A DNA stretch of 64,000 nt, taken from positions 930,001 to 994,000 of the forward strand of contig NZ_CP166871.1 of NCBI RefSeq assembly GCF_041379045.1, written 5' to 3'. The translations under genes and the position numbers were made by a program. Source of the stretch: Thalassotalea ponticola. GTDB lineage: Bacteria > Pseudomonadota > Gammaproteobacteria > Enterobacterales > Alteromonadaceae. Within the stretch, counting starts at the first letter, position 1, and every line of letters begins with the position of its first letter. A model generated the notes under the pieces. It worked only from the letters and a program-made list of their open reading frames with translations, had not been told where the DNA came from and did not search any database. Shown in pieces: positions 1 through 64,000 of this stretch.

Positions 1-38
1 ACACCACAACCACTGAGTATAATGGCTATCTTTTTCAT
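1..38 (-). CDS. elbB: ElbB (DJ-1/PfpI-like glyoxalase), first 12 codons only
   Basis: Only the start of this gene is present; it runs off the left edge. Read on the minus strand from the ATG at 38, the peptide is MKKIAIILSGCG, which matches the start of ElbB proteins (MKKIGVILSGCGV in E. coli). ElbB belongs to the DJ-1/PfpI glutamine-amidotransferase-like fold and has been called an isoprenoid-biosynthesis accessory or glyoxalase. A GAGG ribosome binding site lies six bases upstream of the ATG. The gene sits downstream of the 6S RNA gene on the same strand. The call rests on 12 residues plus the ribosome binding site. Confidence 0.7.
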   Translation of the reverse strand, partial: MKKIAIILSGCG

Positions 39-356
39 ACTATCCTCGTTAACTGACTTGAGTTGCAATACGGTTGTTGGTGATGCCACCAACTGCGAGA
101 CAAACGTTGCACCTATTGGCTCAACCGAGCTCGCATCGACCATTGCTACCGGGTAAATAAAGCTTACTGAAAGCGGCTTGACCAAGCAAGCCAAAAGCGA
201 TACTAGGCGATGTACTCAAATTACCGATAAAGCATCAAATCAAGACAGTGATAGATGGTTTAGACACATTCAATAAATGAGTAAAACAGTTGGCTGGCGC
301 GGCTTTTTGGGAGGTTGTTTGGGTCGATAACAACCCTTTGATTTAACAGGAGAAAG
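39..356. other. Spacer between elbB and ssrS, no gene
   Basis: No convincing coding region was found. It holds the elbB ribosome binding site near 45-48 and a short inverted repeat (GGTTGTT at 313-319, AACAACC at 329-335) about 20 bases beyond the 6S RNA 3' end. The repeat could help end or process the 6S transcript, but no T-tract follows it on the minus strand. Confidence 0.5.
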
Positions 357-541
357 GTGTTCCCCAAGGTGCCGTCTTCAACGTCAGCCCTTGAACACCG
401 TGTGTTCAAGGCGGAGACCGTGTACTCACCGTAGGCTTCCCAATGAGACTTGGGCATGCTCAATAGCAAATACGGGGCCCCCTAAAGGTAGAAGTATCGG
501 CTCAGGGACATAGTTGAATAAACCAACACCCCAGGGAACAT
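357..541 (-). ncRNA. ssrS: 6S RNA
   Basis: Read on the minus strand, this stretch of about 185 nt matches gammaproteobacterial 6S RNA, which mimics an open promoter and binds sigma-70 RNA polymerase in stationary phase. Recalled E. coli landmarks appear in order: GTCCCTGAGCCGATA in the 5' half, TGAGCATGC followed by GAAGCCT in the middle, and the CCTTGAAC...GTTCAAGG hairpin (389-411) in the 3' half. The ends pair as a closing stem, TGTTCCC at the 5' side with GGGGAACA at the 3' side. Length fits E. coli (about 184 nt). It lies beside ygfB, the usual neighbourhood, but the next minus-strand gene is elbB rather than ygfA. The exact ends are estimates. Confidence 0.9.
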
Positions 542-573
542 AACATCGGTTCAATTAGATACCGATATAACTA

Positions 574-601
574 ATTATACACAGATAGGTCAGATACCCA
601 A
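574..601 (-). promoter_or_regulatory. Candidate sigma-70 promoter for ssrS
   Basis: On the minus strand there is a perfect -10 box TATAAT (579-574) preceded by TGTG, with a weak -35 TTGGGT (601-596) 16 bases upstream. Transcription would begin near 567, giving a 5' leader of about 25 nt before the mature 6S RNA. That leader contains a small inverted repeat (ATCGGT 545-550, ACCGAT 561-566) that could mark a processing site, as longer 6S precursors are known in E. coli. Confidence 0.4.
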
Positions 602-859
602 CCGCCTGTAGATAAAAAAGTGATATGCGCGAGCATTTCAAAAAATGCCTGAACACCAGGGAGGTTGTGTGGTGAATTCTCAGGCGGCGCGAACTTTACG
701 GAAAATGTTAACGCATTTCAATAGCTTCTTGGTAAATATTGCAAATTATCTAGAACATCGGTGAAAACATCAGCAACACTGGTCGAAATGCGCTGCAAGT
801 GTTAGTATTTGCCTACATTGCAATGTTTTATAACCCCTTAATGGGTACGGCTTAATGAT
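602..859. other. Divergent spacer between ssrS and ygfB
   Basis: No gene is seen. It contains a perfect 12-base palindrome, ACATTGCAATGT, at 815-826, about 33 bases before the ygfB start. It could be an operator or chance. The expected neighbour zapA is not present here. Confidence 0.35.
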
Positions 860-1429
860 ATGAGTAACAACACCAACGTAACTTTCGCTAACGTGCAAGC
901 CTCGTTAGGAGGAGAACACTTTTCGGCGCATGCATCGGAAATACACGGCCTGCTAACCGGTATTGTTGCCGCTGGTTTTAGTTTTGATGATCAGAGCTAT
1001 TTAACCTTAGTCAGTGACTTTTTTAATAACGGCGAAGGTTTAGGTAAGAGCCTTAAAGATCTGTGCAAACAACTTTATGCCGATATTTGGCAATCGGTTC
1101 TAGATGATAACTTCACTTTTCAGTTGTTGCTTCCCGATGATGACGAAGCGTTATTTGAACGCAGTCAGGCATTGGGTTTGTGGGTGCAAGGCTTTAACTT
1201 GGGCTTTGGCTTACAGCAAAAAGACAACAAAGAGTATTCGGCTGAAATTAAAGAAATCATTAATGATTTTGCCAATATCGCCAACTTATCGACCGAAATC
1301 GATGATGATGAAGATACTGAAAACGCCTATTTTGAAATATTAGAATACGTGCGTATCTCAAGCTTATTGTGTTTTGCCGAACTCGGCGCAAAACCAGCGC
1401 AACGAAGCCCCGATAAGATATTGCACTAA
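860..1429 (+). CDS. ygfB: UPF0149 family protein YgfB
   Basis: A 189-residue cytoplasmic protein of the UPF0149/YgfB family (E. coli YgfB is 192 residues). Family features seen are an N-terminal HGLLTG segment, the FQLLLPDDDE stretch mid-protein, WVQGFNLGFGL, the acidic IDDDEDTENA region and a C-terminal EYVRISSLLC segment ending in LH. Its molecular role is poorly defined; the Pseudomonas homologue has been linked to control of cell-wall-damage responses. It is first in the ygfB-pepP-ubiH-ubiI run conserved in gammaproteobacteria. The ATG at 860 is supported by the family N-terminus, but the upstream ribosome binding site is weak. Confidence 0.93.
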   Translation: MSNNTNVTFANVQASLGGEHFSAHASEIHGLLTGIVAAGFSFDDQSYLTLVSDFFNNGEGLGKSLKDLCKQLYADIWQSVLDDNFTFQLLLPDDDEALFERSQALGLWVQGFNLGFGLQQKDNKEYSAEIKEIINDFANIANLSTEIDDDEDTENAYFEILEYVRISSLLCFAELGAKPAQRSPDKILH

Positions 1430-1459
1430 CTCCACGTATTTTTCACAGAGACTTTTTTG

Positions 1460-2797
1460 ATGATGAAACACACTCGCATTGACGTGGCTGAATTTGTTGA
1501 ACGCCGCCAACGTCTATTGGCGCAAATGCCTGATAATTCGGTTGCTTTAATTCCGGCTAATAAAGAAGTGACTCGCTCACGCGATACTGAATTTTTATTT
1601 TGCCAAGACAAAGACTTTTACTATTTAACAGGCTTTCACGAGCCGGATGCCCTGTTGGTGTTAGTGAAAGGCGAACAATCAGAATCGATTTTATTTTGTC
1701 GCGATAAAGATCCGGCACAAGAGGTGTGGCACGGTCGTCGCGTAGGTGCAGAAAAAGCGCAACAAGCGTTTAACTTTGATCTCACTTATACCTTAGATGA
1801 GCTTGAGCAAGTGTTGCCAATGTACATCAATCAACGCGATGTGCTGCTGTTTGCCCAAGGCGCGCAGAAGACTTTTGACGAGATGGTGTTTGCGATTCTC
1901 GATATTTTGCGAGCCGGCTTTAAACACGGCTTTAAAGCACCTCATACGCTAACCGATATTCGCGATTTGATTCACGAAATGCGCCTGTTTAAGTCGCCGG
2001 CAGAAATTGCCATTATGCGCGAAGCGAACGCGATCACTGGTAACGCCCATTGTCGAGCGATGAAGTTTTGCCAACACGGCGTGTTTGAGTATCAAGTTGA
2101 AGCGGAAATCTTACACGAGTTTGCCAAAAACGGTGCGCGTACCGCCGCTTATGGCTCAATTGTTGGAGGCGGTGAAAACGCAACCATTTTACACTACACC
2201 GACAACGATGAAGTATTGATTAATGACGAGTTACTGCTTATCGATGCTGGTGCAGAGCTCAGCGGTTATGCCGCTGATATCACCCGAACATTTCCGGTAA
2301 ATGGCAAGTTTAGCGAACAACAAAAAGCCTTGTACAACGTGGTGCTCGATGCGCAAAATGCCACAATTGAGGCGATAAAGCCAGGTGTGTCGTTTGCCCA
2401 ATTGAATACCATTGCCTGTGACGTGTTAACACGTGGCTTATACGATTTGGGGCTACTCACCGGCGACTTGGACCAGCTGATTGAAGAAAAAGCGTGTAAA
2501 CAGTACTTTATTCACGGCTTGGGACACTGGTTGGGCTTAGATGTTCACGATGTTGGTGACTATCACGTCGACCAAGACAAAAACCAGCGCCGTCCATTTG
2601 AACCGGGTATGGTTTTGACCATTGAGCCTGGTTTGTACATCGATGCTGAAGCCGATGTTGACGAGCACTACCAGGGGCTGGGTATTCGCATTGAAGACAA
2701 TATTTTAGTGACTGAAAACGGATTCGAAAACTTAACCGTTAACGTGCCCAAAACGGTCGATGAAATTGAAGCACTTATGGCGACCAGCAACCAGTAA
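1460..2797 (+). CDS. pepP: Xaa-Pro aminopeptidase PepP
   Basis: A cytoplasmic metallopeptidase (M24B) that removes N-terminal residues preceding proline, 445 residues versus 441 in E. coli. An N-terminal creatinase-like domain (about 1-175) is followed by the pita-bread catalytic domain. The dinuclear metal ligands are present: D262 (LIDAGAE), D273 (AADITRTF), H356 (HGLGHWLG), E389 (TIEPGLY) and E412 (IRIEDN). A TTG at 1457 is in frame, but ATG at 1460 is chosen because CAGAG lies nine bases upstream; ATG 1463 is also possible. It follows ygfB by 30 bases and is probably cotranscribed with it. Confidence 0.96.
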   Translation: MMKHTRIDVAEFVERRQRLLAQMPDNSVALIPANKEVTRSRDTEFLFCQDKDFYYLTGFHEPDALLVLVKGEQSESILFCRDKDPAQEVWHGRRVGAEKAQQAFNFDLTYTLDELEQVLPMYINQRDVLLFAQGAQKTFDEMVFAILDILRAGFKHGFKAPHTLTDIRDLIHEMRLFKSPAEIAIMREANAITGNAHCRAMKFCQHGVFEYQVEAEILHEFAKNGARTAAYGSIVGGGENATILHYTDNDEVLINDELLLIDAGAELSGYAADITRTFPVNGKFSEQQKALYNVVLDAQNATIEAIKPGVSFAQLNTIACDVLTRGLYDLGLLTGDLDQLIEEKACKQYFIHGLGHWLGLDVHDVGDYHVDQDKNQRRPFEPGMVLTIEPGLYIDAEADVDEHYQGLGIRIEDNILVTENGFENLTVNVPKTVDEIEALMATSNQ

Positions 2798-2801
2798 ATA
2801 G

Positions 2802-2822
2802 GGTGTGCTTTTTAAGCACACC
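2802..2822 (+). other. Hairpin in the pepP-ubiH junction
   Basis: GGTGTGCTT and AAGCACACC form a perfect nine-base stem around a TTT loop, five bases after the pepP stop. There is no downstream T-tract, so it is not a standard intrinsic terminator. It may be a weak attenuator or an mRNA-stabilising or processing structure between pepP and ubiH. Confidence 0.5.
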
Positions 2823-2842
2823 TAGCCGACAGGAATCACGCG

Positions 2843-4117
2843 ATGCAAACAGGCAAATATTTTGATGTCATCATCTCTGGCGGTGGTTTAGCTGGCGCGT
2901 CGATGGCTTTGGCCTTAGCTAAGCAAAGCCAACACAATAAACGCCCTTTGTCGATTGCCCTCATCGATGCCGCGCCAGTTGATAAGCAATTGCCGTCGAG
3001 CTTCGACGCTCGTGTTCTCGCCTTAGCTAATGGCAGTGCAGAGTATTTGCAGCAACTGGGGGTATGGCAACAGATCAAAGCCGATGCAACGGCGATCAAA
3101 TCCATTCACGTTTCTGATCGTGGACATTACGGCAAAGCGCGTCTGTACCACCAAGACTACAACGTTGACGCTTTGGGTTATGTGGTGGAAATGCAGGTTA
3201 TCGGACGGGCGTTATATCAGGCGTTAAAAAATTACCCTTCGGTTGCATTGTTTAATGCTCAACAGATCGGTGATGTTCATTGGCATCGCGATCGCGTAGA
3301 AGTCATACTCAACCCGTCGTCAATAGCGGACAACACCGATGACATTCCAGGCTCTCAGTCGCTGAGCGCGACGTTGCTTATTGGTTGCGACGGTGGTCAG
3401 TCGGTATGTCGTCGCCAAGCCAAGATTCAAACCACAGAATTCGATTATCAGCAAACCGCGATAATAGCCAATGTAGAGTGTGAGGCCCCCCATTTAGGTC
3501 GTGCTTTTGAACGCTTTACTGACAGTGGGCCTCTGGCCATGTTGCCTATGAGTAACACCGCCGTGACTATGTCATCTGGGCAAACGGATAGCGCGCTCTG
3601 TAGTTTGGTGTGGACGCTTAAACCTGAGCAGGTGGCGCCACTGATGTCGATGAGCGATGGTGATTTTGCCCATGCGCTAGCCGAGCAGTTTGGTCTGTGG
3701 TTGGGACGAGTAACTAAAATAGGTAAACGCGATCGCTTTGATTTGAAGTTAATTCAAGCCAATGACAGCATTGCTCATCGCATGGCATTAGTGGGTAATG
3801 CAGCGCATACGTTACACCCGATTGCTGGGCAAGGTTTTAACTTGGGAATTCGCGATGTAAAACAGCTAGCCCAGCAAATTATAAAGGCGAAACAAAGCGG
3901 TGCTGATATCGGTGATTTTAGCTTGTTACAAGAGTATGCGCAGCATCGCGCAAATGATCACCAGCAAGTCATTCACTTTACCGACTCTATGGTACACCTG
4001 TTTTCTAATGACTATCTGCCATTGGCACTCGGGCGCGGTATTGGCTTAAAATTGTTAAACTATATTGCTCCGCTCAAACAAGCACTTGCTCATAAAGCCA
4101 TGGGGCATCACAACTGA
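2843..4117 (+). CDS. ubiH: 2-octaprenyl-6-methoxyphenol hydroxylase UbiH
   Basis: A 424-residue flavoprotein monooxygenase of the UbiH/UbiI/UbiF family, introducing a ring hydroxyl during aerobic ubiquinone synthesis. FAD binding is shown by the N-terminal dinucleotide motif (SGGGLAGASMALALA), the middle DG motif (GCDGGQSV) and the C-terminal LVGNAAHTLHPIAGQG motif that contacts the ribityl chain. The assignment to UbiH rather than a paralogue rests on its place directly after pepP and before a second family member, as in E. coli. AGGA lies nine bases upstream of the ATG. It acts at the cytoplasmic side of the inner membrane. Confidence 0.9.
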   Translation: MQTGKYFDVIISGGGLAGASMALALAKQSQHNKRPLSIALIDAAPVDKQLPSSFDARVLALANGSAEYLQQLGVWQQIKADATAIKSIHVSDRGHYGKARLYHQDYNVDALGYVVEMQVIGRALYQALKNYPSVALFNAQQIGDVHWHRDRVEVILNPSSIADNTDDIPGSQSLSATLLIGCDGGQSVCRRQAKIQTTEFDYQQTAIIANVECEAPHLGRAFERFTDSGPLAMLPMSNTAVTMSSGQTDSALCSLVWTLKPEQVAPLMSMSDGDFAHALAEQFGLWLGRVTKIGKRDRFDLKLIQANDSIAHRMALVGNAAHTLHPIAGQGFNLGIRDVKQLAQQIIKAKQSGADIGDFSLLQEYAQHRANDHQQVIHFTDSMVHLFSNDYLPLALGRGIGLKLLNYIAPLKQALAHKAMGHHN

Positions 4118-4165
4118 TGGTTATCAAAGCACATTAGCGACACAACGAGATAAGACGTAAATAGT

Positions 4166-5395
4166 ATGCAACAGTATGATATTGCCATTGTGGGTGGCGG
4201 AATGGTTGGCTTAAGTGCCGCGTTGGCAATACGCGCGGTTGCTGACTTGCGCGTTGCGGTTATAGAACCAAAACCGATAACCGAGTTAAGCGCTGAGCCG
4301 TGTTTGCGAGTGAGTGCAATTAACGATGCCAGTGAAAATCTGTTGCGCCAACTCGGTGTTTGGTCACTGATCACTCAGCAGCGTCACCAAGCGTATCGAC
4401 ACATGCACGTGTGGGACAAAGACGGCATCGGCAAACTTGATTTTAGCGTGGCTGATGGTCCACATCTAAGCAAAGAAAAAAATGATATCGGTCACATTAT
4501 CGAAAATGATGTGATTCGCAAGGCGTTGTGGCACAAGGTGGAGCAAGACAGTGGTATTGAGCTTATCAATGACACGATAACCAATATGGCCATGGGGGAG
4601 TCGGAAGTATTTATCAGTTTGGCTAAGCAAGGAGCCTTATTGAGTAAGTTGTTAGTCGCTGCCGATGGGGCAAATTCGTGGGTACGCCAGCAACTTGAGT
4701 TGCCACTCACCTTTAGAGATTACGACCACCACGCCATCGTTGCGACAGTTAACGTTGAACACGGTCATCAGGATACCGCGTGGCAAGTGTTTTTAGACAC
4801 TGGACCACTAGCCTTGTTGCCACTGTTTGAGCGCAACAGCTGTTCGATTGTTTGGTCGCTACCGCCCGAGCAAGCCGCGCAAATGATGGCCTTAGACCCT
4901 GCTGAGTTTGACAAACGGATCAGTGCGGCAAGTGATGGCAAACTCGGTTTGGTTACACTTAGCAGTGAGCGCGTGTCGTTTCCTTTAACCATGCGTTTAA
5001 ACCGCAGCTTTGTTAAACAGCGCGCTATTTTTATTGGCGACGCTGCACATACGATTCACCCTTTAGCTGGCCAAGGTGTTAATTTGGGCTTTGTTGACGT
5101 AGCGGCATTTGCCCAGACACTAGAGGCAATTTTGCAAGATAATGCCGAGCTCAATGACAACAAAGCTTGGCAAAAGTTTAGCCGTTGGCGAAAATCGGAT
5201 GCGGTGGAGATGATGGCGGCAATGGAAGCGATAAAGCAAGGCTTTGCCATGCAAGCGAAGCTGCCAAAATTTATCCGCGGCATTGGTATGTCAATGTTAA
5301 ATCAAATAAAACCACTCAAACAGCTGATGCTCAAACACGCCATGGGACAGCGCAGCGATTTACCTCCTCTTTGTCATTATAAACAAGACCTCTAA
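4166..5395 (+). CDS. ubiI: UbiI-type ubiquinone hydroxylase (VisC)
   Basis: A second UbiH/UbiF-family FAD monooxygenase, 409 residues, 48 bases after ubiH. It has an N-terminal VGGGMVGLSAAL dinucleotide motif, a central AADGANSWVR motif and a C-terminal FIGDAAHTIHPLAGQGVNLG motif. In E. coli the third gene of this cluster is ubiI (visC), the C5-hydroxylase, so position supports the name. UbiF and UbiI are hard to tell apart by motif alone, and some relatives have broadened regioselectivity, so the exact ring position is an inference. Confidence 0.87.
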   Translation: MQQYDIAIVGGGMVGLSAALAIRAVADLRVAVIEPKPITELSAEPCLRVSAINDASENLLRQLGVWSLITQQRHQAYRHMHVWDKDGIGKLDFSVADGPHLSKEKNDIGHIIENDVIRKALWHKVEQDSGIELINDTITNMAMGESEVFISLAKQGALLSKLLVAADGANSWVRQQLELPLTFRDYDHHAIVATVNVEHGHQDTAWQVFLDTGPLALLPLFERNSCSIVWSLPPEQAAQMMALDPAEFDKRISAASDGKLGLVTLSSERVSFPLTMRLNRSFVKQRAIFIGDAAHTIHPLAGQGVNLGFVDVAAFAQTLEAILQDNAELNDNKAWQKFSRWRKSDAVEMMAAMEAIKQGFAMQAKLPKFIRGIGMSMLNQIKPLKQLMLKHAMGQRSDLPPLCHYKQDL

Positions 5396-5822
5396 TTAAC
5401 CTTGTGAGCCACAATAGGCTAGGGCTGTTAAGGCTCGCCTATTGGCTGGTGATAGACAGACTTTCAACACCAAAATATCGAGACGAGCGAGTAATACTGT
5501 GGTGTTACCTCAAGCAATTTTTCTGTCTAAGTGTGGATTGGTTAGCATTCTGTTAACAAAAGCATTGGCGTTAGGTGAGATTTGTGAAATTAAATTTTGC
5601 ATTTGGCTTTATATGCAAATTTAATTCGTCTTGGGTTTGTTTTGTTGTTTTTTGTTTTAAATGTGTGCATTTTAAAATTGATTGGCTGTTCGCTTTTCAG
5701 TATAATTTGGCGCAAATTTTTTAACGCTTTGGTTACGAATCGTTACTAATGCCGTTTGCCCGTTAACTTAGGCTGTTTATAGCGCCTAACGTTACAGCTA
5801 ACCTATTGAAAAAGTGAACATT
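5396..5822. other. ubiI-gcvT spacer with two inverted repeats
   Basis: The first repeat, CAATAGGC (5412-5419) with GCCTATTG (5437-5444), follows ubiI but has no T-tract. The second is AT-rich (5588-5602 with 5613-5626, one bulged T) and is followed by a T/G-rich run, so it could serve as a terminator or an AT-rich regulatory site. No glycine riboswitch (paired GGAGAG...CTCAGG motifs) is seen ahead of gcvT, and no coding region is supported. Confidence 0.45.
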
Positions 5823-6911
5823 ATGACAAATAAAACCGTTCTTCATGGCAAGCACTTAGAAGCTGGCGCTAAAATGGTCGATTTCCACGGTTGGGAAATG
5901 CCAATTAACTATGGCTCTCAAATTGAAGAGCATCACGTTGTGCGCAATGACGCAGGCATGTTTGATGTATCGCACATGACTATCGTTGATGTTAACGGTA
6001 CGCAAGCAAAAGACTTCTTACGACGCTTAGTTATTAACGACGTGGCAAAATTAGATGTCGCAGGTAAAGCCCTTTACACTGGCATGTGTAACGAGCAAGG
6101 TGGTGTTATTGACGACTTGATCATTTATTACTTCACCGATACCGATTATCGCTTAGTCGTTAACTCGGCTACACGTGAAAAAGACTTAGTATGGATCAAT
6201 GAGCAAGCGAAGAATTTTGACGTAACCATTACCGAGCGTCCTGAATTTGCGATGATCGCTGTGCAGGGCCCACAAGCGAAAGCAAAAGTAGCAACCATTT
6301 TAAACGGTGAACAAACGGCAGCGGTTGATGGTATGAAGCCATTTTTTGCGGTTCAAGCGGGCGACTTATTTATAGCCACGACTGGTTACACTGGCGAAGC
6401 AGGTTACGAAATTGCCGTAGCTCAAGAGCAAGCGGCAGACCTATGGCAAGCACTTGTCGATGCCGGTGTAAAACCTTGTGGTTTAGGTGCACGTGATACG
6501 TTGCGTTTAGAAGCGGGGATGAACCTTTACGGCCAAGACATGGATGAGAGCATCACCCCACTTGCAGCGAACATGGCATGGACCATTGCCTGGGATGATG
6601 CCGAGCGCAACTTTATTGGTAAAGACGCGTTAGCCACTTTGCGAGAAGCGGGTACCGAACCAAAACTAGTTGGTTTAGTGATGGAGCAAAAAGGCGTGTT
6701 GCGCGGTGGCTTAAAAGTGATCACCGAACACGGCGAAGGCGTTATCACTTCGGGTACGTTCTCACCAACACTAGGTCATTCAATTGCGATGGCGCGTGTA
6801 CCAAGAGCTACGCAGCTAGGTGATACAGTTCAGGTAGAAATGCGTAAAAAGCTGGTAGATGTGCAAGTAATTAAGCCAAGCTTTGCTCGCAACGGTAAAA
6901 AAGCGTTTTAA
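5823..6911 (+). CDS. gcvT: Glycine cleavage T protein (aminomethyltransferase)
   Basis: The T protein of the glycine cleavage system transfers the methylene group from aminomethyl-lipoyl H protein to tetrahydrofolate and releases ammonia. It has 362 residues, matching the family. Diagnostic motifs are [15 protein letters not shown] and MFDVSHMTI near the N-terminus, [10 protein letters not shown] with the conserved catalytic-site Asp, [10 protein letters not shown], and [19 protein letters not shown] at 5814 is also in frame; ATG 5823 is chosen because it gives the usual family N-terminus. It is the first gene of gcvT-gcvH-gcvP, with a 195-base gap to gcvH. Confidence 0.96.
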
Positions 6912-7106
6912 TTGACGTCGCTAAAACGTCGGTCATAAGAATATAGACAAGCCTTGTCGTTATATTTGATATAAGGCTTTTCATCTGTAATTTATTGGCT
7001 AAAATGAAGGCAATCTTGCGCTGTAACAGAGCAGTAATAAGGCCGAGATCCGATAGATTTCAGGGTAAAAAGTTAACCATTTACAAAACATTTTAGGAAC
7101 AAGAAA

Positions 7107-7496
7107 ATGAGCAACATTCCTTCAGAGTTAAAATATGCGTCTTCTCATGAGTGGGTTCGCGTTGAAGGCGACGGTACAGTAACTGTTGGTATCACTGAAC
7201 ACGCACAAGAACTACTTGGCGATATGGTTTTCGTTGAATTGCCAGAAGTTGGCGACGACGTTGATGCAGGTGATGACGTTGCGGTAGCTGAGTCAGTAAA
7301 AGCGGCTTCAGATATCTACGCCCCAGTTAGCGGTGAAATCATTGAAGTAAATGACGATCTTGAAGACTCTCCAGAGCTTGTTAACTCTGATGCCTTTGGC
7401 GACGGTTGGATGTTTAAAATTAAACTAAGCGACGAAGGTGAGCTTGACTCATTATTAGACGCTGAAGGCTACCAAAACGTTGTTGACGAAGAATAA
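7107..7496 (+). CDS. gcvH: Glycine cleavage H protein
   Basis: The lipoyl carrier of the glycine cleavage system, 129 residues, shuttling the aminomethyl group between the P, T and L proteins. The lipoylated lysine is K65 in ESVKAASD. The [14 protein letters not shown]-terminus and WMFKIKLSD near the C-terminus are typical. An AGGAACA ribosome binding site precedes the ATG. The protein is strongly acidic, as expected. A good intrinsic terminator follows, so gcvH may be made in excess of gcvP. Confidence 0.97.
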
Positions 7497-7518
7497 TTTC
7501 GTATAAACAAGTATGTAT

Positions 7519-7550
7519 AAACCCTGAGTAAAAACTCGGGGTTTATTGTT
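7519..7550 (+). terminator. Intrinsic terminator or attenuator between gcvH and gcvP
   Basis: AAACCCTGAGT (7519-7529) pairs with ACTCGGGGTTT (7534-7544) with one G-U pair around a short A-rich loop, followed by ATTGTTT. It lies 23 bases after gcvH and 128 bases before gcvP, where partial termination would lower gcvP relative to gcvT and gcvH. Confidence 0.65.
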
Positions 7551-7677
7551 TATTTACCAAGGGGATTATGGCTGATTATGGTTTTAGTGCCTAGCAATAT
7601 CACAGATGTTGTGGGTAGCTAAAATTTTGCCTTTGCCCTTGGTATCCCTCTTTTCAAAGAAAGTGAAGTAAAAGTCT

Positions 7678-10572
7678 ATGTCTACGCAAACTTTGAGTCA
7701 GTTAGAGCAAACTGAAGATTTTAGCCGTCGCCACATTGGTCCGGATGCAGAACAAACTGCCGCCATGTTAAAAGAAATTGGCGCTGACAGCGTTGATGCG
7801 CTAATTGATGAAATTGTTCCTGCCAACATTCGCCTTGATAACTTGCCAAACATTGGTGAGAGCAAAAGCGAAGTAAAAGCGTTAAGCGACTTAAAAGCAG
7901 TAGCGGGTAAAAACAAAGTATTCCAATCAAACATCGGTTTAGGTTACTACCCAACGTTAACACCAAACGTTATTTTGCGTAACGTATTGGAAAATCCAGG
8001 TTGGTATACAGCTTACACGCCATACCAGCCAGAGATTGCACAAGGTCGTCTAGAGTCACTCCTTAACTACCAACAAATGTGTATGGACCTAACCGGTCTA
8101 GACTTAGCAAGTGCGTCGTTACTTGACGAAGGTACAGCGGCTGCTGAAGCGATGGCATTAGCGAAGCGTGTTTCTAAAAACAAAAAATGTAATGCGTTTT
8201 TCATCGCTAATAACGTTTACCCACAAACTATCGACGTTGTTAAGCAACGCGCGGAAATGTTTGGTTTTGACATCATCGAAGGTGATGCAGCGGATGTTGT
8301 TAATCACGATGTGTTTGGTGCATTACTACAATACCCAGGCGCAGAAGGTGAGATTGTTGATATCGCACCATTAATAGCTGCGGTACAAGCCAACAAAGGT
8401 GTTGTAGCAGTAGCTGCTGACATCATGGCGTTAACGCTATTAAAAGCACCGGGTGAGCTAGGCGCAGACGTCGTAATTGGTTCAAGCCAACGCTTTGGTG
8501 TACCAATGGGCTACGGCGGACCACACGCGGCATTCTTTACTACCAAAGATAAGCACAAGCGTTCATTGCCAGGTCGTATCATCGGTGTATCAAAAGATAC
8601 CCGCGGTAAAGACGCATTGCGCATGGCGATGCAAACGCGTGAACAGCACATTCGTCGTGAAAAAGCCAACTCAAACATTTGTACTGCTCAGGTATTACTA
8701 GCCAATATGGCGGCGTTCTACGCCATTTACCACGGTCCAAAAGGCTTAAAAACCATTGCTAACCGCATTAACCGTTTCGCTAACATTTTAGCGTTGGGTA
8801 CGGCACAAAAAGGTTTGCCTGCATTACACGCTAACTTCTTTGATACGCTAACGTTTGCGGTAGAAAATAAAGACGCTATCGTTGCCCGTGCATTAGCGGT
8901 GAATGTTAACTTACGTACAGATGTTGACGGTAAAGTGTCTGTTTCTTTAGATGAAACAACAACACGTGAGCACGTAGCCAAACTATTTGATATCTTACTA
9001 GGTGAAGGCCACGGTTTAGACGTAGCAGAATTAGACGCAGCGGTTATTGCTTCTGGCGAGTCGTCAATTCCGGCTGAGTTAGTACGTGAATCTGCGATTT
9101 TAACGCACCCAGTATTTAACTCGTACCACTCTGAAACAGAGATGCTACGTTACATCAAAAAGCTTGAGAACAAAGACCTTGCATTGAACCACTCAATGAT
9201 TTCACTTGGTTCTTGTACCATGAAGCTAAACGCAACAGCGCAAATGATCCCAGTATCATGGCCTGAATTTGCCAACATGCACCCGTTTGCACCACTAGAT
9301 CAAGCGCAAGGTTACTCAGAAATGATTAACGAGCTTGGCGATTGGTTAGTAGAGCTTACTGGCTACGACAACATCTCAATGCAGCCTAATTCAGGTGCAC
9401 AAGGTGAGTACGCCGGTCTTATCGCGATTCACAAGTATCACGAGAGCCGTGGTGAGAGTCATCGTAACATCTGTTTGATCCCATCATCAGCGCACGGTAC
9501 TAACCCTGCTTCTGCGCAAATGGTTGGTATGAAAGTTGTTGTAACGGCATGTGACAAAGACGGTAACGTTGACTTAGCAGATCTTCGCGCGAAAGCCGAA
9601 GAGCACGCTGAAAACCTATCGTGTATCATGATCACCTACCCATCAACGCACGGTGTTTACGAAGAAACCATCACCGAAGTGTGTGAAATCATTCACGCTA
9701 ACGGCGGTCAGGTTTACCTAGATGGCGCCAACATGAACGCTCAGGTTGGTATCACTAGCCCAGGTTTCATCGGTGCTGACGTATCTCACCTTAACTTACA
9801 CAAAACCTTCGCTATCCCTCACGGTGGCGGTGGTCCAGGTATGGGCCCAATCGGTGTTAAATCTCACCTTGCGCCATTCTTACCAGGTCATGCGTTAGTT
9901 GAGTTTAACAGCGATCTTAACGGCAACGGTGCGGTATCAGCAGCGCCATTTGGCTCAGCGGGTATCTTATGTATTTCTTACATGTACATTGCTATGTTAG
10001 GTAAGAAAGGTGTGACTGATTCGACTAAGTACGCAATCACCAACGCTAACTACTTAGCGCACAAACTAAGCCAACACTACCCAATTTTATACACGGGTAA
10101 CAATGGCCGCGTAGCGCACGAGTGTATCGTTGACCTTCGCCCACTGAAAGAAGCATCTGGCATTACTGAGATGGACGTTGCTAAGCGTTTAATGGACTAC
10201 GGTTTCCACGCACCAACGATGTCATTCCCAGTAGCTGGCACACTAATGATTGAGCCAACAGAATCTGAAAGCAAAGTTGAGCTTGACCGTTTCGTTGAAG
10301 CGATGACGTCAATCCGCGCTGAAATTGCCAAAGTTGAATCAGGTGAGTGGACTGTTGAAGACAACCCTCTTCACAACGCGCCACACACATTAGCCGATAT
10401 TACTGACGCTAACTGGAACCGAGCATACAGCACAAGCGAGGCCGTATTCCCAGTACCAGCTGCAGCAGCTAACAAGTTCTGGCCAACCGTTAACCGTATC
10501 GATGATGTATACGGTGACCGTAACCTAATTTGTTCATGCCCTGCAGTTGAGACGTACATCGACGCAGAGTAA
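7678..10572 (+). CDS. gcvP: Glycine dehydrogenase (P protein), fused single-chain form
   Basis: The pyridoxal-phosphate decarboxylase of the glycine cleavage system, 964 residues (E. coli 957). It is the full-length form with both ancestral halves in one chain. The PLP lysine is K709 in [13 protein letters not shown], followed by the glycine-rich [11 protein letters not shown] loop. The N-terminal half carries FIGLGYY-like and [12 protein letters not shown] segments, and [10 protein letters not shown] starts the second half. GTGAAG lies upstream of the ATG. A strong palindromic terminator closes the operon. No lpd gene is nearby, so the L protein must be supplied from elsewhere. Confidence 0.97.
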
Positions 10573-10612
10573 GTGCTGTCACTTTCGAATAAAGTTTGAA
10601 AGTAAAACTTAG

Positions 10613-10643
10613 AAAAAACGAGCTCAATTGAGCTCGTTTTTTT
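10613..10643. terminator. Bidirectional palindromic terminator after gcvP
   Basis: AACGAGCTC, AATT, GAGCTCGTT form a perfect hairpin flanked by A6 on the left and T7 on the right, so it can end transcription both from gcvP (plus) and from mgtE (minus). Confidence 0.9.
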
Positions 10644-10777
10644 ATGCTTTAAACATTGTAATAAAACCAAATATCTCAGAAACTTAACCCTAACATTTCG
10701 GTTGAAATATGCAAAATGCGATAACAAGCCAAATCGCAATATATTGATTCATATTATAAAAACTCAATAACACCCTC

Positions 10778-12109
10778 TTATAATAAAATCAGGGTGCCTA
10801 AACCTAAAAACACAACAAAGCCGACGATATCGGTTACAGTCGTTAATATTACAGAACCAGATAATGCGGGATCGATTTTAAATTTATCTAGGGCGACAGG
10901 CACAACAACACCAACTAAGGCCGCTGCTAAGATGTTTAAACAAATCGCGACAGCAATAACAGCACCGATCAGGCTGTCATTAAACCAAAACATTGCCAGC
11001 AACCCAATAACCACGGCCCAGACCACCCCGTTTAATCCACCGACTTTAAGCTCTTTTTTTAATAATGCCCCAAGGTTCGCCTTTGTTATTTGATTTAATG
11101 CCAAGCCCCTAATTATTAGAGTTAATGATTGGCTGCCTGCAATTCCTCCCATACTCGCCACTATGGGCATTAACACTGCGAGTGCGACAACTTGCTGTAT
11201 TGTAGCTTCAAATATGCTAATAAAAGCACTGGCTAATAAGGCCGTTATTAAGTTAATACCTAACCATAGCGCGCGGCTTTGAGCGCTTTTTTTCACAGGT
11301 GAGAATAGATCTTCATCTTCATTCATACCTGCGCTGGCCATTAACTGCCGTTCGTAGTACTCACTAATCAAGTCGGAGGCAGCCAAGGCATCTAGTCTTC
11401 CTATCAGCTTCATATTTTCATCTATAACAGGCAACGCACTATAGCCAGAATGGTGAACATTAGTTGCGGCTTCGTGAGTTAATGATGTTGCTTCTAAGAC
11501 AGGAAATTCTTCAATAGTTAAGTCGGCTAATGGAATGTGCTCGGGTTGGCCGTATATATCTACGATTGAAATGGCATCAGAAAAATGACCAAATCGATTA
11601 ACCAAAAATATCGTGTCGCAAAGCTTTGGCACATCTCTACGTAATAATCTATTTGCATCCCTTACACGAGCGTTAATAGGAAGAATTAAAAAATTATGAT
11701 TAACCCAATGTCCAACTTGATCTTCGGGAAATTCATTGGCTTTTGTAAAGTAAGATTTTTGTACTTTATCCAGAGCATTATATGCTTGTTCCATCAACTC
11801 ATGAGGAAAGGAGCTGGCTAATTCTAGTAAGTCTTCCGCATTGATCTCTTGAAAAATTTCTGCCCACTGTTCTTCATCAGTTGCATTAACTAACACCTCA
11901 CGAGGGTCACCGCGCATATCTATCAGCACATTAAGCTTTTTGTTTACCGGGATTTTTTCCCAAAGAGATATGCGCTCTTCTATTGGTAACGATTCAAGTA
12001 AAAGAGAAAGTTCACTCGCATCCGTCTGAATAACAACATCACTTGCAATATCGGCGTTTGTGTCTTTGTCTAATATTTCTTTAATTAAATCGGGTAATGG
12101 CTCAGTCAT
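10778..12109 (-). CDS. mgtE: Magnesium transporter MgtE
   Basis: An inner-membrane Mg2+ channel/transporter of 443 residues. The N-terminal part (about 1-130) is the helical MgtE N domain with the RGDPREVL segment. Two CBS domains follow (about 130-250), then five membrane helices containing LMPIVASMGGIAGSQS and, near the end, the conserved TTVTDIVGF segment whose Asp lies in the Mg2+ pore of the Thermus protein. Cytoplasmic Mg2+ binding to the N and CBS domains is known to close the channel. An ATG at 12121 is in frame, but 12109 is preferred because GAGAG sits seven bases upstream. It is transcribed alone. Confidence 0.93.
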   Translation of the reverse strand: MTEPLPDLIKEILDKDTNADIASDVVIQTDASELSLLLESLPIEERISLWEKIPVNKKLNVLIDMRGDPREVLVNATDEEQWAEIFQEINAEDLLELASSFPHELMEQAYNALDKVQKSYFTKANEFPEDQVGHWVNHNFLILPINARVRDANRLLRRDVPKLCDTIFLVNRFGHFSDAISIVDIYGQPEHIPLADLTIEEFPVLEATSLTHEAATNVHHSGYSALPVIDENMKLIGRLDALAASDLISEYYERQLMASAGMNEDEDLFSPVKKSAQSRALWLGINLITALLASAFISIFEATIQQVVALAVLMPIVASMGGIAGSQSLTLIIRGLALNQITKANLGALLKKELKVGGLNGVVWAVVIGLLAMFWFNDSLIGAVIAVAICLNILAAALVGVVVPVALDKFKIDPALSGSVILTTVTDIVGFVVFLGLGTLILL

Positions 12110-12481
12110 TGAAGCTCTCATTTTTATGCTTGTATTTATCGGCGTAGCGTTAAGTCAACGTTTTAAGGTTTAACTTATAATTTGGTCATCTGGTTTTCTT
12201 GGTGGTATCGAGATAACTGGAAAACTATATATAAATCTACGCTTCAAGAACAATGGAAATGGGCAGTAAAAATAAAACAGCTATTATATTTCATTGCCTT
12301 ACTACAGTTGAATGGTGAAGATTAACAGTTTATAACGTTAGCAAACCCCAAGCAATTAGATTGTATGAGGCTTATACAGAGGTAAGGCATTTCTTTAAAG
12401 AAAAAATTGTAGCCCTCCCTTAAAATCAGAATCGCTTTTATAGAGTTTTCCGTTTACTGTTAACCTAACGGAGACAACAAT
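12110..12481. other. Spacer upstream of mgtE
   Basis: It contains the mgtE promoter region on the minus strand. A plus-strand open frame of 47 codons (TTG 12182 to stop 12325), rich in Trp, Tyr and Lys, has no ribosome binding site or recognisable relative. It may be debris linked to the adjacent IS remnant, and I do not call it a gene. Confidence 0.3.
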
Positions 12482-12645
12482 ATGAAAAACAACGATTCAC
12501 GGAAACACAAATCTTCGCCATTTTGCAAGAAGATGAAAGGGGCGGATTAACGGTACTCTATTTAAATCGTAAGCACGGAGCATCTATTACCAGAGGAAGT
12601 CCCAATACGGTGAAATGAAGCAGTTGATACTCCTCTTAAAGTCTT
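12482..12645 (+). pseudogene. Remnant of IS3-family transposase orfA
   Basis: From 12490 the frame reads QRFTETQIFAILQEDERG, then NRKHGAS, then a stop. After a shift of frame, 12603 onward reads QYGEMKQL. These are recognisable pieces of the IS3-family OrfA helix-turn-helix protein (typical order MKKxRFTExQI, RKHG, WKxKYGGM). ATG at 12482 is followed by five A's and is one base out of frame, consistent with loss of one A from MKKQRFTE. Codons between the KHG and YGEM segments are also lost. No orfB, terminal repeats or target duplication is visible. The relic ends at the 3' end of nhaA. Confidence 0.75.
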
Positions 12646-12647
12646 GC

Positions 12648-13850
12648 TCATTCTATAGAGCTTTTTTGAGGCCGACTTGAGAGATAGAGAACTAAAACAC
12701 CCCATAAGGCAGATAAGATTGATCCTAAAATAATTGCCAATCGATCAATTCTAGCTTCACCTGCACCGCCATGAGCAAAAGCCAATGAAGCAATAAATAG
12801 ACTCATTGTAAAACCAATACCACATAATACTGACGTTCCATAAAGCTGTCCCCAATTACTTCCTTGAGGCAACTGACAAAGCTTGAGTTTAATGGCGATA
12901 AAACTGAAGCTAAATACGCCCAATTGCTTACCGATAAAAAGCCCCAATACAATACCGGCAGGCACTGATGTAAATAGATTACTCAAATTCGTAGTATCGA
13001 GTTGAACCCCTGCATTAGCAAATGCGAATAGGGGTAACACACCTATTGCTACGTAAGGATGTAAGTTGTGAAGCAGCTGACTGAGCAGGCCATTTTTATG
13101 ATCTGTTTTTCCTGCTTTGGAAAGCGTTAAAGGAATAAAAAAGGCGTTAACCACACCAGCAATGGTGGCATGAACACCTGACTTTAAAAAACAAATCCAG
13201 ATAAAAATACCAACTAACAAATAAGGCGCTATTCGATTAACACCAGTTCGATTGAATGTGAATAGGATAAGATAACCAATACTTGCCAAAAGTAACGACA
13301 GCCAAGAAATAGAATCGGTATAGAAAAAAGCGATAATAATAATGCCAGCCAGATCATCTAGAATAGCTAACGTCATCAAAAATAATTTTAGGCTCGTTGG
13401 CACCCGATTTCCTAATATCGAAAGCACTGCTAGGGCAAACGCAATATCTGTTGCCGTAGGTATTGCCCAGCCATGAGCTGATAGTGTGTTGCCCCAGTTA
13501 AGGGATAAATATATTAATGCAGGAACCAGTACTCCACCTAAAGCTCCTACAACGGGTAACATCAGCGTGCGTCGATCTGAGAGCTTACCAACTAAAAGCT
13601 CTTTTTTTAACTCAAGCCCGACTACAAAAAAGAAAATCGCCATAATACCGTCATTTATCCACAGCAATAACGGTTTGTTGATACTAAAGGCTTCTGCTCT
13701 GATTTCTATCTCAGCAAAAAGCAGAGCATTATAGGCTTCTGCTCCTCCCGTATTTTTAATGAGCATGGCAAGCACAGCCATTATTAATAGCAATATGCCA
13801 GACAAGCTTTCAATCGTAAAAAACTTACGGGTTGAGTCCAGGGTTCTCAT
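12648..13850 (-). CDS. nhaA: Na+/H+ antiporter NhaA
   Basis: An inner-membrane electrogenic antiporter, 400 residues, with about 12 membrane helices. Signature segments are ATDIAFALAVLSILGNR (helix IV, Asp133 equivalent) and LAILDDLAGIIIIAFFYT (helix V, the paired Asp163/Asp164 equivalents that bind Na+ and protons). IGFTMSLFIASLAF near the C-terminus is also typical. An in-frame TTG lies at 13868, but ATG 13850 is chosen because TGGAG sits six bases upstream. It exports Na+ and sets cytoplasmic pH, fitting a marine host. It is a single-gene unit; no nhaR is present. Confidence 0.95.
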   Translation of the reverse strand: MRTLDSTRKFFTIESLSGILLLIMAVLAMLIKNTGGAEAYNALLFAEIEIRAEAFSINKPLLLWINDGIMAIFFFVVGLELKKELLVGKLSDRRTLMLPVVGALGGVLVPALIYLSLNWGNTLSAHGWAIPTATDIAFALAVLSILGNRVPTSLKLFLMTLAILDDLAGIIIIAFFYTDSISWLSLLLASIGYLILFTFNRTGVNRIAPYLLVGIFIWICFLKSGVHATIAGVVNAFFIPLTLSKAGKTDHKNGLLSQLLHNLHPYVAIGVLPLFAFANAGVQLDTTNLSNLFTSVPAGIVLGLFIGKQLGVFSFSFIAIKLKLCQLPQGSNWGQLYGTSVLCGIGFTMSLFIASLAFAHGGAGEARIDRLAIILGSILSALWGVLVLYLSSRPQKSSIE

Positions 13851-14127
13851 GATTACTCCACTAGTCAATGTGTCGAACTTGCTTTTGCCTGCATAGCTTT
13901 AATATCACATTATTTATCGTATTCGACAATACGATACAAACGTCTATCTATTCAAAATATTCTGCAGAGAATAATAAGTTCTTTATTTATGCGCCAAAAG
14001 TAAAAAACTTTATTAAGTTGACTCAATCTCAAGGTGACTATTTTTATCAGGAAGAATTGGCGGAGTACGTTAAGCCTTAACGACATACTCTGATAGCCAC
14101 GTAGAGAAATAAGTTATCACGCCCTGC

Positions 14128-15309
14128 TCAGCTCTTACGAGTCGTTAAATGGTATTTATCAATTAACACATGTCGCTTACTTGGTAATATGTTTAACTGA
14201 TCAAGGTTACCCTTGGTTACCTCAATTAGACGCTTATCCATTACTTTGAACCAAAACCACGGTATATAGGCGATCACAAACATGCCAAAATAGCCGTTGG
14301 GTAGTGAGGGCAGGTCTGCGAAGTGCCTTAACGATTGATAGCTTCGCGAGGCATTGGCGTGGTGATCAGAGTGGCGTTGCAGGTTAAACAGCGCCCAGTT
14401 TGAAAAGACATGATTACTGTTCCAGCTGTGCTGTGGTTGTGGTCGCTCGTATCTACCCGATGCGAGCTTTTTGCGTTTGAGACCATAGTGTTCAACGTAA
14501 TTGGCCGAGGTAAGCTGCCACATTGACCAAAACGCAGCAATCAGTAAGTAAGGAACCACGGCTAATCCCAGCCATAAGCCCATAGCAAGGTACACACTAA
14601 GAGTCATCAGCACGGTTTGCAGAAATTCATTTTTTAGCGTCCAAGGCGACAGCCCTTTAGATATAAAACGCTGCTTTTCAACGTTATAGGCGCGAACAAA
14701 GCCGCCCGGTAATTCTCGAAGGGCAAACTGATAAATACTCTCGCCCATTTTGGCTGAAGCGGGATCTTCAGGGGTGGCAACATGGGCGTGATGGCCGCGA
14801 TTGTGTTCAATAAAAAAATGGCCGTAAGCGGCAATAGCTAATACGGTTTTTGCCATCCACTTATCTAATTTATGTCGTTTATGACCTAGCTCGTGACCAA
14901 TATTTAAACCATGACCGCCCACGTAGCCGGCAAGTAATGCCGTTGCTAAATAACCGAGTAGTGATAAATCAACATGCGCGACAAACCAGCCGAGAAAAAT
15001 AAAGCTCGCGATGACAACGGGGACATGGATTAAAGCGATGATGCGATAGTAAGGATCGGCTTCTAATTGCGCAATGACCGATTCTGGTGGGTTACTGCTA
15101 TCTTCGCCCAAGATCACATCGAGCAGTGGAAACAGGCCGTACCAAATAATTAAAAAAGCCCATAAAAACAACTCACGGTGAAATTGCATATGCAGAAGCG
15201 GCCCCGTTATCGCAATAACAGGAATGAGCAGTGAAACAAGCCACATGTAACGCTTGTTATCGATGTAGGTGTCACCATTATCCGCAACAAAGGTATTGCT
15301 AGTACTCAT
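14128..15309 (-). CDS. alkB: AlkB-type alkane 1-monooxygenase (membrane di-iron)
   Basis: A 393-residue integral membrane non-haem di-iron hydroxylase that oxidises the terminal carbon of n-alkanes, with electrons from rubredoxin. All AlkB histidine signatures are seen: NIGHELGHKRHKL, FFIEHNRGHHAHVATPEDPA, NYVEHYGLKR and LQRHSDHHANASRSYQ. The spacing and the NYVEHYG box separate AlkB from fatty-acid desaturases. About six hydrophobic helices lie in the N-terminal half and centre. There is no rubredoxin, rubredoxin reductase or alkane-responsive regulator in the window, so partners must be encoded elsewhere. Substrate length cannot be read from the sequence. Confidence 0.9.
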   Translation of the reverse strand: MSTSNTFVADNGDTYIDNKRYMWLVSLLIPVIAITGPLLHMQFHRELFLWAFLIIWYGLFPLLDVILGEDSSNPPESVIAQLEADPYYRIIALIHVPVVIASFIFLGWFVAHVDLSLLGYLATALLAGYVGGHGLNIGHELGHKRHKLDKWMAKTVLAIAAYGHFFIEHNRGHHAHVATPEDPASAKMGESIYQFALRELPGGFVRAYNVEKQRFISKGLSPWTLKNEFLQTVLMTLSVYLAMGLWLGLAVVPYLLIAAFWSMWQLTSANYVEHYGLKRKKLASGRYERPQPQHSWNSNHVFSNWALFNLQRHSDHHANASRSYQSLRHFADLPSLPNGYFGMFVIAYIPWFWFKVMDKRLIEVTKGNLDQLNILPSKRHVLIDKYHLTTRKS

Positions 15310-15474
15310 TGTTTGAGTCTCGACGTATTTTCGCTAAGTGACTACAAGTATAAGAAATGATTTACTTTTTTAAAGCGAAGAGGAAAATTGCTAAGGGCCT
15401 ACAGCAAAGGTAAAGGTATTTACATTTAACTGTTTTTATCTTACTCTCAAGGGGCTTTCACTGTTGATGATACT

Positions 15475-15975
15475 ATGACTAAATCAATAACTACTCACAT
15501 ACTGCTTATGGTTACGCTTATTGCCTTGATTGGGCAAGCGTTTGCGTTTGCGGGTATGTCGTGTGAGATGATGAGTCATGGAGCGCAGCAAGAACTACAC
15601 AGCCTGAAACACGGCTCTGCAGGTCACAGTTCTATGTCACACGGTTCAATGTCACACGGTTCAATGTCGCACGGTTCAATGTCGCAAGGTGAAATTAAGC
15701 ACAGCGGCATGGAACACAGCGCAATGCAACACACGGATATGGACCATAGTAAATCAGCAGCAAGTCATATAGCCTTCAATGGTGCAACAGACAGCGAAAA
15801 TTGCTGTGGCGCCGAATGTACATGTCCTGACAATGCCTGTTCATCGACGAGTGCCGTTGCATCCCATGCGCATTCAACCGCGTATATGACTAATTTAGCT
15901 ATTCGCATCGTTGCCTCGCAACAGCATGCATTGCACCTATCTACCTCTCTCTATCGACCACCCATATTTGCCTAA
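15475..15975 (+). CDS. Exported Met/His-rich metal-binding protein of the Cus operon
   Basis: A 166-residue protein with an N-terminal signal-like helix (about 4-26) ending in AFAFA. Residues about 50-105 are dominated by Met, His and Ser, with tandem SMSHG units and HSGMEHSAMQHTDMDHS, a pattern that binds soft metals such as Cu(I) or Ag(I). Residues 112-125 contain four Cys (CCGAECTCPDNAC). The final part is hydrophobic and may be a membrane segment. It resembles small hypothetical proteins placed before cusC homologues in marine gammaproteobacteria. A periplasmic metal-buffering role is an inference from composition and position. The ribosome binding site is poor. Confidence 0.7.
   Translation: MTKSITTHILLMVTLIALIGQAFAFAGMSCEMMSHGAQQELHSLKHGSAGHSSMSHGSMSHGSMSHGSMSQGEIKHSGMEHSAMQHTDMDHSKSAASHIAFNGATDSENCCGAECTCPDNACSSTSAVASHAHSTAYMTNLAIRIVASQQHALHLSTSLYRPPIFA
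15634..15693 (+). repeat. 15-base in-frame tandem repeat encoding MSHGS
   Basis: The unit ATGTCACACGGTTCA occurs at 15634 and 15649, with one change at 15664 and a degenerate fourth copy at 15679. It is in frame within the Met/His-rich gene, so copy-number change would lengthen or shorten the metal-binding region without a frameshift. Confidence 0.9.
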
Positions 15976-15990
15976 TACGGGATTAGTACG

Positions 15991-16012
15991 CCTATTTTTT
16001 AGCAAAAATAGG
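15991..16012 (+). terminator. Hairpin after the Met/His-rich gene
   Basis: CCTATTTTT (15991-15999) pairs perfectly with AAAAATAGG (16004-16012). It lies 15 bases past the stop codon. The stem is AT-rich and only GTGTTTGT follows, so it is at best a leaky terminator ahead of the cus genes. Confidence 0.4.
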
Positions 16013-16092
16013 GTGTTTGTACTTATACCGCGCGTTTTTACTATCTACTCGACCTGTTTTGGTAACGAGATAACCTGTTTACTTTAGGCAAA

Positions 16093-16194
16093 ATGAAACA
16101 TTTTTTATTAATTTGGTCAGCTTTGACGCTGTCACAAGACGATAACGCGAGTGCAGTTGACAGCGTTGTAAATCGCTATAAGGAGCTGCTGTAA
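16093..16194 (+). CDS. 33-residue leader ORF overlapping cusC
   Basis: A short open frame, ATG 16093 to TAA 16194, encodes a peptide starting MKHFLLIWSALTLSQ: a basic start, a hydrophobic core and a polar tail (VDSVVNRYKELL). Its stop overlaps the cusC start by one base (TAATG), and AAGGAG inside its last codons is the cusC ribosome binding site. The downstream junctions of the operon use the same TAATG or TGATG arrangement, which supports translation. It could be a coupling leader, a tiny membrane peptide or the end of a degraded exported protein. I know of no named family. Confidence 0.45.
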   Translation: MKHFLLIWSALTLSQDDNASAVDSVVNRYKELL

Positions 16195-17615
16195 TGTCAC
16201 TTTCTTCGAAGGCTAAATTCATCGCTTTATTCGGCTTGATGCAAGGCGCGATAATCAATGGTGCTGCCGCGAATAGCACGACTATTGTGCAACCGATAAC
16301 GCTTGAGCAAGCGGTAGAACTAGCACAACAAAATGATCCTTGGTTACACAGTAATACATTGCAGCAGCAAGCACTTGAACAACAGAGCGTTGCGGCTGGG
16401 ACATTACCCGATCCGACGGTATCGCTCAGTTTAATGAATATGCCAACCGATAGCTGGGACTTTGGTCAAGAAGGCATGACACAACTCAAAGTTGGTGTAA
16501 CGCAAAAATTTGTGCGCGGCGATAGCCTGGCCATTAAACAACAGCAACTGGCGATTGAAAGTAGTAAATTTCCGTTGCTAAGAGAAAACCGACAAGCGAT
16601 GGTTAAGCGCACTGTTGCTGAATTGTGGTTGGATGCGTATTTGGCACAACAAACCGTTGCTTTAATTGAGGCTGATCGCACGTTGTTTTTGCAGATGGCG
16701 GAGATCGCCACCGCCAACTATGCCAATGTGATTGGCAATACCAAGCAACAAGATGTGATTCGCGCCCAGTTAGAGTTGATTCAACTTGATGACCGGCTCA
16801 CCGTTGAACAACAAAAATTAGAAACGGCGTTGGCGCGTTTACACGAGTGGCTGTACGTATACGATGTCAATACCGCATCGCCAACATTCGATTTTGATAA
16901 ACAAGTCACGCTTTCGGCGGTCGATTCTACTTTGCCTGTTGTGGTTCTAAATAGACCATCGCTGTTAAATCAAAATAATTATTCGCGTAATGCGTTGGCG
17001 CAAGAGTTAGCAACTCACCCGGCGGTATTGGCTATTGATGTGCAGCAACAAGCGAAGCAACAAGCGGTATTGCTCGCCAAACAACAATACAAACCGCAAT
17101 GGGCGGTGAATGCCAGTTATGGCTATCGCGATAATACGCCCGCTGGCGATGACCGAGCGGATTTGTTTTCACTAGGCGTGAGCTTCGATGTGCCGCTATT
17201 TACTGCTAATAAACAAGACAAAACCGTCGCTGCATCGGTAGCGGAAAGCGAAGCGGTAAAAACCGAAAAATTATTGCTGATAAAGCAAATGATCAGCGCC
17301 GTTGAAGCCGAAGTAAAACAACTACATCGCTTATCCGAGCGTCAAGCCCTTTATCAACAACAACTGTTAACACAAACACATGATCACGCAGAAGCAACGT
17401 TAACGGCTTATACCAATGATAATGGTAACTTTGTTGATGTAGTACGCGCTCGAATTAGCGAATTAAATGCGCGGATTTCGGCGTTGCAAATTGATGTGAA
17501 CGCATTAAAAACCGTTGCCCGAATTAATTACTTTTTACCTCAACCTGGCAATACTGAGGCGAATGCCGATGAGCGCGTTTCAACCGTATCAGCTCAAAAT
17601 CTTGGAGAACACTAA
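16194..17615 (+). CDS. cusC: CusC-like outer-membrane efflux protein (TolC family)
   Basis: A 473-residue TolC-family outer-membrane channel subunit for a tripartite heavy-metal efflux pump. After a signal peptide (about 1-28) comes the standard LTLEQAVELAQQNDPWL-like opening (ITLEQAVELAQQNDPWL here), then long alpha-helical hairpin regions rich in Gln and Ala, two repeats of the OEP domain, and LGVSFDVPLF in the second half. No lipobox cysteine is seen, unlike E. coli CusC. AAGGAG lies upstream of the ATG and the stop overlaps cusB by one base. The assignment to Cu/Ag export rests on its neighbours. Confidence 0.88.
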   Translation: MSLSSKAKFIALFGLMQGAIINGAAANSTTIVQPITLEQAVELAQQNDPWLHSNTLQQQALEQQSVAAGTLPDPTVSLSLMNMPTDSWDFGQEGMTQLKVGVTQKFVRGDSLAIKQQQLAIESSKFPLLRENRQAMVKRTVAELWLDAYLAQQTVALIEADRTLFLQMAEIATANYANVIGNTKQQDVIRAQLELIQLDDRLTVEQQKLETALARLHEWLYVYDVNTASPTFDFDKQVTLSAVDSTLPVVVLNRPSLLNQNNYSRNALAQELATHPAVLAIDVQQQAKQQAVLLAKQQYKPQWAVNASYGYRDNTPAGDDRADLFSLGVSFDVPLFTANKQDKTVAASVAESEAVKTEKLLLIKQMISAVEAEVKQLHRLSERQALYQQQLLTQTHDHAEATLTAYTNDNGNFVDVVRARISELNARISALQIDVNALKTVARINYFLPQPGNTEANADERVSTVSAQNLGEH

Positions 17616-19390
17616 TGTCAACGAACAAAAACACCTCAGCGATAAAACTGCTTGCTGCCGTTGCAATCGGAGCGGCCCTTGGCGCAGCTGGCTGGCACCT
17701 TTTGTTCGCTGACAATACAGCGACCGATAACTCTGCTGGTGAAGAAAAAGAGAAAAAACCTTTGTACTGGGTTGCGCCTATGGATTCAAACTATCGCCGT
17801 GACAAACCTGGTAAATCGCCAATGGGTATGGATCTTATCCCGGTTTATGAGGAAGATAATGCCGGCGATGATTTCGGCCCTGGCGCTGTGAAAATAGCGC
17901 CTCATGTGATTAATAACCTTGGTGTGCGCACAGCGCTTGTTGAGCAAAACCACATCGACATGGAAATCGCCACGGTTGGTTATGTAAAGTACGACCAAGA
18001 CAAAATGGTTCATGTTCATCCGCGTGTTGACGGTTGGATAGAAAAGTTGTTTGTAAAAGCCGAAGGCGACCCGGTCAAAAAAGATCAAGCGTTGTACAGC
18101 TTGTATTCACCGCAATTGGTGAATGCGCAAGAAGAATTGCTTCTCGCCATAAAACGCAATAACCGCAACTTAATTGATGCGGCAAAAAGTCGTTTAGAGG
18201 CATTGCAATTATCGCCACAGTTTATCCAGCGTCTCGAGCGCTCGGGCAAGGCGCAGCAATATATTACCTTTTATGCGCCACAAGATGGCGTTGTCGATGG
18301 CTTAAACGTCCGCGAGGGTTTTTATGTTACCCCGACCAATACCTTGTTGAGTATTGCCCAGCTTGACCAAGTCTGGGTAGAGGCGGAAGTGTTCGAACGC
18401 GATGCGCAACTCATCGCCCCTGGTTTATCGGTGTCGATGACCTTAGATTATTTACCCGGCAAAACTTGGCAAGGCGTGGTGGATTACATTTATCCTACGT
18501 TAAATCGCGCTAACCGCACCCTGCGGTTGCGCTTAAAGTTTGATAACCCACAGCAGCTACTCAAGCCCAATATGTTTGCTCAAGTCACTATTGATGCCAA
18601 ACAACACCGCGCTAGCTTGCTAGTCCCTAAGCAAGCGGTGATCCGCACCGGTAAGCAAGACCGCGTTGTGCTGGCGTTAGGCGATGGCCAGTTTAAGTCG
18701 GTTGCGGTAACTCTTGGTCGAGTGAGCTCTGAGCATATTGAAATTCTCGATGGTATAGAAGAAGGTGATGAAGTGGTGACTTCGGCGCAGTTTTTGATTG
18801 ATTCCGAATCAAGTAAAAACTCTGACTTTGAGCGCATGAGTGTTAGTGAGCAACCTGCATCGGTTTGGATGGCGGGGGAAGTGAATAATGTTATGGCCGA
18901 TCACAATATGGTCAATATCACTCATGAAGCTGTAGCCGAATGGGAGTGGCCTGAAATGACCATGGACTTTATGGTCGGTGACAGCGTCGATATAGACAGT
19001 TTAAAGGCAGGGCAAACGCTGCACTTTGAAGTAACCAAAAGCGATGACGGTCAGTACCAAGTCACGGGCATTCACATTATGTCAGAGCCTTCGGACGCAG
19101 AAGAAACAGTCTCAACGGCGACCGTAAAAGGGATGATCAATGCTATTGATAACCAATCTCGGATAGTCAATATCAGCCGTGAGGCGATCGAAAAATGGGG
19201 ACGACCAGCGGCAACCATGGAGTTTATCGTCGATGATAACATCGATTTAACGGCGTTTGCTGAAGGCGATGAAATCACCTTTACCTTTGAAGTAAGAGAC
19301 GATTTTGTCATTGTCGACATGAGCAGTGCAACTGAGCAAGATGAACATATGAACCATACGGAACATATGGATCACAGCCAGCACCATTAA
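17615..19390 (+). CDS. cusB: CusB-like periplasmic adaptor with two C-terminal CusF-like domains
   Basis: A 591-residue membrane-fusion adaptor. An N-terminal helix (about 9-32) anchors or exports it. A short heavy-metal-binding segment follows (about 50-80; YWVAPMD and GKSPMGMDLIPVY, with Met where other families have Cys). The barrel-sandwich and beta-barrel core occupies about 85-400. Two CusF-like domains lie at about 417-488 and 503-570. The first keeps all four CusF copper ligands with exact spacing: H437, W445, M448, M450. The second has Arg, Arg and Ala at the first three positions and keeps only the last Met. The tail (HMNHTEHMDHSQHH) is Met/His-rich. GGAG precedes the ATG. Confidence 0.93.
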   Translation: MSTNKNTSAIKLLAAVAIGAALGAAGWHLLFADNTATDNSAGEEKEKKPLYWVAPMDSNYRRDKPGKSPMGMDLIPVYEEDNAGDDFGPGAVKIAPHVINNLGVRTALVEQNHIDMEIATVGYVKYDQDKMVHVHPRVDGWIEKLFVKAEGDPVKKDQALYSLYSPQLVNAQEELLLAIKRNNRNLIDAAKSRLEALQLSPQFIQRLERSGKAQQYITFYAPQDGVVDGLNVREGFYVTPTNTLLSIAQLDQVWVEAEVFERDAQLIAPGLSVSMTLDYLPGKTWQGVVDYIYPTLNRANRTLRLRLKFDNPQQLLKPNMFAQVTIDAKQHRASLLVPKQAVIRTGKQDRVVLALGDGQFKSVAVTLGRVSSEHIEILDGIEEGDEVVTSAQFLIDSESSKNSDFERMSVSEQPASVWMAGEVNNVMADHNMVNITHEAVAEWEWPEMTMDFMVGDSVDIDSLKAGQTLHFEVTKSDDGQYQVTGIHIMSEPSDAEETVSTATVKGMINAIDNQSRIVNISREAIEKWGRPAATMEFIVDDNIDLTAFAEGDEITFTFEVRDDFVIVDMSSATEQDEHMNHTEHMDHSQHH

Positions 19391-19414
19391 ACACGAGTAA
19401 TAGGCGATATATAA

Positions 19415-22400
19415 ATGATAGAACGTATTATTCACTGGTCGGTATTTAACCGTTTTTTCGTGTTGTTGGCTACAGCCATATTGGTTGGTTCGGGTATTTT
19501 TGCTCTTAAAAACACCCCGGTTGATGCCATTCCCGATTTATCCGATGTGCAGGTGATCATTAAAACCTCATACCCGGGGCAGGCGCCACAGGTTGTCGAA
19601 GATCAAGTCACTTATCCATTGACGAGTGCCATGCTGTCGGTACCTGGCGCGCAAACCGTGCGCGGTTACTCGTTTTTTGGCGATTCGTATGTGTACATCA
19701 TTTTTGATGACGACACCGATTTGTACTGGGCTCGCTCGCGCGTATTGGAGTACCTATCGCAAGTAGCACCGCGCTTACCCGAAACGGCTAAACCGGAACT
19801 TGGCCCCGATGCCACCGGGGTTGGTTGGGTATATCTGTATGCCTTGGTTGATAAAACCGGTCAACACGACATCAGCCAACTACGCAGTATTCAAGACTGG
19901 TTTTTAAAGTATGAGTTGCAAACGGTAGACGGCGTTTCTGAGGTGGCGGCGATCGGCGGTATGGTTAAGCAATACCAAGTAATGGTTAACCCAGAAAAAC
20001 TGCGCGCCTACGATATACCGCTTAGCCTTATTCAAACCGCCATCAAACAAGGTAACCAAGAAGTGGGCGCCTCGGTGGTGGAAATGGCTGAAGCCGAGTA
20101 TATGGTCACCGCGTCGGGTTATATTCAATCAATCGCTGATTTAGAGGCTATTCCGCTAGGGCTTAATGTCAATGGCACACCTTTGCTGCTGGGCGATGTG
20201 GCCGACATTAACTTAGGTCCACAAATGCGTCGGGGTGTTGCTGAGCTCAACGGCGAAGGTGAAACGGTTGGTGGTGTGGTGGTGATGCGCTTTGGTGAAA
20301 ATGCGCAGCAAACCATCGCGGGCGTTAAACAAAAGCTGGAACAGCTCAAGCGCGGCTTACCTGACGGTGTTGAAATCGTCACCGTTTATGACCGCTCGGG
20401 TTTGATTGAACGGGCGGTAGATAATCTTTGGTCAAAGCTGCTCGAAGAGTTGGCGGTAGTCGCCCTAGTTTGTGTGGTGTTCTTGTTCCATATCCGCTCA
20501 TCGGTGGTGGCGATTATCAGCTTACCGCTAGGTATTCTCGTGGCGTTTGTCATCATGTATTTTCAGGGGGTTAACGCCAACATCATGTCGTTAGGCGGGA
20601 TTGCCATTGCTATTGGAGCTATGACTGATGGCGCGATTGTGATGATTGAAAATATGCACAAGCATATGGAAAAAACGCCACTAACCGAGCAAAACCGCTG
20701 GGAAATTGTCGCTAAGTCGGCATCGGAAGTCGGCCCTGCGCTGTTTTTTAGTTTGTTAATCATTACCGTCAGCTTTTTACCGGTGTTTATTTTAGAAGCG
20801 CAAGAAGGGCGTATGTTTGCCCCATTGGCTTACACCAAAACTTACGCGATGGCGGCTTCTGCGGGTTTAGCGATAACGCTAATTCCGGTGCTGATGGGCT
20901 ATTTTGTTCGTGGCAAAATTATTTCAGAACATAAAAACCCAGTAAACCGTTTACTGATTGCCGGCTATAAACCGCTGTTAAAGCAAGTGCTAACCTACCC
21001 GAAAGCGACGATTATCGCCGCGGTGATTATCACTTGGTTTGGTTTTACACCGCTTGATGATATTGGTAGTGAGTTTATTCCTGAGCTCGATGAAGGCGAT
21101 TTGATGTATATGCCAACCACTTATCCTGGTATATCGATTGGTAAAGCGCGTGAGTTATTGCAACAAACCGACAAGCTTATTCGCACCGTACCTGAAGTGG
21201 AAAACGTGTTTGGTAAAGTCGGCCGCGCCGAAACGGCAACCGATCCAGCACCGCTAACCATGATTGAAACCTTTATTCAGTTAAAGCCTCGCGACCAGTG
21301 GCGCGAAGGGGTTACCACTGACAGCCTCAAACAAGAGTTTGATAAGTTGGTTAAGTTTCCTGGCTTAACCAATGCTTGGGTGATGCCGATTAAAACCCGT
21401 ATCGATATGTTAGCGACTGGCATCAAAACGCCGGTCGGTGTCAAGGTGGCCGGTGCGGATTTGGCTGTTATTCAACAGATCGGTCAGCAAATTGAACAGG
21501 TGCTGAAAGACTATCCCGGCACCGCTTCCGTTTATTCTGAGCGAGTGGCTGGTGGTCGTTACATTAAGGTGGATATCGACAGGGTTAAAGCCGCTCGCTA
21601 TGGTTTGAACATCAGCGATGTGCAACAAGTCGTCGCAACCGCCATCGGTGGCATGAACGTTGCGCAAACCGTTGAAGGCCTCGAGCGTTATCCGGTGAAC
21701 TTGCGTTATCCACAGGATTACCGTGACTCGCCAGAGCAGTTAAAAAGACTACCTATTGTCAGTGCTAACGGCCAGCGCATTGCCTTGGCCGATGTCGCAA
21801 ATGTGTATGTTGAAGACGGTCCGCCAGGTATTAAAAGTGAAAATGCGCGAATCAACGGTTGGACCTTTATCGATATTGACGGTGTCGACATCGGCCGTTA
21901 CGTCGAAGGTGCCAAAGCGAAAGTCGCCAGTGACATCGATTTGCCTGCGGGTTATTCCATTAGCTGGGCAGGGCAATATGAATACATGCAACGCGCGCAA
22001 GAAAAGCTAACTTATGTGGTGCCGTTAACCTTGGCTATTATTGTTGTCTTGTTGTATCTCAACTTTCGCAGCTTTGCTGAAGTTATCATCATTATGGCGA
22101 CGTTACCCTTGGCGATGATCGGCGGTATCTGGCTGATCTATCTAGAAGGCTTTAATTTCTCGGTTGCTGTGGGGGTTGGCTTTATTGCCCTTGCCGGGGT
22201 GGCAGTAGAAATAGGCGTGATTATGTTGGTTTACCTAAACCAAGCGTATCAACACGCTATTGAGCAAGCGAAAGCTGAACAACGCTCATTTACCCATAAG
22301 GATCTTATCAACGCCATTACACAAGGCGCAGGTCTTCGCGTACGTCCGGTGATGATGACAGTCGCAACCATCATCATTGGTTTATTGCCGATTTTATACG

Positions 22401-23263
22401 GTACAGGTACCGGCTCTGAGGTAATGAGTCGTATTGCTGCCCCTATGGTCGGCGGTATGGCGAGTGCGGTGATCCTAACCTTATTAGTATTGCCCGCGGT
22501 GTACCTGTTGTGGAAGAGCCGAACGATAGAGGACGATAACAAGCCGCCATTTAATGCGTTGAAATCCAGTCGCAAGTATCACAAATGGTTGATGGCATTC
22601 ATCGGCGTGCAGTTCCTGTTCTGGTCAGTTAGTGGCGTGTATATGGTGAGCATGGATATTCACCATATACACGGCGAAACATTAGTCAAAAACGATAACC
22701 CACCACTTGAATTAAGCCAGGTTCATTATACGACTGACGCATTACTCGATGCGTTTCCTGCTGCTTCCAATATTTCGCTTGATAAGCTGTTAGATAAACA
22801 CGTGTATCGTTTTACCAATGGCGAACACGGTAAACTAGCCATCGATGCAAGTACGGGGGAGGTTGTACCTCGTATTGATCAAACCACAGCCAGCAAAATC
22901 GCACAGTATCACTATTCTGGCTCGGGTCAGATAGATACGATCACGCTGATGACGTCAGCATCCGAGATGCCTGCAGAGCTCTCGCCACGGCATTTGCCAT
23001 TTTGGCAGATAAAGTTTGAGGGCCTTTCAACGCCGACCTTATACATAAGTGAGCACACGGGTGAGTTGGTGGCTAAACGGCACAATTTTTGGCGATTGTT
23101 TGATTGGATGTGGCGTTTCCACATAATGGACTACGACGATGGTGAGAATGTATCAAACTGGTTTTTATTTGTAATTGCAACACTAGGACTATTAGCAGCC
23201 TTCTCTGGAGCCGTGTTGACCTATTACCGCGTCGCTTTCCCAAATAGAAGTGAGGCGCTTTGA
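19415..23263 (+). CDS. cusA: CusA-like Cu/Ag RND pump with C-terminal PepSY extension
   Basis: A 1282-residue inner-membrane proton-driven RND transporter; E. coli CusA is about 1047. Residues 1 to about 1040 are a full HME-RND pump: NTPVDAIPDLSDVQVII at the N-terminus, GAMTDGAIVMIENMHKHME in helix 4, MPTTYPGIS and NAWVMPIKTRIDML with CusA methionines, and VAVEIGVIMLVYLN in the second membrane half. From about residue 1055 an extra domain begins: a membrane helix (WLMAFIGVQFLFWSVSGVYM), a periplasmic PepSY-like region with LSPRHLPFWQI, DASTGEVV and WMWRFHIMDY, and a last helix. The next gene starts within its stop (TGATG). Confidence 0.93.
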   Translation: MIERIIHWSVFNRFFVLLATAILVGSGIFALKNTPVDAIPDLSDVQVIIKTSYPGQAPQVVEDQVTYPLTSAMLSVPGAQTVRGYSFFGDSYVYIIFDDDTDLYWARSRVLEYLSQVAPRLPETAKPELGPDATGVGWVYLYALVDKTGQHDISQLRSIQDWFLKYELQTVDGVSEVAAIGGMVKQYQVMVNPEKLRAYDIPLSLIQTAIKQGNQEVGASVVEMAEAEYMVTASGYIQSIADLEAIPLGLNVNGTPLLLGDVADINLGPQMRRGVAELNGEGETVGGVVVMRFGENAQQTIAGVKQKLEQLKRGLPDGVEIVTVYDRSGLIERAVDNLWSKLLEELAVVALVCVVFLFHIRSSVVAIISLPLGILVAFVIMYFQGVNANIMSLGGIAIAIGAMTDGAIVMIENMHKHMEKTPLTEQNRWEIVAKSASEVGPALFFSLLIITVSFLPVFILEAQEGRMFAPLAYTKTYAMAASAGLAITLIPVLMGYFVRGKIISEHKNPVNRLLIAGYKPLLKQVLTYPKATIIAAVIITWFGFTPLDDIGSEFIPELDEGDLMYMPTTYPGISIGKARELLQQTDKLIRTVPEVENVFGKVGRAETATDPAPLTMIETFIQLKPRDQWREGVTTDSLKQEFDKLVKFPGLTNAWVMPIKTRIDMLATGIKTPVGVKVAGADLAVIQQIGQQIEQVLKDYPGTASVYSERVAGGRYIKVDIDRVKAARYGLNISDVQQVVATAIGGMNVAQTVEGLERYPVNLRYPQDYRDSPEQLKRLPIVSANGQRIALADVANVYVEDGPPGIKSENARINGWTFIDIDGVDIGRYVEGAKAKVASDIDLPAGYSISWAGQYEYMQRAQEKLTYVVPLTLAIIVVLLYLNFRSFAEVIIIMATLPLAMIGGIWLIYLEGFNFSVAVGVGFIALAGVAVEIGVIMLVYLNQAYQHAIEQAKAEQRSFTHKDLINAITQGAGLRVRPVMMTVATIIIGLLPILYGTGTGSEVMSRIAAPMVGGMASAVILTLLVLPAVYLLWKSRTIEDDNKPPFNALKSSRKYHKWLMAFIGVQFLFWSVSGVYMVSMDIHHIHGETLVKNDNPPLELSQVHYTTDALLDAFPAASNISLDKLLDKHVYRFTNGEHGKLAIDASTGEVVPRIDQTTASKIAQYHYSGSGQIDTITLMTSASEMPAELSPRHLPFWQIKFEGLSTPTLYISEHTGELVAKRHNFWRLFDWMWRFHIMDYDDGENVSNWFLFVIATLGLLAAFSGAVLTYYRVAFPNRSEAL

Positions 23264-25104
23264 TGTCGTTAATTAAATCAACCAAAACTGTTCATAAATG
23301 GCTTTCATTAGTCGTTGGTGTGCAACTGATCATTTGGTTGGCAACCGGTGTTTATTTTAATTTGAGCGATCACCATAAAGCCGGTGGGCACGAATACCGC
23401 GCTCATTCACACAGTGAACAACGCTTATCAGCGTTTGAATTAACGCCGATAACCGCAATAGCAAGCAAACAACCTATCAGCGTAAAACTGATATGGGTAC
23501 TGGAACGTCCATACTATTACTTTGTTTACCAAATGGGAGAGCACAACTATCAGAAAAAACACGCTGAATTATTCGATGCCGTGACAGGAGAGCCATTTAG
23601 TTTATCTGCCTCTCAGGCGCTAATGATTGCTCAGCAGTCGTATTCTGGTCCAGGTCAGCTGAACCAAGCTGAATTGGTCCAGCCTCCATTTGACGATTAT
23701 GTGGCGCAGCAAAATCCGCTGTGGAAAGTTGACGTAGCAGATGACAACAACACAACCATCTATTTAGATGCGGTTACAGGGCAAGTGCTTCGTCATGCCA
23801 ATGACGACTTTCGGCTTAACGATTTAATGTTGAAACTGCACTTCATGGATTATGGCAATTCTGGCGGTTTTAATCATTGGCTGATAATCTGTTTTGCCAT
23901 TTTTACCTTATTGTTATCGATTACCGGGGGAATTTGGTTAATTCAACAATACCAAAATGGGTTACTAAAACTGAGTTGGAGTCGAAACTTTCAAACCGTT
24001 TCGGTGACGTTTGCTGGTACTGGAACACGCTGCGATATTTCAGCCAATGAAAGTGATTCTATCTTAGAAGGGTTAGCCAGTTCTCGCGTTCATTTGCCGT
24101 CGAGCTGCGGCGGTGGAGGAACGTGTGGAAAATGTTTGTTTAAGAGTGTCAAACCATTACCGATAACCTCAGCAGAAACAGAACAATTATCAGAGCAGCA
24201 ACTCGCTCAGGGGTATCGACTCGGCTGTCAGCATAAAATTGCCGAAATCGACGAAGTAGAAGCTATCTCTAGCAGTGACGTAGGTGCGCACGAATTAATG
24301 GTTGTGTCGTCAACATTTATCACCCCGTTTATCAAAGAATTGAAATGTAAAGTTAAGTCGGGTAAGCCACTAACGTTTAAGGCTGGTGCCTATATGGAGT
24401 TTGATATACCAGCGGGTACGAATCAGTTACGCCCTACCGACATGCCCAAAGCGTTTGAAAAGTACTGGCGCCAATACGCACCGACAACCTTCAGCCACGA
24501 CGGCGGAAGTCGTCATTATTCGCTAGTAAACTTTGATCAAGAAACGGATCAGTTAACTTTTAATATACGCTGGCAAATTAGCGAAGATGGGCACAGAGCT
24601 GGAGTTGGTTCTTCTTATTTGGCGGCACTTGAAGTGGGAGATACGGTCATAGCAAAAGGGCCTTACTCTGACTTTTTTGCCACGTCAAATCAAGCATCTG
24701 ATCAGCAGCGACGCATATTTATCGGTGCTGGATCTGGGCTAGCGCCACTGAGAGCAATTATTTTTGAGCAACTGAAAAAATACCACTGTCAACAACCGAT
24801 GATGCTGATCTATGGTGCTAGAACGGAAGATGATTTGCTCTACCACACAGAGCTAGAAGAACTCGATGAGCACTACGACAATTTTACTTATATTCCCACC
24901 TTATCGTTAGCGTCATCGCAGTGGCAAGGCCATCGGGGGTACGTACAAAAAGTCTTGGCAGCGCAACTCAATGAAGCGATGGACCTGGATACCAGCGAAT
25001 TTTATCTGTGTGGTCCAATCGCCATGATGAAAGAGGTTGAAACGATGCTCCTCGATATTGGTGTGCCTGAGCGGCTGATATTCAAAGATAGATTTAGTCG
25101 TTAA
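23263..25104 (+). CDS. PepSY membrane protein fused to a ferredoxin/flavin reductase (NqrF-like)
   Basis: A 613-residue three-part protein. Residues 1-235 form a PepSY-type membrane unit (helices near 10-30 and 205-228, with KLHFMDYG before the second). Residues about 243-340 are a plant-type 2Fe-2S ferredoxin with cysteines C282, C288, C291 and C322. Residues about 345-613 are an NqrF-like FAD/NAD(P)H reductase: RHYSLVN binds flavin, FIGAGSGLAPLRAII binds nucleotide, and YLCGPIAMM closes the fold. It probably moves electrons from cytoplasmic NAD(P)H toward the membrane or periplasm; the acceptor is unknown. ATG 23263 overlaps the cusA stop and GTGAGG precedes it; the in-frame TTG at 23260 is less likely. 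Confidence 0.88.
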   Translation: MSLIKSTKTVHKWLSLVVGVQLIIWLATGVYFNLSDHHKAGGHEYRAHSHSEQRLSAFELTPITAIASKQPISVKLIWVLERPYYYFVYQMGEHNYQKKHAELFDAVTGEPFSLSASQALMIAQQSYSGPGQLNQAELVQPPFDDYVAQQNPLWKVDVADDNNTTIYLDAVTGQVLRHANDDFRLNDLMLKLHFMDYGNSGGFNHWLIICFAIFTLLLSITGGIWLIQQYQNGLLKLSWSRNFQTVSVTFAGTGTRCDISANESDSILEGLASSRVHLPSSCGGGGTCGKCLFKSVKPLPITSAETEQLSEQQLAQGYRLGCQHKIAEIDEVEAISSSDVGAHELMVVSSTFITPFIKELKCKVKSGKPLTFKAGAYMEFDIPAGTNQLRPTDMPKAFEKYWRQYAPTTFSHDGGSRHYSLVNFDQETDQLTFNIRWQISEDGHRAGVGSSYLAALEVGDTVIAKGPYSDFFATSNQASDQQRRIFIGAGSGLAPLRAIIFEQLKKYHCQQPMMLIYGARTEDDLLYHTELEELDEHYDNFTYIPTLSLASSQWQGHRGYVQKVLAAQLNEAMDLDTSEFYLCGPIAMMKEVETMLLDIGVPERLIFKDRFSR

Positions 25105-25304
25105 TCGACAACCTTGTTCAGACGATTAGCAATCAGAGCTTCAAATTGAAAAACGAACTCTAAAACAGACCTGATGCGCTGTGTTTAGTGCGTTTGAAAT
25201 GGCAGGTTTACTCATCTTGTTAATTTAGTAAGGTGTTGATATATAGAACGTATTAGCCTTGTGGTGATAAACGTGGTAGAAAAACAGTACGGCTTATTGA
25301 ACGA

Positions 25305-25326
25305 CGCTGTCAGCTAAGAGACAGCG
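25305..25326 (+). other. Hairpin ahead of the glutamate-synthase-like gene
   Basis: CGCTGTC and GACAGCG form a perfect seven-base stem with an eight-base loop, 14 bases before the ATG at 25341. A hairpin this close could influence ribosome access. The rest of the 25105-25340 spacer shows nothing clear. Confidence 0.4.
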
Positions 25327-25340
25327 GTAGGTGTACTGTT

Positions 25341-26909
25341 ATGAAAGTTCGGCACGTTATTTTTTTCACCCTGATCATCGCCAATGTGGTGGTGTTACTC
25401 ACTCATTGGTATGGTTGGTTGCTGTTGACGATACCGTTGTTGGTGTTAGCAGCTTATGACGTATGGCAAAAACGGCATACCATATTACAGATTTATCCGG
25501 TGATTGGTCATTTGCGTTATCTGTTTGAGAGCATTCGCCCTGAAATTCAGCAGTACTTTGTTGAATCGAATATTAATGGTCGCCCGTTTAACCGCGAATA
25601 TCGCGCGCTTGTGTATCAGCGAGCCAAAGGAGAAACCGACAAACGCCCGTTTGGTACTCAATTTGACGTATATCGAAGTGGTTATGAATGGATAGAGCAC
25701 TCATTATCGCCTAAAGCGATCATTACTGATAACTTAACTGTGCGCTTTGGCGGTGATGATTGCCAGCAACCCTACACCGCATCGCCGTTTAATATTTCAG
25801 CGATGAGCTATGGGGCGCTCAGTAAAAATGCCATTATGGCGCTGAATAAAGGAGCTAAATTGGGCGGCTTTGCTCATAACACTGGCGAAGGCGGCTTGAG
25901 TCCTCATCATTTAAAATACGGTGGTGATTTGATATGGCAGATTGGTACGGGCTATTTCGGTTGTCGCGATGAAGCGGGACAATTCGATGCTCAGCTGTTT
26001 GCGCAAAAAGCGAGTTTAGAGTCCGTTAAAATGATAGAGCTAAAATTATCACAAGGTGCCAAGCCGGGCCACGGTGGTATTTTACCAGCGCAAAAGTTAA
26101 CTGAAGAAATAGCAGCTATTCGCCATGTGCCAATGGGTCAAGACGTGTTATCACCAATGGCACATTCCGCCTTTTCCTCGCCGACAGGATTGTTAAAGTT
26201 TATTCGCGAGTTACGTCACTTGTCCGCGGGTAAACCGGTTGGCTTTAAGTTTTGCTTGGGTAATAAGTGCGAATTTTTTGCCATCGCTAAAGCCATGTTA
26301 GCGACTAACATAACCCCTGACTTTATTACCGTAGATGGTTCAGAGGGGGGCACGGGGGCCGCGCCGATAGAGTTTACTAATTCGGTTGGCACGCCGTTAC
26401 TCGATGCGATTATTTTTGTCGATGATGTGTTGGTCAGTCTCGGTCTTCGCGAGCATATTAAGATCATCGCTTCGGGAAAAATAATTTCCGCATTTCACAT
26501 TGCGAAAATTATTGCGGTTGGCGCTGATGCGGTGAACTCGGCGAGAGGGATGATGTTCGCGCTAGGCTGTATTCAATCAAGGTCTTGTAACACCGATAAA
26601 TGCCCAACCGGCATTGCGACACAAGACCCAAGTCGCTATCGGTTCTTAGACATTGACGAAAAAAGTCAACGAGTGTGCAATTATCACAACGCGACGATGC
26701 GCCATTTGACTGAGTTATTACAAGCTTGTGCAATTACTGATCTCCAGCAACTGACTCGCCAACATATAAAGCGACGTATAAACGCCACCAGCAGTACGGA
26801 TTACGAGGCGTTGCACCCAAGTCAACGTGAAGGCTGTTTGCTCAAACCAGACACCGTTCCCGTGCAGTGGGCTACCGATTGGCATCGCGCCAGCGCCGAA
26901 CACTGGTAA
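25341..26909 (+). CDS. FMN-binding glutamate synthase domain protein
   Basis: A 522-residue protein with two N-terminal membrane helices (about 5-40), then the FMN-binding alpha/beta barrel of glutamate synthase. Seen are MSYGALSKNAIMALNKGA, NTGEGGLSPHH, KPGHGGILPAQKL, FITVDGSEGGTGAAPIEF and the CIQSRSCNTDKCPTGIAT cluster that holds a 3Fe-4S centre in GltB. The glutaminase and C-terminal GltB domains are absent and no gltD is adjacent. Stand-alone members of this family are widespread and mostly uncharacterised; they should not be assumed to make glutamate. The gene stands alone, 236 bases after the efflux operon. Confidence 0.88.
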   Translation: MKVRHVIFFTLIIANVVVLLTHWYGWLLLTIPLLVLAAYDVWQKRHTILQIYPVIGHLRYLFESIRPEIQQYFVESNINGRPFNREYRALVYQRAKGETDKRPFGTQFDVYRSGYEWIEHSLSPKAIITDNLTVRFGGDDCQQPYTASPFNISAMSYGALSKNAIMALNKGAKLGGFAHNTGEGGLSPHHLKYGGDLIWQIGTGYFGCRDEAGQFDAQLFAQKASLESVKMIELKLSQGAKPGHGGILPAQKLTEEIAAIRHVPMGQDVLSPMAHSAFSSPTGLLKFIRELRHLSAGKPVGFKFCLGNKCEFFAIAKAMLATNITPDFITVDGSEGGTGAAPIEFTNSVGTPLLDAIIFVDDVLVSLGLREHIKIIASGKIISAFHIAKIIAVGADAVNSARGMMFALGCIQSRSCNTDKCPTGIATQDPSRYRFLDIDEKSQRVCNYHNATMRHLTELLQACAITDLQQLTRQHIKRRINATSSTDYEALHPSQREGCLLKPDTVPVQWATDWHRASAEHW

Positions 26910-27062
26910 TCCATGAACCGAGTAATTAATCTCAATAATCAGCATAACATATTGTAAATTAATGCTTTTAGCGATAAGTTAAACGATATCTTGGCGTAGG
27001 CGTTTGTTTGCTGGTTATCAACCAAATGCCGTATTTATTTGAACCAATTATTGAGGCCTAAT

Positions 27063-28358
27063 ATGATCACACTAGCTAGAAGCTGTGCCGTTACCTTGTG
27101 TTTAGTACCCAGTGTACTGTTTGCCGCGGATTATAAAATTCTGCACATTGGCAAGTTGCTAGCGGTACCCGGTGAACAGGTACAAACTCAGCAGTCGCTT
27201 GTCATAAAAGACAACAAAATAGAGCGCCGTGTTAGCGGTTATATCGACGCTGTTGAGGTTGATAAAAACGCAAAGGTAATAGATTTAAAAGACAAATTTG
27301 TATTACCGGGTTTGATGGATATGCACGTCCATTTGCAATATGAATTTAGCCCGAAAAGCAAATTAGAAGCGGTTACTCTGTCAGCCGAAGACGTGGCGAT
27401 GCGCAGCGTTCACTTTGCTGAAAAAACACTGCAAGCGGGGTTTACCTTAGTGCGCGACCTCGGCGGCGATCCACAGCCTATGTATGCGTTGCGCGACGGC
27501 ATAAATAAGCAGTGGATTGCAGGCCCGCGCATTGTCGCATCGGGTCGAGTACCGGTAACTGGCGGTCATGCTGACGTAGATGGCATGCGCCACGATTTGC
27601 TGGAAAAATACACCTCAGATACGGTGTGTAATGGTCCTTACCAATGTCGTGCAGCCACCCGTAAAGCAATTAAATATGGTGCCGATGTTATTAAGATCAC
27701 CTCAACCGGAGGGGTATTATCAGATACCGATACGGGGACGGGAGTACAAATGGCCGACGACGAACTTGAAGAAATTGTCACAACGGCTCACGCCCTAGGG
27801 CGCAAAGTTGCCAGTCATGCCCATGCGGCTGATGGCATCAATGCCGCCTTGCGAGCAGGAGTCGACTCAATTGAACACGGCAGTTATGCCGACCGAGAAT
27901 CGATAGAGTTGTTCAAAGCTGGTGGTGCTTACCTTGTACCAACCTTGCTTGCCGGTGATACTGTCGTGCAAATGGCCAAAAATAGTGACTTTATGTCACC
28001 GGCTATCAAAGCAAAGGCGTTGCGCGTGGGCAGTGATATGATGGCGAATTTTAGTAACGCCTACAAAAGCGGAGTAAAAATTGCCTTTGGCACCGATTCA
28101 GGTGTGTCAAAACACGGTCGAAATGCCGATGAAGCGCTGTTGATGCATCAAGCGGGGATGCAGCCGATGGATATCATTGTATCTGCCACAGTAAATGCGG
28201 CTGATTTGGTTGATATGAGTGACCAACTCGGCAGCTTAGAAGTGGGCAAGTTGGCCGACATCATTGCCGTTGACGACGACCCTTTACAAGATATCAGTGC
28301 CTTACAGCGGGTTAGCTTTGTGATGAAAGACGGTCAAGTGTATAAACACGTCGACTAG
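27063..28358 (+). CDS. Exported metal-dependent amidohydrolase (imidazolonepropionase/Xaa-Pro dipeptidase-like)
   Basis: A 431-residue protein with a signal peptide ending near LFAADYK, so probably periplasmic. It is an amidohydrolase-superfamily TIM barrel: MDMHVHL supplies the first two metal His, KITSTGG the carboxylated Lys candidate, ASHAHAADG and SIEHGSYAD two further His, and FGTDSGV the catalytic Asp. Relatives include Xaa-Arg and Xaa-Pro dipeptidases and imidazolonepropionase-like enzymes, so a dipeptidase acting on imported or surface-released peptides is plausible. The substrate is not readable. An in-frame TTG at 27039 exists, but ATG 27063 has GAGG six bases upstream. Confidence 0.88.
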   Translation: MITLARSCAVTLCLVPSVLFAADYKILHIGKLLAVPGEQVQTQQSLVIKDNKIERRVSGYIDAVEVDKNAKVIDLKDKFVLPGLMDMHVHLQYEFSPKSKLEAVTLSAEDVAMRSVHFAEKTLQAGFTLVRDLGGDPQPMYALRDGINKQWIAGPRIVASGRVPVTGGHADVDGMRHDLLEKYTSDTVCNGPYQCRAATRKAIKYGADVIKITSTGGVLSDTDTGTGVQMADDELEEIVTTAHALGRKVASHAHAADGINAALRAGVDSIEHGSYADRESIELFKAGGAYLVPTLLAGDTVVQMAKNSDFMSPAIKAKALRVGSDMMANFSNAYKSGVKIAFGTDSGVSKHGRNADEALLMHQAGMQPMDIIVSATVNAADLVDMSDQLGSLEVGKLADIIAVDDDPLQDISALQRVSFVMKDGQVYKHVD

Positions 28359-28407
28359 GTGAACATTTGCCTAGTCGCACACCTGGAATGTTCGCTCCAA
28401 TCACCGC

Positions 28408-28442
28408 AACGCAGATAGGTTTTTGCATTATTTATCTGCGTT
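28408..28442 (+). terminator. Candidate terminator after the amidohydrolase gene
   Basis: AACGCAGATA (28408-28417) pairs perfectly with TATCTGCGTT (28433-28442) around a 15-base loop. TGTTGTTTT follows after eight bases. The loop is long and the T-tract displaced, so efficiency is uncertain. Confidence 0.5.
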
Positions 28443-28649
28443 AGCCTGTTGTTTTAATTCACTATAAATAGCTATTGCTAGGTTGAAATACAGATTTTTG
28501 CCTATAGTTAATAATGTAAGCGCGGTCAACGTTTTGAGATCTGTTGTTGCAGGTTCGACTTAACGCAGGATGATTGTTATCAATGTATCTATGTTTGCGT
28601 AACTGCATATGTCTTCTCATTGAGTCATTGTTAATTGGGGCAGGTTCTG

Positions 28650-29555
28650 ATGATGGCAACCGACATACGTTCTGCAATTATCGCCGAAGGCGGTGGTCAA
28701 AAAGGCATCTTTACCGCGGGGGTACTCGATGCTTTTTTAGAACAAAAATTTTACCCGTTCGATCTTAAAGTCGGCGTTTCTGCTGGAGCGCAAAATATCG
28801 CTGCCTACTGTGCTCGCGCACACCAGTACGGCCAGCAAGCCATTGAAGTATTAACCACCGAACAACAGTTTTTTCGTCCGGCGCGCTTTTTTACCGGTGG
28901 TAATGTCATTGACTTAGATTGGTATTTTCACCAGGTTGAACACCACCAAAAGTTGCGGTTTCCAACACAACCACGCAATTTGACGCCAAACAGTAATTTT
29001 TACGCGGTTGCCAGCCACTATCAGTCATTTGAACCACATTATCTGCACACGTGGCATGACAATATGGTGGCTCATCTAAAAGCTTCAAGCGCGATCCCAT
29101 TTTTATATCGCCCCATGGTCAATGTAGACGCAAATATCATGGTCGATGGTGGTGTTGCCGATCCTATCCCTGTGCGTTGGGCCCACCAACAAGGAGCGAC
29201 ACACATTTGGGTTATTCGCACCGTTGAGGCACACATTGACGGAAAAATGCAGGTTATGGAGCGATTGAAACCGATTATGCGCCGCATCAAGCAATCACCC
29301 CGAGTGTTTGATATGTATCACCATCATCAGAACCGCTACGCAGAAGCAGTCGACTTTCTCAATGCGCCTCCGGTTGGCGTTAATATCGTACAAATTGCTC
29401 CAACTAGGCCGCTCAAATCTATGGTACTTGGCTCTAGTCTTGAGGCGTTAAAAGACGATTATCAACACGGTGTTGAGCAAGGCTTACAAGCGGTTCACCA
29501 GTATCGTGCAGTGATAGAACAAGCAATGCTAAACAAGGTCGTTGCTGAGCCGTAA
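28650..29555 (+). CDS. yjjU: Patatin-like phospholipase, YjjU family
   Basis: A 301-residue cytoplasmic patatin-family lipid acyl hydrolase. The glycine-rich oxyanion loop (AEGGGQKGIFTAGVLDAF), nucleophile elbow GVSAG with its Ser, and catalytic Asp in VDGGVADPIPV are present. The whole layout, including FFxPARFFTGGNVIDLDW, the ASSAIPFLYRP segment and VIRTV after the Asp, follows E. coli YjjU. An in-frame TTG at 28635 is possible; ATG 28650 is chosen because CAGG lies five bases upstream (ATG 28653 is equally readable). It is flanked by long spacers and is probably transcribed alone. Its natural substrate is unknown. Confidence 0.88.
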   Translation: MMATDIRSAIIAEGGGQKGIFTAGVLDAFLEQKFYPFDLKVGVSAGAQNIAAYCARAHQYGQQAIEVLTTEQQFFRPARFFTGGNVIDLDWYFHQVEHHQKLRFPTQPRNLTPNSNFYAVASHYQSFEPHYLHTWHDNMVAHLKASSAIPFLYRPMVNVDANIMVDGGVADPIPVRWAHQQGATHIWVIRTVEAHIDGKMQVMERLKPIMRRIKQSPRVFDMYHHHQNRYAEAVDFLNAPPVGVNIVQIAPTRPLKSMVLGSSLEALKDDYQHGVEQGLQAVHQYRAVIEQAMLNKVVAEP

Positions 29556-29890
29556 TTAGCCCGCGTATTTACCCTCTTTATTCGCCTCTTTATTTGTACT
29601 AATGTCAACTTGGTTTTGTATCGGTGAAATGTTGTTTACATCGAATTAACAAGGTCGTGGGGTCTTGGTTAAACGGTAATTTAACTTAAGTGTCTGTTTT
29701 TATTGCTTTTGATTTATTGGTTTTTCGGCTGATTATACAGAGTGGATTAACAAGTCATAATCCCTTTGTTAACACCGGTGCTACAAAATGCTACACAAAT
29801 GAACTTACGTCTGACCGCCAAATGCGTTTATATCTTATGCAGCCAAATTTACTTGGCGATAATAATTATAACGACATTTTGGAGTTGAAA
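29556..29890. other. Leader region of the first subtilase gene
   Basis: No gene is called. The reading frame of the protease stays open back to 29690, but that stretch has no signal-like or conserved sequence and lies before a good ribosome binding site at 29881. TTAACAA (29747-29753) and TTGTTAA (29766-29772) form a spaced inverted repeat that may be regulatory. A GCTACA motif is repeated at 29780-29797. Confidence 0.4.
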
Positions 29891-32800
29891 GTGAGAATAA
29901 ACACCATCACAAGTGCGTTAGCGGTTGCTTTGTATAGCGCCGGTTCAATGTACGCTGCTGCGGGTATAGCACCAGAAAATGACGTTCACACGTTAAACAA
30001 GCTAAACCTGACTCAGGAGCAAATTAATCAATACCAACTGAGCGCTAACGGGCAAACCGCTACCGGTTCAATGTTGGAAAATGATGGATTAAACGTTCAA
30101 GTTAATTCGCAACGCGCTAAGTTCCAGCACGAAGCCGATATCACGGGCGAGCATGTCTACGTCGTCCGCTTAAAAGACAAGCCAACCGCATTGTACAAAG
30201 GCGGTATTCTCGGTCTACAGGGAACACATGTACAAACCTTAAACCGCGACTTAGGTATCAGCAGCCTTTACGAAGCGGGTAAGCCTACTAGCGATCGCGT
30301 TGTTGCTTACACTAACTATCTTGAAAACAAGCAGTTAGCAACAATAGCAGAAATGAATCGCGTTGTTGGTACGAAACAAATTCGCAACCAATACACAACA
30401 GCGGTAAACGCCTACACGGTTGAATTGACCCAAGAAGAGGCGATGCGAGTTTCTCAATTGCCGCAAGTCGAATTTGTACATCGCGCTAAAACCTATGAGC
30501 TGCACACTGATGCAGGTCCACAAAAAATAAGTGCCGATCAGGTTTGGACAGGTTCAACAGAGCAGGGCGTACCGTACAAGGGTGAAGGCATCATCATGGG
30601 TATCATTGATACCGGTATTAACTCTGATCATCCTTCTTTTGCTGATGTTGGCGACGACGGTTACGATCACACTAACCCTTGGGGTAGTGGTGTATACGTA
30701 GGCGCTTGTGCTGAAGCCGGTAATGAAAACCTGTGTAACGATAAATTAATCGGTATTCGCACCTATGATGTTATCACCGATGCGTTTGACGCTATGATCC
30801 CTGGTTTCCCAGCCATTGGTGAAGATTATCAGGGCCACGGCTCACACGTAGCAGGTACGGCGGCGGGCAACGTGTTAAACAATGTTGATTACGTACTGCC
30901 AGAATACACGGGACAGCCAGCTGACGGTACCGTTATTAAAGAAGACATGTTCAACCTGTCTGGTGTCGCGCCACACGCGAATATTATTTCGTATCAGGTA
31001 TGTCACGCATCCAATGACTCGGGTTACCGAGGCTGTCCATGGGAGTCGATGATTGGCGGTATTGAAGACTCAATCAAAGACGGCGTTGATGTCATCAACT
31101 TCTCTATCGGTGGTCAAGACGATACATCACCTTGGGATGACGGCATAGAACTAGGTTTCTTAGCAGCACGCGAAGCGGGCATCAATGTTGCTGTGGCAGC
31201 GGGTAATGGTGGCCAAGCCGGTGGTGCAAAAGAGTTCTTTGGTTCAATTGACCATGCCTCACCTTGGTTGGCCTCTGTTGCGGCAACCACACACGACCGG
31301 GTGATTAAGGTTGACACGCCAGTTACTTTTGAAGGTTTTGCAACCGATGCCGACGGAGCGCCTCTAGGTTCTGAAGTACCTTGGTGGAGCGACACAGGAC
31401 GCGTGGGTGGCGCTATTAACGAAAGCGAAATTACCGGTGTTGTTGTTTGGGCCAAAGACTACGTCGATGTTAATGGTAACAAAGACTGGCGTGGATATTG
31501 TGGTACAGAGTATCCAGCGGGAACGTTCGATTTTTACAAAGACGGTACACCTATTGTCGGTGCGGCTGAAGGTGATACTAACGTAATCGTCGTTTGTGCG
31601 CGTAACGATTTACGCGATCCAAATGGTATCGCTCGTACTGCGAAAGTCGCTAATGTAAAAGCGGGTGGTGCTGATGGCTTCATCATGTACAACTATGCCA
31701 AAGGCGATGGGGTTCCCAGTGTGTCTTACGAATTGCCAGCTGTTCACCTTACTTATGAACAGTGGGAAGGTGAAGTTACCACTTGGGGCGAGCCAGGATA
31801 TAACTACGGTTTTAAAGACTGGATTGATTCATACTCTGAAAAGGGTCATATGATCACCATTGGCGCAACGGCAATATTTAACGATCACAATCCTGAACAC
31901 GGTGACTGGTTAGCTCCGTTCTCGTCTCGTGGTCCAAGTAATTCAACACCAGAAATGCTTATTCCGCAAATTGCTGCACCGGGTGTAAACATCTATGCTG
32001 CATACGCCGATGAACATCCATTTGTTGGTAATATGGGTAATACCGATTATGTCGCTATTAGTGGTACCTCAATGGCATCGCCACATGTTGCTGGTGCGAT
32101 GGCGCTAATTCGTCAAGCTCACCCTGATTGGACACCGACTGAAGTGCAATCAGCACTGATGCTAACTGCCGATAACGTTGTTCGGTATCGCCGTTTGAAC
32201 CAAGCGAATGGCGATGTTGGCGAAGCGTTTATTTATCGCGCTGGCGCGGGTCGTATTAATGTGGCCGAAGCTATCGATACCGGCCTAGTTATGGATGAAA
32301 CCATTGAAAACTTCAAACTGGCTAATCCAAATAACGGTGGTCAAGTACACCGCTTGAACATTCCTCAGTTAGTCAACATGGAATGTAAGCCAGTGTGTCA
32401 GTGGACTCGTACATTTAGAGCGACCAAAGACGGCTCTTGGACTGTCGATCACAGCGATGTTGTTAACTGGAACTTCGACCTTCGCAGCCAATCAGCGCAA
32501 AACGGCGTGAATATTTCTGCAACGCCAAGTGAATTCACGCTAAATGCTGGTGAAACACAAACAGTTGTATTTGAAGCGTCAATAATGGATACCCAAGACT
32601 GGTTCTCTAATGCTGAAGTCGAATTACACTCAGATGTTATTTTGACCGAAGTAAGCGGTGCTAGCTCAGAGGTTCACCTGCCAGTGGCCTTTAAGTTCTC
32701 GAAAAACGGTATGCCTGCTCGCCTTCGCGCTGTCGCTCACCGCAACGAGGGTAGCTTCCAGTTTAACGGTTTAGAATTACCTGCATTAGACACACCTTAC

Positions 32801-35185
32801 ACGCGTGTGTATCAACCGGTTAAAGCCGACGTCAAAACCGTTGCCTTGCCAAAAGATGATGATGGTTACTTCCCGTGGTCGTCAAATTCAGATGATGTTC
32901 CAGCATCATTCCGTATGGATGAAGCGACACACGTTGAAATGATCGAAGTACCAGCTGGTGCGAAACGCCTTATCGCAGAAGTGCAAGGCACCGTTCAGTC
33001 AGATCTTCACGGTCATATCGACGAGGGTAATGCGCTGATATACGTTGGTAAGGATTATAACCAAAACGGTGAAGCAGATGTGTCTGAGGAAATTCTTTGT
33101 GTATCAAATCACATTGAATTTAACAACTTCTGTAACATCAATAATCCTGAAGAAGGTACCTACTGGGCGGTAATATACAACCCAGGTAAATTGACTGGGC
33201 AAGCGCCTAATTGGACTGAACGATACCCAGATATTGCTGATGAGGAATTTGCTTATACAGTTGCTGTGGTAACCGATAGCGTTGCCTCTGATATGTCACT
33301 ACACGTTGAGCCAACGGATGGTAAAAATACCGTCAGTGCGACATTAAGCTACAACATGCCAGAGATGGCGGAAGGCGATATTTACTACTCAGTACTTGAT
33401 TTCGGTACCTCTGAAATCAACGCAGGTAACGTCGGTAAAGTTGCGTTCAAGCTTGAACGTGGTGTTGATGACATCAATCTAGATGTTACTCAAACCAAAG
33501 CGCGTGCGGGCGATGTGATTCCATACACATTCGAAGTACAACCGAATGATACCGGTGCTGATCGCGCGTTTACCATCACCGCTAACATGCCTCAAGGTTT
33601 GCGTTTTTCTGCGGAGGATATTTTTACCTCTAACGACGAAATCGTTACCGATATCAGTGTTGATGGTAATGTTGTAACCATTTCAGGTGTGCAACCAAAC
33701 ACCGCAGGTATTAAACCGCGATACATTCAAACAACCAACGTTGAAGATGCAATGTGTCGTATGCCTAACTTTGGCAACTCAAACCCAGGTGGTTATGTCG
33801 ACCTTGAAGAGTTTGGTTTTGCGCCAATATTCGGAGGTTTCAATAAAGGCGTTGACGAAAATGGCAACCCAACCGGTGATAACAACATTTTAATGCGCGA
33901 AGGTATTCAGCTACCTATCTCGGCATTATTTAATGGACGTTATGACGCTTGGCACTTGTACAACAACTCGGATCGTTTGAATATTAACCCTCAAAACTCG
34001 ATTCAGTTACGCGGTACTGGTGTGTTCGATTTATGGCAACAACCATTCTTCTTCCCATACCACTTGGGCTTCCCGTATAACTCATTCCCGTATGAGTCGG
34101 TAGGACCACTATGGCGTGGCATGGGCATTGGTGAAATGGGTACAGGCCCTGAATTTATGTCGGTTCCATTAATCAACAATTGGACTGAAAAAGCGGGTAT
34201 TTCTTTAGCGAGTACGCAAACAGGTTGGGGCATCATCGAAGTCGATAATGCGCGCAGCTACCGTTCGCTAGGTAGAGATTACACTCAGCCTAACCGTCCG
34301 TTCAAATGGGAAGAAAAAGACGACCGCTTTGATTACCAGCTAGTGTTTAACGTCAACACTCGTCACGGTAAAAATGAGCATGAAATCTATTACGCGTACG
34401 ACAACATTGATTTTGGTTCACAAAACGGCCGCGGTGCTATTGGTTTACAAGGCTTTACCGGACCAGTTTACTCGCGAGGCCCGATTTCAGGTGGGTTCCT
34501 TGGCGAAGAGTATGCGTATGATGATCTCGACAGCAAATTGCACGACGGCTTAGTCATTTGTTACGACTACTATGGTCCTGAGTCTTCACAATTTGAAGTT
34601 ACGGTATGGACACAAGTTGAGCGAGATGCGACTGGCGTCGACCAGGTCATGACAGCCACCAGTGTTGTTGACGGCATGGCAAACGTTGAAATGAGTCATA
34701 CTTTAGCGGTACCAACCAATATTCAGCTATCAGCTATTGCAGACATGGACGTTGCCGAGAATGACTCTGTGCAATTCAATGTCTACTACGCAGATAACTC
34801 TGAATTGGCAAGCGTAAATGAGATTATGGTCTCTGGTGAGAATATCTCAGCAACGGTTGAAGGTCATGAGCCAGGTTCTGCGATTACGATTACACCGAAG
34901 AAAAACTTCCACGGTGAGACACAAGTAACGGTAACCGTTGCGGATATTGAGAATCCAGCAGATAAAGCAAGTACGACGTTTGTGCTTAATGTTATCTCGG
35001 ATGGCAAGCAAAAAGGTTGTACCGATAGCTCGGCAAACAACTACGATGCTAACGCTAACGAAGATGACGGTAGCTGTGAATATCCTGAACTTGCTGAGAA
35101 AGATTCAGATAGCTCAGGTGGTTCTTTAGGTTACTTTGCAGTGATGCTATTAACCATGCTTGGATTGCGTCGTCGCATGCGCTAA
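29891..35185 (+). CDS. Secreted S8 subtilisin-like protease with PA insert and GlyGly-CTERM anchor (copy 1)
   Basis: A 1764-residue exported serine protease. A signal peptide (1 to about 24) and an I9-type propeptide (about 80-210) precede the peptidase: catalytic D240 (IIDTGINSDH), H316 (GHGSHVAGT) and S727 (SGTSMASPHVAG). A protease-associated insert (VVCARN, GGADGFIMYN) lies between His and Ser. Long beta-rich domains follow, then a cysteine/Asp repeat (GCTDSSANNYDANANEDDGS) and the C-terminal signal LAEKDSDSSGGSLGYF, a hydrophobic helix and RRRMR, the GlyGly-CTERM form cleaved by rhombosortase. GTG 29891 is chosen because GGAG sits six bases upstream and the signal peptide begins there. 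It is a paralogue of the protease at 44.7-49.8 kb. Confidence 0.92.
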   Translation: MRINTITSALAVALYSAGSMYAAAGIAPENDVHTLNKLNLTQEQINQYQLSANGQTATGSMLENDGLNVQVNSQRAKFQHEADITGEHVYVVRLKDKPTALYKGGILGLQGTHVQTLNRDLGISSLYEAGKPTSDRVVAYTNYLENKQLATIAEMNRVVGTKQIRNQYTTAVNAYTVELTQEEAMRVSQLPQVEFVHRAKTYELHTDAGPQKISADQVWTGSTEQGVPYKGEGIIMGIIDTGINSDHPSFADVGDDGYDHTNPWGSGVYVGACAEAGNENLCNDKLIGIRTYDVITDAFDAMIPGFPAIGEDYQGHGSHVAGTAAGNVLNNVDYVLPEYTGQPADGTVIKEDMFNLSGVAPHANIISYQVCHASNDSGYRGCPWESMIGGIEDSIKDGVDVINFSIGGQDDTSPWDDGIELGFLAAREAGINVAVAAGNGGQAGGAKEFFGSIDHASPWLASVAATTHDRVIKVDTPVTFEGFATDADGAPLGSEVPWWSDTGRVGGAINESEITGVVVWAKDYVDVNGNKDWRGYCGTEYPAGTFDFYKDGTPIVGAAEGDTNVIVVCARNDLRDPNGIARTAKVANVKAGGADGFIMYNYAKGDGVPSVSYELPAVHLTYEQWEGEVTTWGEPGYNYGFKDWIDSYSEKGHMITIGATAIFNDHNPEHGDWLAPFSSRGPSNSTPEMLIPQIAAPGVNIYAAYADEHPFVGNMGNTDYVAISGTSMASPHVAGAMALIRQAHPDWTPTEVQSALMLTADNVVRYRRLNQANGDVGEAFIYRAGAGRINVAEAIDTGLVMDETIENFKLANPNNGGQVHRLNIPQLVNMECKPVCQWTRTFRATKDGSWTVDHSDVVNWNFDLRSQSAQNGVNISATPSEFTLNAGETQTVVFEASIMDTQDWFSNAEVELHSDVILTEVSGASSEVHLPVAFKFSKNGMPARLRAVAHRNEGSFQFNGLELPALDTPYTRVYQPVKADVKTVALPKDDDGYFPWSSNSDDVPASFRMDEATHVEMIEVPAGAKRLIAEVQGTVQSDLHGHIDEGNALIYVGKDYNQNGEADVSEEILCVSNHIEFNNFCNINNPEEGTYWAVIYNPGKLTGQAPNWTERYPDIADEEFAYTVAVVTDSVASDMSLHVEPTDGKNTVSATLSYNMPEMAEGDIYYSVLDFGTSEINAGNVGKVAFKLERGVDDINLDVTQTKARAGDVIPYTFEVQPNDTGADRAFTITANMPQGLRFSAEDIFTSNDEIVTDISVDGNVVTISGVQPNTAGIKPRYIQTTNVEDAMCRMPNFGNSNPGGYVDLEEFGFAPIFGGFNKGVDENGNPTGDNNILMREGIQLPISALFNGRYDAWHLYNNSDRLNINPQNSIQLRGTGVFDLWQQPFFFPYHLGFPYNSFPYESVGPLWRGMGIGEMGTGPEFMSVPLINNWTEKAGISLASTQTGWGIIEVDNARSYRSLGRDYTQPNRPFKWEEKDDRFDYQLVFNVNTRHGKNEHEIYYAYDNIDFGSQNGRGAIGLQGFTGPVYSRGPISGGFLGEEYAYDDLDSKLHDGLVICYDYYGPESSQFEVTVWTQVERDATGVDQVMTATSVVDGMANVEMSHTLAVPTNIQLSAIADMDVAENDSVQFNVYYADNSELASVNEIMVSGENISATVEGHEPGSAITITPKKNFHGETQVTVTVADIENPADKASTTFVLNVISDGKQKGCTDSSANNYDANANEDDGSCEYPELAEKDSDSSGGSLGYFAVMLLTMLGLRRRMR

Positions 35186-35230
35186 GCACCTCGAAATAAA
35201 GATAAACTGAGTTTTATCCTATCAAGTAAA

Positions 35231-35257
35231 GCCGAGACACGAGTCTCGGCTTTTTTT
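35231..35257 (+). terminator. Intrinsic terminator after subtilase 1
   Basis: GCCGAGAC, loop ACGA, GTCTCGGC, then T7. A perfect eight-base GC-rich stem 46 bases after the stop codon. Confidence 0.95.
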
Positions 35258-35304
35258 ATGCTCACTCATGACATAGCTATGTCATGCTCTATCGATGAAA
35301 AGCC

Positions 35305-35838
35305 CTAGCGAGGGTGCTTTTTGTTAAAATTTTGGTAAGGATCAAAGGTCTTTTCAGCTGTGCTCTGGGCATCTGTGTGTGATCGTTGATCTGTGCTTTT
35401 GGCGGTGTTTTTACGAGTTTGTTGTCTCACCATTTGGTTACCAGACCACGGTGAGTTGCGGTTGTCACGCTGTCTAGAGGCGCTGGCTTTTTTTAATCGC
35501 AATCGCTCAGCATCTTCTAAGCTCAGCTCTTGTGGCGCTCTTGGCTTTTGCTCTAACGGGACAATTCGCTCTCGCGGCGGCAACTCAAACATCTCATCAG
35601 TGGCGCGAGGTAGGTTTTTGAACTGGTAAAGATAGAAACTTTCAACTTTGTGTTGCGCCCATTCGGTTTTCTTTACAAACTTTATACTGGCTTTGATGCT
35701 TGGGTTTTTCTTGAAGCAATTGAGGTTGAGGTATGCTGCCAGAATTTCCCAACCGTAATGGTCAACGAGCTCGGTTAGCACCTGTTCAAGGCTTGTACCG
35801 TGTAAAGGGTTATTTTCATATTCTTGCTGAGTATACAT
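35305..35838 (-). CDS. VF530 family (DUF2132) DNA-binding-like protein
   Basis: A 177-residue cytoplasmic protein. Residues about 8-80 match the VF530 family ([40 protein letters not shown]), a small helical domain named after a Vibrio fischeri protein and proposed to bind DNA. The tail from about 90 is charged, Arg/Gln/Ser-rich and low in hydrophobic residues, so probably disordered and suited to nucleic-acid contact. It sits between subtilase 1 and its neighbouring two-component quartet, on the quartet's strand but separated by a repeat-bearing spacer, so it is likely independent. Function unknown. Confidence 0.85.
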
Positions 35839-35880
35839 GGGTCCGTACTCTGTTACTGAATCGATACGCTATCTGAATCT

Positions 35881-35922
35881 GCGCTATGTGGGTTGCGCTA
35901 TAGCAGTTGCGCTATGGTAGTT
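35881..35922. repeat. Three tandem 14-base repeats upstream of the VF530 gene
   Basis: Units begin at 35881, 35895 and 35909, each GCGCTAT plus four variable bases plus GTT (with minor changes). They lie about 43 bases upstream of the VF530 start, between it and the kinase gene. They may be regulatory sites or a small slipped-strand expansion. Confidence 0.8.
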
Positions 35923-36034
35923 GATAGTATAAATCTTTTTTTGATAGTCAGCTTGAGCAATGTGCTTTTGAGATCTGTGACAGGTCAGTCTTTACTCAGT
36001 TTCGGCGCCACTGTGGTCGCTTTTGGCAAATGAA

Positions 36035-37225
36035 CTACGACAGCGCGTCTGCTGTTGGACACAAACGGGGAATGCTAACGCTGACCCTTGCCCCACCGAG
36101 CGAGGCGGCGCTTTTAGTCAATTTACCATGGTGGCGGTTTACAATAGATTCAACAATGTACAGTCCTAAGCCAAACCCGGTTGTGGTGCCTTGGTTATTT
36201 ACTCGCGGCTTGTTAGCGTCAAAACCTGGCCCGTCATCGTCAATGTGGAAGGTGACATTTTCTGGTTCAACATCCACACTGACCGACACTTTTTGCCGCG
36301 CATAGCGCAGGGCGTTATTCAGTAAGTTAGACAGGGCTAATTCTAGTTGTGCTTTATTAGCGTTTATTTGCGTGTCTTGCTGATGGTAAACAATATCAAC
36401 ACCAGTGTGCAGGTGTTGGTATTTGTCTGCTAAATTGGTGAGTAACGACTTGACGCTAATACTTTGCAGATACTGGGGATCAACCTGTTGAGAGCTGCTA
36501 AATACCATGTAGTCAGTGGCTAGGGTTTCTAACTCTGCAACGTCCATTAACATGCGGCTTAAGTGCTTATCCTCGATGTTACCTTCTATTCGCTTTAATA
36601 CGAACTTCATTCGAGCCAGTGGGGTACGCACTTCATGGGCAATAATTTTAGCAACATCTTTTTGTAAGCTAACAAACTCAACTAAGCGATTACTCATGGT
36701 ATACAAGGCGTGGGCTAGGGGGTATACGGTTGATTTCTTACTGATCGTAAGAGGTTGGGTTTGCTGATTTTCACCAAATTGCAACGCGCATCTTTGTAAA
36801 AAGGCCAAATCGCGAAACATCGGCCACATCAATACTAAAAAGATAATCGCCAGCGCACTGTAAAAAAATAAAATTAGATAATTGTCGTTTACAGGTTCTA
36901 ATTTGGTCGGTATTGGTCCCCATTGTACATAGGTTTTTGTGTCGTGCTCGCGCAAGTAGTAGGTGTGTTCACCAACGCTATAGGCGATTAACTCGTTATT
37001 GTTCAATCGCCTCATTAGCTGAGCAGAAAGCTGAATATTGGCTTTATCGAGGTAGCTAAAGCTTGCCCCTGTGGCGCTGTGTTGGGCGGTAAATACGGCG
37101 TCAACAGGGATGTTATACTGCACAGGTGGCGCATAAAACTGGGTATATAGTTTGCTGAAGCTAAAGACGAGAGCAAATACCGCAAGTAATATAAATGAAT
37201 AAAAACGAATAAAATGACTATGCAT
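36035..37225 (-). CDS. Sensor histidine kinase, RstB-like (module 1)
   Basis: A 396-residue inner-membrane kinase. Helices near 7-27 and 130-152 bracket a periplasmic sensor of about 100 residues. A linker resembling a HAMP region precedes the H-box with H197 in IAHEVRTPLARMKF, then LSNLLNNALRYA (N box), DDDGPGF (G1) and GFGLGLYIV (G2). It is last in the transcription order MipA - DUF3019 - regulator - kinase. ATG 37225 is chosen because it overlaps the end of the regulator gene by eight bases and starts at the basic/hydrophobic MHSHFIRFYSF; an upstream in-frame start at 37279 lies inside the regulator. Its partner is the adjacent regulator. Confidence 0.9.
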   Translation of the reverse strand: MHSHFIRFYSFILLAVFALVFSFSKLYTQFYAPPVQYNIPVDAVFTAQHSATGASFSYLDKANIQLSAQLMRRLNNNELIAYSVGEHTYYLREHDTKTYVQWGPIPTKLEPVNDNYLILFFYSALAIIFLVLMWPMFRDLAFLQRCALQFGENQQTQPLTISKKSTVYPLAHALYTMSNRLVEFVSLQKDVAKIIAHEVRTPLARMKFVLKRIEGNIEDKHLSRMLMDVAELETLATDYMVFSSSQQVDPQYLQSISVKSLLTNLADKYQHLHTGVDIVYHQQDTQINANKAQLELALSNLLNNALRYARQKVSVSVDVEPENVTFHIDDDGPGFDANKPRVNNQGTTTGFGLGLYIVESIVNRHHGKLTKSAASLGGARVSVSIPRLCPTADALS

Positions 37226-37925
37226 TATTGAGATAGGCCCAGTATTTAAAGACGTAGCCTTTACTGCGAATTGAAACAATGGTTAATTCATCAAAGCCGG
37301 CCGCAAGAAGTTTCTTGCGCAAACGGCTGATGCGTAGATCGGCGGCTCGATCTTTGCCGTCATAGCTGCGGCCAATGAGGTCAGTAAATAGACTATCGCG
37401 ATCGACCACATCGTCTCCGCGTTGAGCAAAGTACCAAATAACTTCAAATTCTTGTGCAGTTAAATCGAGCGTTTCACCACAGTATTTGGCTTGCGAGGTG
37501 GTTTTATCAAGACTGAGGTTACCCAAGGTTAGTGATGAGGCAAGTGCTCTTCTTTCGACCATGCGAATATTCGCCCTCACTCGAGCTAACAGTACTTCGG
37601 GATCCACGGGCTTTAAAATATAGTCGCAAGCGCCGGCGTTCAAGCCCTTAACTTGAGATGACGAGTCGGTCATTGCGGTGAGAAATAGTACTGGTACGTG
37701 CGGGTTACTCAAGAAACTGGGGAGCAGATTAAAACCGTCGGTATCCGGCAACATGATATCGCAGAGAATGATATCGAATCGATTTTGCTGAATTTGGCGC
37801 AGCGCGTTTTCACCGTCATTGACACAAACGACATTAAATTCAAAATCACTCAGGTAATCACTTACTAACTCGGCAAGTGGTAAATCATCTTCAATTAACA
37901 GAAGGTCGTAGTTTTTAACCGCCAT
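37218..37925 (-). CDS. OmpR/RstA-type response regulator (module 1)
   Basis: A 235-residue regulator. The receiver domain (5-120) has the acidic pair IEDD, phospho-acceptor D56 in LCDIMLPD, the switch Thr in FLTAM and Lys in LKPVD. The winged-helix domain (about 135-230) carries LTAQEFEVIWYFAQRG and the recognition segment DRAADLRISRLRKKL, which closely resembles RstA. ATG 37925 overlaps the DUF3019 stop by one base (TAATG), so the two are translationally coupled. Its targets are unknown; the own operon and the nearby subtilase are candidates by position only. Confidence 0.92.
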   Translation of the reverse strand: MAVKNYDLLLIEDDLPLAELVSDYLSDFEFNVVCVNDGENALRQIQQNRFDIILCDIMLPDTDGFNLLPSFLSNPHVPVLFLTAMTDSSSQVKGLNAGACDYILKPVDPEVLLARVRANIRMVERRALASSLTLGNLSLDKTTSQAKYCGETLDLTAQEFEVIWYFAQRGDDVVDRDSLFTDLIGRSYDGKDRAADLRISRLRKKLLAAGFDELTIVSIRSKGYVFKYWAYLNNA

Positions 37926-38344
37926 TATAATATCCACCCTAGATTTCGTCTCGGACGCTGGTTAGCTGGTTTAAACTCAGCAATAGCGAGCGTTTTTGAA
38001 TAAACAAGGTCATTGTTATCGGAATTTACGATGGTAATCGTGGTATTTTCGTCGATAGACAACAGCTGTTGAAACTTCACCTGTTTAACGTGAACAAAGC
38101 ACTGTTTGATGTTTAACGCTTCAATGAGTAAACATATATTCATTGGCGTAGTGAATTTTAGCTCGGCATCAAGTTCTACTTGGCACGATTCACTGAGCTG
38201 ATCGCGAATACAAACTTGCGGTGTGATATGGACTTCAGCTAGGTTTGATGAAGTCGACAATGCCTGTTGCGCCATCGCCATAAAGGTTGGCGCACAGTAC
38301 GTGATAATCGTCAGCAGGTGTTTCGAAAGTGGCGTGAATCTCAT
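37925..38344 (-). CDS. DUF3019 exported four-cysteine protein (module 1)
   Basis: A 139-residue protein with a signal peptide ending near MAMAQQ. The mature part has exactly four Cys in the pattern C-x8-C-x16-C-x10-C, beginning in TPQVCIRD, which predicts two disulphides in a small beta fold. The C-terminus, RPRRNLGWIL, is basic then aromatic. The same pattern recurs in the paralogue at 50957. DUF3019 genes are known to sit beside MipA and two-component genes in Shewanella relatives, but the function is undefined. ATG 38344 starts one base after the MipA stop; the frame is also open farther upstream, into mipA. A periplasmic sensing accessory is a reasonable guess. Confidence 0.85.
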   Translation of the reverse strand: MRFTPLSKHLLTIITYCAPTFMAMAQQALSTSSNLAEVHITPQVCIRDQLSESCQVELDAELKFTTPMNICLLIEALNIKQCFVHVKQVKFQQLLSIDENTTITIVNSDNNDLVYSKTLAIAEFKPANQRPRRNLGWIL

Positions 38345-38345
38345 G

Positions 38346-39185
38346 TTAAAGCCTGTACGAAACGCCGATAAAACCAGCAGAGTAGTGTGTTTTATCAACT
38401 AAAAGACTGGCTTTCATTTTACTGTCAAACCAATGATGTCGATATGAAAAGCCTAGCGACCAAGTTGGATTAAAGTGATAGCGCAAGCTCAAGCCTGCCC
38501 ATGAAGATATGGTGTCACCAACCGCGTTTTGCCGTATGTAAATGGTGTTTTCTTGCGTTGTTAACGAGTAATAGTAATCGCTGATATCTGATGATTTATA
38601 GGTTGCCCCGATCTGAGCGTTGACACTTAAACTCTGCCAACGCATCGGCTTAGATAAAGTTAATGACAGCTCCTCACCATGATGGACAGAGGTTACATCT
38701 TTGGCGATGGAGAAATTGAGCCGATATAACGAACTAACTCGGCTCAGATTAAAGCCCGCCATATAACTGAGATCTCGCTCGACGTCCTTTAGATTTAGTG
38801 GCTCTTTATTCACTTGCCAAGGTGTTTGGCCAAGACCGGCTATTGAGGCAATTTTTTCGCCACTCGATTGAGCAAAAAAATAACCATCGCTATTGACATA
38901 GCCATATGCATCGAACATCCAGCTAGGTGACTCGAACAAGCTGTAGCCGACAACCAGATTTTCAATATACACCTTGTCACCGTAATAACTGAATTCTGGT
39001 AATAGCGGCGAGCGAATGTGCTGTCGTTGTTTTAAGGGATTTTCAATACCACCAAAACCGGCGGTCAAGCGCAGGTCAAATACGCCGGGCTGCACCGTTG
39101 TTGTTTGCTCATAGGGCTGAGCCAACGATACCGGGCTACTTATTAGCGAAGCGATAACAGTGAAAAGAAAAACAGCGTACTTCAT
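38346..39185 (-). CDS. MipA/OmpV family outer-membrane protein (module 1)
   Basis: A 279-residue protein with a signal peptide (1 to about 22, ending SLAQ) and an amphipathic beta-barrel pattern. It shows MipA/OmpV family features: the early FGGIENPLKQ segment, PEFSYYGDKVYIENLVVGYS, DVERDLSYMAG, SVHHGEELSLTLSKP, and a final strand ending in Leu. MipA/OmpV proteins are outer-membrane barrels first described as scaffolds for murein hydrolases. It is the first gene of the quartet, so its upstream region (39186-39576) carries the promoter. Confidence 0.88.
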   Translation of the reverse strand: MKYAVFLFTVIASLISSPVSLAQPYEQTTTVQPGVFDLRLTAGFGGIENPLKQRQHIRSPLLPEFSYYGDKVYIENLVVGYSLFESPSWMFDAYGYVNSDGYFFAQSSGEKIASIAGLGQTPWQVNKEPLNLKDVERDLSYMAGFNLSRVSSLYRLNFSIAKDVTSVHHGEELSLTLSKPMRWQSLSVNAQIGATYKSSDISDYYYSLTTQENTIYIRQNAVGDTISSWAGLSLRYHFNPTWSLGFSYRHHWFDSKMKASLLVDKTHYSAGFIGVSYRL

Positions 39186-39311
39186 TGGTAATACATATCG
39201 CTTATTGGCAAAAAAGGTTAATTCGTAATCAACGGTTTTTTAATATAAATGGCATCGTATTGCAATCAACTAACGGCTTTTTTATGTACAGATTTGTAGA
39301 TTTAACCTTGT

Positions 39312-39328
39312 ATTAACAATTTGTTAAT
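39312..39328. promoter_or_regulatory. Palindrome upstream of the module 1 quartet
   Basis: ATTAACAA-T-TTGTTAAT is a perfect 17-base palindrome about 127 bases upstream of the mipA start. It is AT-rich and could bind a dimeric regulator. The surrounding 39186-39576 spacer shows no gene; next to the phospholipase gene it holds a weak inverted repeat (CCGAG/CTCGG near 39540-39570). Confidence 0.35.
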
Positions 39329-39576
39329 GTATCAGTGATGTTTGGGCGTTTCGTTGATGTTGCTATTTAGCGCATTTGGCAGTTGAATGAGGAGAGTTAA
39401 AACAGATGTTGCCAACCGAGTTTTGCTAAGCCAAAAGTCGACACAATAGCTAAACAGGCAACAGAGGATGGGGCCTCTGACCATCAAACGTACCTCGTTT
39501 AGACCGCTAAGATTGGTTTGTTGTGTTGCAGGATAAAACCGAGGGTACCCAACATTGCTGTGGCTCGGGTATATGT

Positions 39577-41121
39577 TTACAGCTGATCTTCAACGGGTAG
39601 TAACGAAATAAACCATACTTTGAAACGTTCCCAAGCGGAGGTTTTTGGCTCATTGTCAAACCGTTCACCACTGAGTTTATCCGACCAAATTAATGCGTCT
39701 GTATTAGGTTGCTCCAATTCCACTTGCCATGCGTATTCTGCCAGTTTTTCGTCAATCCATTGAGCCAGTAATGAGCTTAGCTTTTCACTTGCTATCAGTA
39801 CCCCCATTTCGGTGTTTAAGTGAAACGAACGAGGATCTAAATTCATCGTTCCAATGAAGATCTTTTTATCGTCAAAGGCCATAGTTTTTGCGTGCAGGCT
39901 TGCTTGTGATGAGCCGGAGATTTTTTTACCCTTTTTACGTTTTTTCGCCACTAAATCACTTGGCTTTAGCTCCCACAATTGGACCCCAGCGCGCAATAAG
40001 TCGGTGCGATATTTGGCATAACCAGAGTGCACTGCCGCGACATCAGTTGCCGATAACGAATTGGTTAAAACGATCACTTCAACCCCGTTTTGAGTCCATT
40101 TACTGAGCAACTCAACCCCTTGCTCGGTAGGAATGAAATAGGGCGAAACAATAATCGCTTGGTTGCTGGGATCACCCATTTCTTCAAATAGCGCAGCCGA
40201 CATATTTGCTGACTTATCATCTACGTTATTTATCAGTTTGTCTGGGTGATCGTAAAATAATAACGCTGGTTGCCAGTCCAGGTTGAGCTCTTGCCCGAGT
40301 AGGCGATCAACAAAGGTGCTTTGTTTTAACAGGTTAACGTAATTACTGTTCTCATTAGCGATTAAATAGTCGGTGAGCTCATTGCCTACGCTTGCTAAGG
40401 CTTGTTGAGTGCTGGTACCCCTCAGAAGCTCAATGGGATACGACAATGAGTGGTTCCAATAAAGATCAAACGCCGTAGATGCTTCTGGGACTATTTTGCC
40501 AACCGCCATGACATCGAGATCGATAAATTCCGAGGTATCTGTTGCCGAAAAATAAGCGTTGCCCATATTGCGACCACCGGTGATAAACACACGGTTATCG
40601 ACGATAAAACTCTTGTTGTGCATGCGCCGTGAAAGCTGGCCGTAGTCAGTGATAAATCCCATGGCACGCACCGCCCTGTTTGGAAACGGGTTAAACAAAC
40701 GAATTTCAAAGTTAGGGTGTACAGCAAGGGCTGCCAAGTCGATTTCATTTTCAGCTTGCCCTAAGTCATCGAGAAGTAATCGCACTCTGACTCCGCGATT
40801 GGCGGCATCCAATAAAAATTTGGTGAATATAAGCGTCGTTTGCTGGCGATGATATAAGTAATACTGAACATCGATAGTGTGTTCTGCGGCTTGAATAAGC
40901 GCCAAGCGGGCGACAAACGCATCGACGCCATCAGCTAACGGATGAAAGCCACTGAGTTCAGGATCGTGATCCTTGATGGCGCTGGCGATAAGGCTTGGGG
41001 TATTGGCCGCAATGGCATAACTCGGTTCTATGTTGTCGCGTTCGGGGAGTTGCGCACAAGCTGAAATTAGTAAAAGAAAAACGGCAACAAGAAGCGATTT
41101 GGCCTGGTTTCGTTGCAACAT
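39577..41121 (-). CDS. Phospholipase D family lipoprotein (ClsC/YmdC-like)
   Basis: A 514-residue protein with an N-terminal lipoprotein signal (LLLISAC, lipobox Cys near 22), so membrane-anchored. It has two HKD motifs of the phospholipase D superfamily: RMHNKSFIVDNRVFITGGRN in the first half and LHAKTMAFDDKKIFIGTMNL in the second. Both have the His, Lys and Asp needed for the covalent phosphohistidine mechanism. The layout resembles E. coli ClsC (YmdC), a cardiolipin synthase, though ClsC needs YmdB and no ymdB is adjacent. Cardiolipin synthesis or another phosphodiesterase activity are both possible. Confidence 0.87.
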   Translation of the reverse strand: MLQRNQAKSLLVAVFLLLISACAQLPERDNIEPSYAIAANTPSLIASAIKDHDPELSGFHPLADGVDAFVARLALIQAAEHTIDVQYYLYHRQQTTLIFTKFLLDAANRGVRVRLLLDDLGQAENEIDLAALAVHPNFEIRLFNPFPNRAVRAMGFITDYGQLSRRMHNKSFIVDNRVFITGGRNMGNAYFSATDTSEFIDLDVMAVGKIVPEASTAFDLYWNHSLSYPIELLRGTSTQQALASVGNELTDYLIANENSNYVNLLKQSTFVDRLLGQELNLDWQPALLFYDHPDKLINNVDDKSANMSAALFEEMGDPSNQAIIVSPYFIPTEQGVELLSKWTQNGVEVIVLTNSLSATDVAAVHSGYAKYRTDLLRAGVQLWELKPSDLVAKKRKKGKKISGSSQASLHAKTMAFDDKKIFIGTMNLDPRSFHLNTEMGVLIASEKLSSLLAQWIDEKLAEYAWQVELEQPNTDALIWSDKLSGERFDNEPKTSAWERFKVWFISLLPVEDQL

Positions 41122-41378
41122 ATGGTTTCCTGCCTAAGAGATGGACCTCAACTGAGTTTTTACATTCATACTTACCGCGATTTACAATCGCAACCGGGCC
41201 ATTTAGCCTGTGATGAAATTGTTATAACTATAGCTTATATAAAAGAAAAAGCGTTGAAGTCTAACCGAGTAATGACAGCGCTGATATTGGCTAGGGCGGC
41301 AAAAATAACATTTGAATTAACCCTAACGTTTCTTTAGTGCTATCTTTAATGGGACAGTCAGAACCATAGGGGATACAA

Positions 41379-41792
41379 ATGAAATACTTAATTGTCGTAT
41401 TGACGTTTTTAATGTTGTTAACAGCCTGTGAGGACAGTAAAAAAGTCGCTGACCAAATGACGGATGCAGCCAAAGATGCAGCGCAAAGTGTGACCGATTA
41501 TGTCGACTCAATTGATTTTAGTCAGTTTGGAGAGGCAGCCGATCAAGCCAAGGACCTTGCGACCTCCATTCAAGAGGCAGTCAGTGTGGATATGAATGAC
41601 TCGGATGCGGTTGAGTCAGTCAAAAACAGTATCGCTAATGCGTATAATTGCTTTGCTGGTTCTACTTCTGACGAGGAAGCAACCGATTTTGTCACTATGT
41701 TGATCGACAAAATTAAAAATGAAGATATTGTCAGTTTGATCAACCAAGCAATAGAAAACGCGGCAACCATTGGTGAGTGCATGACTCAGTAA
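41379..41792 (+). CDS. Small putative lipoprotein of unknown function
   Basis: A 137-residue protein with a classical lipoprotein signal (MKYLIVVLTFLMLLTAC, Cys17). The mature part is acidic and predicted mostly helical, with Ala/Asp/Gln repeats resembling amphipathic helices. Two further Cys (in NCFAG and ECMTQ) may form a disulphide. I recognise no family. It is monocistronic, and a large structured element follows its stop. Confidence 0.75.
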   Translation: MKYLIVVLTFLMLLTACEDSKKVADQMTDAAKDAAQSVTDYVDSIDFSQFGEAADQAKDLATSIQEAVSVDMNDSDAVESVKNSIANAYNCFAGSTSDEEATDFVTMLIDKIKNEDIVSLINQAIENAATIGECMTQ

Positions 41793-41801
41793 CCGTAAGA
41801 C

Positions 41802-41878
41802 GCTGTCAGCAAGTATGCATTGGCATCACTCTCAGCGTTTGTGGTAGCTTGTACTACCGCAAGCGTTGTGCTGACAGC
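41802..41878 (+). other. Nested stem-loops after the lipoprotein gene
   Basis: An outer perfect ten-base stem, GCTGTCAGCA (41802-41811) with TGCTGACAGC (41869-41878), encloses an inner twelve-base stem, CGTTTGTGGTAG (41836-41847) with CTACCGCAAGCG (41854-41865), whose two differences are G-U compatible. The 77-nt fold begins nine bases after the lipoprotein stop. No T-tract follows. It could be a structured 3' UTR, a small RNA or a mobile-element relic. A direct repeat CCCATCCACGCA (41902, 41922) follows. Confidence 0.65.
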
Positions 41879-42046
41879 ATTACACACCTAGCAACCGTCC
41901 CCCCATCCACGCACGCACCCGCCCATCCACGCATCATTGACGATACCCGCCTAACACGGTGAGGCCATAACTTGGTTCAAACAGCCAGCTCAAATGAGTA
42001 CATCAATCTAGAAAAAGCTGCGAAAAGGCAATCGATTAGCACCTCA

Positions 42047-43402
42047 TTAAATGTGCAAAATGCTTTTGTAGGTGGCAATGTTGACGTCAAAGTTAAAGTG
42101 CTGATTTAAATGATCGCGAAATGCCTCACTTGCATCCGGTTCGCCGTGAACCAAATAGATAGAGGTGCCTTGCTTTAACTTTGAATCTTTTAACCACTGG
42201 CTCAGGCCGAGATAGTCAGCGTGACCCGATAAACTGTGCAGAACCTCAACTCGCGCTTTTACCGGTAGCCACTCTCCGTGAATCTTGACCGAATCATTAC
42301 CTTGGATCATTTTTGCTCCACGAGTCCCCCCTGATTGGAAGCCGGTAAACAGCACCGTGGTTCTATAATCACTTACCAAGCGCTTTAAATGATGTAGGAT
42401 GCGGCCGCCTGTGGCCATGCCGCTACCGGCGATAATAATATGTGGCATGGTGACCTCACTGATGGCTTTTGACTCATCGACAGAGCGAGTTTGTTCGGCG
42501 ATTTTGCACATCTGATTGCATTGCTCAGCTGACAGTTTGATCAACTCACTATATTGCAGATAAAAGTCCAACACGTTAATCGCCATTGGGCTGTCTAAAA
42601 AAATCGGTAGCTTAGGTATGCGCTGTTGTTCAATCAAGCTGGCGAGAATATGCTGTACTGCCTCGGTGCGACCAACAGCAAAACTGGGAATCAACACAAC
42701 CCCACCTTTTTGCGCGGTTTCATTGACTAACTTGGCAACGACTTCAAACGGATCTTCTGGTTTGTGCAGTCGATTGCCATAGGTTGATTCAAGTAATAAA
42801 TAGTCTAACTCTGGCAGCGTTTTTGGGGGGGACATAATGACATCGTCGCTCTTGCCCACATCGCCAGAAAAGCCAATGGTTTTGCCTTCTGCCCGCACAA
42901 TTGCCGTCGCAGCACCGAGAATATGGCCAGCACTTTGTAGATAAATATCGAAGTCACCAACGCTAAATTGTTGCTCAAATTTAACCGTTTTAAATAAGCT
43001 CAAACTCGCTTGGGCTGTCGCCTCGTCGTAAAGCGGACGCGGTTCGTCGTGTTTGCTGAGTTTGTGCTTTTTATAAAACTTGCTATCGTCTTCTTGGATA
43101 CGACCACTGTCGGGTAATAAAATTGAGCAAAGCGCCGCACTTGCGTGATGGGTATATATAGGCCCTTTAAATCCTTGCTGATAAATAGCAGGAATAAAAC
43201 CAGAGTGATCTAAGTGAGCGTGGGTTAACACGATTGCGTCGAGATCATTAATGTTCAATGGCAAGGGTTCTCGATTGCGACGTCGCAACCATTTGTAGCC
43301 TTGGTATAAACCGCAGTCGATTAGTATTTTGCTGTTGTCAGTTTCAACTAAATATTTTGAGCCGGTTACGGTTTCGGTACCACCTAAAAATGTAATTCGC
43401 AT
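42047..43402 (-). CDS. Beta-CASP metallo-beta-lactamase RNA-processing nuclease
   Basis: A 451-residue cytoplasmic protein of the CPSF-73/TTHA0252-type branch. Metal ligands are in THAHLDHSGFIP (HxHxDH), SAGHILGA and the GFSGDVGKSD segment. The beta-CASP domain shows ESTYGNR, PSFAVGRTEAVQ and GSGMATGGRILHHL, and the C-terminus has LSGHADY and LVHGEP. Members cleave RNA as endo- or 5' exonucleases. Unlike RNase J it lacks the long C-terminal dimerisation domain. It is probably monocistronic. The physiological RNA target is unknown. Confidence 0.9.
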   Translation of the reverse strand: MRITFLGGTETVTGSKYLVETDNSKILIDCGLYQGYKWLRRRNREPLPLNINDLDAIVLTHAHLDHSGFIPAIYQQGFKGPIYTHHASAALCSILLPDSGRIQEDDSKFYKKHKLSKHDEPRPLYDEATAQASLSLFKTVKFEQQFSVGDFDIYLQSAGHILGAATAIVRAEGKTIGFSGDVGKSDDVIMSPPKTLPELDYLLLESTYGNRLHKPEDPFEVVAKLVNETAQKGGVVLIPSFAVGRTEAVQHILASLIEQQRIPKLPIFLDSPMAINVLDFYLQYSELIKLSAEQCNQMCKIAEQTRSVDESKAISEVTMPHIIIAGSGMATGGRILHHLKRLVSDYRTTVLFTGFQSGGTRGAKMIQGNDSVKIHGEWLPVKARVEVLHSLSGHADYLGLSQWLKDSKLKQGTSIYLVHGEPDASEAFRDHLNQHFNFDVNIATYKSILHI

Positions 43403-43485
43403 GACAAAACCCTCTATCTCGTTGGTGAATATTGCAATCTAGATTGCGGCGAATCAGGTACGGCCTTTAATCGCGCATCACATGG

Positions 43486-43800
43486 CTATGCTAACTCTTG
43501 GCTACCACCACCGGCGTTGTTAATGAGTGTGGTCAGTGACCCGAATGCGGCAACGGTATCGCTGACAACCGCCTCTAACTCGTTTTGTTTGGTGATATCA
43601 CATTGTAGGGCTATGGCATGTCCACCGTTGGCATTAATCCCATCTGCGACCTGTTTGGCATCGTCCAAGTTGCGATCGGATACTGCGACTTTGGCGCCTG
43701 CACTGGCAAAGGTTTCGGCAATGGCTTGACCAATACCGGCTCCTGCTCCTGTGATAAGTGCCACTTGATCACTCATGGTAAAATCATTTGGATTAAACAT
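43486..43800 (-). pseudogene. Truncated short-chain dehydrogenase (HdhA-like)
   Basis: Only 104 codons of an SDR enzyme that should be about 250. It keeps the NAD-binding TGAGAGIG motif, the DRN/CDIT segments and NNAGGG, in the style of 7-alpha-hydroxysteroid dehydrogenase (MFNxxxF...), but stops right after NNAGGGSQELA. The catalytic Ser and Tyr-x-x-x-Lys and the whole second half are missing. Nothing resembling them follows before the nuclease gene, which begins 83 bases downstream on the same strand. A deletion has probably removed the 3' half. It cannot be an active SDR. Confidence 0.8.
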
Positions 43801-43954
43801 ATCGGCAACTCGTATATAGCACACTAAAAAGGGGTACGTTAACCATAGTTGTTGGCCGGTTAACTGACAAGTCTCGTCGCCATTTGGGCACCTTAGAAAA
43901 TGATTAATTTACTTAACTTTATGGCTGATTTTTATATCGTGAGCTAGGCTAAAT

Positions 43955-43984
43955 CACAAAGCGCTCAATGGTGGGCGCTTTGTG
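43955..43984 (+). promoter_or_regulatory. Strong hairpin adjoining the ribosome binding site of the 43997 gene
   Basis: CACAAAGCGCTC (43955-43966) pairs with GGGCGCTTTGTG (43973-43984) over 12 positions with one G-U, loop AATGGT. It ends two bases before the GGAG at 43987 and 13 before the start codon. It may control translation or protect the 5' end. Confidence 0.55.
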
Positions 43985-43996
43985 ATGGAGATGAAC

Positions 43997-44449
43997 ATGA
44001 CTACGAAATTAATTAAGGTTTGGCTGTTTTCATTGCTAACTTTTGTTGCCGTACAAAATGCCTATGCTGATAATCACGAACCACCGTTTATTGGCGGCCA
44101 TTATTGGGAAGTTACTGGCATTAAATTAGCCGATGGCGCGGGCTTGAAATACGCAAAATGGCTAGCGACAGAGTGGCGAAAAAACCTTGAGTTTGCCAAA
44201 AAACAAGGTTGGATAGAAAGCTATCATATCTTGAGTAATACTCATCCTCGCTCAGACGAGCCCGATTTGTATCTAGTGCGCATCTTTAGCCAACAAGCAT
44301 CGGTTGAAGAGGGCGAAAATCGCCGTAAAACCTATATGGCGTGGGCGAAAAAAAGCATGGAACAAATGCAATCAGAAAGTGGTAATAGAGCGGAATACCG
44401 AACCGTTATGAGCACGGTGCAGTTACAGGAAATGCTGTTTAGAAAGTAA
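43997..44449 (+). CDS. Small exported protein of unknown function
   Basis: A 150-residue protein with a signal peptide (about 1-23, cleavage after NAYA). The mature domain is about 125 residues, with YWEVTGIKLADGAGLKYAKWL, WRKNLEFAKKQGWIESYHIL, and PDLYLVRIFS, resembling a ferredoxin-like alpha/beta fold of the dimeric alpha-beta barrel type, but I do not recognise the family. ATG 43997 is chosen over in-frame starts at 43982-43991 because GGAG lies six bases upstream. A bidirectional terminator lies downstream, so it is a single-gene unit. Confidence 0.7.
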   Translation: MTTKLIKVWLFSLLTFVAVQNAYADNHEPPFIGGHYWEVTGIKLADGAGLKYAKWLATEWRKNLEFAKKQGWIESYHILSNTHPRSDEPDLYLVRIFSQQASVEEGENRRKTYMAWAKKSMEQMQSESGNRAEYRTVMSTVQLQEMLFRK

Positions 44450-44601
44450 CAATATAAACGATATCAAGGTACCAAGAGCTAGCCTTACTGTGGACATCGA
44501 TTTTGGGGCGAGAGCTTTTTTTTATGCTGCGTACGGTTGTGTTCGTCACGCGGTTAAACGACATCACTTATCGCCTTCAAGGCACTTATTGTGCAGATAA
44601 A

Positions 44602-44629
44602 AAAAAGCGAACCTTAAGGTTCGCTTTTT
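44602..44629. terminator. Bidirectional terminator between the 43997 gene and subtilase 2
   Basis: AAAAAGCGAACCTT followed by AAGGTTCGCTTTTT is a perfect 28-base palindrome with A and T runs at both ends. It can end both converging transcripts. Confidence 0.93.
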
Positions 44630-44664
44630 ATCGTTAAATAATAGTTAAACACAGTGTGTTTTTA

Positions 44665-47600
44665 TTATTTTTTACCTAGGGCACGACGGCCAACTAGAGG
44701 CAACAACAATAGTAAGTAGAACAAGCTACCACCTGAAGACTTGTCGTCTTTTTCAGCAAGATCTTTGTCTTTGATCTTCTTAACAACACTTACGGTAACA
44801 GAGGCTGATGCTTCGTACATACCGTCAGATACGGTTACAGTGTACTCGTATTCACCTACCGCTAAGTCGCTGATAGTTGGTGTTGCAGTATTTGCATCGG
44901 TAATCGTACCTTGACCTTCCCACTCAAACGTTAGCGCATCGCCATCAGCGTCTGCAGCCATTGCGTTAAGAGTAACAGAATCACCTTCTTCAACTTCAAC
45001 AACAGCAGCGTCGAATGCCACGGTTGGCATATCGGCTTCTGGCATTACTGTTAACATGAAGCTTGTGGTGTAGCTATCTGATGGGTATAGGTTATCGGTA
45101 ACGGTAACAAATACTTCGGTTTCGCCACTAAAGTCAGCAGCTGGGATGATATCAATCATTGAACCAGGCTCATGACCGTGAACCGTTGCACTGATGTTGT
45201 CACCAGTAACGGTAATGGTATTCGCACCTTGGTCTGAATCAGAGTATGCAACCATGATACCTTCTAGCACAGAGTCTTCAGCAACCATTTGATCGTTGAT
45301 AGCACCGACTTTGATGTTACTAGGAACTTCAACAATGTGCTCAACAACCATTGCGTCTAGACCTTCAACGTTATTGTCTACATTGAATACTAGTGTATTA
45401 CCCGTAGCGTTTTCGTTGATGCGTGCTTGGAAAGTCATCTCAAATTGAGACGCTTCTGGGCCCACTAAGTCGTAACAAATGATCAAGTCATCTTCAAGTT
45501 TGTCTTGCAAACCATTGTAGCTAAATGACGTACCTTTGTAGCCATACAGTGGCGCGAAACTGCTGCGCGCACCGTGGAAACCTTGTACACCGATTGAGCC
45601 GTCGCCCGATGATGAACCAAAGTCAAGGTTGTCATACGCTTTGATGATTTCAAAGTCGCCTTTGTTGTAGCTAGTGTTCATGTTTAGGATTACTTGGAAG
45701 TCATAGCTGTCACCGTGCATCGGTTCGAAAATAGGCTCCCATGTATCCCAATTTGTGCCAACGTAGGTTTCGCTTTGTGCGTTGTCCCACTCAATAATAA
45801 GTTGCTTATCTTGAGTCATCGCAACAGAGACACCGGCATTTAGCTCTGGGTCGTTGTGTGGCATGAACGGAACGCTCATCGACGCACCATCACTTGACAA
45901 GAAGCCACCTTTCCACATAACACCAATCATTTGGTCAGGGAAGCTCCAGTAAGGGAATGGCAAGTGAGCATCAAAGAACATTGGCATACCATTTAATTCA
46001 ACGTAACCGCGAGGGCTCACGTGAATACTGCGCGTACCGGCGTACTCGTGGTTGTCGTATAACGCATACTCAACATCGTCGTACCAGAACAGGTTAAATG
46101 GCAATTCAACGTTTTGCGTGTTACCACCAAAGCTTGGGTAAATACCAAACTGTTGAAGGTCAACGTAACCACCGTCAGATGGGCCACCAAAATTAGGTGT
46201 CATACACATCGCATCGTTGAGACTCGTGGTCATTACATATTCGTATTCCATGTCTCGTGAGTCGAATTGTGTTGCTTCAACGGTAAAGCCGTTATTCATT
46301 TCTTCGATTTGTGCATCGAATTGGCTTTTCACGCTAACTGAACCAGGGATCAAGGTTGCACCTTCAGGCATAGCGGCCGCTAAGCTGATGTTGCGATCTT
46401 GACCGGTTTTGTTAGCAACAACCTTTAAGGTAACATCAACGATGTCTCCACCTTTTGCTTGGTCTTGGCTTGCGTCAACGCTAACTTCGTTAACACCACG
46501 CTCCAAGCGAACAGGCACAAGACCTACGTTGCCAGGGTTACCAGCGTCAGTACCGATATCAAATGCAGAGTAAACGATCTCACCTTTTTCAAGGCCGTCG
46601 AAGTTCCAGTGCATTTCAACTGCGTACGGAGCGATACCATCTGTGGTTGTAGGACCTGTTACGGTGATCTCGTTGGTTACTTGGTCGCTGACAACAGCCG
46701 TCGCCATGCGGTAAGTATCTTCAGGACGGTCGCCGTCCCAGTACATTTTGTGGTTGTGAACAACAACCCAGTACTTACCAGCGTCAGGATTGTTGATGTT
46801 ACACCAGTTGGTTTCCCAAGCGGCATTTGACCAACAAATCGCTTCTTCTTGCAATTGTACTTCGCCATCGCCGTTAGCATCGATACCCATAAGCAGTGAT
46901 GAAACGCCTTTGTCCCACTCGTTAGCCGCTGTTGACGACACGTGACCAAGCATTTCAGCGATAACGCGCTTGCTACCAGCAGGTACGTCAATCCACACAA
47001 CCTTGTCACTGTCTTCAATTAAACCGTCATTAAACGGGCTGTAGCTATCGTCATCTTGAGGTAAGGTGAACTCGATTACATTAGCTTTTTCAGGTTGGAA
47101 TGCACGCGAAGTAAAGTCTTGGATGGCTTCCGTTTGTAGGCCACCAATAACCTCTTTGCCACTGTCGCGGTGGATAACACTTTCAACTTTAGTTGGTAAT
47201 GCACCGTGATCAAATCGCAATGCTGCAGGCCATAACACTGAAGGTATTTCAGGGTTGTCTGCGGTTAAGCGGATTTTACCGTGTACTTCTAACTCAGAAC
47301 CGTGCAGACGGTTTTGGCTGTCAAGTACTTCACCTTCGATAAGGATGGTTTGGATGTCACCAGCTTTAAGCTCAAAGGTTTCAGGGTAAGCGCGAAGCTT
47401 AACACTGTACTCACTTGTTTCTGTTGAAACAGTCCATGTACCGTCGCGTGTTGCCTTAACGGTTCTTACCCACACACATTTTTGCTTACAGTTCATGTCA
47501 AGCACTTGTGGTAAGTTCAAGTTGCGAGGGTCGCCACCGTTTTGAGGGTTAGCGTCCATAAAGTTTTCAATACTTTCGTCCATGATTAGACCAGCATTGA

Positions 47601-49818
47601 TCGCATTAGCAACGTTGATAACACCGGTACCAGCATCGTAGAAGCTTGCTTCTTTAGGACCTTGCCAATCTACAACTTTCGCTGGAGTCGCAGTCATTTG
47701 CAACGCAGATTGAACTTCAGTTGGCGTCCACTCTGGGTGAGCTTGTTGTACAAGAGTTAAAGCACCTGCAACGTGCGGGCTTGCCATTGATGTACCACTT
47801 AAACTAGCCCAATCAGCTGATGATGGGTACATAGTGAATGGATGCTCATCGGCATACGGCGCGTAAATACCAACACCTGGCGCAGCAATTGTAGGTACAA
47901 ACAAGTGTTTGTGAGTAACAGATGGACCACGCGATGAGAAATCGGCAATGACATCAACGCGTTCTTCGTTGATACGTGTTGAAATCTCACTAGCGGTAAT
48001 TGTTGCCATATGGCCTTCGCCTGTTGACAACCACTCCACTAATTGTGAACCACCTCGTGCATCAATATGCGCACCAGGAAGTGAGTACACATCATTGACA
48101 ATATTGCCTTCTGGGCCGTAGTACTGTTCATTGTATAAAACAAAACCACCAGCGCCACCGGCTAATACGTTATCGGCCTTAGCTACACGTGCCAGTTCAC
48201 CGCGCTTACAGACAACGATTTCACCGTTGAACGTACCTTCCGGGAACGGCTCAGCACATAATTCATCACCGTAGCTAGCCGCTAAAACGATGTTCGAGCT
48301 GTAAGCGTCTGAGATACCGCCACCAGTAATATCCATTGGAGGCGTGGTATCACCGCCGCTCATTTCAGCAATTGATTTACCTTCAACGGCTATCTCACGA
48401 CCGTGTTCACTTGCGGCAACAATGGTTTGCCAAGGAGCCGTGTGAGAGATGTTGTAGTGACCAGCGTTACCAGCTGCTACTGCTACGTTGATACCGGCTT
48501 CGCGAGCCGCTAGGAAACCAAGCTCCATCGCGTCTTCCCAAGGGAAAGGCTCACCACCACCGATAGAGAAGTTAATGGCATCAACACCGTCTTTAATCGC
48601 ATCTTCAATCGATGCAAGAATCGACTCGTCAGGACAACCCACATAAGGATCGTTGCCACCACCAGGGTAACATACTTGGTACGAGATAATGTTGGCATGA
48701 GGAGCAACACCAGATACTCGAGGGAAAGTAAAGCCTGTTTCAATACCGTCGCCGTCACCTGGCTCGGCTTGCATTAATGGTGCGTCGAAAATAACGTTAC
48801 CAGCAGCAGTACCAGCTACGTGAGAACCGTGACCATTGTAATCTTCACCGTTTTTCGGGCGAATTAGCTCATTTGGAGCCCAAGGATTAGGGTTGTCTTG
48901 GAACTCATCAGCGTCGTATACGTCGGTAATGACACTGTAACTGCGAACACCAATAAGTTTATCGTTACACATGTGCTCTTGGCCGGCTACAGTACAGTCA
49001 CCGACGTAAACACCTTCACCCCATGGGTTAGTGTGATCGTAGCCGTCACCGCCGATGTCGGCGAATGCCACGTGGTCGGTATTGACACCAGTATCGATGA
49101 TACCGACGATCATGCCTTCACCTTTAAGCTCGGTTTGCACCACGGTGTCACCTGTCCATGCTTTATCGGCTTCGATGTGCTCTGGACCCACGTCGGTTAG
49201 TAGCTCTTTCATACGAGAGCGTTGAATGCTCGCAACTTCCGGTAATTTCGCTAAACGCACCGCTTGTTCTTGGGTCATGCGAACCGACATACCGTTAAAT
49301 GCAGTGGTGTATTGGAAGCGTGGCTGCAACTGAATACCTACGGCATTGCTTGCTTTTTGTAAAAAGCTACCTTGCTTGCTTAGTAGGTAATTCTCATATT
49401 TGGCAATTGCTTGTTTATTATCACGTGTCGCTGAGAACAATTTATGCTCGCCAGTTGCTTGAGTGGCGTTTAAGGCAGTTGCCTCGTAGCCTGAGATGTG
49501 ACCATTGTAAGTCGCAACTGGGTTGTCATTAAGGCGAATGATATAGGTTTGTTCACCGGTTACGTCTGCTTCAGGAACAAATTTACGCTTGCTTCCTAGC
49601 GGTTGTAAATGGCGGTTAACACTACCACGAGGGTTTTTCATTGAACGTTCGTTGTGTTTTACAACGCCGTCTCTTTTTAATTTGCTTAATGCTGCTTGAG
49701 GAATATCAAGTCCCTTCAACGTTGAACCATTCATTGGTGCAACATCGTTGGCAGCTGCTATGGCACTGTAGCTGTAAAGTACGGTACCGATAGCTAAAGC
49801 TACGGATTTCATTTTCAA
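44665..49818 (-). CDS. Secreted S8 subtilisin-like protease with PA insert and GlyGly-CTERM anchor (copy 2)
   Basis: A 1717-residue paralogue of the 29.9-35.2 kb protease. Signal peptide 1 to about 22 (ending AIAAA), propeptide about 80-210, then catalytic D242 (IIDTGVNTDH), H330 (GHGSHVAGT) and S677 (GTSMASPHVAG). A PA insert (GEIVVCKRGE, GGAGGFVLYN) lies between His and Ser. Long beta-domains include GGYVDLQQFGIYPSFGG, also seen in copy 1. The stalk ends with a PKD-like domain (DGDALTFEWEG) rather than the Cys/Asp repeat of copy 1. The anchor is LAEKDDKSSGGSLFYL, a helix and GRRALGKK. The start is TTG 49818 with AGGAG eight bases upstream; ATG 49812 is an alternative. Divergent from module 2. 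Confidence 0.92.
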   Translation of the reverse strand: MKMKSVALAIGTVLYSYSAIAAANDVAPMNGSTLKGLDIPQAALSKLKRDGVVKHNERSMKNPRGSVNRHLQPLGSKRKFVPEADVTGEQTYIIRLNDNPVATYNGHISGYEATALNATQATGEHKLFSATRDNKQAIAKYENYLLSKQGSFLQKASNAVGIQLQPRFQYTTAFNGMSVRMTQEQAVRLAKLPEVASIQRSRMKELLTDVGPEHIEADKAWTGDTVVQTELKGEGMIVGIIDTGVNTDHVAFADIGGDGYDHTNPWGEGVYVGDCTVAGQEHMCNDKLIGVRSYSVITDVYDADEFQDNPNPWAPNELIRPKNGEDYNGHGSHVAGTAAGNVIFDAPLMQAEPGDGDGIETGFTFPRVSGVAPHANIISYQVCYPGGGNDPYVGCPDESILASIEDAIKDGVDAINFSIGGGEPFPWEDAMELGFLAAREAGINVAVAAGNAGHYNISHTAPWQTIVAASEHGREIAVEGKSIAEMSGGDTTPPMDITGGGISDAYSSNIVLAASYGDELCAEPFPEGTFNGEIVVCKRGELARVAKADNVLAGGAGGFVLYNEQYYGPEGNIVNDVYSLPGAHIDARGGSQLVEWLSTGEGHMATITASEISTRINEERVDVIADFSSRGPSVTHKHLFVPTIAAPGVGIYAPYADEHPFTMYPSSADWASLSGTSMASPHVAGALTLVQQAHPEWTPTEVQSALQMTATPAKVVDWQGPKEASFYDAGTGVINVANAINAGLIMDESIENFMDANPQNGGDPRNLNLPQVLDMNCKQKCVWVRTVKATRDGTWTVSTETSEYSVKLRAYPETFELKAGDIQTILIEGEVLDSQNRLHGSELEVHGKIRLTADNPEIPSVLWPAALRFDHGALPTKVESVIHRDSGKEVIGGLQTEAIQDFTSRAFQPEKANVIEFTLPQDDDSYSPFNDGLIEDSDKVVWIDVPAGSKRVIAEMLGHVSSTAANEWDKGVSSLLMGIDANGDGEVQLQEEAICWSNAAWETNWCNINNPDAGKYWVVVHNHKMYWDGDRPEDTYRMATAVVSDQVTNEITVTGPTTTDGIAPYAVEMHWNFDGLEKGEIVYSAFDIGTDAGNPGNVGLVPVRLERGVNEVSVDASQDQAKGGDIVDVTLKVVANKTGQDRNISLAAAMPEGATLIPGSVSVKSQFDAQIEEMNNGFTVEATQFDSRDMEYEYVMTTSLNDAMCMTPNFGGPSDGGYVDLQQFGIYPSFGGNTQNVELPFNLFWYDDVEYALYDNHEYAGTRSIHVSPRGYVELNGMPMFFDAHLPFPYWSFPDQMIGVMWKGGFLSSDGASMSVPFMPHNDPELNAGVSVAMTQDKQLIIEWDNAQSETYVGTNWDTWEPIFEPMHGDSYDFQVILNMNTSYNKGDFEIIKAYDNLDFGSSSGDGSIGVQGFHGARSSFAPLYGYKGTSFSYNGLQDKLEDDLIICYDLVGPEASQFEMTFQARINENATGNTLVFNVDNNVEGLDAMVVEHIVEVPSNIKVGAINDQMVAEDSVLEGIMVAYSDSDQGANTITVTGDNISATVHGHEPGSMIDIIPAADFSGETEVFVTVTDNLYPSDSYTTSFMLTVMPEADMPTVAFDAAVVEVEEGDSVTLNAMAADADGDALTFEWEGQGTITDANTATPTISDLAVGEYEYTVTVSDGMYEASASVTVSVVKKIKDKDLAEKDDKSSGGSLFYLLLLLPLVGRRALGKK

Positions 49819-50129
49819 GGTTTTATCTCCTGTTATTATTATCGGGTTACATGTTTTGGTGAGCGTGTTGCGAAGCTTTTAAGGTTAAACGTCGTAACAA
49901 ATATTCAACAAAAACGTAACGCCCTATTATCAGTACCATAGATGGATGAGTGATATTGTTCGAAATTGTTTGAGTTGTTACAGAGCGTTGTTCACCGGCC
50001 AATTTGATCGCGGGCAAAGCTTGTTTTAGGGTTAACGAATAATGCTTATTTTGGTGATAGACAGTGGTTAAATTGCTTGCTAGTATGCACAAACAGTTCA
50101 CAATCATTACAAGTTGTTAACCACTTTTC
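49819..50129. other. Divergent control region between subtilase 2 and module 2
   Basis: A 311-base region with both promoters and no gene. It is AT-rich, with the AGGAG of the protease at about 49827-49831 (minus strand) and a TTGTTAA half-site at 50114-50120 close to the mipA start. No clear palindrome was found. Confidence 0.4.
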
Positions 50130-50957
50130 ATGTTGTATCGTTCACTAGCAATGCTGTTATTTTGCTGTATTAGTGCAATTGGCAATGTAATCGCAAACGA
50201 AGATGATCAGGTGGCCATCAAACAATGGCACTTTTCTTTATCTGCAGGCTATGGTGTTATTGAAACACCGATAGCGCGTAACGATGACTTAGAATTTTAT
50301 CTTTACCCCCGCGTAAGCTATTACAGCGACCGATTTTTCATTGAAAATACTACCTTAGGCTACGCTGTGTATGAGCAGGGGCCGGTGATTATTGATGTGG
50401 TCGGTAGACTCAACGAGGATGGTTTGTATTTTAAACTGGACGACGTTGGCGTACTCAGTGCGGTGGGGTTTGATGCTGGGCGAGGTGAGCAGTTTTACGG
50501 TGTTGATGACGTTGAGCGCGATTTGTCGTATCTCGCAGGGGTCGCGGTGAACTATGATCTTGACTTTGTTTACGCCACGGCGGGTTATTATCACGATATC
50601 AGTGCTGTACATCACGGTGATGAAATCGATTTAAGCCTGTCTAAAGTACTCACGATTGATCAGCTTTCTGTGCGCTTAGAACTACAAGCCAATCGAAAAA
50701 GTCGTGATTTAATTGATTATTATTATCAAATTTTGCCTGAAGAATCGGTGATTTTTGTTGGCACTTACCAACCCGGTAAGGCCAGCATTAACTACCAAAC
50801 AAGTGTTAGCTTTGATTATCAGCTATCGCGTCGTTGGTCACTTACTGCTTTTTATCGCAAAACGTGGTTAGGCGATGGCATTAGCGACAGTCTCATTATC
50901 GACACCGACTCGGTTGACTTATTTTTTACCGGGGTAACATATAGGTTTAACCGATAA
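50130..50957 (+). CDS. MipA/OmpV family outer-membrane protein (module 2)
   Basis: A 275-residue barrel protein, paralogue of the one at 38346. Signal peptide 1 to about 23 (ending VIANE). Family features are GYGVIETPIARND, PRVSYYSDRFFIENTTLGYA, DVERDLSYLAG, SAVHHGDEIDLSLSK and the terminal strand FTGVTYRF. It is the first gene of the quartet, and its stop overlaps the next start by one base (TAATG). It is likely an outer-membrane barrel with a sensing or scaffold role. Confidence 0.88.
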   Translation: MLYRSLAMLLFCCISAIGNVIANEDDQVAIKQWHFSLSAGYGVIETPIARNDDLEFYLYPRVSYYSDRFFIENTTLGYAVYEQGPVIIDVVGRLNEDGLYFKLDDVGVLSAVGFDAGRGEQFYGVDDVERDLSYLAGVAVNYDLDFVYATAGYYHDISAVHHGDEIDLSLSKVLTIDQLSVRLELQANRKSRDLIDYYYQILPEESVIFVGTYQPGKASINYQTSVSFDYQLSRRWSLTAFYRKTWLGDGISDSLIIDTDSVDLFFTGVTYRFNR

Positions 50958-51415
50958 TGAATAAGCCGTTGTATTTCTCTGTTATCCTTGTGTTCGTGTA
51001 CTTTGCCAGTGCATCCAATGCACACGCTGATGATTCGTCAATAAAAGACTCTCGCGGTATTTTATGGGGAGAACACAAGGCACAAAAACGCAACCAATTG
51101 CTTACCTTGCAACCGGCGATTTGTGTTGTTGAACAGCGCGGCGACCTGTGTGAGCAGACAGTGACCGTGCGTTTGGCCTTGCCCAAGCGCACCGCTATTT
51201 GTATTTATCAAGACGGTATTAAGACACCGCTTTGGTGTCATGACAAGGCGCAGTATCAACTGTTTTCGATAACCGTTAAATCAGACAAAAATATTAATCT
51301 TTATATAGAAGAGCAAGCCCATAAAACGGTGATTGGCTCATCGCAAATTTCGGTAAATGTATTTCAACCGGCGCCCACACGGAAAAAGCGCCGTTATGGT
51401 TTAGGGTTTTTGTAA
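50957..51415 (+). CDS. DUF3019 exported four-cysteine protein (module 2)
   Basis: A 152-residue protein with a signal peptide (about 1-23, ending NAHA). The mature part has four Cys in the pattern C-x8-C-x16-C-x11-C, starting in LQPAICVV, nearly identical in spacing to the module 1 protein. The end, KKRRYGLGFL, is again basic then aromatic. It overlaps both neighbours by one base (TAATG at each junction), so all three are translationally coupled. Function unknown; a periplasmic partner of the MipA barrel or of the kinase sensor is plausible. Confidence 0.85.
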   Translation: MNKPLYFSVILVFVYFASASNAHADDSSIKDSRGILWGEHKAQKRNQLLTLQPAICVVEQRGDLCEQTVTVRLALPKRTAICIYQDGIKTPLWCHDKAQYQLFSITVKSDKNINLYIEEQAHKTVIGSSQISVNVFQPAPTRKKRRYGLGFL

Positions 51416-52110
51416 TGCAAACACACGATAGTTCTATTTTATTGATTGAAGATGATATTCCGCTAGCCAATTTAATTAAAACGTATCTCGAGTCAAACCG
51501 TTGCAGTGTCACCCATATAGCCAGAGGCCTTGATGTCAAAAAACTCGCTAATGATCGTCAGTTTGATTTGGTCGTATGCGATGTCATGCTACCCGACATA
51601 GATGGTTTTCGATTGCAGCCCATTTTGCAAAAGAAATTGTCCTGTGAAGTTATATTCTTAACCGCTATTAACGAAGACAACTCGCATATAAAAGGGCTAG
51701 AGCTCGGTGCTATCGATTATATTGTAAAGCCCGTCGAGCCTAAGGTTTTACTGGCACGGATCCGCGCTAATCTAAGAAAAAGCTTACCGCACGTGTCGTT
51801 GGACATGTTAAAACTGGGTGACTTGGTGCTCGATAGAAAGCGCAAAGTGATTGAATATCAGGGCAAGCCATTAGAACTCACAGACAACGATTTCGACTTG
51901 ATGTGGATCTTTTCGCAACATCAAGGGGAACCTCTGTCTCGAGAGTTTTTATTTCAAGCCGTTGTCGGGCGCGAATACAATGGGTTAGACCGTATTATTG
52001 ACGCACGAACCATGCGTTTGCGCAAAAAAATCAGTGACTTCAATATTCCAGGCCTGTCTATATCCACTCTTTGGGGCAAGGGCTATTTATTTACCTACAC
52101 TCAACACTAA
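51415..52110 (+). CDS. OmpR-type response regulator (module 2)
   Basis: A 231-residue regulator. The receiver has IEDD, phospho-acceptor D56 (VCDVMLPD), the switch Thr in FLTAI and Lys in VKPVE. The winged helix has LTDNDFDLMWIFSQHQG and the recognition segment DRIIDARTMRLRKKI. That segment differs at several positions from the module 1 regulator (DRAADLRISRLRKKL), so the two probably bind different DNA. It starts within the DUF3019 stop and is followed by its kinase after 33 bases. Confidence 0.92.
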   Translation: MQTHDSSILLIEDDIPLANLIKTYLESNRCSVTHIARGLDVKKLANDRQFDLVVCDVMLPDIDGFRLQPILQKKLSCEVIFLTAINEDNSHIKGLELGAIDYIVKPVEPKVLLARIRANLRKSLPHVSLDMLKLGDLVLDRKRKVIEYQGKPLELTDNDFDLMWIFSQHQGEPLSREFLFQAVVGREYNGLDRIIDARTMRLRKKISDFNIPGLSISTLWGKGYLFTYTQH

Positions 52111-52143
52111 CGGCGTTGAGTAAGTCAGCTAACACGAGCACGT

Positions 52144-53379
52144 ATGCGCTACCAATTTTACCGTTTTTATTTATTGCTGATCTTATTGGCAAGCATCATC
52201 ATTTTGTCGTTTAACCAAATCGTCAAGACCTTGGATGACTCAAGTGAACACTACTCAATTAACATCGATTATTTGTTTTCTGCCTTTGAGCATCAAACCA
52301 ACAAGCTTGGAGAATCGAAGCTTGGTCTACCACAATTTGAGTATTTGAATGCTGGTGATTTGGCGCTCCCTGAGTCGTTGCAAAGCAGTCTTAGCCAAGG
52401 TCAGGCCATCGCGTTACTCAATGACGACAAGCAAACCTATTACTACCGTAGGGCAATACATAGCGATCAAGTGATTCGACTTGGTCCCGTTGCCGTAGAA
52501 AGAGAAAAAAATAGTTACTTTATTTACTTGGTGATGGTGTTTTACGCCTGTTTAGCCATGTTGTTATTGGCGATGATGCGTCCGCTATTTAGAGACTTAC
52601 AACGGTTGCAGAACGACGCCGATAATTTTGGTCGACAACCGGTCACAATGCAAAGCCAGATCAAACCGTCATCGAGTATATACCCACTTGCCAAAGCCTT
52701 TAACCGAATGTCCAGTAAGATCGTTGGTTTAATTGATATGAACAAGGACTTATCGCGGGCGATATCACATGAGATACGAACGCCCTTAGCGCGGATGAAA
52801 TTTATGTTGGCGATTATTTCAGACAAACTCGATGGCCAACAACAGCAACAAATATCGAGTGACATCCATGAAATTGAGTTTTTGGTTAATGACTATTTGT
52901 CATTTGCAAAGGTCGAAGGGCACACGGAAAAAGACAACTTTAAACTCTATTCTCCGCGTTCATTTTTAAAACTTATTCAGCAAAAATTTGCCATTTATGC
53001 CGACGACATTGATTTTCAAATGAACGCAGGTGTCGAAAAAGCGCGTTTTGACAAGGACAGTTTAGCGCTAGCAACACAAAACTTACTCACCAATGCCCTG
53101 CGTTATGCCGATAGCCAAATAAGGGTAAGTTTCTACGTTAAAGATCGGCGCTGTTATTTACAGGTTGAAGACGATGGACCTGGTATTGCAGAGCAAAGTG
53201 ACAGCTTACAACAAGCATTTAAACGAGACAGCAGTGATGACGATGCGCACCAAGGTTTTGGTTTGGGCTTGTATATCGTGAAAAACATCAGTTTGTTGTA
53301 CGAAGGGGAGTTTACCATCGCTCGGTCATCCGAACTTGGTGGCGCAAGCATGTTGTTGAGTTGGCCAAACGAACGCTAG
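52144..53379 (+). CDS. Sensor histidine kinase, RstB-like (module 2)
   Basis: A 411-residue inner-membrane kinase. Helices near 7-23 and 125-147 flank a periplasmic domain of about 100 residues. H209 lies in ISHEIRTPLARMKF, followed by TQNLLTNALRYA (N box), EDDGPGI (G1) and GFGLGLYIV (G2). It shares the start pattern MRYQFYRFYLL with the module 1 kinase (MHSHFIRFYSF). It closes the module 2 quartet. No clear ribosome binding site is seen before the ATG; a weak one overlaps the TAACACGAGCACGT stretch. Confidence 0.9.
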   Translation: MRYQFYRFYLLLILLASIIILSFNQIVKTLDDSSEHYSINIDYLFSAFEHQTNKLGESKLGLPQFEYLNAGDLALPESLQSSLSQGQAIALLNDDKQTYYYRRAIHSDQVIRLGPVAVEREKNSYFIYLVMVFYACLAMLLLAMMRPLFRDLQRLQNDADNFGRQPVTMQSQIKPSSSIYPLAKAFNRMSSKIVGLIDMNKDLSRAISHEIRTPLARMKFMLAIISDKLDGQQQQQISSDIHEIEFLVNDYLSFAKVEGHTEKDNFKLYSPRSFLKLIQQKFAIYADDIDFQMNAGVEKARFDKDSLALATQNLLTNALRYADSQIRVSFYVKDRRCYLQVEDDGPGIAEQSDSLQQAFKRDSSDDDAHQGFGLGLYIVKNISLLYEGEFTIARSSELGGASMLLSWPNER

Positions 53380-53710
53380 AGTAGAGCATGTGTCGAGTAA
53401 GCAACAAGGATTATGGCTTACTCGAATCAGCATTTGCTCCTTGTCGCGTTACCACAAAAGGTGTGATCGTGATGCCTAGTACCCGCGCCAAAGCGATAGT
53501 TGGGCTTGATAAAGAGGACTGTCTTTATTGCTCTGACGGTGATTTTATTGGTGTGATAAAGCCGGCAAACTGCGCATTCGTTCAATAGCCTAACGAAGCG
53601 AAGCACAACCGCTGCTAGCTTTGATCTAGTTTGCACTGGCGATTGCGTTAGCGACTGTGGCATTATGTGCTAATACGTTTTTACTCACCACAATACACGG
53701 CGCCTTACCT

Positions 53711-54847
53711 ATGCTTACAACCTTTATTGCTGACCAATTATTTGATGGTCATCAGTTTTACCAACAGCGACCGATAACAATTGAAAATGGCAAGGTCGTG
53801 TCGTTTGATAGGGTGCAAGGGGCGAAACAACAACGCTTATCAGGATTACTGGTACCTGGGTTTATTGACGTGCAAGTTAACGGCGGTGGCGGGATACTGT
53901 TTAACGATTTCCCCAATGTTGAAACCTTAGCCACTATGGTTAAAGCGCATGCGCGATTTGGCACCACAGCGATGCTACCGACGGTTATCACCAGTGACTT
54001 TAGCACCCAATTACAAGCCGCCGATGCGGTGAGCAATGCGATACAACAAGGCATTGCCGGGGTGATCGGTATCCACTTTGAAGGGCCACATATTTCAATT
54101 CCCAAACGGGGCATTCACAGCCAACAGCACATTCGAGAGTTAACGAAGCAAGAGCTTGAGCTTTACTGTAGAGATGATCTTGGTATTAAAATGGTCACTT
54201 TGGCTCCAGAGCAAGTCGATGAGCAGTTAATAAAATTGCTAACCGCTAACCACGTGATCGTCTGTCTTGGTCACTCCAATGCCACGTATCAACAAACCCA
54301 ACACGCGTTGCAAGCTGGGGCGCGCGGTTTTACTCATTTGTACAACGCCATGTCAGCGTTTACCTCACGCGAACCGAATATGGTTGGCGCAGCGCTAGAA
54401 GATGAAAACAGTTGGTGCGGATTAATTTTAGATGGTCATCACGTTCATCCGGCGAGTGCAAAGTTGGCGTTAAAAGCCAAGCCTCAAGGCAAACTCATGC
54501 TGGTTACTGATGCGATGTCGACTGTTGGCAGTGAGCAGCGCTCGTTTCAGTTTGAACAGCACCAGATTGAGCAACACGGCAACAAACTCGTCAGCCAAAC
54601 GGGGCAATTGGCGGGATCGGCTTTAACTATGATTGACGCGGTAAACAATGCGCGCCATATGTTAGCATTAAACGCCGAGGAATCTTTGCGCATGGCGAGC
54701 TTGTATCCCGCTCAGTTTACGCGGTGTCACTCACGTGGGCAGTTGGTTGTCGGCGGGGCGGCAGACTTTGCGTTGCTGCAATTAATTGACGACAGTTATC
54801 GCGTCACGAGCACGTGGATTGGTGGCCAGAAAGTGGCGGTAAACTAA
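53711..54847 (+). CDS. nagA: N-acetylglucosamine-6-phosphate deacetylase
   Basis: A 378-residue cytoplasmic amidohydrolase that deacetylates GlcNAc-6-phosphate in amino-sugar and peptidoglycan recycling. Motifs are PGFIDVQVNGGGG, HFEGPHISIPKRGIH (metal Glu), LGHSNATY and THLYNAMSAF (metal and substrate His), and MLVTDAMSTVG (catalytic Asp). ATG 53711 is chosen because the family N-terminus (MLTTFIADQLFDG) begins there; the frame is open to 53657 without conserved sequence. No nagB, nagK or nagR is adjacent, so the partner genes lie elsewhere. Confidence 0.92.
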   Translation: MLTTFIADQLFDGHQFYQQRPITIENGKVVSFDRVQGAKQQRLSGLLVPGFIDVQVNGGGGILFNDFPNVETLATMVKAHARFGTTAMLPTVITSDFSTQLQAADAVSNAIQQGIAGVIGIHFEGPHISIPKRGIHSQQHIRELTKQELELYCRDDLGIKMVTLAPEQVDEQLIKLLTANHVIVCLGHSNATYQQTQHALQAGARGFTHLYNAMSAFTSREPNMVGAALEDENSWCGLILDGHHVHPASAKLALKAKPQGKLMLVTDAMSTVGSEQRSFQFEQHQIEQHGNKLVSQTGQLAGSALTMIDAVNNARHMLALNAEESLRMASLYPAQFTRCHSRGQLVVGGAADFALLQLIDDSYRVTSTWIGGQKVAVN

Positions 54848-54936
54848 GCGAAGGTTCACCGTTCAAAAGGCACCCGCAGAGGCGTCCTTTATGCCACTTT
54901 TAATCAGCAAACGGATAACACCATAAATGGCGGTGG

Positions 54937-55920
54937 TTAAAACACATTCGCACCTAGCTTTTCGGCGATATAATCAATGGCTTTTTGCGCTCTGACACTA
55001 TTGCCAGCGCTGTCTAGGCGTGGCGAAAATACGGCGATAGAAAACTGTCCAGGGGCAACGGCGATAATACCGCCACCAACACCACTTTTGGCTGGAAGTC
55101 CAACTTTATACGCCCAGTCACCGCTGGTTTCATACAAACCGGCAGTCGACATTACCGCGAGCAAATGTTCGACATTGTCTTCGCTCATCAGTTGTTTGTT
55201 GGTAATTGGGTGTTTGCCATTATTGGCCAACGGCGCTGTCATTATCGCAAGGTCTTTGGCGGTAACGCCGATTGAGCATTGGCGAGTGTACAAATCTAAG
55301 TTCATTGCCACATCACCGTAAAAGCGTTGATGGGCTTTGAGTAATTGTGCGATGGCTAAATTGCGATCGTTGGTTTCGGTTTCTGACTGGTAAACCGCGT
55401 CTAGAACCGGCAACTTCGCGTTGGCAAATTCGTTGTACCAAGATGCAACTCGTTGCCACTTCGTGGTCTCGTTGCCGTCTAACAAGCTCATCGTTGCCAT
55501 GGCACCGGCATTAACCAGCGGATTAATGCTGCGCGCTTGGTTAAGCTCAATGGCTATAATTGAGTTAAAGGGCATGCCCGAGGCGTTAACCCCCACTTTT
55601 TCGGCTACTGTATCAGCGCCTTGTTGTTCAAGTGCCAACGCCAAGGTAAAAACCTTTGAAATCGATTGAATAGAAAAGCGCTGTTCAACATCGCCATAGC
55701 TATACACTTTGCCATCAGTAGTGACCAAGGCGATACCAAATAATTCGGAATCGACTTCGGCTAAAGCGGGAATGTAATCGGCGTTGGCCCCTGTTTTATC
55801 CATTTTATACAAGCTGTGGGCACTGGCCAATATGGCATTTATATCAACGTCTTTGCTGGTTTGAGCACAAGCCGACACGGGCACCAAAAGGGTAATAATC
55901 AATAACCATCTACTGAACAT
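54937..55920 (-). CDS. glsA: Exported glutaminase (GlsA family), probable lipoprotein
   Basis: A 327-residue serine-dependent glutaminase that hydrolyses glutamine to glutamate and ammonia. The catalytic S-x-x-K is in FSIQSISKVF. Other family segments are NPLVNAGAMA, the Tyr region near RQCSIG, and GVGGGIIAVAPG. Unlike the cytosolic E. coli enzymes, it begins with a signal peptide and a lipobox-like LVPVSAC (Cys18), which suggests a periplasmic lipid-anchored enzyme. AAGGATC precedes the ATG. It lies nine bases after the porin gene on the same strand, so the two form an operon. Confidence 0.88.
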   Translation of the reverse strand: MFSRWLLIITLLVPVSACAQTSKDVDINAILASAHSLYKMDKTGANADYIPALAEVDSELFGIALVTTDGKVYSYGDVEQRFSIQSISKVFTLALALEQQGADTVAEKVGVNASGMPFNSIIAIELNQARSINPLVNAGAMATMSLLDGNETTKWQRVASWYNEFANAKLPVLDAVYQSETETNDRNLAIAQLLKAHQRFYGDVAMNLDLYTRQCSIGVTAKDLAIMTAPLANNGKHPITNKQLMSEDNVEHLLAVMSTAGLYETSGDWAYKVGLPAKSGVGGGIIAVAPGQFSIAVFSPRLDSAGNSVRAQKAIDYIAEKLGANVF

Positions 55921-55929
55921 GTTTGATCC

Positions 55930-57360
55930 TTAGTATTTAAATGCGAACGATGTTTGAATACGGGTGTTGTCAGCACTCTGACCCACTTTGTTTTCAACCT
56001 CGCCATACTGCAATTCGATACCTATTTTACTCATCGCAATTGGCGACCAGATGACGTTGAGAGTAGTGTACAAACTCTTTGCAAAGGCATTGTCAAATTG
56101 GCTGGCCAAATTGTCGAGTTCAATGTAGCTTAGCCCAACCGAACTGCTGATGCTTTGCTGCCACTGGTGATCTAAGTAGACAAAGCCGCCGATCGCTTTT
56201 ATCGCGCGAAGATCGCCTTGCTGATTTACTCCCGCGTCAGCACCACCGGTTTGGTCTGCGTAGTAATTACAACACGGATCATTGAGGTATCGGCTGATCC
56301 CTTTACCGTAAACGAGTTGGTATTTGACCGTGTCTGCACTAGAAACCGCGTATGCGCCAGAAAGATTAACCCCCCAGGCATAAGTGCTATCACGAGCACT
56401 ACCACCGTCGATAAATTGTGCTTCATAGCCGAGCTTTCTGATAATAAAAGAGCTCTTGAAGTGACCAAAGGCGCCACTTTGATAATAATAGGCGGTAATA
56501 TCGGGTAGCTCGTTTACTTCGTCGTATTGGTAGCTCGACGGGGCAAGTAAATTTGGCAGCGCAAAATCAGAATCTGAACGTTCGATGGAGAATGCTAACC
56601 TTTCGTTTTCACTGAGCAAATAGGTATATCGCAGCAAAGGTTGACGGGCAAAAACCATCGAGTTTGGTCCCCAGTATTCCAGTGTGTTGGGGAAGGCATC
56701 AATATCCATGAACCCGGTAAAGGTTTGTCCGGCACCAAAATTACCCAGCTCTCCCCATAAGTGCAACAAGTTAAAGCTGGCATTGCCATCTTGTTGAAAC
56801 ATATCAAATTCAAATCGCGTTTTCATATCGCCATATGCGGTGGGGGTGATGCTCTTAACATACAGCTTTGATTGGCCGGCAGTTAGCAAGGTATTATCAT
56901 CGACAGTATCGTTTTCAAAGGCAATTGACGAGGGCTGAAAGCCGGCGCGATTGGTCATTTCACCACTGTTGTAGATAGCATCAAGCCATATTTGACCGCC
57001 AATTTGTAAGCGTGTATTAGTGCCGCTTAAGCGAATCGAACGGTCAGGGGTTTGATATTTGTGACTGGAGCGTTGTTTGAATGCGCGTACAGCGCGAAAA
57101 GTTTTATCATCGTCGATTGCTTGTTGCTGGTTAATTTGCTCTGCTTGAATCTGATCTTTCAAGCTTTCAATTTGTTCATCCTTGTCGGTCAGCACTTGCT
57201 CCAAAACCTGCAAGCGTTGCTCTAACTCGGTCATTCTGGTATTGATATCGTTATCTTCCGCTCGGGTTAGATTAGATGCTAGAGATAAGCTAACAGCTGA
57301 GATTGTGAGTATCGACTTAACGTGTGTTGGCCGTAGCGTTCGGTCAGTAGTGGTAGCCAT
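55930..57360 (-). CDS. Outer-membrane porin with N-terminal coiled coil (DcaP-like)
   Basis: A 476-residue protein with an extended signal region (about 1-35, ending LTRAED), a predicted coiled coil (about 38-75, with LEQRLQVLEQVL and IESLKDQIQ), then a 16- to 18-strand barrel pattern ending in FAFKY with C-terminal aromatic Tyr. Segments such as SGTNTRLQIGGQIWLDA and AGQTFTGFMD resemble the DcaP-type porins. ATG 57360 is preferred because GGGA lies seven bases upstream; an upstream in-frame start at 57423 gives no sensible signal. It is cotranscribed with the exported glutaminase. Substrate unknown. Confidence 0.83.
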   Translation of the reverse strand: MATTTDRTLRPTHVKSILTISAVSLSLASNLTRAEDNDINTRMTELEQRLQVLEQVLTDKDEQIESLKDQIQAEQINQQQAIDDDKTFRAVRAFKQRSSHKYQTPDRSIRLSGTNTRLQIGGQIWLDAIYNSGEMTNRAGFQPSSIAFENDTVDDNTLLTAGQSKLYVKSITPTAYGDMKTRFEFDMFQQDGNASFNLLHLWGELGNFGAGQTFTGFMDIDAFPNTLEYWGPNSMVFARQPLLRYTYLLSENERLAFSIERSDSDFALPNLLAPSSYQYDEVNELPDITAYYYQSGAFGHFKSSFIIRKLGYEAQFIDGGSARDSTYAWGVNLSGAYAVSSADTVKYQLVYGKGISRYLNDPCCNYYADQTGGADAGVNQQGDLRAIKAIGGFVYLDHQWQQSISSSVGLSYIELDNLASQFDNAFAKSLYTTLNVIWSPIAMSKIGIELQYGEVENKVGQSADNTRIQTSFAFKY

Positions 57361-57719
57361 GAAATTTCCCAGTATCGGTGTTATTGTTTTACAACCTGTG
57401 TTGTGTAACCGGTGATTGTTCAAGTCTAGGTCAGCAGCTTAAAACTCGCCAGACAAAGCCTTGTCGATAAGATAATAAGTAATTGTTTTTAAAAATCTTG
57501 CTTGTTATTAGTAAGCTAATTGAAGTCAGTCCGATATCGTTGATAAAAGTGTGTTTGTTAACAGAGGCTACAAACACTTGGTATTGGCCGATTGAAGTGG
57601 TATAGCTAATATAACAATATCAGCGCAGTTGATGCGCGCTGCTAAGATAAAGCCTAATAACAACTATGACAGATCACCAGAGTCGAAGCGTAGCAGGTAC
57701 CAAGAGAGTCACACTATAA
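57361..57719. other. Divergent spacer between the porin and the hydrolase
   Basis: A 359-base divergent promoter region with no gene, repeat or strong hairpin that I can support. Confidence 0.4.
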
Positions 57720-58478
57720 ATGATTAAATTAAATAAAATCAGATCGTTATTGGCAGTGTTTAGTCTGCTGCTCATTACGTGGTCAAGTTTAGCGAAACAA
57801 GCGCCAGTTGTGGTGTTTGTTCACGGCTCGTGGGGCGGTGGTTGGGACTATAAAACGATGCAATCTCTGTTACAGCAGCGCGGTTTTGTTGTGTACCGGC
57901 CAACCTTAACCGGACTGGGAGAGCGGGTGCATTTAAACACACCCGACGTAAATCTAGATACTCATATTCTCGATATTGTTAATCTGATTGTGTTTGAAGA
58001 GTTAGACGATGTCATTCTCGTTGGCCATAGCTACGGCGGCATGGTGATCAGTGGTGTCGCTGATAAAATTCCTGAAAAGATCAAACACCTTGTGTACATG
58101 GATGCGTTATTACCAGAGCACGGCGAATCGGTATTTAGCTTAAGTGAGCCAGAATATGTCGCTCATCTGAAGCAACTTGCCGACAACAACAAAGGTCAAG
58201 AGTGGGCCATTCCACCGTATTGGCCGGATTGGGGCAAAGATGTTCCTCACCCTATGGCGACCTATCAACAGCCAATTTCCCTAACTAACCCCAAAGCCAA
58301 AAATATTGCGGCTACCTATGTTTTAGCGGTTGAGCCCAGCAGCGACAACGACAGTTTTAAGATGTTTGCCGAGCGAGCGAAACAACGCAATTATCGCTAT
58401 CTAGAGTTACCCACATCGCACAATATGCAACGCACTATGCCTGAACGATATGCCGACATTATTAACGACCTGCGTTAA
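57720..58478 (+). CDS. Exported alpha/beta hydrolase
   Basis: A 252-residue alpha/beta-hydrolase-fold enzyme with a signal peptide or N-anchor (about 1-25, cleavage likely near SLAKQ). HGSWGGGWD forms the oxyanion loop, VGHSYGGMV carries the nucleophile Ser, and SHNMQRTMPE carries the catalytic His. It resembles the methyl-esterase/salicylate-esterase-like group (EstC, plant MES type). The ester or amide substrate is unknown. It is monocistronic. Confidence 0.85.
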   Translation: MIKLNKIRSLLAVFSLLLITWSSLAKQAPVVVFVHGSWGGGWDYKTMQSLLQQRGFVVYRPTLTGLGERVHLNTPDVNLDTHILDIVNLIVFEELDDVILVGHSYGGMVISGVADKIPEKIKHLVYMDALLPEHGESVFSLSEPEYVAHLKQLADNNKGQEWAIPPYWPDWGKDVPHPMATYQQPISLTNPKAKNIAATYVLAVEPSSDNDSFKMFAERAKQRNYRYLELPTSHNMQRTMPERYADIINDLR

Positions 58479-58803
58479 TGCGTCGGTATCGATAAATTAA
58501 CCCCACTCGCCGATGTTAATTGCAAAGCTGGTGCTTTGCTGGTGTTGGCAAATATCTCACCTTTTCGACCTTTAAACTATATTGTTTATACGGTACTAAT
58601 TGACCAAGGTAGCTTAGCGAAACGCATTCAGCTCGTTACCTTGGCACCGAAACACTAATCCATATGAGGTACTGTTCTATCTTATATTAGACAAATCTAA
58701 AATAAGATAGTATATTAGCTTTATCTTATATAAGTTGATGTGTGCAAGCGCTGGCTTTTAACTCAGCTTGATATCACATCAACCAGGTTAGTCGCGGTAT
58801 TTT
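58479..58803. other. Spacer with operator-like repeats before the MMPL cluster
   Basis: A short hairpin (GCAAAGC, TGGT, GCTTTGC; 58522-58539) follows the hydrolase gene without a T-tract. The conspicuous repeats at 58677-58734 are listed separately. No coding region is seen. Confidence 0.4.
58677..58734. promoter_or_regulatory. Three half-site operator upstream of the MMPL gene
   Basis: CTATCTTATATTAGA (58677-58691), CAAA, then TCTAAAATAAGATAG (58696-58710) form a 15-base inverted repeat with one mismatch. A third copy, TATCTTATATAAG (58722-58734), repeats the left half in direct orientation. The set lies about 70-127 bases upstream of the MMPL start. Its form suits a dimeric regulator of the TetR or MarR type; no such regulator gene is in the window. 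Confidence 0.6.
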
Positions 58804-61323
58804 ATGAGCTATTCACATTTACTTAATTGGGCATTAAATAAGCCAAAGCAGGTATACGCCATCATCTTAACCATGGTACTTGTCGCGTGTGCCATGTTGC
58901 CGTTTTTACAAATAGATACTGATCCTGAAAATATGCTTGATCAGCATGCTCCGGCTCGAGTATTTCACAATCAAATAAAACAACAGTTCGTGATGCACGA
59001 TATGGTCGTGGTGGGCTTGGTGAGCGATAGCTCAATTTACAGCGTCGAAAACCTGACAGCGTTGCACACCTTATCTACCTATATTCAAAGCTTAGACAAT
59101 GTCATTTTACAAGACTTCCTCGCCTTGGATGTGGTTGACAATATATCTCAGCTTTATGACAGTGACGGCAATAACCAAGGGATCAAATTTTCTTATTTGA
59201 TGAAACAAGCGCCTGAATCGGGCGTTGAGGCCAGTGCTATACAAACGGCGGTCAAGCGATTGCCTTTGCTGGAAAACACCTTAGTTTCACAAGACAACAA
59301 GGCAGCAGCTATCTATATTCCCCTAACATCGAAAGACGTTAGCTATCAAGTCGCTGAGCAAATACGCCAATATGCCGATAATATGAAGACTGATCTTGCG
59401 GTTCATATTACCGGCTTGCCCATTGCTGAAGATCAATTTGGTTACGAGATGTTTGTGCAAATGGGCGTGGCTGCGCCACTGGCTGGTTTGGCCATTTTTA
59501 TCTTGCTTTGGTACTTTTTTAGAAACCTGCAGTTGGTTATTGCGCCAATGGTTGTCGCCATGGCGACGGTGCTCATTATTATGGGGGCGCTGATTGGCAT
59601 GGGCTATACCGTGCATATTATGTCGTCGATGATCGCCATCTTTTTGATGCCTATTGCAGTGGTTGACTCGGTTCACATCTTATCGGAATTTGCTGATCGC
59701 TACCGTGCAGGCGATAAGGTGAGCGACGTACTCGGAAAGGTGATGAAACACCTGTACAAACCCATGTTGTTCACCTCGCTGACATCATCGGTAGGCTTTT
59801 TCTCGTTACTACTGACACCGATCCCGCCGGTTAAAGTGTTTGGTGCATTCATTGGTGCGGGTATTTTACTGGCTTTTGCCTTTACCGTATTGTTTATTCC
59901 TGCTTATATTTCACGCATGTCACCACAGGCTATTGAACACTTACATGACTCTGTTGCCCGACTAGAGCAAAAAGGCCTGTTGTCAAATGTATTAGTAGCA
60001 CTTGGCCGTTTCGCCCGAACCAAAGGCAAGCTCATTATCGCCGTGGCTGTGGCGCTATTGGTCTTCAGTGTTGTCGGTATTAGTCGCATCCAAATTAACG
60101 ATAATCCGGTTAACTGGTTCAAACAAGATCACCAAATACGCGTTGCCGACAAAGTGTTAAATGAGCATTTTGCAGGTACTTACGACGCCTGGTTGGTGTC
60201 ATCGAGCAATGCTGATAACAGTCAAGACAATAGCGCAATTGAGCAGCAACTAAGCCAGCTAAGCGAGCAAGGACTTGACGTTTCTCTGTTGTTATCACAT
60301 CTAGAGCAACGCGGTATTGATCAGGACTTGCTGTTTATGATTGATGACTTGTCGTTCACGGCTGATAGCAAATTCGCTAACAACATAACATCAATCGCTG
60401 AGTTGGCTGAACGCAGTTTAAATAAACAAAAGGTGTTTACTCAGCCCGAAATGCTTGAATGGCAAAGTCAGTTACAAGCAAAACTGATTGAGTCGGGATT
60501 AGTGGGCAAAGTCAATTCGATCACCGAAATTGTTAAAACGGTAAATCGAGAGCTTCAATCGGGCGACGACAAGGACTACGCAATTCCATCCTCAAGTGAT
60601 GCGGTGGCACAAACCTTATTGCAGTATCAATCGTCGCACAGGCCACAAGACTTATGGCACTTTGTTAATACCGACTACACGCAAAGCCTAATGTGGTTGC
60701 AAATGGTCAGTGGCGACAATCAACACATGAGCGCAGTCGTGGAGTGGGTTGAAACCTATATTGCGGCTAACCCTGCGCCGATTGACCTCGAGGTAAACTG
60801 GGCGGGTAAGTCGTATCTCAATGTGATTTGGCAAGACCTTATGGTCAGTGGCATGTTAAGCAGTTTGCTGTCGAGTTTTGTCATTGTGTTTTTAATGATG
60901 GTGTTACTGTTCCGCTCGCTTAAATACGGCTTGTTGGCTATGTTGCCACTAACGTTTACCATCACCGCTATATACGGTCTCATTGGCTGGGGCGGTAAGG
61001 CCTATGACATGCCTATTGCGGTACTTTCGGCGTTAACCTTGGGGTTATCAATTGATTTTGCCATCCACTTCTTACAACGTCTAAGAGAGCTACGCCAAGA
61101 GTTAGGCTCAATGCAGTTGGCGTTGGAACAAATGTGTTTTGAACCGAGCAAAGCGATTTCACGCAATGCGATTGTCATAGCCATTGGTTTCACACCATTG
61201 TTATTGTCACCGCTGGTACCGTATATAACGGTTGGCTTTTTCTTAGCGAGCATTATGGCTGTTTCGGCAATGGTCACCTTAGTGTTACTGCCAAGCATTT
61301 TATCAATGCTTGATCGAAGTTAG
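58804..61323 (+). CDS. MMPL/RND-superfamily transporter
   Basis: An 839-residue inner-membrane protein with the two-halved RND layout of MMPL/HpnN-like exporters. There is one N-terminal helix (about 16-36), a periplasmic domain, a helix cluster (about 218-375), a helix near 405-425, a second periplasmic domain, and a final cluster (about 690-835). Conserved Asp sites for proton coupling are in FLMPIAVVDSVHILSEF and TLGLSIDFAIHFLQR. Such transporters usually move lipids, hydrophobic pigments or other envelope components, not drugs. It heads a run with three envelope genes; the ribosome binding site is weak. Confidence 0.9.
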   Translation: MSYSHLLNWALNKPKQVYAIILTMVLVACAMLPFLQIDTDPENMLDQHAPARVFHNQIKQQFVMHDMVVVGLVSDSSIYSVENLTALHTLSTYIQSLDNVILQDFLALDVVDNISQLYDSDGNNQGIKFSYLMKQAPESGVEASAIQTAVKRLPLLENTLVSQDNKAAAIYIPLTSKDVSYQVAEQIRQYADNMKTDLAVHITGLPIAEDQFGYEMFVQMGVAAPLAGLAIFILLWYFFRNLQLVIAPMVVAMATVLIIMGALIGMGYTVHIMSSMIAIFLMPIAVVDSVHILSEFADRYRAGDKVSDVLGKVMKHLYKPMLFTSLTSSVGFFSLLLTPIPPVKVFGAFIGAGILLAFAFTVLFIPAYISRMSPQAIEHLHDSVARLEQKGLLSNVLVALGRFARTKGKLIIAVAVALLVFSVVGISRIQINDNPVNWFKQDHQIRVADKVLNEHFAGTYDAWLVSSSNADNSQDNSAIEQQLSQLSEQGLDVSLLLSHLEQRGIDQDLLFMIDDLSFTADSKFANNITSIAELAERSLNKQKVFTQPEMLEWQSQLQAKLIESGLVGKVNSITEIVKTVNRELQSGDDKDYAIPSSSDAVAQTLLQYQSSHRPQDLWHFVNTDYTQSLMWLQMVSGDNQHMSAVVEWVETYIAANPAPIDLEVNWAGKSYLNVIWQDLMVSGMLSSLLSSFVIVFLMMVLLFRSLKYGLLAMLPLTFTITAIYGLIGWGGKAYDMPIAVLSALTLGLSIDFAIHFLQRLRELRQELGSMQLALEQMCFEPSKAISRNAIVIAIGFTPLLLSPLVPYITVGFFLASIMAVSAMVTLVLLPSILSMLDRS

Positions 61324-61364
61324 TGACACCTTTGTTTAACAAGGTTCAGAAATAGGAGTACTTT

Positions 61365-62144
61365 ATGAAAGACATTTTAAAAAACACAGTATTACTTAGT
61401 GCGTTTGTGTATTTTAGCGCGACTGCCCAAACCATGCCTGTTGAGCAGATCATTGATAAAGCCAATCTAGTGTCATATTACGCGGCAGATGATGGTACAA
61501 CAGAAGCCAGAATGATGATTGTTGATCAAAACGGCAATAAGCAGATGCGCCAATTTCGTATATATCGCAAAGACATCAGTGATCGCGGCGCGCAAAAGAT
61601 GCTGGTTGTTTTTTCGCGTCCAACCGATGTAAAAGGTACGGTATTTCGCGTTGAAAAACACGTTGAAAGCGACGATAACCGCTGGCTTTATTTACCTGCA
61701 TTAGATTTAGTAAAACGCATATCGGCAGGTGATAAACGCACATCGTTTGTCGGCTCTCATTTTTATTACGAAGACGTATCGGGGAGAAATCCAAACGATG
61801 ACACCTATGAGTTAATCGCCACTGATGAATCGTATTATCAAATCAAAGGTACCCCTAAAGACGCTGGCTCGGTAGAGTTTGCTTACTATCAAGTAAAAAT
61901 CGACAACAGCACGTTTTTGCCGATGGAAATGATCTACTTTGATCAACAAGGTAAGGCAATGCGCAAAATGACGGTGAAAAAAGTGGCCGTGATCGATGGC
62001 CACCCAACGGTGATGCATTCACGTATAGAGCAGCTTGCCGACGGCTCGTATACCGAAATGCAGTTTCGCAATGTGCGTTATGATCAGGGCTTAGACGACA
62101 GCTTGTTCAGCGACCGCAGTTATCGCAATCCACCAAGCCAATAG
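61365..62144 (+). CDS. Outer-membrane lipoprotein-sorting-like protein (LolA-like fold)
   Basis: A 259-residue exported protein with a signal peptide ending near ATAQ. Matching segments of the outer membrane lipoprotein-sorting family are EARMMIVDQNGNKQMRQFRI, FSRPTDVKGTVFR, DNRWLYLPALDLVKRISAGD, FVGSHFYYEDVSGR and MYFDQQGKAMRKM-like (MIYFDQQGKAMRKMTV). The fold is expected to be the LolA/LolB-like open half-barrel that carries lipid. It is regularly found beside MMPL transporters, where it may accept the exported lipid in the periplasm. AGGAG precedes the ATG. Confidence 0.88.
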   Translation: MKDILKNTVLLSAFVYFSATAQTMPVEQIIDKANLVSYYAADDGTTEARMMIVDQNGNKQMRQFRIYRKDISDRGAQKMLVVFSRPTDVKGTVFRVEKHVESDDNRWLYLPALDLVKRISAGDKRTSFVGSHFYYEDVSGRNPNDDTYELIATDESYYQIKGTPKDAGSVEFAYYQVKIDNSTFLPMEMIYFDQQGKAMRKMTVKKVAVIDGHPTVMHSRIEQLADGSYTEMQFRNVRYDQGLDDSLFSDRSYRNPPSQ

Positions 62145-62170
62145 TCGTTCAGCAAAAGTGGTAAATCGTT

Positions 62171-63691
62171 ATGCAAAACGCTATGCGAAGCAATAGACAA
62201 CATACTCAGCCAAATACTGGGCAACACACTAAGCACAACAGCTTGTTGACGACTTTGGTGGCCTTGTCGATATCAATGAGTCACACCAGTGCCTTGGCAA
62301 GCCAAGCATTGGCTGCAGAGCTCGGAGAAATGGGTTCGTATACCGCAACCCCTAGTGCTTTTTACGAGGCTCAAGAGTCGCCAGTTAAGCAATCGCAACA
62401 CGCTCAAAACCCCGCACAGAGCAATACAGAAAGCGATAAAGACAGCAATACAAAAAGCGATGACTGGAGTGATCAAGAGTGGGGTGATGACAACCAAGAT
62501 CAGTCACCTTGGCGTATCTCGGGTTTTACCGAGCTAGCTTACGGTGCGTTTATTGATGATCACGTGACCGATAACGCGCAGTCAATATCGGAATTGCGGG
62601 TGCGACTTGACGCCGCTTATAGCACTGATGCGTTAACGGTGAATGCAAAAATTGATGCATTGGCGGATATGCTGCTCAATGACAATGATTACGATGTTCG
62701 GGAGCTTAATATAGGCTTTAGTCCCACAGCGCAAACGGATGTTATCGCTGGTCGTCAAGTCATTACCTGGGGTACCGGTGATTACTTATTTTTGAATGAT
62801 TTATTTGCCAAAGACTGGCAAAGCTTTTTTGCGGGCCGTGATGACGCTTATTTAAAAGCGCCCAATGACGCCTTGCGAGTGTTGCATTATGCAAAAAGCT
62901 TTACCCTAGATGTTGTCTATGCGCCAGAGTTTCACGCGGATAATTATATTCGAGGCGAGCGATTTTCATTTTACTCGCCAGTAGAGCAAGCCGTTGTAGC
63001 ACCGAGCGAGTTTAACGTGCTAGACAGTGACAGCGAGCAATATGCCATGCGTTTGGCCGCCACACAAAATGGTATTGAATACGCCTTATATGGCTACAAG
63101 GGCGTGTGGACAACTCCGATGGGGAGCTCGGTTGAACCTCCCTTTGCCGGTTACAGTTATTTTCCTAGCCTTAACAGCTATGGTGCCAGCATGCGTCGGC
63201 CAGCTTTTGGTGGATTATTTAATACCGAAGTTGCGGTATACAACAGCCTTGATGACAGCCAAGGTGATAACCCGTTTGTGGCCAATGATCAAATTCGCTT
63301 TTTACTAGGCTATGAGCGAGAAGTGATCGCTAACACAACGGCATCGGTGCAATTTTATTTAGAGCACACGCAGGACTACCAAGCACTAAAGCAAGCGCAT
63401 AACCAAACACCGATGCTTGCCTCGACACCATTGATTGATCAAAACAGACAAGTGCTTACCTTGCGCTTGACCTCGCGAGCAATGCAACAAGCACTGACTA
63501 CAACGTTATTCGTGTTTTACTCACCGACTGATCAAGACGCTTACATTAAGCCGTCGATAAGTTATCGCGTTAATGATAACTGGCAGCTGGCAACAGGCGC
63601 TAATGTGTTTGTCGGAGAGCAGCAAGTGACATTTTTTGGACAGCACAAAGCCAATTCAAATATTTGGTTACGTGCCCGTTATAATTTTTAG
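62171..63691 (+). CDS. Outer-membrane beta-barrel protein of the MMPL cluster (DUF1302-like)
   Basis: A 506-residue protein. The long N-terminus has a hydrophobic core (about 24-45) ending ALASQA, fitting a signal peptide. It is followed by an acidic Ser/Asp/Gln-rich low-complexity segment (about 70-110) and then a barrel pattern of alternating residues from SGFTELAYGAF to the C-terminal WLRARYNF with terminal Phe. AGRQVITWGTGDYLFLNDLF resembles DUF1302-type porins. It is 26 bases after the sorting-like gene. A role as outer-membrane exit or acceptor for the MMPL cargo is an inference. The start could also be ATG 62183. Confidence 0.8.
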   Translation: MQNAMRSNRQHTQPNTGQHTKHNSLLTTLVALSISMSHTSALASQALAAELGEMGSYTATPSAFYEAQESPVKQSQHAQNPAQSNTESDKDSNTKSDDWSDQEWGDDNQDQSPWRISGFTELAYGAFIDDHVTDNAQSISELRVRLDAAYSTDALTVNAKIDALADMLLNDNDYDVRELNIGFSPTAQTDVIAGRQVITWGTGDYLFLNDLFAKDWQSFFAGRDDAYLKAPNDALRVLHYAKSFTLDVVYAPEFHADNYIRGERFSFYSPVEQAVVAPSEFNVLDSDSEQYAMRLAATQNGIEYALYGYKGVWTTPMGSSVEPPFAGYSYFPSLNSYGASMRRPAFGGLFNTEVAVYNSLDDSQGDNPFVANDQIRFLLGYEREVIANTTASVQFYLEHTQDYQALKQAHNQTPMLASTPLIDQNRQVLTLRLTSRAMQQALTTTLFVFYSPTDQDAYIKPSISYRVNDNWQLATGANVFVGEQQVTFFGQHKANSNIWLRARYNF

Positions 63692-63700
63692 GAGCGCATT

Positions 63701-63913
63701 ATGACCGTAGAAAAAGCAGTCTTTCGTTTTGCCGGATTTATGATTTTGTTATCACTGGCGTTAACCCATTTTGTACACCCAGCATTTTTCTGGTTTACCG
63801 CCTTTATTGGCGCAAACATGTTTCAATACTCATTTTCTGGATTTTGCCCTGCCGCAAGCGTATTTAAAAAGCTCGGTTTAAAAACCGAAGCACAAGTTGC
63901 AACGAGCAAATAG
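63701..63913 (+). CDS. DUF2892 (YgaP transmembrane domain) small membrane protein
   Basis: A 70-residue protein with two hydrophobic helices (about 10-25 and 29-45), ending with FQYSFSGFCPAASVFKKLGL. This closely matches the DUF2892 transmembrane domain found in YgaP rhodanese and as stand-alone proteins; the Cys in GFCPA is conserved. AGGAG lies upstream and the gap to the barrel gene is nine bases, so it is the last gene of the cluster. Its function is unknown. Confidence 0.87.
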   Translation: MTVEKAVFRFAGFMILLSLALTHFVHPAFFWFTAFIGANMFQYSFSGFCPAASVFKKLGLKTEAQVATSK

Positions 63914-63923
63914 CCATGTGAAC

Positions 63924-63958
63924 CAAACGCTTGGCTAACCAATTTAGCTAGGCGTTTG
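63924..63958 (+). terminator. Hairpin after the DUF2892 gene
   Basis: CAAACGCTTGGCTAA (63924-63938) pairs with TTAGCTAGGCGTTTG (63944-63958) over 15 positions with two mismatches. No long T-tract follows, so termination is possible but not certain. Confidence 0.5.
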
Positions 63959-64000
63959 CTACTATAACTAAACGAGTCGATATCGCATCTGGGAGTATTG

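Follow-up and report, generated by a model that had tools for sequence, protein, structure and literature searches.

What connects two giant subtilases to the two-component genes that stand beside them? The window, a 64,000-nucleotide stretch of the Thalassotalea ponticola genome, holds two quartets of genes in the same order, encoding a MipA/OmpV family outer-membrane barrel, a DUF3019 protein, a response regulator (RR) and a histidine kinase (HK), each beside a peptidase S8 of approximately 1,700 residues. A sequence-only reading of this DNA had suggested that barrel and DUF3019 form the input side of a sensor, that the protease is its output, and that the parts were duplicated together. Here, using protein family models, gene neighbourhoods, upstream boxes and gene trees, we arrive with a probability of about 70% at a picture of two largely insulated RstAB-like envelope-sensing circuits that would have a giant surface protease as output.

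Gene organization and protein families

Coordinates and uniformly open reading frames confirm the two same-order quartets with their adjoining S8s. Copy 1 lies on the reverse strand and consists of mipA1 (38346..39185), DUF3019 copy 1 (37925..38344), the OmpR-type RR1 (37218..37925) and the sensor kinase HK1 (36035..37225). Its protease S8-1 (29891..35185, forward strand, GTG start, 1,764 residues) is convergent with the quartet as had been read, but a VF530-family gene (35305..35838, reverse strand), probably a bystander, stands between HK1 and S8-1. In copy 2, S8-2 (44665..49818, reverse strand, 1,717 residues) is divergent from mipA2 (50130..50957), DUF3019 copy 2 (50957..51415), the OmpR-type RR2 (51415..52110) and the sensor kinase HK2 (52144..53379), all on the forward strand. 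The tight junctions described earlier hold for most positions: one-base TAATG overlaps occur at DUF3019/RR of copy 1 and at both MipA/DUF3019 and DUF3019/RR of copy 2, MipA and DUF3019 of copy 1 are joined as TAA-C-ATG, and RR1 and HK1 overlap by 8 bases, whereas a 33-base gap separates RR2 from HK2. At identities of 32% (MipA), 19% (DUF3019), 40% (RR), 32% (HK) and 39% (S8), the two copies are, on sequence comparison, old paralogues. They account for all DUF3019 matches in the genome (E <= 0.001), which carries at least five giant S8s.

Both proteases have an I9 propeptide, an S8 domain (146.7 and 134.3 bits in Pfam, which places both in the family) and a PA domain, followed by a C-terminal Ig-type region; the Ig match of S8-1 scores 21.5, below the cut-off of 23.6. 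The catalytic D/H/S motifs are complete in both, and both copies have the HK His and RR Asp motifs. A GlyGly-CTERM, previously assigned to both proteases, is found in S8-1 (TIGR03501, 22.8 bits, cut-off 15.5) and falls marginally under the cut-off in S8-2 (15.4 bits); the genome also encodes a rhombosortase (182 bits, cut-off 84). The barrels are members of PF06629 (100.3 and 102 bits, gathering score 24.2) and the DUF3019 proteins of PF11456 (44.3 and 63.1 bits, gathering score 25). RstA and RstB are the top NCBIfam models for both RRs and both HKs, at scores far under the equivalog cut-offs (166.3 and 158.6 bits against 330; 146.2 and 198.3 bits against 478), and the barrels do not reach the OmpVVibrio equivalog either (28.9 and 40.6 bits, cut-off 400). 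None of the eight quartet proteins matches a beta-lactamase family. DUF3019 copy 1 has four core Cys residues, a cationic C-terminal tail and, as judged by eye, a signal-peptide-like start; the AlphaFold2 model of copy 2 shows an Ig-like sandwich at about 46-137 and then a less certain tail. The recognition helix of RR2 (DARTM, helices likewise assigned by eye) is unlike that of RR1.

Distribution in related genomes

Of 394 genomes sampled across the order, 87 carry DUF3019, and a complete MipA-DUF3019-RR-HK set surrounds 132 of the 142 ORFs recovered from 143 matches (none in L164; 4 of the 142 are absent from the gene-neighbour table). Giant S8s were surveyed in 80 of the 87 genomes, with the less complete G096, G111, G113, G152, G165, G349 and G393 omitted; 24 of 61 have a DUF3019 match no more than 5 kb away, where 0.45 would be expected, in a survey that may miss giant S8s since up to six candidates were scored per genome and seven genomes were omitted. 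The protease and the quartet do co-occur elsewhere, well beyond chance, which the sequence-only reading had named as a check on its proposal. Divergent orientation prevails among the linked S8s (21 of 24), with two downstream on the same strand and one convergent. Linkage clusters on a tree of RR+HK covering 137 of the 142 sets (five are without RR or HK), requiring 7 changes against a shuffled mean of 23.4, with 0 of 500 shuffles as low. Sister quartets are accompanied by TonB receptors or by beta-propeller lipoproteins, and beta-lactamase-fold neighbours stand beside 4 of the 137 quartets in the tree set, neighbour families being named via one scanned representative per sequence cluster. The quartet is, on these neighbourhoods, a general module whose neighbours vary by lineage.

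Candidate regulator boxes

The RR-type box is a direct repeat of period 10, TGTA-N6-TGTA, the layout of the RstA box. Upstream of S8-linked quartets, dinucleotide shuffles lead one to expect 12.8 exact 5-mer repeats at period 10 and 11.2 at period 11; 94 and 32 were counted. Among 30 S8-lineage mipA upstream regions, which are related rows and not independent of each other, 20 contain TGTA-N6-TGTA (0.45 expected from mononucleotide shuffles) and 10 have no exact copy. Searching 18 genomes with TGTAGCATTTTGTA places 18 of 22 exact matches, and 25 of 58 with up to one mismatch, at the start of a giant S8 or the promoter of a quartet; the reversed-pattern control gave 22 matches. The RR2-type box (up to two mismatches) is found exactly twice per genome in six of seven genomes tried from the g25 genus, and all 12 sit in the S8/mipA intergenic region (control: 5 matches in 8 genomes). 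Box type goes with recognition-helix type in sequence comparison. The pattern TGTAGNWNTTTGTA was picked after two of its matches were known and is not counted as a test.

Some boxes stand in other settings. G147 has an S8-lineage quartet and no giant S8 among the up to six candidates scored; an exact box there precedes a lipoprotein-like gene together with a different S8. In G095 a quartet-type RR lies opposite an S8 with such a box between them, and the 4.8 kb on the RR's side contain no MipA, DUF3019 or quartet-type HK. Another box precedes a large Ig/invasin-type secreted protein.

In the window, a predicted RR1-type site, TTGTGTAGCATTTTGTAGCACC (29777..29798, reverse strand), ends 93 bp upstream of the S8-1 start, and its core TGTAGCATTTTGTAGC (29780-29795) is the single exact copy in the 3.35-Mb genome. 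Under an RR1-type model that excludes the window, this region holds the top of 127,958 window sites, and the candidate TTATGTACAGATTTGTAGATTT upstream of mipA1 (39282..39303, forward strand, 12.6 bits) ranks third, in an orientation reversed from that in relatives. Under the equivalent RR2-type model, the S8-2/mipA2 intergenic region ranks second with TATTGTTCGAAATTGTTTGAGT (49954..49975, forward strand, 13.4 bits); the top site, at 29384, is inside an unrelated gene and is also second for the RR1-type model. The tandem period-10 TACA/TGTA half-sites that characterize an RstAB-like regulator are present upstream of presumed targets, and in the window copy 1 has them. The half-sites of the copy-2 box read TGTT, and this box would be a degenerate version, since the RR2-type pattern is without a match at up to two mismatches in this genome, as in G195. 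A loose three-mismatch pattern is not enriched in the whole genome (21 matches against 46 for the reversed control), so the regulon is not readable from it. An S8 at 780 kb has no RR1-type box, and the upstream site of an S8 at 633 kb reaches 12.9 bits, but a site inside the same gene scores 13.2.

Discussion

We propose that each quartet would be a two-component system resembling RstAB, fed by an envelope input of its own, made up of the MipA barrel in the outer membrane and DUF3019 in the periplasm. On a signal, the HK would phosphorylate its RR, which may then bind the period-10 direct repeat and activate its own quartet together with the giant, rhombosortase-processed surface subtilase. 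The circuits would be largely insulated, with RR1 reading TGTAGCATTTTGTA-type and RR2 TTGTWCGAA-type boxes, and RR1 would probably also control one or two giant S8s far from any quartet in this genome. We base this on gene association, box conservation, box position and the pairing of box type with recognition-helix type, and infer from them RR binding, activation rather than repression, contact between MipA, DUF3019 and the HK, and the nature of the signal.

Known systems offer partial parallels, here as far as described in the available text of each source. The RstA box TACANNNNNNTACA (PMC4117788) is the reverse complement of TGTA-N6-TGTA. In MipBA-ParRS of Pseudomonas aeruginosa (PMC10936184), a MipA-family barrel and a second envelope protein stand beside the two-component genes, the RR drives the sensor genes, and MipA binds polymyxin and is required for signalling; MipB, however, is a lipoprotein of beta-lactamase fold whereas DUF3019 is small and Ig-like in its model, and the output is an efflux pump there and a giant protease here. 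In OmpV-CarRS (VprAB) of Vibrio cholerae (PMC9178039, PMC13413815), a MipA/OmpV-family barrel stands beside an antimicrobial-peptide-induced two-component system, ChIP has located CarR at the ompV promoter, and CarR requires an RstA-like box at tcpP, whereas the available text names no DUF3019 and that system has lipid A modification and virulence genes as its outputs. Surface proteases of the GlyGly-CTERM/rhombosortase kind, such as VesB of V. cholerae (PMC6219818), are likewise secreted serine proteases carrying a GlyGly-type tail, which in the pair here clears the model's cut-off for S8-1, and this genome encodes a rhombosortase; the proteases here differ in belonging to family S8, in their length of about 1,700 residues and in the adjoining two-component module.

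What would these circuits sense? If OmpV-CarRS and MipBA-ParRS are a guide, the signal would most likely be a cationic peptide or a similar outer-membrane insult, in which case the protease would act on surface peptides or proteins. A different signal, in a circuit for digesting nutrient or biofilm-matrix proteins or for envelope quality control, has a somewhat less than even chance. The several unlinked giant subtilase copies, as for extracellular digestion, the box before the invasin-type protein and the neighbours of the sister quartets all fit this alternative, but the closest studied MipA/OmpV systems answer cationic peptides (PMC10936184 and PMC9178039, in their available parts).

The strict association of the quartet genes (132 of 142) and the published analogues suggest that MipA and DUF3019 may form the input side. 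It is rather unlikely, though quite conceivable, that they are instead outputs of the two-component system, such as repair or transport proteins. They come first in the operon-like set, behind an RR-type box, and in P. aeruginosa ParR targets mipBA itself; yet they are kept with the two-component genes near-constantly while other neighbours vary, and deletion of mipBA ends the polymyxin induction of mexXY-oprA (PMC10936184, available text). A point against the proposed circuit is that in Vibrio mimicus OmpV has been argued to work separately from CarRS (PMC13413815, available text).

More tightly localized control would spare the protease altogether: the RRs might control their own quartets only, the S8s being neighbours by descent and their boxes relics or intended for the mipA promoter. 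S8 and mipA have one intergenic region in common in 21 of the 24 linked cases, where a box might act on mipA alone; of 31 unlinked giant S8s from 18 genomes, 27 lack a box when one mismatch is allowed. Against this, exact boxes precede S8-1 and the L039 S8 where no mipA promoter shares the region, although the third such S8, in L101, has none. Four unlinked giant S8s (in G000, G095, G291 and G329) also have an RR1-type box, although by hand count at up to one mismatch the 18 genomes show it at no more than these four of 31 unlinked giant S8s and at 10 of 16 linked ones. A box stands 108-126 bp upstream of the first aligned S8 residue in eight genomes, and a further box closer to mipA occurs in several S8/mipA intergenic regions. 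We consider control of the quartets alone improbable, even if the box at S8-1 might be left over from an earlier, divergent layout. The giant protease as output is well supported at the level of sequence by the quartet/S8 linkage and by boxes at S8s with no shared mipA promoter, much as first suggested.

How might the input be built? DUF3019 tails carry a net charge of +4 or more in 116 of 142 cases, with a Trp among the last six residues in 132, and the barrels are net negative in 127 of 132. As a long shot, DUF3019 might be a built-in ligand decoy, its cationic, amphipathic-like tail lying in or on an acidic MipA until an incoming peptide displaces it and the freed DUF3019 switches the HK towards a peptide-destroying giant protease; MipA2 (net charge -17) fits this well and MipA1 (-1) poorly. 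Alternatively, the tail could imitate the C-terminal signal found on outer-membrane proteins.

Finally, the proposed co-duplication does not survive the gene trees. Both RR+HK pairs fall within the protease-linked lineage, pair 1 as sister to L039 and pair 2 as sister to the g25 genus, whereas in a tree of giant S8s (the 24 linked ones and 10 of the 37 unlinked), S8-1 falls among L121/L150 relatives (100/100) and S8-2 forms a separate deep branch. Taken as wholes the two trees are correlated (Mantel r 0.55, a value reached in 0 of 5,000 permutations) but they are discordant for both window copies. Clades of S8-1 with the L039 S8 (p-AU 6e-46) and of S8-2 with the g25 S8s (p-AU 3e-49) are rejected, though the groups were named after the other tree had been seen and some branches are long. 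Duplication of one five-gene cassette as a unit is thus very hard to sustain, even though the copies agree in their parts and in quartet order, lie 11 kb from each other in one genome and have both pairs in the protease-linked lineage. With different partners in the two trees, the modules look, from these sequences, to have been put together by partner exchange inside an old, protease-linked lineage.

In conclusion, DUF3019, an uncharacterised family that no paper found in our literature search names, is placed as the constant third member of a putative outer-membrane-sensing two-component module, and the occurrence of MipA near two-component genes becomes a set of testable promoters, boxes and outputs. 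The six genomes with the box at one intergenic region only would represent a clean, dedicated one-locus regulon, and the circuits proposed here offer a possible route from outer-membrane sensing to surface proteolysis.

Results

The window covers bases 930001-994000 of a 3.35-Mb genome assembled as one contig. It carries two quartets 11 kb apart, each encoding a MipA/OmpV barrel, a DUF3019 protein, an OmpR-type response regulator (RR) and a histidine kinase (HK), and each adjoins a giant S8 subtilase, as the sequence-only reading had proposed. Copy 1 (36035-39185, minus strand) is convergent with S8-1 (29891-35185) and copy 2 (50130-53379, plus strand) is divergent from S8-2 (44665-49818). Both proposed orientations hold, except that a VF530-family gene separates copy 1 from its protease; the gene junctions are tight in both copies, save that 33 bases separate RR from HK in copy 2, and of the two assigned GlyGly-CTERM signals that of S8-1 lies above the model cut-off, whereas S8-2 misses it by 0.1 bit. 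The active-site motifs of the subtilases and the phosphorylation motifs of HK and RR are intact, and the genome encodes a rhombosortase. Judged by their sequences the copies are old paralogues, with identities of 32% (MipA), 19% (DUF3019), 40% (RR), 32% (HK) and 39% (S8). Elsewhere in the window, inspection by eye noted a truncated-looking short-chain-dehydrogenase-like ORF of only 112 aa whose end adjoins a metallo-hydrolase gene (43486-43824), and heavy-metal RND efflux-type and ferredoxin-reductase-type proteins, each with PepSY-like membrane stretches (19415-25104).

DUF3019 was present in 87 of 394 sampled genomes of the order, and the DNA surrounding the matches was retrieved as 140 loci, each no longer than 20 kb. 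With the window counted in, 132/142 DUF3019 ORFs are preceded by MipA and followed by RR and HK, all co-oriented. The quartet is a genuine unit, and the known association of MipA and DUF3019 with two-component genes in relatives is borne out. Its neighbours differ by lineage: among 137 sets in the RR+HK tree, and with family names taken from a single scanned representative per cluster, they are a giant S8 (25), a PF09826 beta-propeller lipoprotein (18), a TonB receptor (13), a beta-lactamase-fold hydrolase (4), an M16 peptidase (1) or other (76). The PF09826 lipoprotein (L043, L054, L057, L088, L096, L125, L136 and L143 among others; one representative scanned) lies upstream of and divergent from the quartet in its 18 sets, the slot taken by S8 elsewhere. 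A cluster with PF00144 beta-lactamase-fold hydrolases, reminiscent of P. aeruginosa MipB, adjoins the quartets of L055 (the one scanned), L045, L048, L073 and L126. At L093 (genome G059), two MipA-DUF3019 pairs precede a single RR-HK, with a divergent giant S8 adjoining.

Is the proximity of protease and quartet more than chance? Searching 80 of the 87 DUF3019 genomes gave 61 giant S8s. For 24 of them a DUF3019 match lies no more than 5 kb away, against 0.45 expected; co-occurrence in other genomes, the check set by the sequence-only reading, is found, and the link is not chance. Of these 24, 21 are divergent, two same-strand downstream (L039, L101) and one, window copy 1, convergent. Mapping the S8 label onto the RR+HK tree takes 7 changes (mean 23.4 when shuffled), and one 29-row group holds 22 of the 25 S8-labelled rows, including both window copies.

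The suggested co-duplication of protease and quartet did not survive comparison of the gene trees. RR+HK 1 is sister to L039 and RR+HK 2 to the genus g25, whereas in the S8 tree S8-1 joins L121, L150 and relatives, S8-2 branches deeply by itself, and L039 clusters with g25. Constraining S8-1 with the L039 S8 (p-AU 6e-46) or S8-2 with those of g25 (p-AU 3e-49) was rejected, the groups for both tests having been chosen once the other tree had been seen; we therefore reject a single co-duplication. Over the whole set the S8 and RR+HK trees are nevertheless correlated (Mantel r 0.55, matched by 0/5,000 permutations; r 0.51 and 1/5,000 in a thinned set, n=17). From these trees, the protease and two-component lineages appear to have co-travelled yet exchanged partners.

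Exact 5-mer repeats with a period of 10 are in excess ahead of S8-linked quartets (94 versus 12.8 in dinucleotide shuffles; for comparison, 32 versus 11.2 at period 11), and period-10 repeats also precede non-S8 quartets (158 versus 53.6). The core TGTA-N6-TGTA occurs in 20/30 S8-lineage regions against 0.45 expected, while eight other periods between 7 and 15 gave only 0 to 2 regions each. This is the layout of the RstA box, reported as TACANNNNNNTACA (PMC4117788), and the best, though sub-threshold, models were RstA for the RRs and RstB for the HKs. By eye, box flavour tracks the recognition helix: DLKIS/DLRIS regulators go with TGTAGCATTTTGTA and DARTS/DARTM regulators with TTGTACGAA-type repeats.

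We scored all window 22-mers (127,958 sites) with a model of 15 RR1-type boxes, putative sites of the copy 1 regulator, taken from relatives with the window excluded. The top site (29777-29798, 23.7 bits) lies directly before S8-1, and the third-best (12.6 bits) precedes mipA1. Since mipA1 is 9 kb from the S8-1 promoter region, the S8-1 box is informative, whereas a box between a divergent pair is unassignable to either gene. The 16-mer core of the S8-1 box has a single exact copy in the genome, this one. With the RR2-type model (10 boxes, window excluded), the S8-2/mipA2 intergenic region ranks second (13.4 bits), behind a site inside the gene at 28635-29555 that the RR1 model also ranks second and that is probably noise. 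Cross-scoring is low: the S8-1 box reaches 1.9 bits with the RR2 model, and the RR1 model at best 4.2 bits anywhere in the copy-2 region.

Across 18 genomes, TGTAGCATTTTGTA at up to one mismatch gave 58 matches against 22 for a reversed control; 25/58, and 18/22 exact ones, lie at a giant-S8 start or quartet. The box sits 108-126 bp ahead of the first aligned S8 residue in eight genomes, S8-1 included (115). It also precedes four unlinked giant S8s, one of them at 2,230 kb in the T. ponticola genome; of others in this genome, the S8 at 633 kb has a weaker box, equalled by a site within the gene, and that at 780 kb has none. Post hoc, the RR1 model gave 18.3 bits to a site that precedes the aligned start of another unlinked S8 by about 360 bp (G059, L176). 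Several results count against the protease as output: in the 18 genomes 27/31 unlinked and 6/16 linked giant S8s lacked an RR1-type box, as did the same-strand protease at L101 and the 780-kb one noted above, and a loose box pattern showed no genome-wide enrichment. In G095 an RR faces an S8 across a box, with the rest of the quartet missing alongside. At L203 (G147:C1:554918), in a genome where no giant S8 was found, an exact RR1-type box stands ahead of genes for a lipoprotein-like protein and a different subtilase. In G382 and G356 (L205/L206) an acylphosphatase gene has an exact box roughly 190-220 bp ahead of it, and at L189 (genome 580341) a box with one mismatch lies some 50 bp in front of a large secreted protein of Ig/invasin/cadherin type. 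Of the g25 genomes, 6/7 have precisely two RR2-type boxes each, all 12 copies in the S8/mipA intergenic region; at two mismatches this pattern was found neither in the seventh, G195, which has its quartet in another part of the tree, nor in T. ponticola.

Discussion

The co-occurrence of giant subtilases with the quartet, together with the box before S8-1, supports the protease as a candidate output of the quartet two-component system, as far as sequence allows. Because the copy-2 box is degenerate and missed by the g25 pattern here, our confidence in two such circuits is slightly lowered, to a probability of roughly 0.7.

What might the quartet sense? DUF3019 has a signal-peptide-like start, four cysteines invariant in a 22-sequence alignment and a predicted Ig-like core (about residues 46-137) with generic matches only. 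Its tail has a net charge of +4 or more in 116/142 and is mostly aromatic-ended (Trp within the last six residues in 132/142, Phe last in 105/142); MipA is acidic in 127/132. An input-side role for the two proteins is plausible. In P. aeruginosa, MipA is described as binding polymyxins, and mipBA as required for mexXY-oprA induction via ParRS (PMC10936184). In V. cholerae, CarR, responsive to a defensin, is located at the ompV promoter (PMC9178039). A 2026 study of V. mimicus argues that OmpV works separately from CarRS (PMC13413815). Since these published relatives, ParRS and CarRS, point there, our best guess by analogy is that the signal may be a peptide or outer-membrane damage.

In conclusion, the modules are a variant of the MipA/OmpV two-component theme, in which DUF3019 is a constant part and the giant proteases are a probable lineage-specific output.
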